This document shows, in pieces, positions 1 to 64,000 of a DNA stretch of 64,000 nt. The notes beneath the pieces are model-generated. The model was given only the letters and a program-made list of their open reading frames with translations. It was not told the DNA's origin and searched no databases. The position numbers were made by a program, and so were the translations under genes. Numbering within the stretch: the first letter of the stretch is position 1; the number at the start of each line of letters is the position of its first letter. Source of the stretch: Gari tellinella (lineage: Eukaryota > Mollusca > Bivalvia > Cardiida > Psammobiidae). The stretch covers positions 42,447,623 through 42,511,622 of the forward strand of contig OV277861.1 in assembly GCA_922989275.2 (NCBI GenBank), given 5' to 3'.

Positions 1-306
1 CATCCTTTCTATCAACCGTTTTGCTATATGTAAACATTACATTTATGATATTTATACATGGGAAAATTAATGGAACAAACATCGTCGATTCAGCATTTGT
101 AATTTTCTCAGAGTATATTTGTCATCATTCAAACTTTTCTAATATCTCTTCTAACGGCATGTTTTATCGTCTGCTTCAACCCTCTCGTCGTCAAAATATC
201 GTCTGCATTGATAGTGTCGTCTGTATTATTTCTTCAAGTGATATTTACTGCTCTTTTTTACTGAAGCACTATCGATACGAGTGTCAAACAGTTTGTTTCC
301 TGATCT

Positions 307-550
307 GGGGCCCGTTTTATTAAACAACTTACGCAAATTAATTGCGTAAGTCAAAATTTAAAATTTTAATTTATATTTTTATTATCACTTGCTACAAACA
401 GCAAATAGCCAGATCAGAGGACGCGCTTTTAGCGCGTCCTCTGATCTGGCTATTTGCTGTTTGCAAACGCTTATGATCGAAAAATAAGAGTTAAACGATT
501 TTTTGACTTATGCAAAGATTTTGCGTAAGTAGTTTAGTAAAACGGGCCCC
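307..550. mobile_element. G-type foldback (GGGGCCCGTTTTA ends) with GATCAGA-type core
   Basis: Ends ggggcccgttttattaaac and complement, second arms ttgcgtaagtcaaaa. The perfect palindrome caaatagccagatcagagga then cgcg ctttta gcgcg is at 402-459. Inserted in an E-type relic. Confidence 0.85.
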
Positions 551-1689
551 AGTCCTCAGTTTGAGAACCTTACGACGCCACGCACAATCTAAATGCACAC
601 GAAAAAACATGAATAGAATCCGTTGAGTGTATACCCTTATTAAAACGGCCGAGCATTGTCTACAATGTTTACAATATCAGGAAATCATATCAACTTCATT
701 GAACCCATTACCCAATAACCCTTTTCTAGATTTAAATAATTTTGTCTAAAGAGAACATACATGAGTGACAGGCAATCTAAATCCTGATTCAGACACAGAA
801 TGTCTCTGATCAGGGGTACAAACTGTGACAATGTGCTCCAGGCATGAACGTTATTTAAAGTGTTAATATATGTAACCGGTTTATACTTTGTAATGAAATA
901 TGAGGATTTAGGGTCTGTTTTGTTATTGAAAGGGAATAGTGATATAGACAGTACAGTGAAGAATATGTTATTACTTCCAATTAAACGCGTTAACACTAAA
1001 ATTATTGTTTCCATTGCAAACAGTTTGTTGCAAGACTAGACGCTGTGTAACCATGCGTCTGATCAGACTCCAAACTATTTGCGACTCAAATTTAAATCAA
1101 TCGTCATTCTTTTTAAATGTCAATTTCTACATTTTATTGCATATTGTGGGCGTTTCGTTTAATATGTTAAAACGGGAGCAAATAATGTCTCCCTACTCTG
1201 GTTCTATTATGTATATATATCTAATTGTCCCAATTGAATTAAATCGCTAGTAATACGACAACATTCATAACGAAAATTTCTTAAATGGAATATCTAAACA
1301 AATTGGATGACAAACATGACCTTGGTATGTCCAAAGAAATACACATTGACTGGTATCTGAGGTTTTAGAAATATTAATGTCAATATAATTACTAGAGTAT
1401 ATAAATATCATAAATAATCACTTGCTTGACAAGAGTCCTTCAAGAGGTTGACATACATAAACTAAGTAGGACTATAACAAAATAAGATACTGGTAATGAT
1501 CCATTGCTGTTATTAGTTCTCTTTCACCACTATGTAACATTTTCGTCAGAAAAAATTGTCGTCTGCTACAATTCTAAAATAACAACTTTCTGAAATTTCT
1601 TCGGGTCAATTACGAGAAGCCGAGATTCTCGGAGTCTCATCTGAATCCAAACTGTTTGCAAAGATAATTACAGTTTCTCTGAAAGGGTG

Positions 1690-1968
1690 CTAAGAGTTAA
1701 TTTTGTATATTTAACACATTCAATCCTAAGGACGAGTATACTCGTCATTGACAAACAGTGTATATGTGAAGAGTACACTTGTCCTATGCAAACGGTGTAG
1801 ACCCTGATCAGAGAACTCCTGCCGGTATCTTCTGATCGGAGTCGGTATTGTTTGTCATATTGCAATATATATCGACAAAAGCAACCCTGAATAGTCACAA
1901 AAAAGACTAGACTTAATTGGAAATTGGAAATTGTCAATTAAAAGTTTCAGAGGCGAATGAGTTAATCC
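1690..1968. mobile_element. F-type MITE, partly decayed
   Basis: acgagtatactcgtcattga, gagtacacttgtcctatgca, gtagaccctgatcagagaac, then actagacttaattggaaatt and gttaatccc. The hairpin is imperfect. Similar decayed F copies lie at 2603-2830, 3220-3490, 7219-7436 and 21608-21784. Confidence 0.7.
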
Positions 1969-2338
1969 CTTCGCTGTCAGGACATCGCAAGGTAACAAAG
2001 TAACATCTCTGATTTGAATAGCATGAGTATGTGCTACATGTAGCTAATTAACGTCTAGAACTGTTCAAGAACTTAAGAAAAACAATAGAGAAGACGAAAG
2101 GCAAGCAGCAAAACACTTAAATGTAAAACAATACTAATTCTTGAAAATGCTGACGATTTCTGATAGACAGCTTCGCAAACAGTATGGAGACTTATCAGAC
2201 GCCGGGTGACCCGGCGTCTGATAAGTCTCCATACTGTTTGCAATGGATATAAGGTTTCTAACACAAACGCGTTTCTTTGGCAATAATAACGTGTTTCCCA
2301 GCGTGCATAAAGACTTGATATGTTGATAGATATCTCAG

Positions 2339-2407
2339 GATGAGGAATCAGGGGATGACCAGCGACTAGGTGGCAATAAAGCGGGCAACAAAGAGAAGGA
2401 CCGAAAG
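2339..2407 (+). CDS. Gene 1 exon a (phase 0-0)
   Basis: Acceptor atatctcag and donor gtaaaa. 23 codons, beginning DEESGDDQRLGG. This is the first exon visible; no Met, so it is internal. A C-type MITE tip begins about 6 nt into the following intron. Confidence 0.7.
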
Positions 2408-5400
2408 GTAAAAAAAGAAAACCTCTCTATCACGACCACTAAATTGTGTTAATTATTAGGTATATACGATAGGTGACTTTTATACAATCAATTAGTCTTC
2501 GTTTTAGTGGTCGTTATAGTTAGGTTTCATTGTATCAAAATTAACACATACGATCTTATACCTTAATACTGATGTCTGTATATTATCTTAACGTATTTCA
2601 ACCTATCAACGCGTCGCAACGAGTATACTCGTCATTAACAAAAAGTGCACCAGTTAAGAATACATTTGTGCCATATAAATAGTGTAGACCCTAGGAGCCC
2701 TCTTATCAGGGACTGCACGGTTTTTCATTTTGCAACATAATTTTTAAACCAACCTAAGTAGTCAAAAATGGACTAGACTTAATCGGAAATTGGAATCGTT
2801 CATTAAAATGTTCAGGGGAGCAGAGTACCTATATGATTTGGCACACTGAATGAGGCATATATGTGTGTTGTAAAACTGTTCTGACAAATAATATTTCCGG
2901 TTTAGTTTCAGCCTACTATAAACTACAAATGTACTACTGATCTGTTAAACCTTCAATGAGTTCTCACTTAATTTAGTTTGATTAGATTTCGTTTAGACAT
3001 TCCCAAAGTTGATTTGGATAGAAAAAACGCAACACTCTTTGTATGAAATGAACTTAATCTTTGCATAGAAAACAGATGGAGAGAGACCCCACACCTCAGA
3101 AAGCGAGTATGAGAGGAAATACAGAAACGTAGGCCTCAAAGGAGGATCACACTACATGGTAAGTTGATAAGGGTCCAAAGTCATAAGGAGTTTTAGTTGA
3201 GTCTTAATTCGTTATCAAGGCTTTAGAATGACCTAAGATTCAACTCAAACTCTTTATAAGATTTGGATCAGGTATCACTATGAACCTGTGAAAACACTTT
3301 TTCAATTCAAATCATGTAGACCCATATCAGAGGATTCTTGAAGGATCTCCTTGGTTTGAGTCTGCACTGTTTGTCATTTGCAGTTAATTGTAAAACAAAC
3401 ACACAAATAAACCCTTAATAGTCTAAAATTGACTTGACTTCATTTGAATCTGGAATTGTCAATTTGAAGATTCAGTGGTGAAAGAGATAATACATGTACA
3501 GTGCTTCCTCTCTACAATTGCCATTCCAACAGCGAGTCCCTCCTTACAACGACCCTTGTCGCAATTCCCTAAACAGGACAATTAGGTCTAACGCTTTACT
3601 GCTGTTATATCGTCTGCTTAAAAGTGTCGTCTGCTGTTTTTCTCAAAAAAACTTAATCACAAGTGACAAACAGCTTGAATTCAGATCAGACGCCGTGTTA
3701 CACGGCATCTGATCTGGATTCAAACCGTTTTCAAATGTAAACCAATGTCCTACCTAAAACGACTCCCTCCGAACAACGCACATATTTTTGTCTCCAATTT
3801 GGTACCGTTGTAGAGAGGGGGCGCTGTACATAGTTTAGCCAATGTATTGATGGATATTATGTTGCAGAACCACTTTTATTGGAACCCCTTTCTTATATTT
3901 CCAGCCATCGGGTTCACTCACTACGGTATTGGTTTCTCGTCATGACGAGGAGAAGAGGCGACTGAAGATGACGAAGACCGAGAAACAGCGGATGACAAAA
4001 CTGGCGCGAAATCGCACGCGGGGATTGGGAGTCAGTGGAGATAACCGCAATCGTGAGGACGGCGAGGATGGAATGTTGACTGACGATGAACTAGGTTATG
4101 ACCAGGATAACAACACACTGTTCATGCAGCAGTATAGGAACAAGAAGAGGATCGAGCATATACTGGATGAGCAACATTACTGGAGCGACCCAGAGGAGGA
4201 CCATGACCGGTTCGGACCACTGCCTGTAGGTTTTACATTCTTTCTGACTCAATCATTTTTTGAACAAATGTTCATTTATCTAATAGTCAATTATATTCCA
4301 ATTCCTGTTTCAATTTTATTCTTTAAAATCAGTTACAAAATACATAAGCCCTTCCATCTCAAACAAGACATATATTTAAAAAAGATATTTAGTGGAGAGC
4401 GTAGTGAAAGTAATGCGGTAGATGGATGTGCAAATACCCAATCAGACCATTCGGTTTGAAGCAGGTGCGCCTAAACCTAAATTTCTGATCATTAATCGTT
4501 GGTTGAAAACGTGAAATAGTTTGTCTAAATAGATATTTTTCAGATCCGCTGAAAAAGGGGTGTGGACAAACTCGCAATAAATGCACCCCTCTTGCTGATA
4601 AGAACTAGTTTTCCATGGACATTAGCTTCATGCGTATCCAAATTACTTGCAGAAGGTACCAACACGGCCTGCAGTAATATTTTGTTGCCTTATTTTGATA
4701 GATGTAAAAATTGTATGGTTTTTTCGTCTTTTTCGCTTTTTCTTCAGTAAGTCTTTCATCGCCGTAGGTTACTATAATCGATTTGGCAAACGGTTTGGAT
4801 CTTGATCCAAACATTTGGCACTCGTTTCAATATTACTTCTGTCGTAACTTGTCTGTTTGAATATCCATAAAACAAATTTGATCCTACGATATTTTGTCTA
4901 CAAAAAGGTTAATTCTTTGAACCCTTGTCACGCATATATGCGTCATTTGTAAACAGTGTACCTGTGAGGAGTACACTTGTCCTATGCAAATAGTGAAGAT
5001 CCTGATCAGAGAGCTCCTCAATGAGCCCTCTGATCAGGGTCTGCACTGTTTGTAGTTTGACACATATATTGTAAAAATCAACACTAAAAAGTCAAAAATG
5101 GACTAGACTAAATTGAAAACTAGAATTGTCCATTTGAGATTTCAGGGAGGAAAGGGTTAAATTATACGATTTAACTCGGTGATATTTACTTGTTTTAGAG
5201 CGAAAGCAGCTTGGTGAGCTCGGATTATGATTCGGACGAGTACGAGATAGTCGTAGATGCGGACGGTTTGTCCAAGCGTGTCAGAAAGACTGACAAAATT
5301 GGTCCTGGTGGCGAGTTAGACACTGATAAACAAAGAGGCAGACAAGTGCGGGGCACCGGCCAATCTGACAATCTGGTTGATGTCGAGCAGCCAGAAAACG

Positions 5401-8400
5401 TCAATGAAAGTAACTCAAAGAAACAGCTACAAGGACAGCCAGGTGATGTACAAGGAGGCGAAGACGATAAAGCCAATACCGATGCTAAACATGGTAAAGT
5501 GCATGGCTTACATAAAGACGAAGATGGTGTTAGAAAAAAAGAGGGTGCCAATGCTAAAGTTATCAACGTTAAGGAAAGGCCTGGTTTTATTAATGGAAAT
5601 GACATGCGGTATGGTAGTAAAGGGCGTGGCAGGGACGGGGGTTCCTATGGGGATGACTTTAGTGATTTGTGTGATACAGATTTTGGTAAGATAAGTGACG
5701 ATGATAGTGGGCTGTCGGATGAAGAGGAAGCAGTTGATGTGATACTGTCACATGATCAGCAACAGATGATCGTCAATATGCTGTTTGATGAGGATATGAA
5801 TCTGAGGCCACAGTTTGATCGGGATGAAAACGGAAGAATAGTCGTAAGTACAGTTAAATTGAAGAAAGCCTTCCTTTTTCTGTTTACACGCAAACGACTG
5901 TTTTACAATTCTGACTATTCATTTAAATCTGAGTGGCAAACAATGAGGAACTTGATCAGACGCCCGGTTTCCTAGCGTCTGATCTGACTCCAAACTGTTT
6001 TCAATTACAATAATTGTTTCAGCTTAAACGCGTTTATTGTGAAAGAATAAGGTATTCACCACTTTTAGCCGATCTATCAACTCAAAAGAATATATAATTT
6101 CGTTGTCAAAGACAATTGGTTAAGTTTTATGTTACTTATTTCCATCGTACTTAATCAGTGACTACATGTATGTGCCTTACAGCGGCGTTTGGACAACACC
6201 GTTATTTACGATCCACATACGGGCCGCTTCACGTATATCAAACGTCTGGGACAGTTGTTCAAGGTAGCAAGACTGAAGAGAAACGTTAAAGGCCGCCCGA
6301 TAGGGGTAAGTATTGGGTCCGACATTGGTCGGACCATAGTTTTATGTAATACTCGTAGTATGTAAGGTCTGAGTTTATTATTTAACATCTTAAACAGTTA
6401 TTTCCATCGCAAACAATTTGGAGCCAGATCAGGTGCAAGATAACCTGGCGTCTTATCAATCTCCAAACTGTTTGCCAGTTACAGCGTTCCCTCTGTACAA
6501 CGGCCCTCCTTACAACGACTCCCTCCTTACAACGACATTCACCGCTGTTCCCACGAAAATTATGTTTTATGCTTGCACTGATGCATTATCATCTAGCTAA
6601 AATTGTTGTCTGCTGTTTTTCTTACATAAATGACATTTTGACAGAAAAAACATTATGACAAATGACAAACAGCTTGAATCCAGATCAGACGCCTGATCTG
6701 GATTCGAGCTGCTTGCAAAGGTCAATCAAGTTCCCTCCCTATAACGACTCCCTCCGAACAACGCACATATTTGTTGTCTCCCAATGAGTGTCGTTGTAGA
6801 GAGGGAGCGCTGTAGATAAAAACATTTTTGTATAACGTTCGAAAAGCTGTCATTTTTAAACATTTGCATTTAGTTTCGTTTAGATCGCTAAAGAACGTCT
6901 TCGCTACTGTTTTGACATTAGTGTCTTTTTGTCTTATGATAATATTCAAATGAATCGCTGAAAATTGTTAGCTTTACTTATTTTGAAAATAAAACTTGAA
7001 CTATTTTAAACAAACCAAGGCTTTTATAGTATGTTTTTGTCATTCCTATTATACAGGGTTATATCGAAGACGACTACGGGCCGCATGAGGCGCCCTCCGC
7101 CATGACTGAGAGCGCCAAGAGAGGCCGCACTGCCAGCAGCAAGAGCTCCAGTGACATAACCTCCAAGGCCCCGTCAGCTGATCAGGTCGGTGCTCATTCA
7201 ACATTGTGTTAAATTGTGTAACCCATTAAACCCTATCGAAGCGTATACCGTCCTTTGCAATCAGAGTACCCATTAAGAGTAAGTTTGTCCTATACAAACA
7301 GTGTAAACCCATATCTATGATCATGGTATGCACTATTTGTGATTTTAATAAACAACAATATCTGAAATGTTCAAAAATGAACTAGACATAATTGGAAACT
7401 GGAATTGGCAATTTAGTGTTTGTAGAGTAAATGAGTTGAATGTCTCAAAGTGTGTGATACCGTCTAGTTTTATCGAAAAAGCAAGAATCACAACAACATT
7501 CAATTCAATGTCAACCATGGAAATCAAGAGGCTTCGTATAAAAATCACTGAAATATCAAAGAAAAAGATTATGACCTTTGCAATTTCTCAGTTTTCTTGA
7601 AAGGCGTGTCTTTGTATGGCTATAGCAATGTAACTTTTGCCCAATGTCGTATCTTTTAATGGTTGTAGCAATATAACTTTTGTCCATTTCATAGCTTTAG
7701 ATGGATGTTGCAATGTATATGTTGCCCTTTGTCTTATCTTTCGATTGCCATAGCAATGCAACGTTTGCATCTTGTCGTATATTTCGATGGCTACAGCAAT
7801 ATAAATTTGCCCTTTGTCGTATCCTGGATGTAGAAATGTAACTTTGGCCTTTTGTCTTATCTTTCGATGTCTAAAATAATGTAACGTTTGCCAATTGTCG
7901 TATCTTTTGAAAGCTATAGCAATGTAACTTTTGCCCCGTGTTTTATCTTTAGATGGATACAGCGACTTAACTTTTGCCCTTTGTTGTACTTTCAGCTGGT
8001 TGTAGCAATGTAGGACTTGCCCTTTGTCGTATTTTTCGATGGCTGTAGCAATGTGATGTTTGCCCTGTGTCGTATCGTACGCTGGTCGTAGCAACGTATC
8101 GTTTGTCCTGTGTCTTATCTTTCGGTGGCTATAACAATGTAACTTTTGCTCTTCGTCGTATCTTTCGATGGCTATAGCAATGTAACGTTTTGACTGTGTC
8201 TTGTCTTTCTTGGCTGTAGCGAGTAACTTTTGCCATTGTTGTATCTTTCGATGGCTGTAGCTTTGTAGTTTTGCCCTTTGTCGTATCTTTCGATGGCTGT
8301 AACAATGTATCTTTTTCACTGAGTATATCTTACCGTTGTTATAGCAATGCAGCTTATGTGTTTTATCCTTCGGTTGTTATAGCAATGTAACGTTTGCCCA

Positions 8401-11400
8401 TTCTTACAGTGGCTATAGCAATAAAACGTTACACTGTCTTGCCTTTCGGTGACTATACATAAAGCAATGTAAACTGTACCCCGTGTCATTTATTTTGATG
8501 GATATTATTATAATGTTCAGTGGAACAAATGCTACTATTTCCCTATACATGTACACTATTATTTTTCATTTCAAATAGTTTGGATCCATATCAGACGCCG
8601 GGTAACCCGGTGTATGATCAGGCTCCAAACAGCTTGCTACTTAGATTAAGATAACTGGTTAGAAATCGTAAAAAATATATTTCTACAGTTCATTACATTG
8701 CGTTTGCGTTTCAATTGCGTTTATACTGGAAATAATATACATGTACATCGTCACTGCAGCGATGTAACTGGCAATGTCAAGAAATAAAAAATAAATACTT
8801 ATTCACATGTGTCAATCATTTTTTTTGTTTCAGAAGAGGTTAAGGCCGACTGATGGTAAAAATGTTGGATTCGTCATACCGGAAGATGATGCAGATTCTA
8901 TGTCCACAGACCAGTTGGAATACAACAAAAGAGTAAGGGAGATTACTCCTCTCTGACTTCTTAACTTATCTCCGAACCGCCAAATATCTTATTCTGTAGC
9001 AGATGGTACATTGTAGCTTAAAGCAGGCAGAATGTAAAGAAGAATGCATTTCAACCCATTACCCTAATCCTGTTTCAAGTATTGAATATAGGTTACATCT
9101 TAAAGTAGGTTGAAAGTTAAGCAGAATGTGCCTTAAGGCACATTCTGCTTTACTTTCAGTCTGCTTTAAGCTACCACCAACTAGAATATAGCAAATATTT
9201 CTTATTATACATATTCATGATTATATAAATTGGAACCATTTTCTTCAGTGGAGGAATAAAAAGAAATACATGTAGGTAAAAAGTTGTATCTATGGGATAC
9301 AGGGTTTAGCTTAAAACTCCAAAGAGATATTGAGATGCCACTTTATTGAGTGACCGCTGTAGACATATTTTGCTGTTGCATGATAGAAATAATTTATTTA
9401 TTTTAGGGTCGAAGAGATATTGGTTCTTCAATACGCAAAACACTTAGCCGAAGACTATTCAGGAAGAAACGAAAGCGAGGCACTCAAGATGCTTCGTCAC
9501 TTCCGGAGTTGCAACTCAAGAGGTCATGGACAGGCGAGTCATTGTCTCTTACAAATGTAAGTCATATCAAATTAGGAAACGCCGAACCCATTCACCGCCT
9601 TACCCAGAGTATGCTGGTTATTTACAAACAGTGTCGATCTTAATCATACTCCCAGTAATTCAGCATCTGAAAACTGTGTGCGATCCATACCAATATTTCT
9701 TTAATCATGTTATCTAAGATATAAGTTTGAGAAATAAAGCAGACGACAGCTCAGTATGACTCCACGTCACTGAATTTGTCAATTGATTGATTTATAACAC
9801 TTCTAGTATTGTTTGTGCATGAGATATTACTTAGTTATACAGGTTCTAAACGCCATCACTACCCTGACGTCATATACTTTAAACGAGTATCGTCTTTTAT
9901 TTCTCAAATTTGAAATGTTGAAATGAATGTCAAACAGTTTAAATCCTGGCCAGGTGCCGAGTTATACGGCGTCTGATCAGAATCAAAACTGTTTGCTCAC
10001 AATATTTGCACTTGGAGGACAGTAAATAAGTTATAGGGACGGCCTAGCCACATGTGGTTAACCCCTTCACTACCATGACGTCATCAATTCTAAACCATTG
10101 TCGTCTGCTTTCATTCCTCCATTTTATCAGTTTATATACATTTTGCCTGAAAAGATGTTGAAATGATTGTAAACCTTTGGATTCTTATCAGACGCCGCAT
10201 TATGATTCCCTGATCTTGGTCTACTGTTTACATAATGCAAATATACTTTTCACATGCTCATTGTTGTTAAAAAAGGAGTTTTACTCATCACTTGGGTTGA
10301 ATGACTTAAATATTTCCCCCCGTACAGGCGCCCTTTAGCGTATTTATTTTCATCAACTGGAGAAAATAAGTCCTTTACGTCTTGAAATTATTCAATAACA
10401 CTATTTTCTAAAACCTATTAAATGGTAGTTTAAAATAGTCTGTAAGTGAAACAGAATGCGCATTCTGCTTTACTTTCAACCTGCATAACTGTATGTGGTC
10501 ATATGTCTTCAAAACTAGAAATGGGATATGGGGTAATATTAACAAAGCTGTTGACATTTCAGGGCGTTGGAGACACAGGTGGTGTTAATCCATTCTTCAC
10601 AAGGTCCGGTGGAAGGTTAGGGCCTTACAATGGTACACCTGGACAACAACGACGGTTGACAGGGTCCAATGACCCGGAACAGCTCCAGAAATACCGCGAG
10701 GGTCTGCAGAGTGATCGCAGAATACTGGATAACCTCCAGGACAAACTGAACAGTGAAAGTAAGATCAGTTTACAGTCTTTCAAGATTTCTTGGTTAATTA
10801 TACAGTAGAGAAGACGTTTAGCTTACAGTGGAGAATCTGTTATTCTTTCCCGTTTAAACGCAAACGTACGCAAACACAAAGCACTAAAACGTAGAAAATA
10901 ACAACTTTTGGACAATTCTGATAATTCATGTTTATCTTGGTAGCAAACAGTTTGGAGCCTGATCAGACGCCGGGTTACCCGGCGTCTGATCTGGCTCCAA
11001 ACTGTTTGCACTGCAAATAATAGTTTTAGCGTAAACGCGTTTATTTGGAAAGAATAACACATTCTCCACTGTACGCAAACGAAACGGAATACAACAAAAT
11101 GTAGGAAATTGCAATGCAAAGCATTTTAGTTTAAGTGACAAACACTTTACAGCCTGATCAGACGAGATCAATGCTTTTTTATTAATTTTTAAATGTATTT
11201 TCAAGATAAATCCTTTCCTTAACTGATATGTACGTGTTTATTAGGCGTCTGACACTCAATTGCAGAAAAAAAATAAGTCTGGTTTTCAATTTCTTACAAG
11301 GGATCGGTCGTTTACAATGTGAACTAAGAGGTTAAAATTTGAAACATGATGACAGTTTTACAGAAATAACGATCCTTCAACATTTTCTCTGTTTTACCTG

Positions 11401-14400
11401 ATGTTATTCTCCTTTAAAATGTTTCATTCTAGCAAGCGAAAACATGCATATTTTAGTATTTAGTATCATTGAGGCTTGATTTAATTATAACCTTAACATA
11501 TAGTCCCGCATTAAACTTTACAACATTGAACCTTACAAAAATAATCAACCTCTGTTTTTGGTAAAGACCGGAGATTCCATACCCGAGGTTGGTCTGTTCC
11601 TTGGAACAAACCAACCTCGGGTATAGAATATCCCGTCTTTATCAAAAGCCGTGCTTAATTCTATTTGTATTTGCAAACAGTGTAGACCCTGATCAGAGGG
11701 TTCCTTCGCTGTTGTCGCACTTTTAATTTTACGAAGGACAAATCCCTCAAGCATAAAAAGAATTGTCCATTTATAAGAAAATTAATGTACGATTCTGTTG
11801 CATAATTCAGCATTGTAAGGTTTAACCCAGTTGTGTCCACGATCCCATATATGGGACATAGGCAAACAGTGTAGACTCTGATCAGACGCCGCATTATGCG
11901 GCGTCTGATTATAGTCTACACTGTTTGCTGATAGGAATTTCAATATAAAACAAAGTGAAAATGAAAATGTTGACCAGGCATCCCTTTGATAAAAATGGAC
12001 TTATCCAATATTTAAATATGGAAGAATCCACTGGGTTATAAATGGTTTAAGGACTACCTGTATTTTAGGCGATGTTGATGACCCTGATACTGAGAACAGT
12101 AAGTCTATACACGTGCACGTTGACTTTGTTAACATTCAAATAACATGCGTTCTGCTACAGTGGGATGTGTACCATTTATATCCTTTCTTTGCTGTGCTTC
12201 GATGTTCTAGAAGGGCCCTGCACTTAATGGGAAGACGAATAACAAAATAGTATCTTTGTATTTTGTAAACAGTGCAAGTAGTATAAGGATAGATTTGCAT
12301 TGAAACAAAGATGCATATGAGCTTCTCATTTGTTTCCCTGATGCATATGAGCTTCTCATTTGTTTCCCTGACCGCCGATTTCGTGCTCTTTATTTACATG
12401 CAAATCGCTTCATATACTACTAACGTAGAACCTTATTAGAGGGTTCTAAAGGAGATCTCTAATCAGGTTCTTTTAAGTTTTTATCTACTGTAAAAAAGAA
12501 AACAGCCCTTAAAGTCAACATAAAAAAGTCCATATGAAAAGTCTATAATTATGATTATTCCAGCATAGAAGGGATTAAAAGGCTGTATGTGTCTAGAGTA
12601 CAGTGACAGTATAACCACAAAATTGTTTTAATCCCTTCAATACAATGACGTCATCGAATTTAAAACATTGTCGTCTGCTTTTATATCTCAAATTTCAATT
12701 TTAGGTATGTTAACTTAAGAAATATTGAAATGAGTGTCAAACAGTTTGGATCCTGATCAGTATCAAAACTTTGCAAATAACTACAGTAAGACCTCTCTAT
12801 TTTGATCGGAACTCTACCGAGAGCGATCACCCATTATCGTCAACTACCGACCTGTTCCGAACCATGCTAAACAGGGTTCGGAACAGACAGGCAGATGACG
12901 AGAATGGGTGATCGATGTACGTAGAATACCGATTTTGGTCCGAGCTCAATAGAGCTCCTCAACCTTAAATCAAAAGGTTATTGCATGTGTGGGTCGCTTG
13001 CTTCTATGGTGTAAGGGGTATATTGTTGTTGTTGTTGTTGTATTACTCGCATGTTAAAGATAAGATATATTGCATGCCTGTGAAACGAGGATGTTTGAAA
13101 GCTTACAAAACTGGGGCCCGTTTCATAAAACTTCGTACGACAAAAACGTTCGTAAGTCAAAACTTTAAAATTCATTTGATTTCTGATTTCTCCATCTAAT
13201 CCTGTCTTGTGACATCTTTTTGGAATCGTCTTTTCAAGACGATTCCAAAAAGATGTCACAAGACAGGATTAGATGGAGAAATAAAAAGGAATTGGTACTT
13301 TTACAATCTGACTTACGACGAAATTTGTCGTACGAAGTTTTATGAAACGGGCCCCAGCATTGCATGTATACATGTACAATGGAGAAGACGTTTTCATTTC
13401 CATTTTAAACGTAAACGAAGCTAAAACGCATTACAATAAGATATAGACAATGACAGGTTTTTTGCTGACGATTCATTTAAATCTTAGTTCCAAACAGTTT
13501 GGAACCTTTTCAGACTCGGGGTTACCCTGTGTCTGATCTTGCTCTACACTGTTTTCAGTGGATAAAATGTCGCCTTCTCCTCTGTACAGTGGAGAATCTG
13601 TTATTCTTTCCCGTTTAAACGCAAACGTACGCAAACGCAAAGCACTAAAACGTAGAAAAGAACAACTTTTGGACAATTCTGATAATTCTTGTTTGTCTTG
13701 GTGGCAAACAGTTTGGAGCCTGATCAGACGCCGGGTTACCCGGCGTCTGATCTGGCTCCAAACTGTTTGCACTGCAAATTATAGTTTTAGCGTAAACGCG
13801 TTTATTGGGAAAGAATAACAGATTCTCCACTGTAACTGTCGTACTGTAAAATAGCTCTATTACGACCACTAAAGTGTGTTAACTATTAGATGTTTACGAC
13901 CCAAAGCTCCTTTAGGTGCTTCTTGTTTTACTGTCTATTTGCTTTAAGCTGTCACTTGTCCTTTATGCAATTGATTAACCTTTGTTCTAGTGGTCGTTAG
14001 AGAGAAGTTCTACTGTATTTGTAAAACGTTTTAGCCTTTTGAACGCTATATGATTGTCGTCTGCAAAATGTGTCTTCATTAACAATGCTTGAAATTGATT
14101 CGAAGGCATTCCTTCTGGAAAATATTAGAATGGCAAACAGTTTGGGTCCAGATTCGACGTCTGATATTGATCTATATTGTTAAACAACTTAAAGAAAAAT
14201 CGCCCGTAGTGTGCAGAAGGAAAAATTGTGATACTTGAATTGTTAAATAACTGTGACCTTTCTTCTGTGTCAAAAACAAATTAATTAAATATCTTTACCC
14301 TTCCTTACAGGACAATTTGTATTTTCTAGAATTCTTGTTTATTTTAACGCCCTTTACCACAGTCAATACGCTGTTGTAGTTTTATAGAAAGATGACCACT

Positions 14401-17400
14401 TAAGGCTTACAGACACAGCCATCTCTTTAGTTCTTACTATATTTTAATATATTTACTTTTGTGTACGTTTCTCCATAGGACCCTGGGAGACTAGACTGGC
14501 ATTCATGGAGCCCAGTGGCCAAGACGACATTGACTCTGACGGGAACCCGAGACAACATGGCGACTTGGTATGTAACAGTGGAGAAGACCTTATTATTTTC
14601 TTATAAACGCGTTTATGATAAAATTCTTATGTGCATTGCAAACAATTTTCGAGGCAGATCTGACACAAAAAAGAACGTATTCTCCACACAGTTTAACTCA
14701 TCTACCCCTGGAATTTCAAATGGAAAATTCACTTTTCCAACAAGGTCTAATTTATCATTTTTATAGTTTTTTGAGTGGGGTTTTGGTTTTGGTTTTGGTT
14801 TTTGCAGTGTTTACAAATTATATTCAAGTGTTGGTTCGATGGCAAAGGCTTAATAAGTGTTAAGTAACCACCTAACCCGAGTAAAATGGTTATTTGCAAA
14901 GAGTTTGGATCCTGAGCAAACGCTGCTTAACGCGGATTCAAACTGTTTGGCACTCATTTCAATATTTCTTAAGTCAAAATACATAATATTTAAATTAGAT
15001 TAGATACAAGCAAATGATTATTGATTAAAGCAGGGGACTTTATATCATTGAAGGAGTTAAAATCATTTTAAGCAGACGATAACACAGCAGTAAAAGCATT
15101 AGAAATAATTGTCCTGTTTAGGGAACTGCTACAAGGGTCGTTGAAAAGAGGGAGCCCTTGTTGGGAGGGTCGTTTTAGGGAGGGAGCAATGTACGTTTTG
15201 ACCCTTGACCTAAACATTTGACATGTACATTCATGTATTTTCATCCACAGGAACACAGTGGACACGGTTGTCAGTTCTATAAGACAGGCGACGGACGCCT
15301 GGTCATCAGGGAGCGAGGATGTCCAGAGCTCAAGCCACAAACACAGGTGTGCAAGGCCGGAACAATTGTTTTATACAAAAGTCGCATGTCTCTTAAGACA
15401 TCCCACTGCTAGCCCATCATTGTTTAACCCTTTACCCCATAATTACACCCTTTTACACCTTTTTATTTATTTCTCCACAAAGAAAATTGTTCCTATTTAT
15501 ACAGTCTTTAATATGCAAAATAAGAAATATTTTCTATACCTTTTAGATTAAATAAGAATGAAAGGCATATTCTGCTTTACTTTCAATCCGCTTTAAGTGG
15601 TCACCTATCTTCAAAACTAGAAACAGGCTATGGGATAATGGACAAAACGTATGGCGTTGTGCCTTCATCAACCCAGCGGGCACATCAACGTTAAAACCAC
15701 GTTTAATCAACGTTGGAATTGGATTTGAAAATTGAAATGACGTTGAAATCCCAACATTGATTCAACGTTGGATATCAACCTTGTTTCAACGTTCACTGTT
15801 TGATTGAGACAAGTGGGTGGGGTACCACGTTCAATTTTCATTTGTGTTCCCGTTGTTACCGGCAAACCGAAAAACGAAGCTTAGTATCAAATGATCAATT
15901 CAGTCAACCAGAACCGATTTTTAGATTAAATTGTACTTGTAAAAATGAATAGAAATGTTGTCAAACAAGGCTTTTCACAACATATAGATGTTGATTTTCC
16001 TTATGTTATTTAGGTACTGTTTTATCTATGGGTGAATGGAACCAAATAACAATTAAAATGAATCGTTTTCCTAATAGCTCAAGCAAAACTAAAAGTAAGA
16101 GCGTTCAGATTTTTTGTTGTTTATGTGATAAATACAATATTATATCCGTGTGTTTTAGTATTGTATTTTTAAAACTTGTTGGTTAAAATGACATGTCGAT
16201 CGACAAAGGCTCGCAACATATTTCTTTATACAACTCGTTCAAAACATTCAATACTGAAAACACGCTCATTCATTATCCTCTAACTATTTGGAGAGAATAG
16301 CGTCTTCTACACTGTAAGTAAAGCAGGATCCGAGGTTATAAAGCTTAAGTCTAAAATCGTTCTCAAGCATTTGACCAATCAGATGCTTGAGAACAAACTC
16401 AGACTCAGCTCAAACGCTTTATAACCTCGGACCCAGGAACTCGCCCCTAGAGGTTTTTTCTGCCTCACCGTGTCATACATAAGAGGCACGTTTTTAAATT
16501 TAATTTAAAAGTGAAATTGTCATGGTTTATGTTTTTCAGCAGCAGCAAAGAGACCAGTTGTTTACAATCGTCCGTAGACCTGGAGATCTGGAGAAAGAGG
16601 AACATGAAAAAGAGCTGCGGAAGGCGGCTCGTAGAAATGTCCATACCGCTCCCGTGGTCCTGCAGTCTACAGATACAACACCACGTGATCCGGCGCATGC
16701 GCAAACCTCACAGGAAAGCCTACATGGTAGGGAAAGCTATGACAGCCGATTCATTGGTATAGATGACAACCGGCTTAGACGTCTGTTGGAGGAGCTTTAC
16801 AGGGATAAGAAATACTTCGACTACTACATCGATAGCACAGGTGAGAATGTCAGCATTTGTCATGCAAATCAAACTTGTATCAAACGACGACTATACAATA
16901 ATTACATTGGTAATCACCAATTGTGCACCTCAATGCAGGACAAAACCAATGCAGAAAGTTCCTACATGTATATCCAGTATTATGCAAGTTCCAATCATTT
17001 TAGATAGCCAAACCGCTTTATATAGTGACCACTGAATGGCATCGAAGACGATAGTATAGATAGTAAAGACAACGTTATTCTTTTCGTTAAAAGAAAAAAA
17101 AGCAAACGAGATGCAAATTAAATGTAGAAAATGGCAACTTTTCTAAAAGTTGGTTATGACCATGAATAGCAAACAGTTTAGAGCCTGGTCAGACCAGATT
17201 TTTTATCAAGCTCCAAATTGTTTGCAATTGACAAATGCTTTTTAGCATAAACGGGTTTAATGCGAAAGAATAATGTCTTATCCGCTGTAGCTGTGGTTTA
17301 GAGAGTTTTTGTATTACATGTACAATGTTTCCCGAAACAAACACAGTTACACTGTATTTACCTCGAAACATGTTATTGGCATTTGTAACTGTTTTTAAAC

Positions 17401-18291
17401 ATTCTTCAACGTTAAATATAGTAAAAAGGGCTATTCAAAATCCAGCAACATATCTGTAATATAAACTTACACAGACAGCTTTCTGTTGTTTTAAACATAC
17501 AAAATGCAGCAGTTCTATATTGTACCAAATTGTTAGGATTACATGAACCACTTATCCAATTCATTTTATATGAAAACTTGTTGCACCTACAACTACATGC
17601 AGTGGTGCAGACATTTGTTTTTACCACTTAAACGAAACGGCAACGCAATGCAGTAACATGTACAAAATGCCAGTTGTTTAAAACAATTTAATGGGTTCGT
17701 TTTAATCTGAGTAGCAAACAGCTTCAAGCTTGATCAGAAGCAGGATTACTCTGCGTCTTATCTGGGTCAAGACTGTTTGCATTTGACATTCTTGTTTTAC
17801 AAAACGCATTCATTGGGGGAAGAATACCGTCTTCTCCTTTGTATATATAAAGTTATCAGATACACTGACCTCTTAGAATGATTTGAAATTTAATGGTATT
17901 CATCAACATTCTTACAGAACCGAAGTCAGACGCCATAGTTCTCTCCAAAGGTTTGGCTGAGCACGGTCGCGGCTATCTCCTAGAGCGCGCTAACTACTGG
18001 GAGAGGCGTGGCCCACTTCCGCCCCGCCCACCACAAACCGCGGTTGGCTGGCGCATGCAGCGTCAACAGACTCAGTTGATGACACGGGAGGGACAGATGC
18101 AAAGGGCTTCAACCACAATGACGTACACGCCCACAGAAGAGAGTCTACCAGGGACAATCGACAGCCCTAGAAATGAAGACAAAGACAACAGCACGACAAA
18201 TGGACACGCCCAAAGTGACGGTGACCTTTACAATGACGACAAAATGGCGGACGATACTAGATCACGTGGAGTGAAGGAGAGTGAAGCCTGA
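2339..18291 (+). CDS. Gene 1: 14 C-terminal exons of an unrecognised hydrophilic protein (903 aa in window)
   Basis: Spliced model built by hand from GT/AG sites and phase. Exons: 2339-2407, 3069-3158, 3905-4225, 5199-5843, 6183-6305, 7057-7185, 8834-8932, 9407-9556, 10563-10758, 12069-12098, 14479-14567, 15251-15346, 16540-16840, 17918-18291. The sum is 2712 nt, exactly 904 codons including the TGA at 18289-18291, and every junction keeps frame. The product is highly charged: acidic runs (DSDEYE, SDDDSGLSDEEE), basic patches (RRLFRKKRKRG), Ser/Thr/Gln-rich stretches, very few Cys and no hydrophobic helix, so it is probably a cytoplasmic or nuclear protein or the cytoplasmic tail of a larger one. 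Small ordered-looking pieces are HDQQQMIVNMLFDEDMN, TVIYDPHTGRFTYIKRLGQL and NRLRRLLEELYRDKKYFDYY. I recognise no family. The first exon starts in phase 0 without a Met, so upstream exons lie outside the window. Introns carry MITEs and a tandem repeat. Confidence 0.8.
2413..2533. mobile_element. C-type MITE without core, 6 nt after a gene 1 donor
   Basis: aaaacctctctatcacgacc ... gtggtcgttatagttaggtt. Short form (about 120 bp) that lacks the CTTAAAGCA palindrome found in other C copies. Confidence 0.65.
3069..3158 (+). CDS. Gene 1 exon b (phase 0-0)
   Basis: Acceptor tttgcatag, donor gtaagt. 30 codons, KTDGERPHTSESEYERKYRN and on to GGSHYM; charged and coding-like. Confidence 0.75.
3499..3836. 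mobile_element. B-type MITE (CAGTGCTTCC...GGGGCGCTG) with GATCAGA core
   Basis: TA-flanked. Blocks ccctccttacaacgaccc and gttgtagagagggggcgctg, plus gtcgtctgctgtttttctca and a palindrome around gatcagacgccgtg. Confidence 0.8.
3905..4225 (+). CDS. Gene 1 exon c (phase 0-0)
   Basis: Acceptor atttccag, donor gtaggt. 107 codons with a basic segment (EEKRRLKMTKTEKQRMTKLA) followed by an acidic one (DGEDGMLTDDELGYDQD) and QYRNKKRIEHILDEQHYW. The open frame continues past the donor into intron for about 80 codons, which is not coding. Confidence 0.8.
4913..5156. mobile_element. F-type MITE (TTAA-flanked) with GATCAGAG core
   Basis: TTAA on both sides. Blocks cgcatatatgcgtc, gagtacacttgtcctatgc, and palindrome gatcctgatcagagagctcc; right arm caaaaatggactagac. 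Confidence 0.8.
5199..5843 (+). CDS. Gene 1 exon d (largest exon, phase 0-0)
   Basis: Acceptor ttgttttag, donor gtaagt. 215 codons. Begins SESSLVSSDYDSDEYEIVVD, has a long low-complexity Lys/Asp/Gly/Asn region, and ends SHDQQQMIVNMLFDEDMN then DRDENGRIV. The donor runs straight into an A-type MITE (CAG at 5851). Confidence 0.85.
5851..6063. mobile_element. Old A-type MITE starting at the donor of gene 1 exon d
   Basis: Donor gtaag-TA-CAG: the A-type end starts at position +8 of the intron. Degenerate arms (tttacacgcaaacgac, cgcgtttattg) and core (gatcagacgcccggttt). Confidence 0.65.
6183..6305 (+). CDS. Gene 1 exon e (phase 0-0)
   Basis: Acceptor tgccttacag, donor gtaagt. 41 codons, RRLDNTVIYDPHTGRFTYIK and on to GRPIG. 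One of the least repetitive, most structured-looking parts of the protein. Confidence 0.8.
6482..6812. mobile_element. B-type MITE
   Basis: cagcgttccctctgtacaac start and gtagagagggagcgctg end, TA-flanked, with a short core cagatcagacgcctgatctg. It sits in A-type sequence. Confidence 0.82.
7057..7185 (+). CDS. Gene 1 exon f (phase 0-0)
   Basis: Acceptor ttatacag, donor gtcggt (weaker). 43 codons, GYIEDDYGPHEAPSAMTESA followed by a Ser-rich stretch. Confidence 0.75.
7601..8480. repeat. About 44-bp tandem repeat in a gene 1 intron (about 20 units)
   Basis: Degenerate unit, roughly gtcgtatctttcgatggcta then tagcaatgtaacttttgccc. It leaves a 243-codon - strand frame (HCYSHRKIRQRAK repeats) that I regard as non-coding: repeat-driven, inside the intron between 7185 and 8834. 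Confidence 0.88.
8834..8932 (+). CDS. Gene 1 exon g (phase 0-0)
   Basis: Acceptor ttttgtttcag, donor gtaagg. 33 codons, KRLRPTDGKNVGFVIPEDDA and on to LEYNKR. Confidence 0.78.
9407..9556 (+). CDS. Gene 1 exon h, strongly basic (phase 0-0)
   Basis: Acceptor tttattttag, donor gtaagt. 50 codons including SIRKTLSRRLFRKKRKRG, which could serve as a nuclear-localisation or acidic-lipid-binding patch (inference only). Confidence 0.8.
10563..10758 (+). CDS. Gene 1 exon i (phase 0-1)
   Basis: Acceptor gacatttcag, donor gtaaga. 65 codons plus 1 nt. Ends in a likely short helix, PEQLQKYREGLQSDRRILDN. Confidence 0.8.
10826..11071. mobile_element. A-type MITE, full-length (TA-flanked, CAGTGGAGAA ends, GATCAGA core)
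   Basis: Ends CAGTGGAGAATCTGTTATTC and its complement, flanked by TA, mariner-like. Subterminal arms read tttaaacgcaaacg and cgtaaacgcgttta. The centre is a near-perfect palindrome GCAAACAGTTTGGAGCC...TGATCAGACGCCGGG with complement. The left flank is itself an A-type tip (10803-10825). Confidence 0.88.
12069..12098 (+). CDS. Gene 1 exon j, 30-nt microexon (phase 1-1)
   Basis: Acceptor gtattttag, donor gtaagt. 30 nt encoding (S)DVDDPDTEN with split codons at both ends. It is symmetric, so skipping removes ten residues without a frameshift. Both splice sites are good and the phase fits both neighbours. Confidence 0.65.
12310..12371. repeat. 31-bp perfect tandem duplication
   Basis: gatgcatatgagcttctcat plus ttgtttccct occurs twice back to back in the intron between gene 1 exons j and k. 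Confidence 0.9.
13111..13357. mobile_element. G'-type foldback (GGGGCCCGTTTCATAAA ends)
   Basis: Ends ctggggcccgtttcataaaa and complement. The centre is a perfect hairpin ttttggaatcgtcttttc around aagac, with long arms (ctccatctaatcctgtcttg). A different core from G. Confidence 0.85.
13587..13832. mobile_element. A-type MITE, full-length, abutting an older A-type copy
   Basis: Nearly identical to the copies at 10826, 25454, 32197 and 41961. The older copy occupies 13378-13585 and ends cttctcctctg just before it. Confidence 0.88.
13846..14019. mobile_element. C-type MITE, degraded
   Basis: Ends aaaatagctctattacgacc and gtggtcgttagagagaagtt. The core is partly lost (aaagctcctttaggtgcttc). Confidence 0.65.
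14479..14567 (+). CDS. Gene 1 exon k (phase 1-0)
   Basis: Acceptor tttctccatag, donor gtatgt. Encodes RPWETRLAFMEPSGQDDIDS and on to RQHGDL. An A-type MITE tip (CAGTGGAGAA) starts at 14576, nine nt into the intron. Confidence 0.78.
15251..15346 (+). CDS. Gene 1 exon l (phase 0-0)
   Basis: Acceptor catccacag, donor gtgtgc. 32 codons, EHSGHGCQFYKTGDGRLVIR and on to PQTQ. It contains two of the very few Cys of the protein. Confidence 0.75.
15670..15830. repeat. CAACGTT-rich element
   Basis: Cluster of caacgtt/aacgttg words (atcaacgttggaattgga, gattcaacgttggatatc, gtttcaacgttcac), typical of the ends of some animal DNA transposons. No coding part. Confidence 0.5.
16540..16840 (+). CDS. Gene 1 exon m (phase 0-1)
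   Basis: Acceptor gtttttcag, donor gtgaga. 100 codons plus 1 nt. A CAG repeat at the acceptor allows alternative 3-nt (NAGNAG-like) start sites. Contains the charged helix EKEEHEKELRKAARRN and RLRRLLEELYRDKKYFDYY. Confidence 0.8.
17918..18291 (+). CDS. Gene 1 last exon (phase 1 to stop)
   Basis: Acceptor cattcttacag. Encodes EPKSDAIVLSKGLAEHGRGY and a Gln/Thr/Asp-rich C terminus ending VKESEA, with TGA at 18289-18291. Candidate poly(A) signals downstream are AATAAA at 18970 and at 21150. Confidence 0.82.
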
Positions 18292-18457
18292 TTGCGAATT
18301 TTAAATACTACATCGCACTTTGTTAACATGTTGACTTTATATTACTTTGATTGTATTTATTTATACTATTGTTATGACATAAAATGTTAATATTTGACGA
18401 TATATTGACTGTGATAATTACAGCGACACTCCGATATTACGACCAGTCAATCAAATA

Positions 18458-18662
18458 CAGTAAAACCTCCCTGTTACGACCCCATAATTGTGTAAATTAT
18501 TAGGTGTTTACGACAGGCTACAGCTTAAAGCAACGTGACAGTAAAACAGAAAGCTCCTTTAGGAGCTTTCTGTTTTACTGTCACATTGCTGTAATCTGTA
18601 ACCAGTCGTTTATACAACCAATTAGCCTTCGTGTTAGTGGTCGTGATAGAGAGGTTTTACTG
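18458..18662. mobile_element. C-type MITE, full-length (TA-flanked, CAGTAAAACC ends)
   Basis: Ends cagtaaaacctccctgttac and complement, TA flanks. The core gctcctttaggagc lies in a long palindrome starting cttaaagcaacgtgacagta. It lies 170 nt downstream of the gene 1 stop. Confidence 0.87.
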
Positions 18663-18969
18663 TAGGTTGTTGGCTTTTAACATTCTTGGTAAATCTAGAT
18701 CGAGAGAAGCATGAGTAAACTGAACAGTTCCAGTATCATCTCCTTTATTTCTTCATTAAACCCTAGTATGTGACTACTCTCTGGCAAAAAAGTTGTATGA
18801 GAAGTCACATCAGAGGTATGTGGAGACTTAAGGATATTATTGTTAATACACACCCTTTTAAACAAAAAGAAAAAAACAAGGAAAGGATCTTGAAAAGCTT
18901 TGCTTTTGATCCGATCCTATTCCATTATTGTTAAATCACCATAATATGTATTTATGTAGCAAATTACGG

Positions 18970-18975
18970 AATAAA
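18970..18975 (+). terminator. Candidate poly(A) signal of gene 1
   Basis: First AATAAA that I see downstream of the stop, about 680 nt away, beyond a C-type MITE at 18458-18662. A second AATAAA lies at 21150. Neither can be confirmed without transcripts. Confidence 0.3.
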
Positions 18976-20590
18976 ATATGTTTAAACTATAATACACACA
19001 CTATCTTAAGCCGGGCTGGTGGTTTGATTAAAACAGACTCCAAATAAAACAGAGCTCTTCCAACAGTTTTCTATTATGCTTTCCTACAGCTTTTAGCAGT
19101 CGTATGTTCGTAACGCCTTATTGAGTGGTCTTAATATCAGAATTATCTGTAAATCTTAGAAATTGGTGTAGATAGCCATTCACAGTATTGCTAATTGTTA
19201 GCTTATTTTATATTGAATTGTACTATAACAATTGTTTCTATATTCATATCAATGCGTTATGACTTTTGGATGCATTTACTGCTGTTATGAAAAGCTTTTA
19301 TTTATTATCTTAACGTTGATAATTTGAATTACTGTTTATAGACAGTATTAACGTGAAAATAATTTGTCATTTTGATAAATGGTAGGTGTACTTATAGAAT
19401 TTGGTACAATATGGTCATGACATTTTAAGCGGAAATGATGGAGTAACACAACATTTTGTCTTAACTTATTGACCGAATAAGCAACGCAACAGAGTGTTAT
19501 TTTTAAAAGATAGATAACAATATATTCACAGTGCTTCTAGTTCAAACGTGTATGTCCTTGAATTGCACATAGGTGACTAAACCCATAAACCAGTAGAAAC
19601 GCATTTCTACGACATCGATTTATTCCTTCACTGTAGAAGTTAGTTCTAATCTAAACAGACATGAAAAAGAAAATGAATCATAAGAAGTATTCTCTATATT
19701 CTAGCAGATGGTAGCTTTAAACATGCTGAAAGTTTCTAATACGCAGTTTTGGAAACAGTTTGGCTTCTAATAGGATCCTAAACTGCTTGACATTCTGGTT
19801 ATACATTTTTAAGGAAATGGCGGAGGAAACACTTTCTGCAAAATAACACCTTTTTTTAACTAAATTTAAAAAAATTACCTATGAAGAGTAATAAACTTTT
19901 TTCCTACGCAAATAGTGTAGAAAAAGATTAGATGTACCTAACAGATCCATTTGTTCAGTGTCTGTACTCTTTGTAATATTGCAATATGATGTAAAATCAT
20001 CATATTGAAATAAAAATAGACATAACCTGACTAGAAACTAAAAGTGTATATTAACAGTTTTAGGGGTAAGTGGGTTAACATGAACTAAACTTACATGTAA
20101 TTGCTGTTCTCTAAAAACTGGAACATTTAGTGTGACTTCCACCTGTTTTGACCCCAATTGAACTTTTTATCAACACTGATTACAACCGGGATGATGTTAC
20201 TAGCATAGTTCTTCCCAACAAGGCGTTTATACGAAACAAATGATATACACTGCAAACCGTTTGCTCTATTTGTCGACATTATTAGAGATTATGAATTCTA
20301 ACATAGCCACAGATTGATAATACTTTCTGATGTTTTACACTTTTCCTAAAAACTATTGAAAACTGTTGGGCTAGAACGTGTACAGGTACATGTATATATT
20401 TATACCGGTATAATAGGAACCGATATATAAGTGTAAGTAGCTCCTGCAAACAGTATAGACCAAGGACTCTGTCTACACTTGCAATGCCTAAGAAACTTTA
20501 CTCAATAATAGTCCCAGGAGAATGTTAATACATACATATTCAACACTTACTCAGTAGTTCAGTACACGTTCGGCATATGACCATTTTTAA

Positions 20591-20796
20591 CCCTTTGCCT
20601 GCTGATCGCGACTTAACTGTTTTTTGCAAACAGTTTTGATCCAGACCAGACGCCGCGAAACGCGGCGTCTGGTCTTTATCAAAACTGTTTGACACTCGTC
20701 TTTAGATATCTTTACTTCAAAAATATATTAAATCTAAATTCAACAAAGTTTACAAACGGCAATTTCAAAGCAGACGATTTTACAGCAGGATAAGGG
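20591..20796. mobile_element. E-type MITE (TTAA-flanked) with GATCAGA-type core
   Basis: TTAA on both sides, ccctttgcctgctgatcg to gcaggataaggg. Palindrome gatccagaccagacgccgcg and complement; gtcgtctgctttt-like arm. Confidence 0.82.
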
Positions 20797-20839
20797 TTAA
20801 GAAAATATATTGAACTAAGAGTTGTTATTAAATCTTTAA

Positions 20840-21048
20840 CCCATCCACTGCCATGACGTCATCTGCTTTAAATAATTGCCGTCTGCTTTTATGTCTCAAA
20901 CCTAGATTATAGGTTTGTTGACCTAATAAGTATTGAAATTTGTATCCAATAGTATGAATCTTTATTAGACGCCGCGTTTTGCGGCGTCTGATCAGGATCC
21001 ATATTGTTTGTAAATTACCATTGTAAGTGTGGTAACGCAGTGAGTGTG
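20840..21048. mobile_element. E-type MITE, adjacent copy in opposite orientation
   Basis: cccatccactgccatgacgt start with a CRE-like tgacgtca, gccgtctgcttttatgtctc, core tagacgccgcgttttgcggc, TTAA flanks. Confidence 0.82.
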
Positions 21049-21786
21049 TTAAGAAACAACTTTATTTTCATGACATAATTTATAAAAGTTTAAGATGTCA
21101 ACAGTGCTTCTCTGTGATAATTATTTGATGTTTAATAATATGTTATGATAATAAAGAATTTATATCTTAAATATAGTTATGTTTCGCCTTTAGTTCCTAA
21201 CATTACGAAATGAAAGAGTCGATGAGTTTTCACATCTTATATAACGTATAACTATGATACACATGAGCCGTGTCAAGAGAAAAGCTGCCTTATTGCATTG
21301 CAAACAGCGTAGACAAGGCTAGCCGCCGCGTCAAAGACGCGGTTGCTAGTCTTGATCTACATTGTTTGACACCCAAAAGCATCTAGAGCATTTTATGTAG
21401 TTTTTTGTATACGGCATTTGGCAATGTAGACCAAACTCGGATATAGAGCCTGGGATTACATCGGTGATTGGTCTATACAATATTCCAATCCATTAAGGCT
21501 GGTTTGTTGTGACACGGCTTAATTATGCACATGGTTTGCCCATATGAGTACAAGACAATCTTCACCTACTGGGTTTGAACTTCTGTTGAGATGACCATTC
21601 CTATGTTAAACACATTGAACCCTAGCGACGAGTATACTCGTCCTTTACAAAAAGTGTGCGTGAAAAGAGAACTGTTGTACTATACAATTAGTGCATATTC
21701 ATCATCAGAGCGCTCCTAAAGGGAAACATATTGCAGAAATCAACCATAGATGGACTAGACTAAATATAAAATCGGACTTTTCCATT

Positions 21787-22038
21787 AACCCATACCCCAT
21801 AGACTGTTTCTAGTTTTAAAAATAGGTGACTACTTAAAGCTGGTTGAAAGTAAAGCAGAATGTGCCTTAAGGCACCTTAAAGGCGCCTTTAAGGTACAAC
21901 CTGCTAAAATAAAGAAAATATTCTTTATGATATATGTTCATGACTGTGTAAATTGGAAAGAACTAGTTTCTTCAGCAGATGAATAAACTGAATGTGCTAA
22001 AAGGGAATTGGTTAAAAGCTCCAGGAGTGAATGGGTTG
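21787..22038. mobile_element. D-type MITE, core altered
   Basis: ttaacccataccccatagac start and gaatgggttgag end. The stem-loop is remodelled (ccttaaaggcgcctttaagg), and the right half of the core is largely lost. A further D-like core is at 22272-22350. Confidence 0.7.
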
Positions 22039-23248
22039 AGCCCGGTATGTACTGATGTGAGAGGCATGTAGTAATTGACCTGTCCGTGCTCGGACCTTCA
22101 GTATAGGTCAGACACGTTTTGTGTGCAATATGTGGTTTGCAACCCCTCTCTAATAATGTATTTGCAATGTAACGAGTAACTCTTGATCCAAAATGCAATG
22201 GTTGCAGCAGATATAACAAGGGCTGCCATTTCTTCGGACTTTTCGTAAGTCTTCGGATTTTTATTCCAACGGATGGAAGCTTAAAGCAGGCTTAAAGTAA
22301 AGCAGAATGCGCCTTAAGGCACATTCTGCTTTACTTTCAGCCTGTTTTAAGCATTACGTGTTGTAAAAACTAAAACCAGACTATGGGGTCAAGGTACAAT
22401 TAGTAAAATTGCGTCTGAAAATTTGAAATCTTAGGATTTCTATGATCAACTTTTGGCAGCCCTGTATAACGAATATAAACACATAGCATGCGACTCTCGG
22501 AAATAAGTCTTACATGTACCATTGGCATAATTATATTGCATTATTTTGGGAGTTGCGTACGATGATAAGTATAATGTACATTTGTAGATAATACGTTATT
22601 AGTTCCGGGTTGAACGCAAACAAAACAGAAACGCAATGCAAAAAAAAACATTGTACAAAATAATTTTCTTTTTAATATTTTGAACGGTCTTTTTTAATCT
22701 GAGTGGCGAACATTTTGGAGCCTGGTCAAACGGCGTTTGATCTTACTCAAAACTGTTTGCGATTGGTATAAGGATTTCAGTATCAACGCGTTTTTGAGGA
22801 AATAATGAATAAGGTATTCTCCACTGTGAATAAAAAACATATACTGCAAACTTCGGAAACAGGCTAACAAGCTTAAAACGGGGTTTTATATATCTATATA
22901 TTTTTTATGTCATTATCAAATCACAGGCCATGCATTATGTACAACAGCAACTTTTCTCTTATACATAAACATTTTTAACCAGTGTATGATTAATGCAGAA
23001 AATCTTACTTCGCCGACAATCAAAATTAGAGTAAAGGTTAGTTTATTTTTGTTTTACAACGAATCGCTAAGTGACAATCAGTGCAAAGCCTGGTAAGAGG
23101 GCTGGTATATGAGTCCTCTTATCTTGGGGGATGGTCGAATCCAACGCTGTAAGAACGTGTAACCCACTGACCGGACCCCATTAGGTTATGTATATGGAAA
23201 TGAAATATGTTTAAACTATCTTGGCCTATACATTGTTTGTATAGGATA

Positions 23249-23484
23249 CAGTGGAGAAAACGTTATTCTTTCCCAATAAACGCGTTTACGCTAAAACTAT
23301 TATTTCTAAATTGCAAACAGTTATGAGCCCGATCAGACGCCGGGTAACCCGGCGTCTGATCAGGCTTGAAACTGTTTGCCACTAGGATTAATATTGGCGA
23401 GACGTTGTCCTTTTCTACGTTTTATTGCAATGCGTTTGCGCTTCGTTTGCGTTTAAACGGGAAAGAATAACGTTTTCTCCACTG
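23249..23484. mobile_element. A-type MITE, full-length, opposite orientation
   Basis: CAGTGGAGAA ends with TA flanks. The core gagcccgatcagacgccggg folds back. Intergenic. Confidence 0.85.
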
Positions 23485-23582
23485 TATGTGTACACTGTGC
23501 GTAAATGACGAATGTAACCGCACCAATAGAAATAAATGGGTTAACAAGGCATCATATTTTATCTCCAAAATATCCTAAAAAC

Positions 23583-24408
23583 CTGGGGGCCGTTTTACTA
23601 AACAACTTACGCAAAAATTTTGCGTAAGTCAAAATCGTTTTACTCTTATTGTTCCATCATAAACGTTTGCAAACAGCATATAGCCAGATCAGAGGACGCG
23701 CTAAAAGCGCGTCCTCTGATCTGGCTATAAGCTGTTTGTAGCAAGCTTTAATAAAAATTCTAACATGACACGTGAATTCGTCTCTATAAACAAAGAACAG
23801 GTCTATCGTGGTATACCTGAGACGGTATACCACGCTCTTCCCTACCCCGCTCCTCCCGCGGTTATATGGCATGACGTGACCTCGTGCGTTCATACGTTAT
23901 GTTTTTTAAATTTCTTACATTATTCATATAGCCCGTAAAGACCATATACTTTTAACCAGTCATGTTACTGTAATTTTCCCATTCTTCTGTCTTGTTTCAT
24001 GTAATGTTTGTTCTATGCCAGATTGTGGATCCGTAAATGTAAATTTGCTGTTGTGTGTTAGATTGTTGTAATGCCGCGGAAGAAGTTATTCGGTCGAAAA
24101 ACTGCATCCGCTGAGGAAATAAGTATGGAACATTTGATTTCCTTTCTAATGAATTTCTTTCAATCTGGTCATGTTAGATTCGAAATAATCTATATTCTAC
24201 CGTTGTGAAACGGTATTTTACAACGGTCGGTCGTTGTGGTGCGCAGGAATTGACCACTCAGGCCTTCGGCCTTCGTGGTCAATTCCTGCGCACCACAACT
24301 CCCAACCGTTGTAAAATACCGTTTCACAACGGTAGAACATAGATTATTTCTTAATTATAAATTAAAATTAAAAATTTTGCGTAAGTAGTTTAGTAAAACG
24401 GGCCCCAG
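23583..24408. mobile_element. G-type foldback interrupted by two further inverted elements
   Basis: G ends at both sides; the core atagccagatcagaggacgc is at about 23675. After it lies a block with tctaacatgac inverted ends (about 23757-24180) and a near-perfect hairpin at 24184-24352 with arms gttgtgaaacggtattttac and gtcaattcctgcgcaccac around ggccttcggcc. Confidence 0.7.
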
Positions 24409-25351
24409 GGCCACCCTGTGTTACTGCTGTAATTATCCTTAAAATCAAAAATTAAACGAATTTCTTTTTTCACACAATTCGTCCAAAAGATGCAAACTGG
24501 AGGTCAAGCAGTGAAGACCATGATCAGAATGCTCCCAAGAAGCAGTCTGATAACGGTCTACACTGTTTGGTAGGACATTCCTGACCCAAAACGTATGTTG
24601 AATACGATAGCTATGTCATATCCTTTTATGCCGTCTGTTTCGTACCAGTCTTCAATTTACTTATTAATACCATACAAATATCTCTCTTTGTGCACCTCTG
24701 TATGTCTCTGTGCGTGTCACTCACTCTCTGTATCTCTCCATCTCGCGTTCCTTCTGTCTCACACTCACATACACCGTGACGACTACACCCCACCCCACCT
24801 CCTACCCCACCCACATACATATACACCAACACCCGCTCAAAACAACAGCAAATGGGAGTCTTCCATTGTTACACTACATGTTATTATCACAGATATTCTT
24901 TCAAAACATACAAAATAAATAAAATACTACTGTCACACAATGCCATCAAGATTCTGCTTAACTCATTCACCCTTTTCAACTATTAATGGACAATTCAAAT
25001 TTCCAACAAAGTGCAGTCCATTTTTGACTATGTTGGGTTGGTTTCAACGATATTTCAAAATACAAATATTGCATGTATACGCACGCAATATAACATAAGC
25101 ATACTCCAAGTAAATGTATGTCTTACAAATAATTTAGTACTTTGAATCCTACAACACATATACTACTGCCAATTGCAGAACACTGTACAGCACACATATT
25201 ATCATATATAGATGATCATCTAATGGAGCATCACGTTTCCGATCGACTTCAAAATTGTATTGCAATTCCGGTTATTGCAAAAGTGGCTGACTGTTGTTCA
25301 ACCGGAATTGCAATAAAAACTAGTTTTGCATAATTATTGCAAAACTTTTTT

Positions 25352-25357
25352 TTTATT
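25352..25357 (-). terminator. Candidate poly(A) signal of gene 2
   Basis: AATAAA on the - strand about 440 nt past the stop, following the A-type MITE at 25454-25699. Its position is plausible but there is no transcript evidence. Confidence 0.25.
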
Positions 25358-25453
25358 GCAATTCCGGTTGCTGCCCGTTCCGAAGTATGTTTTAGCGGGC
25401 CGTCATTTGACGAATATAGCCAATCGATGTAGATTCTGTGTAGTGTATTGGTA

Positions 25454-25699
25454 CAGTGGAGAATCTGTTATTCTTTCCCAATAAACGCGTTTACGCTAAA
25501 ACTATTATTTGCAGTACAAACAGTTTGGAGCCAGATCAGACGCCGGGTAACCCGGCGTCTGATCAGGCTCCAAACTGTTTGCCACCAAGATAAACAAGAA
25601 TTATCAGAATTGTCCAAAAGTTGTTCTTTTCTACGTTTTAGTGCTTTGCGTTTGCGTACGTTTGCGTTTAAACGGGAAAGAATAACAGATTCTCCACTG
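25454..25699. mobile_element. A-type MITE in the presumed 3' UTR of gene 2
   Basis: Full-length, TA-flanked, reverse orientation, nearly identical to 13587-13832. It lies 95 nt beyond the stop, so it could form a long hairpin in the mRNA 3' end. Confidence 0.88.
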
Positions 25700-25793
25700 T
25701 ATGTCATCTCGATATTGATACATGTATTTTGTATCAAACATCTTATGAACATTTTATGAGGTATTGTCTCTTTAAAACCAAAGCCCCATCATC

Positions 25794-26344
25794 TTATTTC
25801 TTCTTTTTCTTTGCGGCTTTCTTTTCTTTCCCTCCTTTTGCACCTTTGTCATTCTTTTTACCTTTCTTGGGCTTGTCTTCTTTTGTTTTTCCTGGCTTTT
25901 TCTTAATGGAGCTTGCTCTGCTCGTGGAGGACGCAGGTCGTGCCAGACCCAGTGATGACTTGGATTTCTCTATATTCGGAACATCTCCATTTTTACCTTT
26001 CACAACTGTCACAGTATCTCGCAGCTGTAGCTGACTGTTTCCATCCGGTATATAAACGTCTACCTTGACTTTTTCCGCATCGGTAATACTTAAGGCCGTT
26101 TTCTCTCGTGGTTTCTCCGGCATTGTCTTTGCCCTCTCTAATTTGTTCTCTTCTGCCGCCTCATCTACGTCGGCTACTTCGAGTTTTTCGTTAGCTTTGG
26201 TATCGTCTTTCTTTGCCTTTCCGCCTCCCTTCTTCCCGCCTTTCTTTGGAGGGGCTTTCTTGGGTCCCGGCTTGGCCTTTGTACCTGCGCCCTTCTTGCC
26301 CTTCGATGGCTGCTTCTTTGGTTCAATAGGTTGGACAGGTTCTT
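25794..26344 (-). CDS. Gene 2 last exon, Lys-rich C terminus
   Basis: Acceptor aaattcacag. 183 codons including TAA. Reads EEPVQPIEPKKQPSKGKKGA, a Gly/Lys/Pro region, then a more ordered stretch (KVKVDVYIPDGNSQLQLRDT) and a poly-Lys end (KKAAKKKKK). An A-type MITE lies 95 nt past the stop. Confidence 0.85.
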
Positions 26345-29300
26345 CTGTGAATTTAAGACAGTGTTCTCTAAATGAGATCATGTCGAAACCGGTCTATATC
26401 GGTACAGTGGAGAAAACGCTATTCTTTCCAAATAAACGTGTTTACGTAAAAAATATATAGTATTTCCAATGACACAGTTTAGAGCCAGATCAGACGCCGG
26501 GTCACCCGGCGTCTGATCTTGCTCCAAACTGTTTGCCAATCAAATTAAAATAAACAGCAAGACTTGTAAAAAAAAATGTCATTTTCAGTAGTTTAGTGTA
26601 TTGTGTTGGCGTTTCGTTTGCGTTTAAACGGGAAAGAATAACGCTTTCTCCACTGTATACTAAGTAGAGTAATCAGTAACTTTCATCAACTCATAGTCCG
26701 TATCACATGCCACTCCGGTCTACTGAAAATCCGTATCGAACCATACTCGAGCTTGGTTCGGTACGTGCGGCAGTTGACGAGAATGGCCGATCGCTTTACG
26801 TAGACTAACGATTTTAGCCGAAATTAGTCCAACCTCATTAAGGGGCGCACTACATTTATGGAAAAGAAGTGGCAAAACTAGTATCTACAATAATCTGAAA
26901 TGCATTGCCATCTGGTTTGAAAAGTGTCGTCTGCTTTTATTTCGCAAATCTAAAGTTTAGTAGAGTTGACTAAACTAATGTCATAATTAGTGTCACGGAG
27001 TTTGGATGCAATTCGGACGTCTCGTTACGCGGCGTCTGAACGGGCAATTAGAAGATTCATGTGTACATGAGGTTTGTTTAACACTATGTTATAAGATGAC
27101 AAAAACAGGGCTCCTGTAGGACCTTCTGATCAGGGTGTACATTGTTAGCAATGATGTATTTTTGTACAGGTACACTATCTGTTTGCTCGTCGTGTATAAG
27201 CGTCAATGGGAATCAGTGGGTTCAAATTGTCACAGTCTGTAAATATCGACGTATCGTTTTGGAATCGTTGCCCTTTACATATATACTTGATACTAACCTT
27301 TCGTTTCCTCTGTAGCGTCATCTTGCGGAGGCGGTGATCGATTACCAAAGCAACACGTTAAAAACGTCCATTCCTGAAAAGAAATTATGTTATATTGGCA
27401 TGTACTTATTATACTTAGTATACTTTATTAGTTATACAGTTTCTTCACAGTGTACATGAGGATTTCTTCCCGGCTGAGGTAAATCTTGTTGCCTGAGCCG
27501 TCAAACTTTCCCAGAAATAATGCGACTGTTGAAAGATCTAAACAGCGAATGGTTCTTAGCCGAAATGGAATTAAAACGGAGGATGTACGATTGAATGCAC
27601 TCAATCCTGTCGAGCAATCGGCTATCTTATTTTCTGCAAAGCAAGACTCAGGGACCTGTCAGCCAATGAAAACAGCTGCATTTCCATGTACCCTGTCAGC
27701 TCACAGGGTACATGGGATTACGTCTAGGGCTCGTTGACCAATGAAAAGTAAGGAATTTACTTTGCAGTATAATAAATGTAATTATATCATGTTTAAATGA
27801 ACATACAGTGGAGAAGGTGTTATGCTTTCCCGTTTAAACGCAAACAAAAAGCAAAAGCATTGCAATAACATTTAGAAGAATAAACAGTCGAAACTCGATA
27901 CTTCGAACTTGCGTTAGTTAGAAGATACCCGTGTTTCAAAGTTAAAACGTGGCTTAACTTTGAAATATGGGTATCTTAGACTTAATCGAGAAAGAGTTCT
28001 CGAAAGTAGATTAATGAAATACTGATAAGGTCGATTTGCGAGTTCAATGTATCGAGTTTCTGTATACGAATATTCAGTAGGAGTAAAGTTACAATGAAGA
28101 GGACATTTTCGTTGCTTAAACTATTATTACAGTTGCAGATTGCATTAGACGCCGGGGTTCCGGGGTTTTTTTATTATCAGATTCTGAACTGTTTGATACT
28201 CAGATAAAAAGAAATCGTAATAATCGTTTCATATAGTAGTTTTTCTATATTTTATTGCATTGTATTTGCGTTTCTCTCATACCTCCACCCATATACAGGA
28301 GAAAACAGACAGACTTCAAGAAGTAGCCAGATCAACCGGGCTTGAAGTCAACGTCACCAAAACAAAGTGCCTCAGAATCAATCCAGGCAACATGCAAAGC
28401 CGCAACATAGAGGGACAAGCCATTGAGGACGTGGACACTTTCACTTATTTGGGCAGTATTGTGAGTAAGACAGGAGGCACAGAGGAAGATATCAAGGCCA
28501 GGATAGGGAAAGCCCGCCATGCTTTTGCGACCTTAATACCAGTGTGGAAGAACCATAACATCAACTTTAAGACAAAGCTGAGACTCTTCAACAGCAATGT
28601 GAAGACTGTCCTTTTGTATGGTGCTGAGACTTGGAGAAGCACCAAACGCCTGGATCAGCGCCTGCAAGTTTTCATCAACACATGCTTGAGACAAATTCTG
28701 CAGATACGGTGGCCAGACAGGATCTCCAACCAGGAGCTATGGGCAAGGACAGGACAGCAACCAGTCACAGAATCCATCCTACAGAAGAAATGGAGATGGA
28801 TCGGCCACACGCTGCGCAGATCACAGCCCAACATTGCAAGACAAGCACTAGATTGGAACCCTCAAGGCACCAGGCGAAGAGGAAGACTAACAAACTCCTG
28901 GCGTAGGACTCTAAATATTGAGCTCCGAAAGACAAAGATGTCGTTGGGAGAAGCCAAAGCCCGGGCCATGAACCGAACGGAATGGCGCTCTGTGGTGAAA
29001 GCCCTATGCTCCGACCGGAGCGAAGAGGATTAAGTAAGTAAGTAAGTATTTGCGTTTCGTTTGCATTTAAACTCGAAAGAATAACGTCTTTTCCTCTGTA
29101 TGGCGTCAATGATGACGTCATAATAACGCCTTCTCCACTGTAACGTTTACCCCGTGTACTACAGTATAACCTCTCTATTACGACCACTAAAATAAAGGCC
29201 AATTGACTATATAAAAGACAGTTGACAGCTTAAAGCAATGTGACAGTAAAACAGAAAGCTCCTTCAGGAGCCTTCTGTTTTACTGTCACCTTGCTTTAAG

Positions 29301-32300
29301 CAGTCACCTGTTGTATACAACTAAAACATTACACAATTTAGTGGTCGTAATAGAGAGGTTTTTCTGTACACATACCTTACTCTCTGTACTTGTTGGTTTA
29401 ACCAAGCCGTTGACCACAGCAGGGATTTTAGGCGACAAACTACCATTTCTAGGAGAGGCTGGTCTGTTACCATTCTTCTTTGACATTTGGGGCGATTTCT
29501 GACTTGTGTCCGGCTTTGGCGTGCTCGTCACAGGGGACGATTGTTTAATAGCATTCTTCTTTGACATTTGAGGCGACTTCTGACTAGGTTCCGGCTTTGG
29601 AGTACTCGTCATAGGTGGCGCAAGGGTGGATTTCTCTCTTCTAGGTGATTCTACTTTGTCAGTTTCATCGACTGTAAAAAAAAAAGCTTGGTGAAAACTT
29701 TTCACCCTTTAATCCATAGATACGCCTTTGTACGCATTGAATTAATTCATCCACTGACAAAAATATATACATTTTATACTGAATTTTTTTACAACATATT
29801 AAATTATTTCTAAATCCTAGCAGATAGTGCCAGATTATTTACAATGCTGAGGTTTGGTGCTGGTCATGGCAGTGAATGAGTAAATAGATACATCTACTGC
29901 AATACATTATAACACTGGAAAAGGAATATGAAATAAAACCAACTGTCACCATACATGTAAATCAAACATAATATAGATTCTAATACAGTGAAACCCCTCT
30001 AAATCGGACATGTGTGGGGACAACATACATGTCCGGTTTAGAGGGGTTTCCGGTTTAGAGGGGTTTTAACCCATAGCTTCTCTCTAGTAAGGAAGATAGC
30101 TGATCACTTAAAGTAGGTATAATGTAATTCAGCGCATTAAGGCGCATTCTGCTTTACTTTAAACCTGCTTAAAGCTATCATCTGCTTAATATAGAAAATA
30201 TTTCTGATTATACATATTTATGAATGAGTAAAGAAGGGTTGGAAACGGAACCAACGGTTTTGTCCGGTTTAGAGAGAATTCCGGTAAACGTGTATAGAGG
30301 TTCCGGTTTAGAGGGGTTTCACTGTAAATATTATATTTCCGATGTCAACCCCTTCACTGCCATCACGACACGTGCTTTAAACAACCGTCTTCTGCTTTTA
30401 TTTCTCAAATTCAAATTTTAGTGTTTTTTTTTAAATAAATTAATATACGTGTAGTTATGAATGTCATACCGTGTGGGTCCTGATCGGACGCCGAGTAACG
30501 AATGGCGTCTGATAAGGTTTCAATCTGTTGACAGATAATAATTGTACTCGAAGTTATACCGTGACGGAGTTACTATAGTATCCAACATTACAAAACTATG
30601 CAAATGTAAGAAAATATATGTGACTTCTTAATCATGTTTTCCAAATAAAGTATATGTATGAAATGTTACCGTCTCGAACGTCTGCGTTAAAATACAGTGT
30701 TCCCTCCCTTCAACGGCCCACCTAACAACGATTCCCTCCTTATAACGACCCTTGCCGCTGTTCCCCAAACAAGACAATTATACCTCAAACTTTCACGGCT
30801 GCAATATCATCTGCTTAAAGTTGTCGTCTGCTGGTTACATATTATTTTATATATTGAACATTTTGATAGAAAAAAACATATTGACGAGTGACAAACAGTT
30901 TGAATCCAGATCAGAATCCTGATCTGGATTCAAGCTGTTTGCAAATGTAAGCCAAATTCCCTCACTATAACAACTCCCTCCAAACAACGCACATACTTTT
31001 TGTCTCCCGTTGGGTGTCGTTGTAGTGAGGGAACGCTGTATACAAATGTAAGAAAATATATGAGACTAATTAATCATTGCAAAAATGTCAATGTATCAAA
31101 TGTTACCATCAGCAATATCCATGTCTTTCTTCTTGTCTGTCTGGGACTCCTGTGACTTTTTCCCTTTGCCACCAGTCTTTCCTTTCCCCTTCGCGCCTTT
31201 CTTAGCAGCCGCTTTTCCTTTTTTCGGCGGGGTTTTTGCTTTGGGTGCAGGTTTTTCTGTGAAGAAGGAATAAACCTCATCTCAGGTATAGTGGAGAAGA
31301 CGTCGTTTTCCCTCCATAAACGCGTTTACGATAAAAAAAAATTATTACAATAAAACCTCTCTATTACGACCACTAATAATAAGGCTAATCGGTTGTATAA
31401 AAGACAAGTGACAGTTTAAAGCAAGGTGACAGTAAAACAGAAAGCTCCTACAGGAGCCTTCTGTTTTACTGTCACCTTGCTTTAAGCATTCACCTGTTCT
31501 TAATCCCTAATAATTAACCCAATTTAGTGGTCGTAAAAGAGGGGTTTTACTGTAGCCCGACGTCTGATCAAGCTCCAAACTGTTCGCACTTTTAATGAAT
31601 CTTATTTCATCATATTTCATATTTAACAATTTCATGTTATACAAAATACAATACATGTATACACCTGAGATGAAAAGTCATTTTCAGTGATATATATATA
31701 GAGAGAGAGACAAAGACAGAGAGATGGTGGGGAATAAGAAGGGTGGAATGAGAGTTGGACTTGTAAAGAATAAGTGTGAATGCAAAGTTGCCTACTTTCT
31801 ACTGGAGCTGGTACTAGCGGTTCCTCTGGCTTTACCTCCGGTTGTTTAGGTTCTTCTGTCTTCTTAAAACATGGCAAAATGGACAAAAACGTCCCCTGCA
31901 GAACATAATATACGTTTGAAACTGACTAAAAAATTCAGAGATAGGAAACATAAACAGTAGCAGCCATTTTTACGACAATTCAAAAGAAAAATCATAAATC
32001 AAAGCGTTTGCAACATTTTAGCGTGGTTTAACTCTTTAAACTCTCGTGACATATACGCGTTCTTTGTAACAATGTGCTTGTCAAACGTACACTTATCCTA
32101 TGCAAACAGTGTAGACCCATGCAGATCATAAAGAGCTCCTCTGATCAGGGTCTGCAATGTTTGTTATTTTGCAAAACATTGTAACACACCCTCCTACAGT
32201 GGAGAATCTGTTATTCTTTCCCGTTTAAACGCAAACGTACGCAAACGCAAAGCACTAAAACGTAGAAAAGAACAACTTTTGGACAATTCTGATAATTCTT

Positions 32301-35300
32301 GTTTATCTTGGTGGCAAACAGTTTGGAGCCTGATCAGACGCCGGGTTACCCGGCGTCTGATCTGGCTCCAAACTGTTTGCAGTGCAAATAATAGTTTTAG
32401 CGTAAACGCGTTTATTGGGAAAGAATAACGTTTTCCCCACTGTAACACACCCTCCTAAGTAGTAAAAAATGGACTAGACTAAGTTTGAAAACTGGGACTG
32501 TCTTTTTGAAATTTCAATTAGGATAGTGTTAATGAGGTAAAAATATTAATACACAAAATAATTGTTTTACCTTTGATTCGTCCTCCTCTTTCTTTGTTTT
32601 AGTTTCTTCTTCCTTCTTCTATATGAAACAAACAAAATATCACTATGACAACAAAGGTATGTGATAAGTGGCCGCTCAAAATAAAATGAATTTTCAGACT
32701 TTCACATACGTATGTAAATGCTTAATTCAGGACAAAAAATAGCAAAAAGCTCTTAAATAAGCTTTCATTTTTACTTCTACCCTACATTGAAGAGACTGAA
32801 AAAAGCCAAATGTGGCTTTACAACGTGATAGGCAAACAAACACGTAAGTAGTAGTTTAGTTAACGAGTTTAAGTTAAAAATGCATTTCAAAGAAAACAAA
32901 TTAATGAGTTCGGTCAGGGTTCAAACACAGTTGGGAGAAGGCGAAAGAAGATATGCCCTAAAATATAATCCGACGCTCTACCTCAAACGACCACAGGCAA
33001 GTGGATGCTAAATGCAGCCGCTGATGGAAACAAAGAAATCTTGTCCAGAAGCAAATTGCTTTTCTTTAACCCTTTCATGATCAAATTATCCTGAGGTTTT
33101 TACTCCTTCACCGCCATATTGTCGTCTGCTCCAAAAGTTTTATCTGCATTGTCGTTTCAAAGTTAGATTTAAGGCAGTATAAGTAACGTAATTTCAAAAC
33201 AAGTGGCAAAACAGTTTTGATCCTATACGCGGCGTCTGATCAGGATTTTGCAAAAACACTGTTTGCAAATGCGCTTCATGACGCCATTGATTGTCAAAGG
33301 GTTTAAGCTGCCTTAAAGCGACTCGCAACCGGATGGTGTACTTGTCAAAATAAAATAAAATACTCAAATAAAAGCAAATTTGTGGCATTATTTGGCTTCT
33401 GACATTAAAACAATATGATCAGTCCAAAAAAGTCTCAAGAATCGTCACCGAATCTTAGATTTTTAGATATTTTCCATCGTTTTTCTATACCGACTAGTAG
33501 ACGGTATAGTTGTTGTTGTTGCTTCTCTACACGGGCTCAGACATAAACACGAGCCGAATTACGAAGTTGTATGCACTTTCGACCGCTACACATTGAAATA
33601 CGTTAAATTGATCCGAGATAAACGGATAGTTCCGTGGTCCATTGGTCTAAGCGGTTTCCCCTATTTTGCCTTCTGTCCGCCAATGCCGGGCCATGGGTTC
33701 GAATCCCACCAGAGACCAATATTTTTTTTTATTGAAATTCATTTTTTTAAACAGAATTTCTTATCTTAAACTAATTCTTTACCATTTATATAAAGCGTTT
33801 GACACATATTTACAAATTACTATTTTTAATGCACCATCTGGTTGCGAGTCGCTTTAAGCTGCCACTTGTATTTAACACACACACACACACACTTAGTCGT
33901 CTCCTCAGTGGTCATACAGTTGTAATTGCGGCAATGTATATATATACGTATATCTACATGTGTAGATGTATTTTCAACATAAAATCTGTAGCTGTATCTT
34001 GCTTACCGTTTGTTTGTCATCCGTAGTATCTCCCTTTGGCTTAAGACATGGCAAGAATGTTAGGTTGAATCCCTGAAACAACAGATACAGATACAAGTTT
34101 TATTTAGAAATCTTAAAAGTGCCTTTCAGACAACAATACTGAAGCAGACGACAATAAAGCGGAGGAGGGGTAAAACATCTCCCGAATAATTTGATCATAA
34201 AAGGGTTAATGATAATGATGGAGCTGTGACCTTCAGGTGTTTTATCCAATATAAATAACTTGTTTTTAAAATTTTGAGCGAAATAAACATATAATGTCAC
34301 AGGTACCATATACAGACAATTGATACGGTGAAGAAAATGTTATTGTTATCCAAATAAATGCACTTGCTAAAACAAAAACAACAACCTTATTTCTATTGAA
34401 AACAATTTGGTAGATCTACATGTCATCCGGTGTCTGGTGAGTCTTCAAACAGTTTGCCACTGAGACTTTTAAAAATCGTGAATATATTTCAATAATCTTT
34501 CTTTTTCAGCATTTTTAGACTGCATTGCGTCTGCGTTTTGCTTCGTTTAACTCTTTCCTCCCTGAAACTTCAAATGGACAATTCCAGTTTCCATTTTAGT
34601 CTAGTCCATTTCTGACTTTTAAGGGTTGTTTTTGTCAATGTTTGGCATTATGACAAACAATGAAGACCCTGATCAGAGGGCTCCTTTGGGAGCCCTCTGA
34701 TCTGGGTCTTCACTGTTTGCACATGACAAGTGTTCTATTCACATGTACACTGTTTCAAAAAGACGCCTATAAGCGGGACTAGGGTTCAAAGGGTTAAACA
34801 GAGAATAATAACGTTTTCTCTACTGTACCAGTAAAGTGGCAGTTTTCTCGGGTGTATCATCCTTCTCTTTGGGCTGCACTTGTGTAATATTGGACTTCTC
34901 CTTCTTCATGGACAGACCAATGCTGGACATCGTCGTGTTTCTCTGTATCAAAGATTTATCCATGTCCGACTTGTTCCGCGAGATGGCACTGACAGAGGAT
35001 TTCTCCCGTTTGGGGGCGCCGTTCCGCGAGACGGTGCTGACAAAGGATTTCTCCCGCCTGGGTGCGCCTCTAGACGTCTCGTCTACTGTCTCAGCGTGTG
35101 CTACGGCGCCATCTGGTAGTGGTAGAGAGGAACAAATTATATATAGTTCGAATTTAGAAATGAAGCACGTTTCCAAAATACTTTGCATAAGATTTTTTCA
35201 AACAGTGATGACTAAACGATTTAAATTTTAAAATAAATAACTTCTAGCGAAAAAAAATAAAACTCTGAAGTAAATATGATGATCACAAAAAAGGAGAATC

Positions 35301-38300
35301 TACTTTAACTTCCGTTTGAATACGAATGGCAACGGGTCGTTTCGGCCTACTTTTAGGGGTAGGTCCTTTCGGTTAATTTTGTGTGCCGCTTTCGGTCTAA
35401 CATTTTCAGTCGTGAGCATACTTATGGAAAGTAATTCTATCTTATACAGTTCTTTTACAATGTATCAATCAAAAATGGTATTGTATGAATCCATTTTGGC
35501 ATTATATGAAACGAAAATTCCTTTATATGCCACTCTGATGACAATGAATGGCTAGTATTATTTTAAAATGACATTTTCTACATTTTATTGCAATGTGTTT
35601 TATGTTTCGTTTAATCGGGGAAGAATAACGTCCCCGCAACTGTACGACCAATTTAGGCCAAGTGGATTCTTCCATATTTATATATTGGATTTGTCCATTT
35701 TTCATCAAAGGGATGCCTGGTCAAAATTTTCATTTTCATTTTGTTTTATATTGAAATTCCTATCAGCAAACAATGTATACTCTAATCAGACGCCGCATTA
35801 TGCGGCGTCTGATCAGAGTCTACACTGTTTGCTTATGTCCCATATATTGGATCTTGCGCACAAATGGGTAAATAACACACTCGAGTACTCGTACTCAAAC
35901 TTACTGGTTAGCATTGGCTTTCGGCTCTCCGACACCCTGTTTTTACGATGCCGCATGTAACAATATACGCCAATGCCTGCAGCGGCAATAAGAACAAGAA
36001 CGCCAATGACAATCCCGGCTATAAGCCCGGCACTCACTCCACTGCTGGAACTTGACTCTGGGCCTAGAAAGAACATGGTCGTTGGTATAGACAGCAAGTT
36101 TTGATCGAAAATGGGATACATTTGTAATTATTGCAAACAGTTCGGATCAAGATGTGACCCTGAATTATTGGGAGACTCATCTTGATATCCAAAGTTCCAA
36201 ACCTGTTTGCATACCTGCCGATAGTTATTTAAATATTGGCAGAAAATTATCCGTGAGAAAAAACATGGATGCCATTACAGCACTCCCTCTCTCTGGTAGA
36301 CAACAAATACGTGCGTTGTTCGCAGTAGGTCGTCATAGGGAGGAACTGGGCTTACATTTGCAAACAGCTTGAATCCAGTATAGACGCCGCGTCACGCGGC
36401 GTCTGATCTGGATACAAGCTGTTTGTCACTCGTCAAAATGTTTTTTTCTATCAAAATGTCCAATATGTGAAATTGAAAAAAAAAGCAGACGACAAATTTA
36501 AGCAAACGATAGTTCAGTCGTGAAAGCTTTAGATATAATTGTCTTATTTGGGAAACAGCGACAAGGGTCGTTGTAAGGATGGAATAGTTGTTGGGAGGGC
36601 CGTTGTAGAGAGGGAGCACTGTAGTTGGTTTAAACATATTTATTTCAATAATTTACATGAATTTTACAAACATACAACAAAGTTTAGGATTGAAACGAAA
36701 GCAAAACAGCTTATTGTGTTTCTCTCCTTGCACCGTTATATATACACATGCTCTATCTATAACCGTAATATATTTTATGAAAACTTATGTAACAGTAAAA
36801 TGTGTTATAAATATAATGTAGCTATTTCATAAAATGGCGCTATCTCTCTCAAAAGACACTCGGGAAAGGCGATATAAGGAACACCTAGTTACTGGTAGTT
36901 GCCCAGAGTAGTGCAAAAGAAATGCAGAATGCATATTACTTGCTCGTCGCATTAATTATACACCATATTTCCCCGCCTGTGTTAACAATCACATTTATAC
37001 TAAGCCCGTCGATCAAGAGAGGCAGCACCAACTCAACGAAATATTTCAAATTACCATAACTATGATAATAAAGATAATATTTAATGTTTTGAGAATAAGA
37101 TCAAAAATAATATGAATAGAATTTAGATACAAACAATTAATAGTAAAGAGTTGTTTTGATAAGAAATGACACACGGGGAAAGGGGGGGGGGGGAGGTTCC
37201 GAAAAAATAGGCAGATTGAAACGTAGTTTCGGTATGTATATAGCAATGTTATCAATTTCTTAAAAACGCTTTGTGCTTTGAATATACCGATGAACTGCTT
37301 CGACAATTTTAACATTTAAAACATAACCTAGTTCTGGATCACCTTGAAGGAAAACGGATAACGACGGAGATGTGTAAGAAGATACTTCATTTAAAAGTTC
37401 AATTCTTTGTATGTCAAAATGATTGCATTTTAAGAAAAAATGTGCTGCATTTTCAATTTGGCCACATGTGCAGAGAGGGGTATCAGACATGTTCTTTGAG
37501 AAGAGGTCATGATTCAAGGAGCTGCAGTTAGTACGAAGTCTTGTGAGTAAAATTTGAACTTTTCTGTGTCCATGGTAGAAATGTTTAGGTACACTATGTT
37601 TGTTAATCAGGGAAGATTTGAATGTAGAAAGGCTAGGTGACTGTCTTGTTGTTTCCGGAAGGTTGTTCCATTCTTGTATAGTTGAGGGAAGAAATGTTTT
37701 ATGATAAAAACTTGTGCGACACGTCACAGATTGAATATCATTAGCATTTCTCAGGTTGTAGCGTGATGCATTACCAACTACTTCTGGTACGAGATCTGTT
37801 AAATATTGTGGTGTCAAATTATTGACCATTTTAAAGAACAGTATTAATTTGTGATTTCTTCGCCTGGATTCAAGATTGTCCCAACCAACTTCATGTAAGA
37901 GTTTTTCAATTGAAACCAGCTTAGTTGTTCCAGTGACTATTCTAGCTGCTTCGTATTGGATTTTTTCAAGTTCATACATTTGGTTTTGAGTACAGTTACT
38001 AAAAATAATATCTCCATATTCTAAAATAGGTCTAATAAATGACATGTAAATTGTTTCAAGAGATGTTCTGTCTAATGTGTATTTAAGTTTACGCATAACA
38101 TTTATTCTACTCCAGGCTTTTGTTGTGATATAATCAATCTGGTTTTGCCATGATAAATCATTTGACAGAAACATTCCTAAATGCTTATGCGAGTCTACTT
38201 CTGGAATTATGTGATTCTGCATAAATACAGATGGATGGTTGTTTTTAACCGACTTCCGTGAGATAATTAGGGACTCAGTTTTCTTCGGATTGAACTTCAC

Positions 38301-41300
38301 AAGCCATTTGTCTGCCCATACACTAACTTTCGATATGTCTCTATTGATCTGAGATGTCATGAGTACTGGATCATTCCCTATAATAAACAAGCTCGTATCA
38401 TCCGCAAATAAACGAATGTTAGTACCAATATCATTGACAATATCATTTATAAAAACAAGGAAAAGCAGAGGACCAAGGATTGAACCCTGTGGTACCCCTG
38501 CTTTGATATATTTCCAGTCAGAAAAAGTGCCTGGCAAAGCAACACGTTGTTTTCTGTTGGTTAAATAGTTGGTCAGCCACTCAAGCAGACCTCCTGTAAC
38601 ACCAGCAGCCTTCAGCTTTTCAATTAAACCTTTGTGCCAAACTCTATCAAAGGCTTTGCTGATGTCACAGAAGATCACTCGAATTTCTAAGCCAGAATCA
38701 ACAGCTCGACAAAAAGTATTATATAAATAGGCCAATTGGTTTGTGGTTGAGTCTCCTGGAGTGAAACCAGACTGGACATCTGAGATGACATTATGATCAT
38801 GAAAAAAGTTGTAGAGATGTTTAAAAATAATCTTTTCAAAGACTTTATCTACGGCACTGAGCAATGAAATAGGTCGATAATTTGATACCATTGAGGGATC
38901 CCCTGATTTAAATATTGGGCACACATTTGCCTCTTTCCAACAGGTTGGTATCTTGGAAGTTTCGAGACTTTGATTAAATAACTTACTTAATGGTAGGGAT
39001 ATTTCGTTGGCTAACTCCCGCAAGATACGGTTGTTGATCTCATCAGGACCTACAGCTTTACCTGTTTGGAGATTTTTAAGAGTTTCATTTACTTCTTCGG
39101 GAGTAATTATGATTGACAAGAGACTGTAATTAGGGACGGGGAGATCTTGAAGTACCTGATGTTCATCGTCTATCAGAGTTTGTTCTTGGAAGAAATTATT
39201 TAAGAGGTTTGCTTTTTCCAAATCGTCAGAAAGAATAAGTGAATTATATTGGAGAGGAGGAATAGACGTTTTGCGACCAGGACAGATAAATTGTTTTAGG
39301 GAATTCCACCAACATTTCGAAGTACGATTTTCAGCTGATAAATTATGAATTAATTTTTCATTACATTCAAGTTTACGCTTCCTGATCATGGCTATGGTTT
39401 CGTTCCTAATTTTTCTAAATTTTTCCCAGTGATAGGCGTTATTGGTCCGTTTTGCTTTTTTGTAGGCCCGCTTACGTTTTCGAATATTACGTTTTATAGA
39501 AGATGTAATCCAAGTTGGTTCATTTGGTTTTATGTTTACCATTTTGTTAAAAATACATTGTTTTGAAATAGATAAAATAAAGTATGTAATCTGGTTTGCG
39601 TGTATAGTTATGTCATTGTCATAAAGTAAGTTCCAATCGGACGCGCTAGCTATTGATCGTAACCTATTATAATCACCAGTATTAAAGTTCCATACACGTC
39701 GTTTAAAAGATTTTGGTTTGTTAGAAATGTAATTTAAAATTCCATAAACAGGACAATGATAACGAACATTTTGGTCTAAAAATGGATCCCCAACCCCGGA
39801 TAGTAATAATGAAACATCTTTACTAACAAAAATCAAGTCAAGAATAGAAGAAGATGTCTCTGTGTAGTGAGTTGACTCATCTATACACTGTTGTAACGAA
39901 AACTGCTTACACAAAGACGTAACTCTTCTCCGAGCGGCATCATTTGAAGTATTGTAATTAAAATCCCCAGTGATAATAATATCTGTTAAGCCTGTATCGA
40001 GAGCAAAGTGGAAGGAACTGTCAATTGTGTCTTCATAACGTTTGTCAGCACTTGGAGGTCTGTAAAAGAGACCAAACAGGAGCCGTTTGAATGTCAGATG
40101 AATTTCTATCCATATGCATTCTATTCCCTTAGGTTCAAGGTCAGGTCTTCTTTTGTAGTGTATACAATCTTTTACATATAACAAAAGGCCTCCATGGCTA
40201 TCACCATCACGATCCTTACGCTCGGGAGCAGCATAGGAATCAATCAAGAGATCAGTAGTTGAGAGGGTAGGGTTAAGCCATGTTTCAGTAAAGCCAAGAA
40301 TATCAAAAGCTTCTAACTCAGAACTCAAAATGTCAATCTTGTGAAAAATGCTTTGCACATTGTAATGTACGAATGAAAGATGCTTCGAAGGATCTATAGA
40401 TTTAAATAGGGATGAGTTTGGACATGATGTATTACTAGTACTGTCCGAATCAGAAAAGGGACCTGGGTTTGGATGTATATCTCCAGAGATAATAATCAGT
40501 ATGAAAATCCATAATATAACTGTCGTTGAGGAAAGAAGAGTAATAATACAGTAGAGTGAAAATAGGGCATTTTCTTTCTGGGTTTGGTTAAGAGGCATTA
40601 CTTTCCAGTATCTGCCTATGCACAATGCTCTTTGTCGACACAGTTCACGAGTTTTAACTAGATCATTATTGATAGAATACATACATATGGTGCTATTTGC
40701 AACAAATGCAAGAACAATCAACATAATAAGAAATGAAAATCGATAACGTATGCCGCAAGTGCTGTGTGAGGCAGTTACCCCACTGTAGTTGCATACGGAA
40801 ACTTTCGACCACGCTATCTATTAATTGTCCTCTGCAAACTATGTGGTCTAAAACATAGATCTGTTCAGATTTATCAGCATTTAGAAAATACCATCAAAAT
40901 GTCAAACAGTTTGGATCTAGATCAGACGTAGAGTAACTTGGTGTCTTGTTTGCGTCTTGTATGCGTCCTAACTAAGTACTACTCAAAGTTTGCTAAAGAC
41001 TAAGGGTGTAAACCTCCATAGGTACCAATGCAGTGACACTATCATTTTCAGCCGTATAACCTCTAACATGTTTGTTCAATTCCATGACACTTGGGTAAAT
41101 AATTGTTAGGGGTTTAATTTACAGATATTGATAACGTGTACACTTGTTAGGTTATGTAGGCGAAACTCGAATAAATTATTCAAAATGTGAAATTTCTGAG
41201 ATTTCACTAAAGTTTTCAAGTTCATTGAATTCTCTACATTTTAATGCTCTTGGAAATGTTATTCGCTTTTATAAACAATGCTTTACCTTTTAATGTTCTA

Positions 41301-44300
41301 TTGTACCCGTTATTAAATGTAAAGCATTTTCGTTTACTAAAAACACAATTTGTAATTATTTCAGATTTCAGTGAAAAAGTTATATTTTGTCTATTTTACC
41401 AATGAACCTGTACGGAACATTTACATGTTTGAGTCACATTAAAACCTATAGAATGAACCTCTAGCTACAACCCCAGCACATTTTGTTGAAATAAAAAATA
41501 ACTGTGAAAGATACCAAGTGAAATACTGATGGTGTCGATGTATTGGTTCCTATGAAGCCTTTGGTGCTTAGCAAATTTGAGTACAATAGTATTTGCAAAA
41601 GATATCACAAATCCGTCCACAGGATACAGCAAGTTAAAATTGGCCTATTGCACCATAAATACGCCTTCTACACCTTTAAACTCATCCACTAACGAAACTT
41701 GTTCTTCTTTCTTTAAACAGTCCTAATACAGGTATGCACCAAAATCAATATTTCTATATTGTAGCATATGGTAGCTCGAATCAGGCTGAAAGTCCCTGTA
41801 AAGCAGAATTCGCATTAAGACGCATTCTTGTTTACTTTCAATCTACTTTAAGTGGTGACCTGTCTTAAAGACTAGAAACAGGTTTTGGGGTAATGGGTTA
41901 AAATCGTGGAATTTTCAAATAAGGTTACATTACACCCATAACGTCATCAGCCCCGTGATACAGTGGAGAATCTGTTATTCTTTCCCGTTTAAACGCAAAC
42001 GTACGCAAACGCAAAGCACTAAAACGTAGAAAAGAACAACTTTTGGACAATTCTGATAATTCTTGTTTGTCCTGGTGGCAAACAGTTTGGAGCCTGATCA
42101 GACGCCGGGTTACCCGGCGTCTGATCTGGCTACAAACTGTTTGCACTGCAAATAATAGTTTTAGCGTAAACGCGTTTATTGGGAAAGAATAACAGATTCT
42201 CCACTGTATATTTGGTATGTCATTATTAACCCTTTCGTAGCCAAATTGTGTCATCTCTTTATCCCCTTATTGTCATTATATTGTCTTTTTTAAAAAGTTG
42301 CAGAATCTATTATTTCATTGTAAGATTTAAAGCAGTTTGACCGAAAATATATCGGTACGAGTGTCAAGCAGTTTGGATTCTGATCAGTTTCAGCGTAAAA
42401 CGTTAGTCACATGTGGCGGTAGAGTAGAGAAGGTGTTATTCTTTCCTGTTCAAACGCAAACGAAACAGAAACCAGCGATAATTTTAGAAATCAGATGAAG
42501 GAGTCCTCGGGATGCACATTCTGTAAAACATTGAGTCCTTGAGACAAACATCGAGTCCTTGAGGTGAAAACTTAATCCAATATCTAATAACTTGTTTCTA
42601 GCTTTGAAGACAGGTGACTACTTAAAGCAGGTCGAAAGTAAACATTCTGCTTAACTTTCAACCTTATTTAAGCTAATTTTTGCTTATGAGTAATAGGTTA
42701 ATAAAGGTCAGAAGCTATGGGTCCATGGGACTAGCAACTTTTTAAATTATGAGTCCCTGGCAATTTTAATGAGCAAATGACTCGGGATGCGCAGGTAAAA
42801 TTATCACTGCAGAAACGCATCGCAATAAAATGTAAAAAAGAACAACTTTTTGACAATTCTGACTATTTCTTTTCATCTGAGTGGCAAACAGTTTGAAGCC
42901 CGGTCAGACGCAGGCTCCAAACTGTTTGCAATGGACATAATAATTTTAGCGTAAACGCGTTTATTGCGAAAGAATAACGTTTTCTCTACAGTACATATAA
43001 AATGGATCACAGTAAATCGTTATTCAGCAGTTACAATTGCAACACCAAAATAAGCCTTACTTACCACAGTATACTGGAATAGAGAATTAAACAAATAATT
43101 ATGAAATAAGCACAGTTGTGAGTAAAAGCAGCTAGAACGCTTAGCAGTCTATTTAGAAATGGTTTGCCAACTATACGTGTCAAACATAGGGCATGAAGCA
43201 ACCGTTGCTTTATACTGCGTCTCACGTATTGTAAGACAATATAAGAGCAATTAGAGCGCTTTGGTTAACATATTCAAACGTTTGAACCCAAACGAAAGTC
43301 CGGAAAATGATTAGACGCTGAATAAGTCGGCATCTGACGAGGATCCAGACTACATGACAGCTACACAAACAATTTTAGACCACCACTAGGAGGCAACTCA
43401 TTTTTTTTAACAAAATGTATCGTGGCATATTGTTTTTTGATGTACAGTAGAACCTTTCTATTACGTCCACTAAAGTGAATGCTAAGTGTCCGTATGAAGG
43501 ACAGGTGACAGCTTAAAGCAATGTAAAAGTGAAACAGAAAGCTCCTGTAGGAGCTTTCTGTTTCACTTTCACATTGCTTTAAGCAGTCACCTATCTTAAA
43601 CGACTAATATTTGACACAGCTTAATGGTCGTAATAGAGAGGTTCTACTGTATTTGCAAGTATAATTTAAAACATAGTACCGCATAAAGACAATGTTACGA
43701 AACAGAGAAGACGTAGTTTATGCCACGTTCAAACGAAACGCAATGCACTACTACAGTAAAACCTCTCTATTACGACCACTATATTATGTTAATTATTAGG
43801 TGTTTATGACAGGTGACTGCTTAAAGCAAGGTGACAGTAAAACAGAAGGCTCCTATTGGAGCTTTCTGTTTTACTGTCACCTTGCTTTAAGCTGTCACCT
43901 GTCTTTTAAATAATCAATTATCCTTCGTTTTTGTGGTTGTAATAGAGATGTTTTAATGTTTACATATAATTTGGACATTTCTTGAAAATGTCGACGATTA
44001 CTTTTAATCTGAGTGGCAAGCAGCTTGGAGCGTAATCAGATCTGTGTCTATCTATACTGTTTGCACAGACACCGTTCAGTATTTGTACTAGTTGTTGCTT
44101 AATGCATGATCAAAGTAAAGCAGAATGCCCTTTAAAACTCAGAGGTCTACAAACTAACTCTATTAGCAGTTGCTTATTTGCCCTAATAAAAATTGGACAG
44201 TCTATTCTGAACTTTCGTGACAGATTTAATGAGTATTAAACTGACAAACAATGCAGAAGACGTTATGCTCCCCCGTTTAAACAATGCAAGAAGAACAATT

Positions 44301-47300
44301 TATTTAATTTTTGTTTAATATCTTATTATGTTCGCCTGTATGGTAAACAAACTGAAAGCCTGGTCAGACGCTGGGTTACTGTTTGCAATTGATATCATTG
44401 TTTTAGCATAAAGGCATTTTTAAGAGAGAAAAAAATAACGTCTTCTCCTTAGCGGTCACTTAATTATCTAGATACTGTAAAACTGGTTTTATTCGCGAGA
44501 ATATAATTTACGCGTTATACACGAATATGTTGCCTCGCGTCTCTAGTTTTGAAAATAGGGGACTTCTTAAAGCAGGTAGAAAGTAAAGCAGAATGTGCCT
44601 TAATGCACATTCTGCTTTACTTTCAGCCTGCTTTAAGCTACCACCTGCTAGAAACATTGCATGATGTCGCGAATTAATACAAATCGCATTTACGCGAAAT
44701 ATTCATGACGCGAAAAATACATGTTTTACAGAATACTTTCTGACATTCCAATTCTGACATTTCTTGTCAGATTTATGAGTATTAATCTTACCGAATTGAG
44801 TACCGTAGGTCAACAAGTGACCCGTGGTCGTGGTTCCGTCAGCTTCCGTCGGAAGTGCAAATGGAGTTTGATCAGACGTACAGTTGTTAGGGGCAACAGA
44901 CGCTGTAGCTCCATTTGAACACTGAAATATCAACCATTTTACATACACCTCAGGTCATATTCTACATGTGTCTTTTCATTATGTAGTTCTTTCAGATTGC
45001 TTCTTAAACCCAACTCTATCTAATCTTATGTGTATGATAGTTGATATGTTTGTTTTAAAGTTGTTTGATTATAGTATCTTATAACTCTGAATAGAGTGGT
45101 AGTGTACAAAGTGATTACTGGTATGTTCTGTTATTACTGATGTATCGTACACCTAAGAGAAATAAATAAATAAATACACCCTTTCTTCAGATATTTTATT
45201 CCGATGTTTCAAATATAAATCGTCTTGCCTGTCATTTGCAAACAGTATAGTACCGCGTCATGCGCTGTCTGATCTGTATCCAAACTGTTTGACACTAGCC
45301 TATTGGTTCTCCTTTAGGGCCCTCTGAGCGGTGTCTATCTACACTGTTTGCACATCACAAGTGTACTCTTCACGTATACACTGTTTGTGAAAGACACTTA
45401 TACGCGTCATTAGGGGTTAGTGGGTTAAGATTATATATTATGAAAATAGCCCAAGATACTTACAATACAAGAAAACCTTCTGGTTGTGGATATAATAGCC
45501 GCATCTAGGTTATAAACCACTGAGCACTGGTACCCGTTATATGCCATATTAGCCACGCAGTAGAACTCTCCCCCGGCTGCAATGTAAGAATGGTGTATAT
45601 GATGATAAATGCGTGTATTTTTAAACTATTACCAAATATATAAAAAGTAAATATGATGATAAGTGCGTGCATTTTTAAACTATTACCAAATATATAAAAA
45701 GTAAATATGATGATAAGTGCGTGCATTTTTAAACCATTACCCAATGTATAAAAGGTAAATATGATGATAAGTGCGTGTATTTTTAAACTATTACCAAATA
45801 TATAAAAAGTAAATATGATGATAAGTGCGTGCATTTTTAAACCATTACCCAATGTATAAAAGGTAAATATGATGATAAGTGCGTGTATTTTTAAACTATT
45901 ACCAAATATATAAAAAGTAAATATGATGATAAGTGCGTGCATTTTTAAACCATTACCCAATGTATAAAAGGTAAATATGATGATAAGTGCGTGTATTTTT
46001 AAACTATTACCAAATATATAAAAGGTAAATATGATGATAAGTGCGTGCATTTTTAAACCATTACACAATGTATAAAAGGTAAATATGATGATAAGTGCGT
46101 GTATTTTTAAACTATTACCAAATATATAAAAAGTAAATATGATGATAAGTGCGTGCATTTTTAAACTATTACCAAATATATAAAAAGTAAATATGATGAT
46201 AAGTGCGTGCATTTTTAAACCATTACCCAATGTATAAAAGGTAAATATGATGATAAGTGCGTGTATTTTTAAACTATTACCAAATATATAAAAAGTAAAT
46301 ATGATGATAAGTGCGTGCATTTTTAAACCATTACCCAATGTATAAAAGGTAAATATGATGATAAGTGCGTGCATTTTTAAACAATTACCAAATATATAAA
46401 AAGTAAATATGATGATAAGTGCGTGCATTTTTAAACCATTACCCAATGTATAAAAGGTAAATATGATGATAAGTGCGTGTATTTTTAAACCATTACCAAA
46501 TATATAAAAAGTAAATATGATGATAAGTGCGTGCATTTTTAAACCATTACCCAATGTATAAAAGGTAAATATGATGATAAGTGCGTGTATTTTTAAACTA
46601 TTACCAAATATATAAAAAGTAAATATGATGATAAGTGCGTGCATTTTTAAACCATTACCCAATGTATAAAAGGTAAATATGATGATAAGTGCGTGTATTT
46701 TCAAACCATTGCCCAATATGTAAAAGGTAAATATGATGATAAGTGCGTGCATTTTCAAACCATTACCCAATGTATAAAAGTGTCGTAAACCTGGGTTTTG
46801 GTCTGCATTGTTGTTTATACTATATTATATACTATGGTAGATTATTGGTCTACATGGTTGTCAATTTAGTTTTATATAGATTCTATGTTTGGGTCTACAC
46901 TGTTGTGTGTAGTTTAAATTGCTGAGTTGGAGCATTAACCTTTAAAGTGCTAATAAGTTAAGGTATTTTGAACAAGACCTTCTGTATGGTTGATGAGAGA
47001 CCAGTTAATAAACAGTTTGCATTTTGGATCCAGATCTGAGTAGTTGAATTCTGTAGAATTGGATCTAAACTGTGAACTGATACTGTAACTTCTCAGGCAC
47101 TTTAAGGATTAATCTTTATGTATATTACTTCATGTATGCTCAATATATTGTTTTACTTATTACCTCCAATAAAGTAACATTAAAGTGCTTTAGGCATTTA
47201 TTGTGTACTCAGTGACCTGTGTGTGCACTGACCCATGTGTATTGAATGAGTCAGCCTCCCATTGGCACTGAGCTAACTAGTAGATTGTGTATTTACTCTG

Positions 47301-50300
47301 AGCCTTTGCTCAGGATCCACACTTTGGATCCAGGTCAAATGCTTATGTAGAGATAGAATCTAGAGATTGAGCTCCAAGATAGTCAGTTAATAACATCAGT
47401 TTCCATGCCAATAGATAAAGATTGTGTATTGGAGCAGTAGCCCTGGTGATTAGAGCTGACCTACTTTCTATTTATTGACCACCCCTATTTACCTGGGCTA
47501 TGTCTTTGTAAATCTCTATTTAAACACATAGAAAAGCATAGTAATATGATGCATTTAAGTATTTCAAAACTTTATGGTAAAGCAGGATAGCTGGCATTAG
47601 GTACCAATGCCAGGATCCAGCTTCTAAGATTTGTTTACATAACATTCCTTTTGGCCCCTTATCCCTAGATCAGATAAGAATATCATCATGTTAATTACAA
47701 TGCTTTTGTTTATATTTTAAGTTGAGTGACCTGTATCATTGAATTTCTTATCTTGTGAACTATATTTTCATTTGTTAATCCTTGAAGATAAGTTGTTAAA
47801 CTTTACTATAATTAGGCAAAACTTGTCTGGAAAGTGACCCCCTAGCCTCAGGGAGCCATCTTGAGTTTGGGCTATAGCCTCTAGGTCAATCTTTTACATC
47901 AAAATTTAAGACTTTAAACTAAGAGTTTGCAGACATATTTAATATCACAAGATAGGGAATTTCATGAGCTTTAATTTGGTATAAGTTTTATATTATGACA
48001 ATATTGCATTTTGTGGTATTTGCCATTTGTTTACATTTAGCCCCTCTGTGGGAGGAGCTAAAATCATGTTGTTGACTCATAGCCAATCAGAATGCAGGGA
48101 GTTTCTTGGCTCTGGGCCAGCAGCCAGAGGGTATAAATACTGGCTGCTGAGCCTGATCATCATCTGATTCTAGAGAGATCTCAGGAATTACTTTAGGAAA
48201 CTTCATTACTTGTAGGTTGAGACTTGTAAAGATATTCATGGAAATTAATTAATAATTAATACAGAAATAAGGATGTGGTTATTACTTTTGGCTGTACTTC
48301 TGAACTTGTGTTTAAGTTTAACTCTCAACTTAGTCATTCTCACCTTAGCTGGAATTTACTATTTCCAAAACTATTATAATTATGAGTGGCTAGCAGTCAG
48401 TTGCAGGGTTTTGTGTACATTAAGTTAGTGAATTAGTTTGAACAGTTTCTAGTATTCTAAAATAAACATTAAATTTGATCCAATTTACAACAGCATTTGT
48501 TCTTCATTCATCCTGACAAGAGAGTTAGAAGAACGGAGTTATGATCCGGAGCCTGAAGTGTTATATTATAGTGATATAATATAATAATAATTTAATTAAT
48601 GTAAAACGCGAGAAGACATTTACGCGACAAAAGGTAAATATGATGATAAGTGCGTGTATTTTCAAACCATTACCCAATATGTAAAAGGTAAATATGATGA
48701 TAAACGTGTGCATTTTTAAACCATTACCCAATGTATAAAAGGTAAATATGATGATAAGTGCGTGTATTTTCAAACCATTACCCAATGTATAAAACGTAAA
48801 TATGATGATAAGTGTGGCATTTTTAAACCATTACCCAATATGTAAAATGTAAATATGACGATAAGTGCGTGCATTTTTAAACCATTGCCCAATATGTAAA
48901 AGGTAAATATGATGATAAGTGCGTGCATTTTCAAACCATTACCCAATGTATAAAAGGTAAATATGATGATAAGTGCGTGTATTTTCAAACCATTACCCAA
49001 TATATAAAAAGTAAATATGATGATAAGTGTGTGCATTTTTAAACCATTACACAATGTATAAAAGGTAAATATGATGATTAGTGCGTGCATTTTTAAACCA
49101 TTACCCAATGTATAAAAGGTAAATATGATGATAAGTGCGTGCATTTTTAAACCATTACCCAATGTATAAAAGGTAAATATGATGATTAGTGCGTGCATTT
49201 TTAAACCATTACCCAATGTATAAAAGGTAAATATGATGATTTGTGCGTGCATTTTTAAACCATTACCCAATGTATAAAAGGTAAATATGATGATTAGTGT
49301 GTGCATTTTTAAACCATTACACAATGTATAAAGGTAAATATGATGATAAGTGTGTGCATTTTTAAACCCTTACCCAATGTATAAAAGGTAAATATGATGA
49401 TAAGTGCGTGCATTTTTAAACCATTAACCAATATATACTCCACTTCATACAGTCATAAAATACGCACAATAAGACACAGGCAAGTAGTGATTGCTCTGTC
49501 ACAATTGAAAAAAATCTGAAACAAAATATTGAAAACAGGGGTCTGGTCCACTTCATTGACACAATCGCTGGTCATACGGTAATAATTCCTAAGAAAGAGT
49601 ATATTCAGAAGTGTTAAAACTACCGGACAATAAGCCTCATCAGTTATCCAAGAAAAATCATGCTTACAATAATCTTGAATAGACTGAAACCACAAGCAGA
49701 AGAGACCATCGCAGAAGAACAGACAAGATTCAGAGCTGGACACAGCACCACAGAACATATATCCAACCTCATAAATACCTGCATCATCAGCAAAATCAGC
49801 ATATTTCAACAAGACTTTTGAAAGAGTTTGGCATGCAGCATTATGGACACCATGAGGAAATACAATATCGGTGGGAATTTTATAAGGGTCATACAACAGT
49901 TGTATGAAAAAGCTTGTAGAACAGTGATTATTAGTGGCAACTTATGTGAACTGTTCAGAACCACAGTTTTACCCTTTACCCCATAGCCTGTTTCTAGTTT
50001 TGAAAATAGGTTACTACTTAAAGCAGGTTGAAAGTAAAGGGCGCATTCTGCTTTAATTTCAGTCTGCTTGAAGCTACCACCTGCTAGAATACGGAAAGTA
50101 TTAAATATGAGACATATTCATTACGGTATATATTGGAACTATTTTCTTCAGCGGATGAATAAAATGAATGTGCTAAATGGCGCTTCTATAAGGGAAAGGG
50201 TTAAGCCAGACTAAGTTGCTTTCTGTCACCAGCTCTGTTCAACATCTTCGTGATACGATAAATGTCTGAGGCATTGGACAAACACCAGGGAATTGTCAGT

Positions 50301-53300
50301 ATTGTAAGAAGAAATACACATGTCACAAATCTTAGCATTGCAGACGATATTGATGGGCTGGCAGGATCTCTGCAGGAAATCTTTGACAACAAATTTTCTC
50401 ACATAACTACCTTTGTTTTCTATAGCGAACAACGAACACGAATATCCTTGTCTTCAACATGTGTGAGATCAATATGATGACGTCACTATAACGTCAATAT
50501 TTATAACGGCGTTTTGACGTCACCGGGTTTCCAAAATCTCCAATTGCTTTTAAAAAAATTAGCTTAAAATCGTTGGATATGTGAGAAAAAGAATATGTCA
50601 CTCGTCGATGTTTAAGACAATTTGATCTCAAACTCGTCTAGAATAGAAAAGTTATTAAGCTCGCCAAGGCTCGCTTAATAACATTTCAATTCTATACTCG
50701 TTTGAGATCAGCTTGTCTTAAACATCAACTCATGACAGATCCTATATATCCACTATATATAGGATGGAGATAAGTGCTAAAAAACCAAAACTATGACAAT
50801 ACAGAAGATATTGAAGAGGTCAATGGGGTCAATGGTCAAAGGCTAAAGACAGTTGATCTAACAACCTTCAAGTACCTATGGGGTCTATTGTGACACACAA
50901 TGGGGTTACACACGAAGTTTGGCCTCGAATTGCACACACAGTTGCTGCGCTTTCAAAGCCGATGCCCATTTGGACAGGACAGGACAGGAATGCCTCACAC
51001 TGCAACAAGACGAGACTGATGCGCTCACTTGTTAATCGTAATATCCATGCATGTTTGTTAGACTTAGGCGCTGACAGCAGAACTCCAATGTCACGAGCTG
51101 AGATGCTACAAAAGGATTCTTAACATCTCCTACAATAGACCACATTACCAATAAAGAGGTCCGCATTCAGGTTCGGGCACTGATTGGCCCTTATATGAAT
51201 AGCTTGTCACTTGTCACAACAGTATAGGCACTATTCTAGGGAGCAGTTAATGGAACAAAACGGCATGGACAACAAAAAGTGATCAGGCCTGAGTATTGCA
51301 GCAACTCGGAAGTCAGAAGGTAGTCGATAACATGACTAAATGGAGAGAGATTGTCATTACGTCAACTACCACGACCAGCCATTTTACGGTACAAGTAATG
51401 TAAAGAAAATGTAAATATAGGCAATAATATGTGAGAAATGTGCGAATTACGAAGTTTACCTGAGTACGCAATTTCTTGGGAACAAGTGGTATAGTTGAAA
51501 GTCATCTTTGTCGTGTCTGTACATACGTCCCAGTTGTCGACGGTGTCTGCACAGGCTGTATTAGTGCCATCGCTGTACGAATAGTCGGCAGTGTAGAGTA
51601 GAGTGTCCGCACAGGCTATAGGCGCGTCAACTTCATTTCCTGTTCAAGTTCAGTAAAATTTCTCAATTGCGACCACAAAATTGTTTCAATTATTAGGTGT
51701 TTAAGACGGATGACTGTTAAAAGCAAGATGACAGTAACACAGAAAGCTCCTTTATGAGTTTTCTGTTTTACTGTCAGATTGCTTTAAGCTGTCACGTGTG
51801 TTGCATACACTCTTTTTGTGGTCGTAATGGAAAGGTTGTGTAGTAAATGCATGGCAATAATAGAAAATATCTATGAATCTCTTACATTGTGTATTTATCT
51901 TTATTGACTTATCAATATGCTTGTACATGTATATGAAAATATGAACTCAGTGGATTTTAAGAACCTGGGGCCCGTTTTACTAAACTACTTACGCAAAATG
52001 TTTGCGTAAGTCAAAATTTTAAATTTTAATTTATATTTTTTATTATCACTTGCTACAAACAGCAAATAGTCAGATCAGAGGACGCGCTTTTAGCGCGTCC
52101 TCTGATCTGGCTATTTGCTGTTTGCAAACGTTTATGATCGAAAAATAAGAGTTAAAAGAGTTTGACTTACGCAAAAGTTTTGCGTAAGTAGTTTAGTAAA
52201 ACTGGCCCCAGGTAATAAATTCATACAGTGGAAAAGATGCTATTCTTTCCCAAATAAACAGCGTTTACGTTGAAACTATTAATTCCATTGCAAAATGAAT
52301 TGGAGCCAGGTCTGACGCCGGGTAAGCTGGCGTCTGATCCGGATCAACATTGTTTGCTAGTCAGATTAGTATAAATTGTTAGAAATTTCAAAAAGGTTAA
52401 CTTTCTACATTCTGTTACATTGCATTTACATGTACGTTTAATCTATAACCTTTAATAAATACCCTGTTTCTGAAATTGAAGGCGCATTCTGCTTTACTCT
52501 CAGCCTGCTTCAAGCAACCTTCTGCTAGAATATAGGAACTATTTTTATGCTATATATTCATGACGGTATACCTTGAAACTTATTTCTTCAATGGATGCAT
52601 ATATTAAACGAGTTAAAATGAGTATTTATGGAGTAATGGCTTAAACGAGAACTAATGACGTCTCTTCCGCTGCATTATACGTACCTGATTTGACGAGCAC
52701 GTGGAACTCCAATGTAGGCACGGCAATGCCAAACTCACATATGTCAGCCATTGTGAGGCTGTCTGAGGCTGAAACCCTCAGTCGCTCGTTTCCAGCATTC
52801 ACTTCAACACCTGTGGAAATCAAAACACAATTAAGCTTGAACCTCTTAATACATTGAATCCTAGCAACGAGTATACTCGGCACTCACAAAATATATCTTC
52901 ATGTAATCACAGGTACTTGACACATAGATCTAGATCTATTACCAAAAATTTTTTTTTTATTTTTTTTGGTAATAGAGATAGATCTATGTGCCAAGTACCT
53001 GTGCATGTAGTATATACAGTAATACACTGTGATACATGTATGTATGATAAGGCTACACTTTTCTTTTGCAAAGTGTGTATATATGTACCTTGGTTAGAGG
53101 ACTCCCTCTCATCAAGGTTTGCACTATTTGTCAAGTTTGCAATACATGTATAGTTTTAAAATAAACCCTTATTAGTCAGAAATGGTCTAGACTTAATTGG
53201 ATATTGGAATTGTCCATTACAGGTTTCAGAGGTGAATGAGTACAATGGAGAAAACGTTATTCTTTCCCGTTGAAACGAAACGAAACGCACTAAAAAGGAG

Positions 53301-56300
53301 AAAATGACATTATTATGATAATTTTAACTATTCTTTTTAATCCGAGTGGCAAACAGTTTGGAGCCTGATCAGACGCCGGGTTACCGTGTTGCTGATAGTT
53401 GAGGTAGATTCCTTACCGTGTTACCGGTGATAGAGGGAGAATAATTACCGTGTTGCTTGTAGTCGAAGTAGAATACTTACCGTGTTGCTGGTAATAGAAG
53501 TAGAATACTTACTGTGTTGCTTATAGTAGAGGTAGAATACTTACATTGTACCATGTTGCTGATAGTACATGTAGATGTGAATTACTTACCGTGATGCTTG
53601 TAGTAGAGGTAGAATTACTTACCGTGTTGCTGGTGGTAGTGATAGAAAACTTATGTTGCTGGTGAAAGAGGTAGAATACTTTACGTGTTGCTTGTGGTAG
53701 AGTTGAATACTTACCGTGTTGCTTTTGGTAGATGTATATTACTTACCGTGTTGCTGGTGGAAGAGGTAGAATACTTACCGTGTTGCTTGTAGTAGAAGTA
53801 GAAAATACTTGCCGTTTTGCTAGGGGTAATGGTAGAATACGTACCGAGTTGCGTGTAGTAGAGGTAGAATACTTACCGTGTTGCTTATAGAAGAGGTAGA
53901 TTACTCACCGTGTTACTAGTGGTAGAGGTATAGTACTTACCGTGTTGCTGGTGTTAAAGGGAGAATACTTACTGTGTTGCTTGTAGTATAGATAGATAGA
54001 TATGGATATGTTATTCATACATAAGGCCAGATGCCCAACAGTACACAAGCATACAAATCATGCAATACATAGTCAAAGGCAAAGGTATGTTAGCAATGTA
54101 TACGAGGGGGAAATGAGACATAGCTTTTGATATATTCACGTAAGGATTTATCTTTACATAAATTTATAAGAAGTGTGTTGTGAAACTTTTCTAAAAGAGA
54201 CCGTACCATTTTCTAAATCTCTTTTCGCGAGTAGTAGAGGTAGAATACTTACCGTGTTGCTATTGGTAGATTTAGATTACTTACCGTGTTTCTTGTGGTA
54301 GAGGTAGAAAACTTCCCATGTTGCTTGTAGTAGAGGTAGAATACTTACCGTGTTGCTGGGGGTAGAGGTAGAATACTTACCGTGTTGCTTGTAGTACAGG
54401 TAGAATACTTAACGTCCTGCTTGTGGTAAAGGGAGAATAAGTACCGTGTTGCTAGTGGTAGAGGTAGGGTACTTACCGTGTTGCTGGTAGTAGAGATAGG
54501 AGTAATCGGTTATCTTTGTCGTAACCATGCACTGGTAGACATAGAGATTATTGGACGAATACAGGAATGTGTTCTGAGACCTGAAAATATATATCCAGTC
54601 AGCATAATCACGCCAGGAAAGATCCAAATAGGTAATGCTTTTTGAAGAAAGAAGGTGGAGAGAAAGGACTGAAGAGAGAAAGTCAGAGAGAGACGCATAG
54701 AGAAACAGAGACAGACACAGCCAGGCATACAGAGATAGAAAGAGAGAGACATATAGAGAGATTCACATACACATGCAGAAAGACAGACACACATACACCG
54801 ACACACAGATAGATAGATAGTATGAGGCGCACATACAGGCAGACAACAATAGAGACAAACAGAGAGAGGGTGCACATGCAGATGGAGAGACAGAGAGAGG
54901 GATCAAAATGAATAAAGAGATATAAACAGCAGACAGAAAGAGAAACAGAGAGAGAAAAAAGAGTGTGAGAGAGAGAGAGAGAGAGAGAGATTCAGTGAGA
55001 AAAAGAAGTAGTGGGATATATAAAGACCCTCACAGATTTAACAGGAAGATGGCAAGATTAGAGAAAGAAAGATCGAGAAAGCAAAAGACAGAAATAATAT
55101 GGAGATAGTGTTAGTTTTTCCCATTTAAATGAAACTAAAGGCACCAACAATACGATATATATAAAGAAAGTGGCATTTTTTTTAAATACAGACTGTTCGT
55201 TTCAATCTTATTTGCAAACAGTTTGAAATTATGGAGTCTGGTCAGATGCCGGGGTGCCCGGTGTCTGTTCTGTTCCAAACAGTTTGCACTTAACACATTA
55301 TCCCCTGAAACGTCCAATGGACAATTCCAGTTTGCAATAAAGACTGGTCCATTTTAGACTATTTAGGGTTGTACTTGGTAATAAATTGCAAAAATGCCAA
55401 ACAGTGAAGTCCCTGATCAGAGGGCTCCTACAGGAGCCCTCTGATCAGGGACTTCACTGTTTGCATAGGCCAAGTGTACTCTTCACAGGCACACGTTTGG
55501 TAAAGGACGCATATATGCGTCACTAGGGCTCAATGAGTTAAAATAATAGTTGTCCAATAGCACAAACGCTTTATGGTCACGATAACTATGCAAAACTTTA
55601 CATGTCAACTTGTAAATACAGTGTTCCCTCCCTACAACGGCCCTCCTAACAACGACTCCCTCCTTACAACGACCCTTGCCACAGTTTCTTAAACAAGACA
55701 AGTATTACCAACGCTGCTTCAGTATCGTCTGCTAAAAAATGTCGTCTGCTGTTTTCTCTCAAAGTTACATATAAGTGGATATTCTGATAAAATAAATATG
55801 ATGACGAGTGACAAACAGCTTGAATTATGTAAGCAAAGTCTTAACTTTCCCTCTCTATAACGACACTGTACATCCAACAAAAGTATAAAATAGTGAAGGT
55901 TATTACAAATACTATAGGTTTACAGTAGGGAAGACGTAATAGAGAGGTTTTACTGTATATAATGTGCGATAGAAATGGACATTGAAATAAATTCGATTTA
56001 TTAGCACATACCTGATGACTATATAGGCGGAATTGGAGCTATCCGCGCACTGCCAGGTGGTAATAGTCTGACTATAGATGGTGACGCTCCAACCCGTCAT
56101 GGTCGTCGTCGTGAAGACCAGGGTACCCCGGGTACTGTCGTGCCACGTGGAACTGACGAAGGGCGACTGGAAGGTGCACTGTCCGTATACTGAGAATTGG
56201 AGGGTACAGTAGAAAATACGTTATTCTTTCCCGTTTAACCCTTTACCTGATAGCCTGTTTCTAGTATAGAATATAGGTGACCACTTAAAGCAGGTTGAAA

Positions 56301-57390
56301 GTAAAGCAGAATGCGCCATATGGCGCATTCTGCTTTACTTTCAGCCTGCTTTAAGCCATTACCTGTTAGAATAAGGAATGACACATATTCATTACGGTAT
56401 ATATTGGAACTATTTTCTTCAGCGGAGGAATAAATTAAATACGCTAAAAGTCGCTTCTATAAGGGAAAGGGTTAAACGTAAACGGAATACAATTAAAAGA
56501 AGAAAATGATACGTTTTTGCAATCTCTACCGATCTATTCTAATCTTAATGGCAAATATCAGACGGCGGATTACCCGGCTTCTGTTCTGTTTCCAAACTGT
56601 TTGAATATACATCATTAAATAAAAATCTTAAAATGACAAAAAAAATCAAAAAAAGAACCTGAACAGTTATTTCTATCTGGGTGGCAAACAGTTTGGAGCC
56701 CGGACCTGACTCCAAACTGCCTGTTGGCAATTATTATTTTAGCATAAACACGTTTATAGGGACAGTGGATTTTTTTACAGATGAAATGGAACCTAGCATC
56801 ATCTATGCATGCTAAATTAGTGTCAACATCTATGCATGCTAAAGTATTGTCAGCCTAAAAATATGACGTCTGCGAAATATCTGAAAATAATTGATTTACA
56901 TGTATTGTTTTTATCCCTTTTTACATGTAACTGCTAAATATATCCGTTCATCGCCATAATATTTCTGATTTAAAGCAAAATGGCTGAAAAAACTATTGTC
57001 AAATAGTTTTGACCCTGATCAGACGCCTCGTTGGGCGGCGTCTGATTAAGATCCAAACTGTTTGTAAAGTCAACTGTTTTCGCCCGTGGCTGTGAAAGAG
57101 TTAAAGTTTAACTTATGGTTGTTCGATCTAACATTAAAATGCTTTATAATTATGCTCCATGAAAATCTACAAAATGTATAACATCTATTGCTCAAATATG
57201 TCCTGTAAGACTATTATGGCACATGAAAGAGTCTTTGTAAAGTACAATTAGTTTTGTAAACAAATCATTAAATGAAATAACTTATTCAAACACTTATAAA
57301 TCTGCATTCTTAAAAAAAATAAAACATGAAAAATGATTTACCTCTTAGGGTATTCGCTAACAAGATAATCAAAATAAGTTTAAAATCCAT
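25794..57390 (-). CDS. Gene 2: single-pass type I membrane protein with Lys/Pro-rich tail, complete (869 aa)
   Basis: 16 exons on the - strand join to 2610 nt with matching phase at every junction, from ATG (57388-57390) to TAA (25794-25796). Residues 1-19 (MDFKLILIILLANTLRVYG) form a signal peptide. Residues 20-301 are the ectodomain, with about a dozen Cys, a CTFQSPFVSSTWHDSTRGTL start, N-x-T sites and GGEFYCVANMAYNGYQC. Its Cys spacing and Phe-Pro/Trp-rich start recall the DUF7042-7045 ectodomains of invertebrate membrane proteins (from memory, unconfirmed). The transmembrane helix is residues 303-328 (GVSAGLIAGIVIGVLVLIAA core) followed by the stop-transfer MRHRK. The cytoplasmic tail (about 540 aa) has PRREKS repeats, three short TFL..C motifs and Lys-rich segments. 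It is probably a surface receptor or adhesion protein (inference). Introns hold LINEs, satellites and MITEs. Confidence 0.85.
26405..26655. mobile_element. A-type MITE just upstream of the last-exon acceptor of gene 2
   Basis: TA-flanked, full-length, 60 nt from the acceptor at 26346. The core has ggtcacccggcgtctgatc. Confidence 0.86.
27299..27374 (-). CDS. Gene 2 exon 15, third TFL..C motif (phase 0-1)
   Basis: Acceptor cttttcag, donor gttagt. 25 codons, EWTFLTCCFGNRSPPPQDDA then TEETK. Phase fits both neighbours. Confidence 0.78.
27808..29098. mobile_element. Nested A-type MITEs with J-type and RTE insertions
   Basis: An A-type left arm (27808-27882, cagtggagaaggtgttatgc) is followed by a TA-flanked foldback with cagtcgaaactcgata ends (27885-28062, J type). 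A second A-type copy (about 28090-29098) holds the RTE fragment 28275-29045. The order of insertion can be read from the interruptions. Confidence 0.65.
28275..29045 (+). mobile_element. 5'-truncated RTE-type LINE (C-terminal RT fragment) with target-site duplication
   Basis: Open frame without stops to TAA at about 29031. It encodes the C-terminal half of an RTE-class reverse transcriptase: LEVNVTKTKCLRINPG, TYLGSIVSKTGGTEEDIKAR, VKTVLLYGAETWRSTKRLDQ, FINTCLRQILQIRWPDRIS, KKWRWIGHTLRRSQPNIARQ. It ends in an (AAGT)n tail, usual for RTE elements. A 13-bp duplication gtatttgcgtttc flanks it at 28262-28274 and 29046-29058. It is inserted in an A-type MITE, antisense to gene 2. Confidence 0.88.
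29162..29366. mobile_element. C-type MITE next to a gene 2 splice donor
   Basis: Full-length copy, ends cagtataacctctctattac and gaggtttttctg. It ends 10 nt from exon 14 (29376-29671). Confidence 0.85.
29376..29671 (-). CDS. Gene 2 exon 14, Pro/Ser repeats (phase 1-0)
   Basis: Acceptor tttttacag, donor gtatgt. 98 full codons, starting VDETDKVESPRREKSTLAPP. A 25-residue unit is repeated: TSTPKPEPSQKSPQMSKKN, then TSTPKPDTSQKSPQMSKKN. The tip of a C-type MITE ends 10 nt into the intron. Confidence 0.83.
29986..30324. mobile_element. H-type element (CAGTGAAACCCCTCTAAA ends) with nested D-type MITE
   Basis: TA-flanked ends cagtgaaacccctctaaatc and ggtttagaggggtttcactg. A D-type copy (about 30070-30237, core cttaaagtaggtataatg) interrupts it. 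Confidence 0.75.
30695..31038. mobile_element. B-type MITE
   Basis: cagtgttccctcccttcaac to gtagtgagggaacgctg, TA-flanked, core ccagatcagaatcctgatctgg. In a gene 2 intron 70 nt from exon 13. Confidence 0.82.
31107..31256 (-). CDS. Gene 2 exon 13, Lys/Ala/Gly-rich (phase 1-1)
   Basis: Acceptor cttcttcacag, donor gtaaca. 49 full codons, KPAPKAKTPPKKGKAAAKKG and on to KDMDIAD; reminiscent of histone H1 tails in composition. It matches part of the last exon (PKKAPPKKGGKKGGGKAKK). Confidence 0.8.
31348..31552. mobile_element. C-type MITE nested in an A-type MITE
   Basis: Inserted at TA within A-type sequence (left arm 31287-31346, right part from 31555: gacgtctgatcaagctccaa). Full core gctcctacaggagc. 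Confidence 0.82.
31796..31895 (-). CDS. Gene 2 exon 12, second TFL..C motif (phase 0-1)
   Basis: Acceptor tgttctgcag, donor gtaggc. 33 codons, GTFLSILPCFKKTEEPKQPE and on to VPAPVE. It resembles exons 10 and 15. Confidence 0.8.
32197..32442. mobile_element. A-type MITE with a 15-bp flanking duplication, inside an F-type MITE
   Basis: Almost identical to the other young copies. It is bounded on both sides by taacacaccctccta (32182-32196, 32443-32457), unlike the TA seen elsewhere. The host F-type element spans about 32032-32532. Confidence 0.85.
32571..32618 (-). CDS. Gene 2 exon 11 (phase 0-0)
   Basis: Acceptor ttcatatag, donor gtaaaa. 16 codons, KKEEETKTKKEEDESK; a charged linker. Confidence 0.72.
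33092..33305. mobile_element. E-type MITE adjoining the 545-bp element
   Basis: tccttcaccgccatattgtc start, atgacgccattgattgtcaa end; core half-deleted (tttgatcctatacgcggcgt). Confidence 0.65.
33313..33857. mobile_element. 545-bp inverted-terminal element containing a tRNA-like segment
   Basis: Termini ttaaagcgactcgcaacc and its complement form about 26-bp inverted repeats (33313-33338 and 33832-33857). gctgcc occurs directly on each side (33307-33312, 33858-33863), consistent with a 6-bp target duplication. It lies in a gene 2 intron. Inside are a tRNA-like segment, a T-run and an (AC)n stretch. There is no transposase ORF, so it is non-autonomous. Confidence 0.7.
33628..33718 (+). ncRNA. 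tRNA-like Pol III sequence (SINE head or tRNA pseudogene)
   Basis: A-box-like tggtctaagcgg (about 33643) and a canonical B box ggttcgaatcc (33696-33706) in a T-arm tggg-ttcgaat-ccca, followed after 33718 by a long T-run as in Pol III terminators. The acceptor ends do not pair, so it is not a functional tRNA; the length of about 90 nt is of the Leu/Ser class. Confidence 0.55.
34007..34072 (-). CDS. Gene 2 exon 10, first TFL..C motif (phase 0-0)
   Basis: Acceptor ttgtttcag, donor gtaagc. 22 codons, GFNLTFLPCLKPKGDTTDDK then QT. It is a multiple of 3 and skippable. Confidence 0.8.
34325..34825. mobile_element. Old A-type MITE with nested F-type MITE, ending at the donor of gene 2 exon 9
   Basis: A-type arms at 34325-34550 and 34797-34825 surround an F-type element (34551-34792) flanked by TTAA on both sides. 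The right tip ends CTCTACTG, and TA plus that CAG (on the - strand) provide positions +2 to +6 of the donor of exon 34829-35112. Confidence 0.7.
34829..35112 (-). CDS. Gene 2 exon 9, tail with PRREKS/PKREKS repeats (phase 1-0)
   Basis: Acceptor cactaccag, donor gtacag. 94 full codons. Two adjacent repeats read GAPRREKSFVSTVSRN and GAPKREKSSVSAISRN, basophilic kinase-like Ser sites (inference). The donor's +2 to +6 bases are the TA and CAG of an A-type MITE end. Confidence 0.82.
35640..35850. mobile_element. M-type element with GATCAGA core, 55 nt from gene 2 exon 8
   Basis: aagtggattcttccatattt ... gggatgcctggtcaaaattt ... palindrome ctctaatcagacgccgcatt. Related copies are at 11826-12050 and about 62369-62540 (the latter without palindrome). 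Confidence 0.7.
35905..36063 (-). CDS. Gene 2 exon 8, transmembrane segment (phase 1-1)
   Basis: Acceptor ttctttctag, donor gtaagt. A PESSSSS linker is followed by a hydrophobic run with GxxxG-like small-residue spacing (GLIAGIVIG), then YCYMRHRKNR as the cytoplasmic stop-transfer. The intron upstream of it, in gene sense, contains the intact LINE. Confidence 0.85.
36278..36621. mobile_element. B-type MITE, reverse orientation
   Basis: cagcactccctctctctggt to gttgtagagagggagcactg. Core tagacgccgcgtcacgcggcgtc with cagcttgaatccag arms. Confidence 0.83.
37260..40724 (-). mobile_element. Intact non-LTR retrotransposon ORF (CR1/Jockey-like LINE), 1154 aa
   Basis: One uninterrupted ORF with ATG at 40722-40724. 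Residues about 54-80 are hydrophobic and lead into GDIHPNPGP (81-89), a 2A-like motif. The APE-type endonuclease follows (about 112-330): LSFVHYNVQS, FTETWL, LFGLFYRPPS, IITGDFN, SSSILDLIFVS, YHCPVYG. The reverse transcriptase comes next: IFKSGDPSMVSNYRPISLLS, QSGFTPGDST, FCDISKAFDRVWH, AGVPQGSILGPLLFL, and catalytic FADD near residue 773. A C-terminal CTCGQIENAAHFFLKC Zn-binding motif lies near residue 1085. No upstream gag-like ORF1 is visible. It sits in a gene 2 intron in gene sense. The absence of stops or frameshifts suggests recent insertion. The exact clade (CR1, L2 or Jockey) is not resolved. Confidence 0.9.
41961..42206. mobile_element. A-type MITE, full-length
   Basis: TA-flanked, nearly identical to 13587-13832, in the intron between gene 2 exons 7 and 8. 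Confidence 0.87.
43445..43649. mobile_element. C-type MITE, full-length
   Basis: cagtagaacctttctattac ends, palindrome cttaaagcaatgtaaaagtg with loop around gctcctgtaggagc. Confidence 0.85.
43754..43958. mobile_element. C-type MITE inside an A-type relic
   Basis: Second copy only 105 nt from the previous one, full-length. The A-type relic around it starts near 43700 (agagaagacgtag). Confidence 0.83.
44792..44921 (-). CDS. Gene 2 exon 7, membrane-proximal ectodomain (phase 0-1)
   Basis: Acceptor atatttcag, donor gtaaga. Reads CSNGATASVAPNNCTSDQTP and on to LTYGTQF. N-C-T is a possible glycosylation site. Confidence 0.82.
45464..45576 (-). CDS. Gene 2 exon 6, ectodomain (phase 1-0)
   Basis: Acceptor cttacattgcag, donor gtaagt. 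Reads GGEFYCVANMAYNGYQCSVV and on to RRFSCI. The 54-bp satellite starts within about 10-15 nt upstream of this acceptor. Confidence 0.82.
45586..46780. repeat. 54-bp satellite, left block (about 22 units, dimeric)
   Basis: Unit of 54 bp, e.g. gtgcatttttaaaccattac plus cca, then aatgtataaaaggtaaatat and gatgataag. Two unit types mostly alternate (with some irregularities): '...aaactattaccaaatatataaaaag' and '...aaaccattacccaatgtataaaagg', giving a 108-bp higher-order period. The 54-bp period keeps a - strand frame open for 421 codons, but it is intronic and not a gene. Confidence 0.95.
46781..48629 (+). mobile_element. Solo-LTR-like insertion (1849 bp) in the satellite array
   Basis: Starts TGTCGTAAA and ends TTTACGCGACA (imperfect inverted termini, TG...CA), flanked by a 4-bp duplication AAAG (46777-46780 and 48630-48633) that restores the satellite unit when removed. 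It contains CCAAT (about 48083), a TATAAATA box (about 48132) and AATAAA (about 48461), in LTR-like order. No protease, RT or integrase is present, so it looks like a solo LTR. It lacks the hairpin cores common elsewhere. The strand is inferred from the TATA/AATAAA order. Confidence 0.7.
48273..48428 (+). other. Short hydrophobic ORF (51 aa) downstream of the TATA box of the LTR-like insertion
   Basis: ATG to TAG, beginning MWLLLLAVLLNLCLSLTLNL; strongly hydrophobic and signal-like. It lies between the TATA box and AATAAA of the insertion. It may be chance; the function is unknown. Confidence 0.25.
48634..49436. repeat. 54-bp satellite, right block (about 15 units, monomeric)
   Basis: Same 54-bp unit as 45586-46780, but almost all units are of one type, with frequent point changes (aagtgtgtgc, gattagtgcg) and some short units. 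It continues the array beyond the LTR-like insertion. Confidence 0.93.
49490..51380 (+). pseudogene. Decayed RTE reverse transcriptase split by younger insertions
   Basis: Fragments in several frames: NYRTISLISYPRKIMLTIIL with LNRLKPQAEETIAEEQTRFR (49617 on), a degraded RKYNIGGNFIRVIQQLYEKA piece, LSPALFNIFVI and SIADDIDGLAG (50225-50365), then KYLWGLL, a LRFQSRCPF piece, LMRSLVNRN and a decayed tail to about 51380. A TTAA-type MITE (49970-50204) and a hairpin block (about 50470-50770) interrupt it. It lies in a gene 2 intron, antisense. Confidence 0.75.
49970..50204. mobile_element. D-type MITE (TTAA, CCC...GGG ends) inside the RTE pseudogene
   Basis: ccctttaccccatagcctg start, aagggaaagggttaa end. 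Core cttaaagcaggttgaaagta, partly deleted in the left half. RTE sequence resumes on the other side. Confidence 0.8.
51460..51639 (-). CDS. Gene 2 exon 5, Cys-rich ectodomain (phase 1-1)
   Basis: Acceptor cttgaacag, donor gtaaac. 59 full codons with four Cys, NEVDAPIACADTLLYTADYS and on to FNYTTCSQEIAYS. The N-Y-T is a possible N-glycosylation site. Confidence 0.82.
51967..52209. mobile_element. G-type foldback
   Basis: Same organisation and nearly same sequence as 307-550 (aaatagtcagatcagaggac core), in a gene 2 intron. Confidence 0.85.
52685..52810 (-). CDS. Gene 2 exon 4, ectodomain (phase 1-1)
   Basis: Acceptor tttccacag, donor gtacgt. 41 full codons, VEVNAGNERLRVSASDSLTM and on to EFHVLVKS. 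Confidence 0.82.
53239..53389. mobile_element. A-type MITE, left half only
   Basis: acaatggagaaaacgttattc through the left half of the core (tgatcagacgccgggttacc). It then stops where the 32-bp minisatellite begins; the right half is absent. Confidence 0.7.
53390..54476. repeat. 32-bp minisatellite made from gene 2 exon 3 end plus its splice donor
   Basis: About 26 imperfect units of accgtgttgctggtagtaga followed by ggtagaatactt. On the - strand each reads ...CTACTACCAGCAACACG|GTAAG..., identical or close to the end of exon 3 and its donor at 54477. The period is 32 bp. The left edge cuts into an A-type MITE (53239-53389). It is interrupted at about 54000-54225. Confidence 0.93.
54000..54225 (-). 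mobile_element. Small insertion inside the splice-donor minisatellite, LINE 3'-end-like
   Basis: About 225 bp unlike the array, starting with a tagatagatagata microsatellite (a tail when read on the - strand), and flanked by gtagta on both sides as a possible target-site duplication. No coding motif is readable; I infer a short retroelement 3' end. Confidence 0.4.
54477..54580 (-). CDS. Gene 2 exon 3, ectodomain (phase 2-1)
   Basis: Acceptor attttcag, donor gtaagt. Reads SQNTFLYSSNNLYVYQCMVT and on to YLYYQQH. Its 3' end and donor are the sequence amplified in the 32-bp minisatellite to the left. Confidence 0.82.
54640..55005. repeat. Purine-rich GA/CA low-complexity tract
   Basis: agagagagac, agacagacac and acacatacac words throughout, ending in a pure (ag)n run near 54970-54998. 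It produces open frames on the - strand (Cys/Ser/Leu-rich) that are not genes. Confidence 0.85.
55294..55537. mobile_element. F-type MITE, reverse orientation
   Basis: cattatcccctgaaacgtcc to ctagggctcaatgag, TTAA flanks. Perfect palindrome gtgaagtccctgatcagagg with loop ctcctacaggag. It sits beside an A-type relic. Confidence 0.82.
55619..55880. mobile_element. B-type MITE, core deleted
   Basis: cagtgttccctccctacaac start, regular left arm to gacaaacagcttgaatt, then a jump to the right arm (tccctctctataacgacact). No palindrome is left. Confidence 0.68.
56012..56189 (-). CDS. Gene 2 exon 2, ectodomain (phase 1-2)
   Basis: Acceptor attctcag, donor gtatgt. 58 full codons, YGQCTFQSPFVSSTWHDSTR and on to WQCADSSNSAYIVI; Thr-rich and beta-like. 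Confidence 0.83.
56239..56470. mobile_element. D-type MITE inside an A-type MITE, TTAA target duplicated
   Basis: The A-type arm cccgtttaaacg is split as cccgtTTAA and TTAAacgtaaac. The inserted element begins CCCTTTACC and ends GGAAAGGG, as piggyBac-like elements do. Core cttaaagcaggttgaaagta and gcgccatatggcgc loop. Confidence 0.82.
57342..57390 (-). CDS. Gene 2 exon 1, signal peptide (ends phase 1)
   Basis: ATG at 57390 reading MDFKLILIILLANTLR, donor gtaaat. The hydrophobic core and the split codon completing as Val match exon 2 (VYGQC). The likely cleavage is after VYG. Confidence 0.8.
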
Positions 57391-57536
57391 GATATATCCA
57401 ATATTTAATGTTTCTAAATTAACAACATAATTTATTATTATAGATTAGGGGAGTTTCTAAATACGGCGGCCATGTTTAATTTTAGTCACTGGTCGACATG
57501 GCACTAACAATCAAAACAGTAAAGGCAGTTCCTTAA

Positions 57537-57746
57537 CCCTTACACTCTCAATGACGTCATAAAGCGCATTTGCAAACAGTTTGGATCCTGATCAGACGCC
57601 GCGTAACGCGGCGTCTGATCAGGATCCAAACTCTTTGACACTCGTTTCGAAATTTCGTCAGTCATACTGCCTTATATCTATCTAAATTTGAAACGATATT
57701 GCAAAATACAATATTGAAGCAGACGACAATATGGCGGTGAAGGGGT
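57537..57746. mobile_element. E-type MITE 150 bp upstream of the gene 2 start codon
   Basis: cccttacactctcaatgacg to ggcggtgaagggg. Perfect palindrome tggatcctgatcagacgccg around cgtaacg. Its place suggests that it lies in or next to the promoter or 5' UTR. Confidence 0.82.
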
Positions 57747-58125
57747 AAAAACCTCACGACACTTTTGATAATGAAAGGGTTATTGTGAACAAAATAAGTG
57801 CTGAGTGATAAATCTGAAAGTATTCCAGCATATTGAAACATTGCTTCGAAACCCATCACCTACTGTATGGACGTGATTTTCATTACTTGTATACATTTGA
57901 TTTATACTGATAAAAACAAAATGAAGACAATTTTTTCGGGAATTTAAGAACATTATTAATGAAATTAATACAAAAATGTGTATTAAGGGGGTTTGCATAG
58001 ATAGGGACACTAAATTCTTTTGTTTCAGATTGTTCATCTAGGCGACTGAGCAAATACAATAACCGGAACAAAGTGAAATTGTACACCTATACTAGCTTTT
58101 TATAGAGAATGCGGTAATGCTTTTA

Positions 58126-58614
58126 CAGTGGAGAACACGTTATTCTTTCCCAGCAAACGCATTTATACTAGATCTATAACTATTATGTACATAACAAACA
58201 GTTTGGAGCCAGATCAGAGACCGGGTAACCCGGCGTCTGATCAGGCTTCAAACTGTTTGCCATTCAGATAAAGATGAATCGGTACATTTATTTTTTTAAT
58301 GACAATTTCTATATTTTATTGGAACGCGTTTGAGTTCAAACGGGAAAGAATAACATTTTCTTCGCTGTACGTACAGTGGAGAAGACGTTATTCTTTCCAC
58401 GCAAACAAATACGCAAATAAATAACAATAATATTGGGAAAATGATATCTTTTAGAAATGTTTAACTATTCATTTTAATCGGAGTGCCAAACAGTTTGGAG
58501 CCTGATCAAACGCCGGGTTACCCGGCGTCTGATCTGGCTCCAAACTGTTTGCAATGGAAATAATAGTTTTAGCGTAAACACGTTTATTGGGAAAGAATAA
58601 CGTCTTCTCCTCTG
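58126..58614. mobile_element. Two head-to-tail A-type MITEs
   Basis: Copy one is 58126-58367, copy two 58374-58614, separated by tacgta. Both have the GATCAGA core and cagtggaga-like ends. They lie about 0.75 kb upstream of the gene 2 start codon. Confidence 0.83.
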
Positions 58615-58986
58615 TATAATGTACATTATACTCGATTTCATTCATATGTGTTACAGTCGATAATACCTTAATCATTACTGTCTTTAGAAACGCGAAAGGC
58701 AAACGCAGTGGATTAAAATGTAAAAAATTACAATAGTTGAAATTTCTTAGTTTTATTAAATCTCCGAAACAAATAGTTTGAAGCCTGCTCAAATTCCGAG
58801 TTACCCGACGTGTGGTCGGACTCCAAACTGTTTGCAAGGAATATCAATGTTTAAGCATAAAGGCAATCGCCTGCATGCTAGCAATACAATGCTCCCTCTC
58901 TAAAACAAGACCCATTCGGAGACAAGTTCGGAGGGAGTTGTTATAGGGAGGGAAAATTAAAACCCTTTACTGCCTTACCCAGAGTA

Positions 58987-59180
58987 CAGTTAAACCTCTC
59001 TATTACGACCACTAAAATGAAAGCCAAGTGATTGCATAATAGACAGGGGGTAGCTTGAAGCAATGTGAATGTAAAACAGAAAGCTCCTTAAGGATATTTC
59101 TGTTTATAATTTCAAATTGCTTTAAGTAGCCAAGTAAATAATTAACACAACTAATGGGTCGTAATAGAGAGATTTTGCTG
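58987..59180. mobile_element. C-type MITE, diverged
   Basis: cagttaaacctctctattac ends, with a partly mismatched palindrome (gctccttaaggatatttc). Confidence 0.78.
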
Positions 59181-59439
59181 TACAATAGTTATTTGCAAAC
59201 AGTTTGGATCAGATTCAGAAACCGCGCATTGCACGGTGTCTGATCAGAATCCAAACTGTTTGACACTCATTACGATATTACTTAAGTCATCTGCCTTAAA
59301 ATTTAGATTTAAGAAATAAAATCAGACTATAATTGTTTTGTATTACACCTCGCTTTGAGTTACAATGTTAATTTCCCATAGACCAAAATTAAACAGTTTG
59401 CATGTATTTTACATCTATCCAAAAATATACTGTCACTCT

Positions 59440-59570
59440 ATATGATATTCTTTTTGTGACGTCACTTTATATGATATTATTTTCTCTGTTCTTAAAAATA
59501 TTGTCACTCTATATGATATTATTTTTGTGACGTCATTCTATATGATATTATTTTCTCTATTCTTGAGTTG
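59440..59570. repeat. Tandem duplication carrying CRE-like TGACGTCA sites
   Basis: tctatatgatattctttttg then tgacgtcactttatatgat; the unit is repeated twice (about 62 bp) with the TGACGTCA palindrome in one copy and tgacgtcatt in the other. Confidence 0.75.
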
Positions 59571-60344
59571 AGTTGATATAAACAATGTGACGTCGTTTCG
59601 CGCGTTACGTGCATGGCGGCTCTAAATTGATATTCACAACATATTTTATAAACTACGAACAAGACGATTCCACAGCCAGGGTTGATAAGCTCGGTGTAAT
59701 AGAATAAATATTAGTAGATGACGTCATTGCAGTGAATGGGTTTAAAATTGTGTCTTGTTTGGGGAACTGTGGCAAGTATTGTTGTAAGGACGGAGTCGCT
59801 GTTCGGAGGACCGTTGTAAGGAGGGAGCACTGTACAACTCTTACACTGTTAAATTGTACCGTGTGCTTTAACATTTTCACCGGTCCGCAATACTGGTGTC
59901 TTCATTGGTACAATGGAGAAGGCGTTATTATTTCCCGTTTAAACGCATACCAAACGCAAACGCAATGCACTTCAATGTAGAAAATTGAAACATTTTGAAA
60001 TTGATCATTTATTATAATTTGAATTGCAAACAGCTTGGAGCCTTATCAGACGCCGGGTTACCTAACTGTTTGCAGTAGAAATAATGTTTTTGGCGTAAAC
60101 GCGTTTATTGGGAAAGAATAACGTCAAAAGACAGATTTACGACATTTTCAGTGTCAAACATTGTGAACGCTGATCAGACGGCGTCTGATCCGGATCCAAA
60201 CCGTTGTAAACATCGCTCGGGGACGCCTGTGGTGGTTTCAGTGTTGAAAATGTCCACCTGCTTTAACTTCTCAAATCTAGATCCAGATTTTTGGCTGAAG
60301 AAACATTGGCATAAGTACATGTATCGAGCAGTTTGGATCCTAAT

Positions 60345-60688
60345 ACAGTAAAACCTCTCTATAACGGCCCTCCCGACAATGACTCCCTCCTTACAACGGC
60401 CCTTGCCGCTGTTCCCTAAACAGGACATTTATATCTAACGCTTTTCCGCTGCAATATCGTCTGCTAAAAGTTGTCGTCTGCTGTTTTTCTCAAAGTTACT
60501 TATCAATAGACATTTTGACATAAAAACTTAACAGCTTGAACCCAGATCAGACGCCGCGTTACGCAGCGACTGATCTGGATTCAAGCTGTTTGCAATGTAA
60601 GCCAATTTCCCTCCCTATAACGACTCCCTCCGAACAACGCACATAGTGTTTGTCTCCCACTGGGTGTCGTTGTAGAGAGGGAGCGCTG
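60345..60688. mobile_element. B-type MITE with a C-like left tip
   Basis: Starts cagtaaaacctctctataac (C-like) and then continues as B (ggccctcccgacaatgactc), ending gtagagagggagcgctg. Core ccagatcagacgccgcgttacg. An apparent hybrid end. Confidence 0.78.
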
Positions 60689-61009
60689 TACAGCTGAGAA
60701 GACGTCATTATTTCCCAATTTAATCAATTTATGCCTGGATATTGCAATGAACTCTCATTGTATACTTCCTGAAAGATTTCATTGTAGATATATAAAGATG
60801 ATCTGTTTGTCGCAATATAGCATAACAATAAAAAAAACAGTTTTTGAACATTTCTACCTATTCATTTTCAAAGGTAGAGAGAATAGATGACAGCTACCTC
60901 TAGACTGTGTTCTTCCTGCAGATGCTGTGGGTCTAAATGGGAGTTCCGGCGGAGTTGTACCATTGACCCTGTGCCTGTCTTGTGGATCTTGATGGTAGTG
61001 ATAATGACT

Positions 61010-61257
61010 CTGGGGCCCGTTTCATAAAGCTTCGTGCGACAAATGTTGTCGTAAGTAGAAACTTTAAAATACATTTAATTTCTGATTTCTCCATCTAATC
61101 CTGTCTTGTGACATCTCTTTTGGAATCGTCTTTACAAGACGATTCCAAAGAGATATCACAAGACAGGATTAGATAGAGAAATAATTAATAATTGAGATTT
61201 TTATAATCTGACTTACGACAACATTTGTCGTACGAAGTTTTATGAAACGGGCCCCAG
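61010..61257. mobile_element. G'-type foldback
   Basis: Second copy of the element at 13111-13357: same ends, same hairpin tggaatcgtctttacaagac with few changes. Confidence 0.85.
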
Positions 61258-63886
61258 ATCTCTTTGAAACCGGTTGGCTGCGGGTATGTGGTATAATTCT
61301 TGGGCAGTTTATTTATATGAAGGGTATAATTCAGCTATAGATAGTGTAGGGGCAACAATGACTTTTAAATCACTATTTTAATCATGCCATCGATCTTTTA
61401 ATTAGTTGACTCATTTCAAAGTTGAATTTACAAACTAAGTTTCCATGTTTCCATGTAACTTATTAATGTATCATGTTTATTGTGATTGAAGTTATGTGTC
61501 CTTTCTTGCTTTGTAGGTACATTTATATAAGTCAATGTGAAGCGCGTGAACGCACAACTCCTGAGTGAAAAGAGCGCATACATAAATCGGGTATAATAAT
61601 AATAATAATCACTATTGAGTCTGATCAGGCGCCAGATTACATGTACCCGGCGTCTGATCTGGCTCCAAACTGTTTGCAATGAACATAGTATACATAGTTA
61701 GTTTAACATAAAAACATTTATTGAGAAAGAATTGTGATAAGGACAGCGATATAAATCATAAAAAGTGTTAACTCTTGTTCTATAAAACTATATGTTTTCA
61801 TGGTTATTTCCCCTCTGGATCATATACCTGGCGAGTTGAAATAACGTACCCCTTGCTCTGACCTATCTGCTGCTATAGATTTAGAGAAAATCCCGATACA
61901 CGTGACATACCGTTGTGATCTTGACCACATGCTGAATTAATACATAACGATGTCTGAATTGGATCCAGACTGTTTACAATACACGCCAAAGTCGCACTCG
62001 GTAGGAATTTTGTTCACCCTCAGAATACTGATCAAAAGTTGAATAAAACTTGCAACCAGTCTGGATCCGGCTCAGACGACACGTGTAGACGACGCGCAAC
62101 GTGACGTCTGATCAGGATCCAACATAGTTGACACTTGTGTCGACGTTTCTTTGTTCAAAGTACCTAATCTCCTCTTGTGAGACTTCAAGCAGATGTTATT
62201 GTAGTGACCAAAGGGTTACGGTTTAGCGTGGTAAAGGATTGACCTCGGTTTAACACGCGGATCTACTTTTCAAACATTTGATGTGATAAGGATCAAGTTT
62301 GAATTTAAATAAACGAATACTCTATAACGTTGAAACCTTTAAGCCTAGTGTCTACTAAAGAGGATATTGGCAAACAGTGAAGACCCTGCTATGATTTTCA
62401 ATATAAAACAAAACGAAGACCCTGCTATGAATTTCAAAATAATTATAACAAAAAGAAAATGAAAAGTTTGACCAGGTACCCCTTACATCAGAAATGGACT
62501 AATCCAATATATAAGCAAGGACGAATCCACTGGGCGTATTTCTGGCTGTCAGTCTTTAAAGAAGAGCGGACATCTGTAAAGACAGGTTGTTGTTCTATTA
62601 AGAAAACGAATAAAGTGGAAGTGGGTACATGTAGTTTTATTCGTGCTTTAAATTCTTAGATAGATCTATACTTTTATCTTGCATTTAACTATAATAGTGG
62701 AGAAGACGTTATTCTTTCCCATCGAAAACACAAACTATTTACATGTATATACGTATATCTTAGCAATATGTGTGACAAGCTGTTTGCAAAGGATATAATA
62801 GTTTTAGCATAATATATTAATTCATTTGGAAATGATAACGTCCTCTCCATTGTATACGAGTATTGACCCGATACTTTATATCATTTATACTGTAGAGAAG
62901 ACAATTATTCTTTCCCAACAAACGCGTTTACGCTAAAATTACTATGTCCAATGTTAACAGTTTGATCAGACTCCAAACTGTTAGAATAGATAAGATTAAA
63001 AAGTATGATTTTTCTTCAGAATATAACTGTGTCACGGTGTAAAAATTGTAATTCTTTTAAGAATATTGAGCCCGCTCTATTATGACAGCTTACTGCCTTA
63101 CACATAACGTATAATGGCGAAAGCTGAAAGCTCATATAGAGGCTTTCTGCTTTACTTTTGTCTAGTGCATTAAATTACCGCATATATCTAACATTACTAA
63201 CACAAGTTAAACTGTATAAATCGAATTACTCTTCTCTTACTAAAATGTAACCTTATTACAGCGGTTTATTTTTAGCTGCAAATGTAGACACAGTCGAGCT
63301 TCCATATCTCGAACTCGCTATAATCGAACTTACCCGTATTTCAATGTTAAAACGTGGCATAGCGTCGTTTTAACATTGAAATACGTGTAAGTTTGACTTA
63401 AGCGAATTAGGATTATCAAAATTCAACGGTAGAATTACGGGTGAGTTTGATTTAAATAATGTCGAATTACTAGGTTGGTTGTATATATACCTGTGGTATT
63501 TATACCTACAATATGATTCAGGCTTGTAAGCGATTCAGCAGTGTGTACTTATGTTTCGTGAATGCCTTAGATAACTCAATACAACCCCGGGTCATGTATT
63601 ATCAAAGTTTTCGAGCGAAGCGGATAAACTTGTTAGTGATTTTCCTCACTTGTTTGAAGGTTAAGAAAGGTGTTGTGACCAATCGGTCTTTATTTTACAG
63701 TACGTCTTCTCTTTGTCGATCAACTCTGTAGGACTATCGATTCAATCGTCGTTCATAGGCAGGTGGTCGCTTAATACAGGACAAAGGTCAGACAGAAAGC
63801 TTATATTGTAGTTTCATGTCTTATTTGTGTCCTGTATTAATGATTTGCCACATAGTTTATCTGAAAGACGTGCGATAAAAAATAAA

Positions 63887-64000
63887 CTAAGTTTTGAGTG
63901 TCGCTAAAGAGGGATAGTACTTAGTGATAACTTCAATCGTTTGAAGAATTTCACATTCTCCTTCATCAGTGACTATAAACTCACGGACAGGAATAGTTTT
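63887..64000 (-). CDS. Open frame running off the right edge (possible 3' end of another gene)
   Basis: 37 codons then TAG, reading KTIPVREFIVTDEGECEILQ and on to VITKYYPSLATLKT from the edge. Composition is coding-like and not from a known repeat here. No Met, splice site or family can be judged. Confidence 0.25.
   Translation of the reverse strand, partial: KTIPVREFIVTDEGECEILQTIEVITKYYPSLATLKT

Follow-up and report, generated by a model that had tools for sequence, protein, structure and literature searches.

Why do MITEs with non-homologous ends and different duplications carry the same internal hairpins? The question is raised by a window of 64,000 nt from Gari tellinella (the whole stretch of DNA that was analysed), in which a first-pass annotation had described two types of palindromic core recurring in several MITE families. 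Counting palindromes with a score of at least 14 and a loop below 8, we find 47 in the window and 0 in each of three first-order Markov shuffles, so the abundance of hairpins is real. A sample of the same genome, made of 20 stretches of 10 kb at round coordinates, contains 167 palindromes in 200 kb, with a minimum of 0 (L024) and a maximum of 16 (L028) per stretch. When sorted by a word rule, 26 palindromes of the window are type I and 10 are type II, and those of the sample are 69 type I, 54 type II, 8 type III, 1 type IV and 35 other. Types III and IV are added here to the earlier two: the cores already listed are present, but the window holds more of them than were listed. Families H, J, IIIA, IIIB, K, L and M are likewise new. 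All 15 element starts given earlier do hold the elements and cores described, though the flank of the E element at 20591 is degenerate. The cores are 49-96 nt long, with arms mostly of about 30-48 nt, the family consensus lengths are 193-369 bp, and masking by the fourteen hairpin-core families covers over a quarter, about 30%, of the genome sample.

By size, ends and copy number, and by duplications in the families so described below, the hairpin-core families are MITEs, short non-autonomous DNA transposons, non-coding as judged by their length. TA and CAGT ends are seen in the TA families A, B, C and K, candidates for the Tc1/mariner type, and 37 of 39 young family A copies have TA at both ends. 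Family A (TA plus CAGTGGAGAATCTGTTATTC ends, type I core) occupies 10824..11073 (+, core 10943-11009), 13585..13834 (+, core 13704-13770), 25452..25701 (-, core 25516-25582), 32195..32444 (+, core 32314-32380) and 41959..42208 (+, core 42078-42144); the copy at 13585..13834 has at least 40 genome copies, itself included, at 99-100% identity. Family B, with TA ends, a type I core and an E-type flank inside, lies at 36276..36623 (-, core 36361-36425) and 60343..60690 (+, core 60530-60592). Family C (TA plus CAGTAAAACCTC ends, type II core) lies at 18456..18664 (+, core 18512-18607), with additional copies at 29160..29368 (-, core 29217-29311), 43443..43651 (-, core 43500-43595) and 43752..43959 (+, core 43808-43903), and a family K element (TA plus CAGTCGAA-type ends, type IV core) at 63290..63455, unstranded.

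TTAA with CCC ends is found in families D, F and H and at the left only in E, and J is only TTAA-like. Family D (TTAA plus CCCWTTACC ends) is at 56235..56475 (+, type II core 56284-56355). The remaining TTAA-type elements have type I cores: an E-like MITE with a TTAA plus CCCTTTGCC end at 20587..20800 (+, limits by eye, core 20627-20691), family E at 57533..57748 (+, core 57573-57637), family F at 4909..5160 (+, core 4987-5052) and 55290..55541 (-, core 55398-55463), and family J, with its TTAA-like left end and CCCA, at 11821..12035 (+, core 11862-11928) and 35658..35872 (-, core 35766-35832). Family G (CTGGGGCCCG ends, type I core) is at 305..552 (+, core 395-463) and 51965..52211 (+, core 52056-52124), and family IIIA, whose ends are homologous to those of G, carries a type III core at 13111..13357 (+, core 13193-13275) and 61010..61257 (+, core 61092-61174). 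Two elements have a D-type core and D flank: family L (AGGGCTGCCA ends, 6-bp duplication) at 22219..22464 (+, core 22280-22351) and family M (CTGTAAAAC ends) at 44473..44735 (+, core 44566-44637). The 6-bp duplication was seen by eye in 9 of the 10 listed family L copies, and the long copies number at least 40 for L and at least 40 for M, including the one in the window.

Type I cores sit in the TA elements A and B, in the TTAA-type families E, F, H and J and in the GGGGCCC-ended G; type II cores sit in the TA family C, the TTAA family D, the 6-bp-TSD family L and the CTGTAAAAC-ended family M. Cores of both types align across families whose ends are non-homologous, and hairpin cores recur in six end types. 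The observation that elements with non-homologous ends and different duplications share hairpin cores thus stands, for A/B, E/F and G and for C, D, L and M. One reading would be a single ancestor of all families whose ends diverged later. Because the flanks of E and H are homologous and the TTAA families begin with CCC, common descent likely holds among the TTAA families. For the non-TTAA families, however, single ancestry is already contradicted: the duplications differ (TA, TTAA, 6 bp), the flanks of A, C and G have no significant homology to TTAA families (best p=0.015-0.13, each the best of 20 comparisons), and G and IIIA keep homologous ends around cores of different type. As an account of all the families, we hold a single ancestor to be extremely unlikely. 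Comparing core and flank identity between families by local alignment proved a weak argument and was set aside, since local alignment inflates flank identity.

Alternatively, a bare hairpin cassette could still be exchanged between elements by gene conversion or template switching, the latter being favoured by palindromes. Consistent with this, the core is the sole part that A, C and G have in common with the TTAA families, and the D-type core hardly differs between D, L and M flanks: the D core (51 copies with the distal D right arm) equals the L core at 71/72 positions and the M core at 69/72. However, core variants other than that of D are mostly bound to one family. Among assigned copies the core variant matches the adjacent flank in 40/41 of A, 9/9 of B, 29/30 of F, 4/4 of G, 7/7 of H, 18/19 of C (one ambiguous), 10/13 of E and 3/6 of K, and the 65 assigned copies of the D-type core have a D flank in 58 cases, an L flank in 5, an M flank in 1 and a mixed flank in 1. 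Few rows of this table are off the diagonal, no verified copy has a foreign core within native ends, and 45 of the 57 unassigned contexts, inspected by eye, contain no convincing core-only insertion. Since most variants are family-bound and the cores of L, M and B brought TTAA-MITE flank along, the ongoing swap of a bare cassette that had been proposed is not visible here, and we regard it as very unlikely. The D set used for the consensus and for divergence by distance included some family L copies; the core-by-flank table, the D core and the compensation count were redone without them, with the same outcome.

The flank that travelled with the core can be followed in detail. Family L retains the D left arm, beginning with its sixth base and reaching the core (score 59, against a maximum of 27 in 2,000 shuffles), and also 26 nt of the other D arm (p=0.002), M holds 25 + 16 nt of D flank beside the core, and in B the E flank extends as far as the core (score 51, against a shuffled maximum of 30). 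TTAA-MITE flank carried with the core in these three families points to a small number of founding captures or nested insertions, and the pattern is the one expected from nested insertion or capture with later erosion. A TTAA terminus remnant in B is not significant by itself (p=0.41), and an unbiased 13-mer search for remnant TTAA ends in nine non-TTAA families gave none that is significant (best p=0.083), so the case for nested insertion rests on the flank homology of L, M and B.

The explanation that we favour, and judge to be moderately probable, is that other elements captured the hairpins of TTAA MITEs and have retained them for a benefit of the core to amplification. Each MITE would then combine two modules: ends, which specify the transposase, and an inner hairpin that arose separately. 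The first carriers of type I and type II hairpins were probably TTAA (piggyBac-type) MITEs, which would have inserted into, or been captured by, elements with TA, 6-bp-TSD, GGGGCCC and CTGTAAAAC ends; the composites would have amplified as new families, in which the inner flank eroded and the core stayed, retained as it would raise the chance of being copied. The core might form a cruciform or hairpin that acts during excision, replication or repair; alternatively, it might be a site for a host factor working with several transposase classes. We infer both the direction of transfer, from TTAA MITEs to other elements, and that A, C and G arose by the capture route of L, M and B. Against the latter speaks the fact that these three have nothing but the core in common with TTAA families.

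The inner flank pieces in L, M and B would also be left behind if the hairpins were functionless passengers, that is, if TTAA MITEs nested in other elements were amplified by chance and the hairpin was less often deleted or mutated. The cores of D, F and C, less diverged than their flanks at all distances with data, speak for this as well; such lower divergence fits constraint on the lineage and a lower mutation rate alike, and the two cannot be separated. Counts of private and shared variants were used for young family A only, and were dropped as an argument in D, F and C since independent hits look shared at high divergence. In the 40 youngest copies of A, 11/43 variants fall in the core, which makes up 26.8% of sites, so that single-copy changes are equally frequent in core and flanks, contrary to what a protected passenger would show. 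In a set of 84 copies, variants present in at least 5 copies number 1 in the core and 31 in the flanks (p=0.001). Two results weaken this contrast: in the 84-copy set the core has a deficit even of singletons (ratio 0.68, p=0.044), and 7/8 shared-variant classes in stricter sets of 73 and 76 copies are not significant. Young A copies thus decay evenly in core and flank, yet changes common to many copies avoid the core. Core-less copies are also few: in 8 families, each search yielded 7 to 106 anchored hits, of which 0-2 had both flanks and less than 40% of the core, and in family A there were 0 such copies, against 35 and 42 copies with all parts present. Given in addition the recurrence in six end types, and the fact that long palindromes are usually unstable rather than protected, we consider mere passengers unlikely.

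What is kept in the core appears to include its pairing, at least over long times. When type I arms are compared across seven families, one copy each, both partners have changed in 16/33 pairs, and pairing holds in 96.9% of cells, compared with at most 36.5% when the arms are slid. The claim that the arms stay complementary therefore holds across families, but not strictly within each consensus, where A has one T.T mismatch, D one T.G mismatch and F three non-complementary positions, including one at the apex. Similarly, pairing is kept while sequence changes only between families and between older subfamilies, where compensatory changes appear; young family A copies show 2 compensated against 109 one-sided arm changes, and 34 young copies show 0 against 24. 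These last counts give no sign in A of arm-to-arm correction as the cause of lower core divergence. Covariation between families, together with a fold that is very stable in all six cores tested (DNA parameters), would also be expected if the hairpin were retained for its use to the host, for instance as a source of small RNAs or as a regulatory RNA. This is highly improbable in our view, as single A copies decay evenly without compensation and the window has 0 Rfam matches at gathering score.

The hairpin, besides the ends, may instead help such elements multiply in this large genome. Going further, and tentatively, it could be a portable amplification module that works across unrelated transposases, with selection acting on pairing and on two motifs, in type I AAACAG and GATCAGA, in elements that are still copied. 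An element with terminal repeats that acquires the hairpin could then become a successful MITE family, which bears on the question of how gene-less MITEs become so abundant and what separates successful families from those that fail. This one genome offers natural swaps of both kinds, one core between different ends and homologous ends around different cores, with young family A among them, and this makes a role for internal sequence directly testable with paired constructs. The arrangement also suggests a modular origin of new mobile elements, with parts of old ones combined across transposase classes.

The piggyBac profile PF13843 has 86 matches in the genome. The 6 that were examined include a possible autonomous partner for one TTAA family, H: this is L080, an intact-looking, piggyBac-like element with a 621-aa open frame between H-like TTAA ends. 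It contains no palindrome of score 12 or more, that is, no core.

The first-pass annotation knew of no named system of this kind, but a close precedent exists in the CMITEs of Acropora corals (Wang et al., 2010; PMC2872659), the only close one among the papers listed by our literature searches. As described in the parts of that paper covered here, CMITEs are TTAA MITE families with CC[C/T]T ends, about 100 bp in size and with some 1,600 estimated copies in A. millepora, that share an interior: families differ less from one another in a 75-bp internal region than in the TIRs, most of this region is missing from a piggyBac element that has the CMITE TIR, and CMITE-IN is a composite formed by CMITE insertion. 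Its authors propose a role in transposition for the internal region (PMC2872659). Gari tellinella is similar in that type I and II interiors are more conserved between families than ends, and in that the piggyBac-like L080 lacks the core. Unlike CMITEs, which are TTAA elements only, its cores also occur in TA, 6-bp-TSD, GGGGCCC and CTGTAAAAC elements, and the covered parts of the coral text describe neither a long hairpin nor sharing across duplication classes, both of which are found here. For mPing and related rice MITEs, internal sequence besides the TIRs alters mobility in a yeast assay (PMC9921582); the abstract of that study mentions no hairpin core common to several superfamilies, as seen in Gari tellinella.

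A relation to the coral internal region itself was not convincing (60-mer against 14 families, best p=0.033 uncorrected). Six core words were not found in paper texts, and the type I pattern had 0 exact matches in contigs of bacterial and archaeal genomes and in viral contigs, as did the type II pattern in viral contigs, collections that are not for animal genomes. Foldback or palindromic MITEs are small elements with large inverted repeats, in which the terminal repeats form the foldback. In Gari tellinella, by contrast, the hairpin lies in the interior, as a part distinct from the ends.

The occurrence of one hairpin core in elements with different ends is real and unusual. A palindrome scan detected 47 hairpins in the window, compared with 0 in three first-order Markov shuffles, and all 15 elements named in the first-pass annotation were found there. 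The same scan returned 167 hairpins from twenty 10-kb stretches, taken at round coordinates on 14 contigs of the genome (1.6 Gb in 80 contigs, those up to C19 each tens of megabases long), with an uneven density that ranged from 0 in one stretch (L024) up to 16 per 10-kb stretch in others. For each of 12 families a consensus sequence was built from between 6 and 60 copies (60 being the upper limit), and these families account for 52,692 of the 200,000 sampled bases. When families L and M are added and whole elements are masked, the covered sequence rises to 59,095 of 200,000 bases, or 79,223 of 264,000 including the window. Type I and type II cores together occur 123 times per 200 kb sampled, which by extrapolation would correspond to approximately one million in the genome. 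The sequence left after masking holds 14 other repeat clusters of no assigned class, each at four or more places, so that MITEs lacking a hairpin need not be rare; the commonest remaining repeat (fetched locus L026:676-825) is present at 40 sites across the 264 kb. Further long palindromes with arms of 45-83 nt, which by the word rule belong to none of the four core types, lie in the window at 24182-24350, 11534-11669, 12805-12933, 50607-50726 and 52908-53003.

The type I core (AAACAG...GATCAGA...) is carried by families A and B, with TA, CAGT ends, by E, F, H and J, with TTAA or TTAA-like, CCC ends, and by G, with CTGGGGCCCG ends. The type II core (CTTAAAGCA...CAGAA) is found in C (TA), in D (TTAA), in L, which has AGGGCTGCCA ends and 6-bp duplications (judged by eye in 9 of 10 listed copies, e.g., AAATAT at L010 8415), and in M, which has CTGTAAAAC ends. 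Families IIIA and IIIB carry type III cores, putatively related to each other through a short apex, and family K a type IV core. Folded as single-stranded DNA, all six tested cores reach -36 to -46 kcal/mol, and 0 of 200 shuffles folded equally well. The apex of a type I core (window:55398-55463, CAGAGGGCTCCT) matches that of the type II core in family C (18512-18607, CAGAAAGCTCCT) at 10 of 12 positions in register, and the two types may be distantly related.

The first-pass annotation proposed that the hairpin is exchanged as a cassette between elements with unrelated ends. This was right in part. The core of D recurs between different ends in L and M (71/72 and 69/72 positions identical to a D consensus from the 51 copies that have the distal D right arm), and the ends of G and IIIA, which enclose cores of different type, are homologous at both termini (score 74 against a shuffled maximum of 30, and 55 against 28). 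Ongoing exchange finds no support, as core variants mostly adjoin the flank of their own family: among assigned cores this holds for A in 40 of 41, B 9/9, F 29/30, G 4/4, H 7/7, J 3/3, IIIA 6/6, IIIB 14/14 and C 18/19 (one ambiguous). It also holds for 10 of 13 E cores (two adjoin B and one C) and 3 of 6 K cores (one ambiguous). The 65 assigned D-type cores adjoin D flanks in 58 cases, L in five, M in one and both D and L in one. An initial tally left 57 cores with no assigned flank, many of them degenerate or belonging to families that lack a consensus. Because variants are mostly bound to their own flank, each combination of core and ends seems to have become established a single time in each family, with exchange not visible at present.

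Some of the sharing extends beyond the core. L includes the D left arm, starting at the sixth base of that arm and running to the core (score 59; no higher than 27 in 2,000 shuffles), together with 26 nt of the D right arm (p=0.002), and M has D flank on both sides, 25 nt on one and 16 nt on the other. B includes the E right arm as far as the core (score 51, shuffled maximum 30), although a terminus of E inside B is only suggestive. Both L and M have at least 40 long copies including the window copy (22219..22464 and 44473..44735), to which the others are 86-90% and 92-95% identical, respectively. Judged by these sequence matches, L, M and B look like cases where a TTAA MITE was inserted into another element, or captured during repair, and the inner flank was then lost. 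Families A, C and G share nothing significant beyond the core, and we therefore infer only by analogy with L, M and B that they arose by the same route.

Because the best 40 matches of family A, including the window copy (13585..13834), are 99-100% identical to that copy, this family is very young; 37 of 39 fetched young copies have TA at both ends. In the 40 best copies 11 of 43 variants fall in the core, which makes up 26.8% of the sites, and in 34 young copies of an earlier set single-copy variants are as frequent in core as in flank (ratio 1.02, p=0.90). A set of 84 copies, none more than 20% away from the majority sequence (the 40 best-scoring, sample copies and further loci, more divergent copies being excluded), has 1 core and 31 flank variants present in at least five copies (p=0.001), and 6 and 57 present in at least three (p=0.001). 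Singletons in this set, too, are less frequent in the core (p=0.044). Stricter sets of 73 and 76 copies gave the same trend, with seven of eight shared-variant classes not significant. The simplest reading is that the core is preserved in elements that continue to be copied, while dead copies decay to the same extent in core and flanks. Families D, F and C show lower divergence in the core than in the flanks at all distances with data, which may reflect either lineage constraint or a lower mutation rate.

The arms had also been described as remaining paired while their sequence changes, which is borne out between families and between old subfamilies but not between copies of the young family A. 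When one copy from each of seven families is compared, both partners have changed in 16 of 33 pairs, and pairing holds in 96.9% of cells. Compensated cells exceed the permutation values in D (39 vs 15.8, maximum 26; once L copies are removed, 34 vs 14.5, maximum 22), C (19 vs 7.8, maximum 13) and F (9 vs 2.6, maximum 8). Counts of this kind are inflated by kinship of copies, and the permutation preserves column make-up only. Compensated cells are not above permutation in A (2 vs 1.4), B (1 vs 1.0), IIIB (1 vs 0.7) or H (0 vs 0.1), and not clearly so in E (5 vs 1.5, maximum 6). One-sided changes outnumber compensated ones in every family counted (234 in D without L). From the counts between and within families, pairing has therefore been kept over the long run of lineages, through selection or rare regeneration of the palindrome. 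The most likely account is that hairpins of TTAA MITEs were captured into other elements and then, presumably, retained because they would help amplification.

An internal sequence able to alter mobility is described for mPing (PMC9921582). The closest likeness is to the coral CMITEs (PMC2872659), described as TTAA MITEs with an internal region that varies less from family to family than the ends do, an autonomous piggyBac sharing their ends and little of their interior, and one composite family that arose by insertion. The present system resembles them; unlike the CMITEs as described there, it spans several end types, its hairpins are long and its abundance is far greater. The literature searched, with most subscription journals outside it, reports no hairpin common to MITEs of different duplication classes.

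Six of 86 piggyBac transposase matches were examined, and two have convincing ends. One of these elements (L080 1162-3803) is piggyBac-like and looks intact: its ends are H-like, its open frame spans 621 aa, and it lacks a palindrome. Upstream of it, at 3-923, are direct repeats of ~160-base period. The second (L078 1181-3881) has an AT-rich palindrome (score 14) and none of the cores. Several transposase matches in the genome-wide search have equal scores, four of them at 312 bits with frames 616-633 aa long, which points to recent piggyBac activity.
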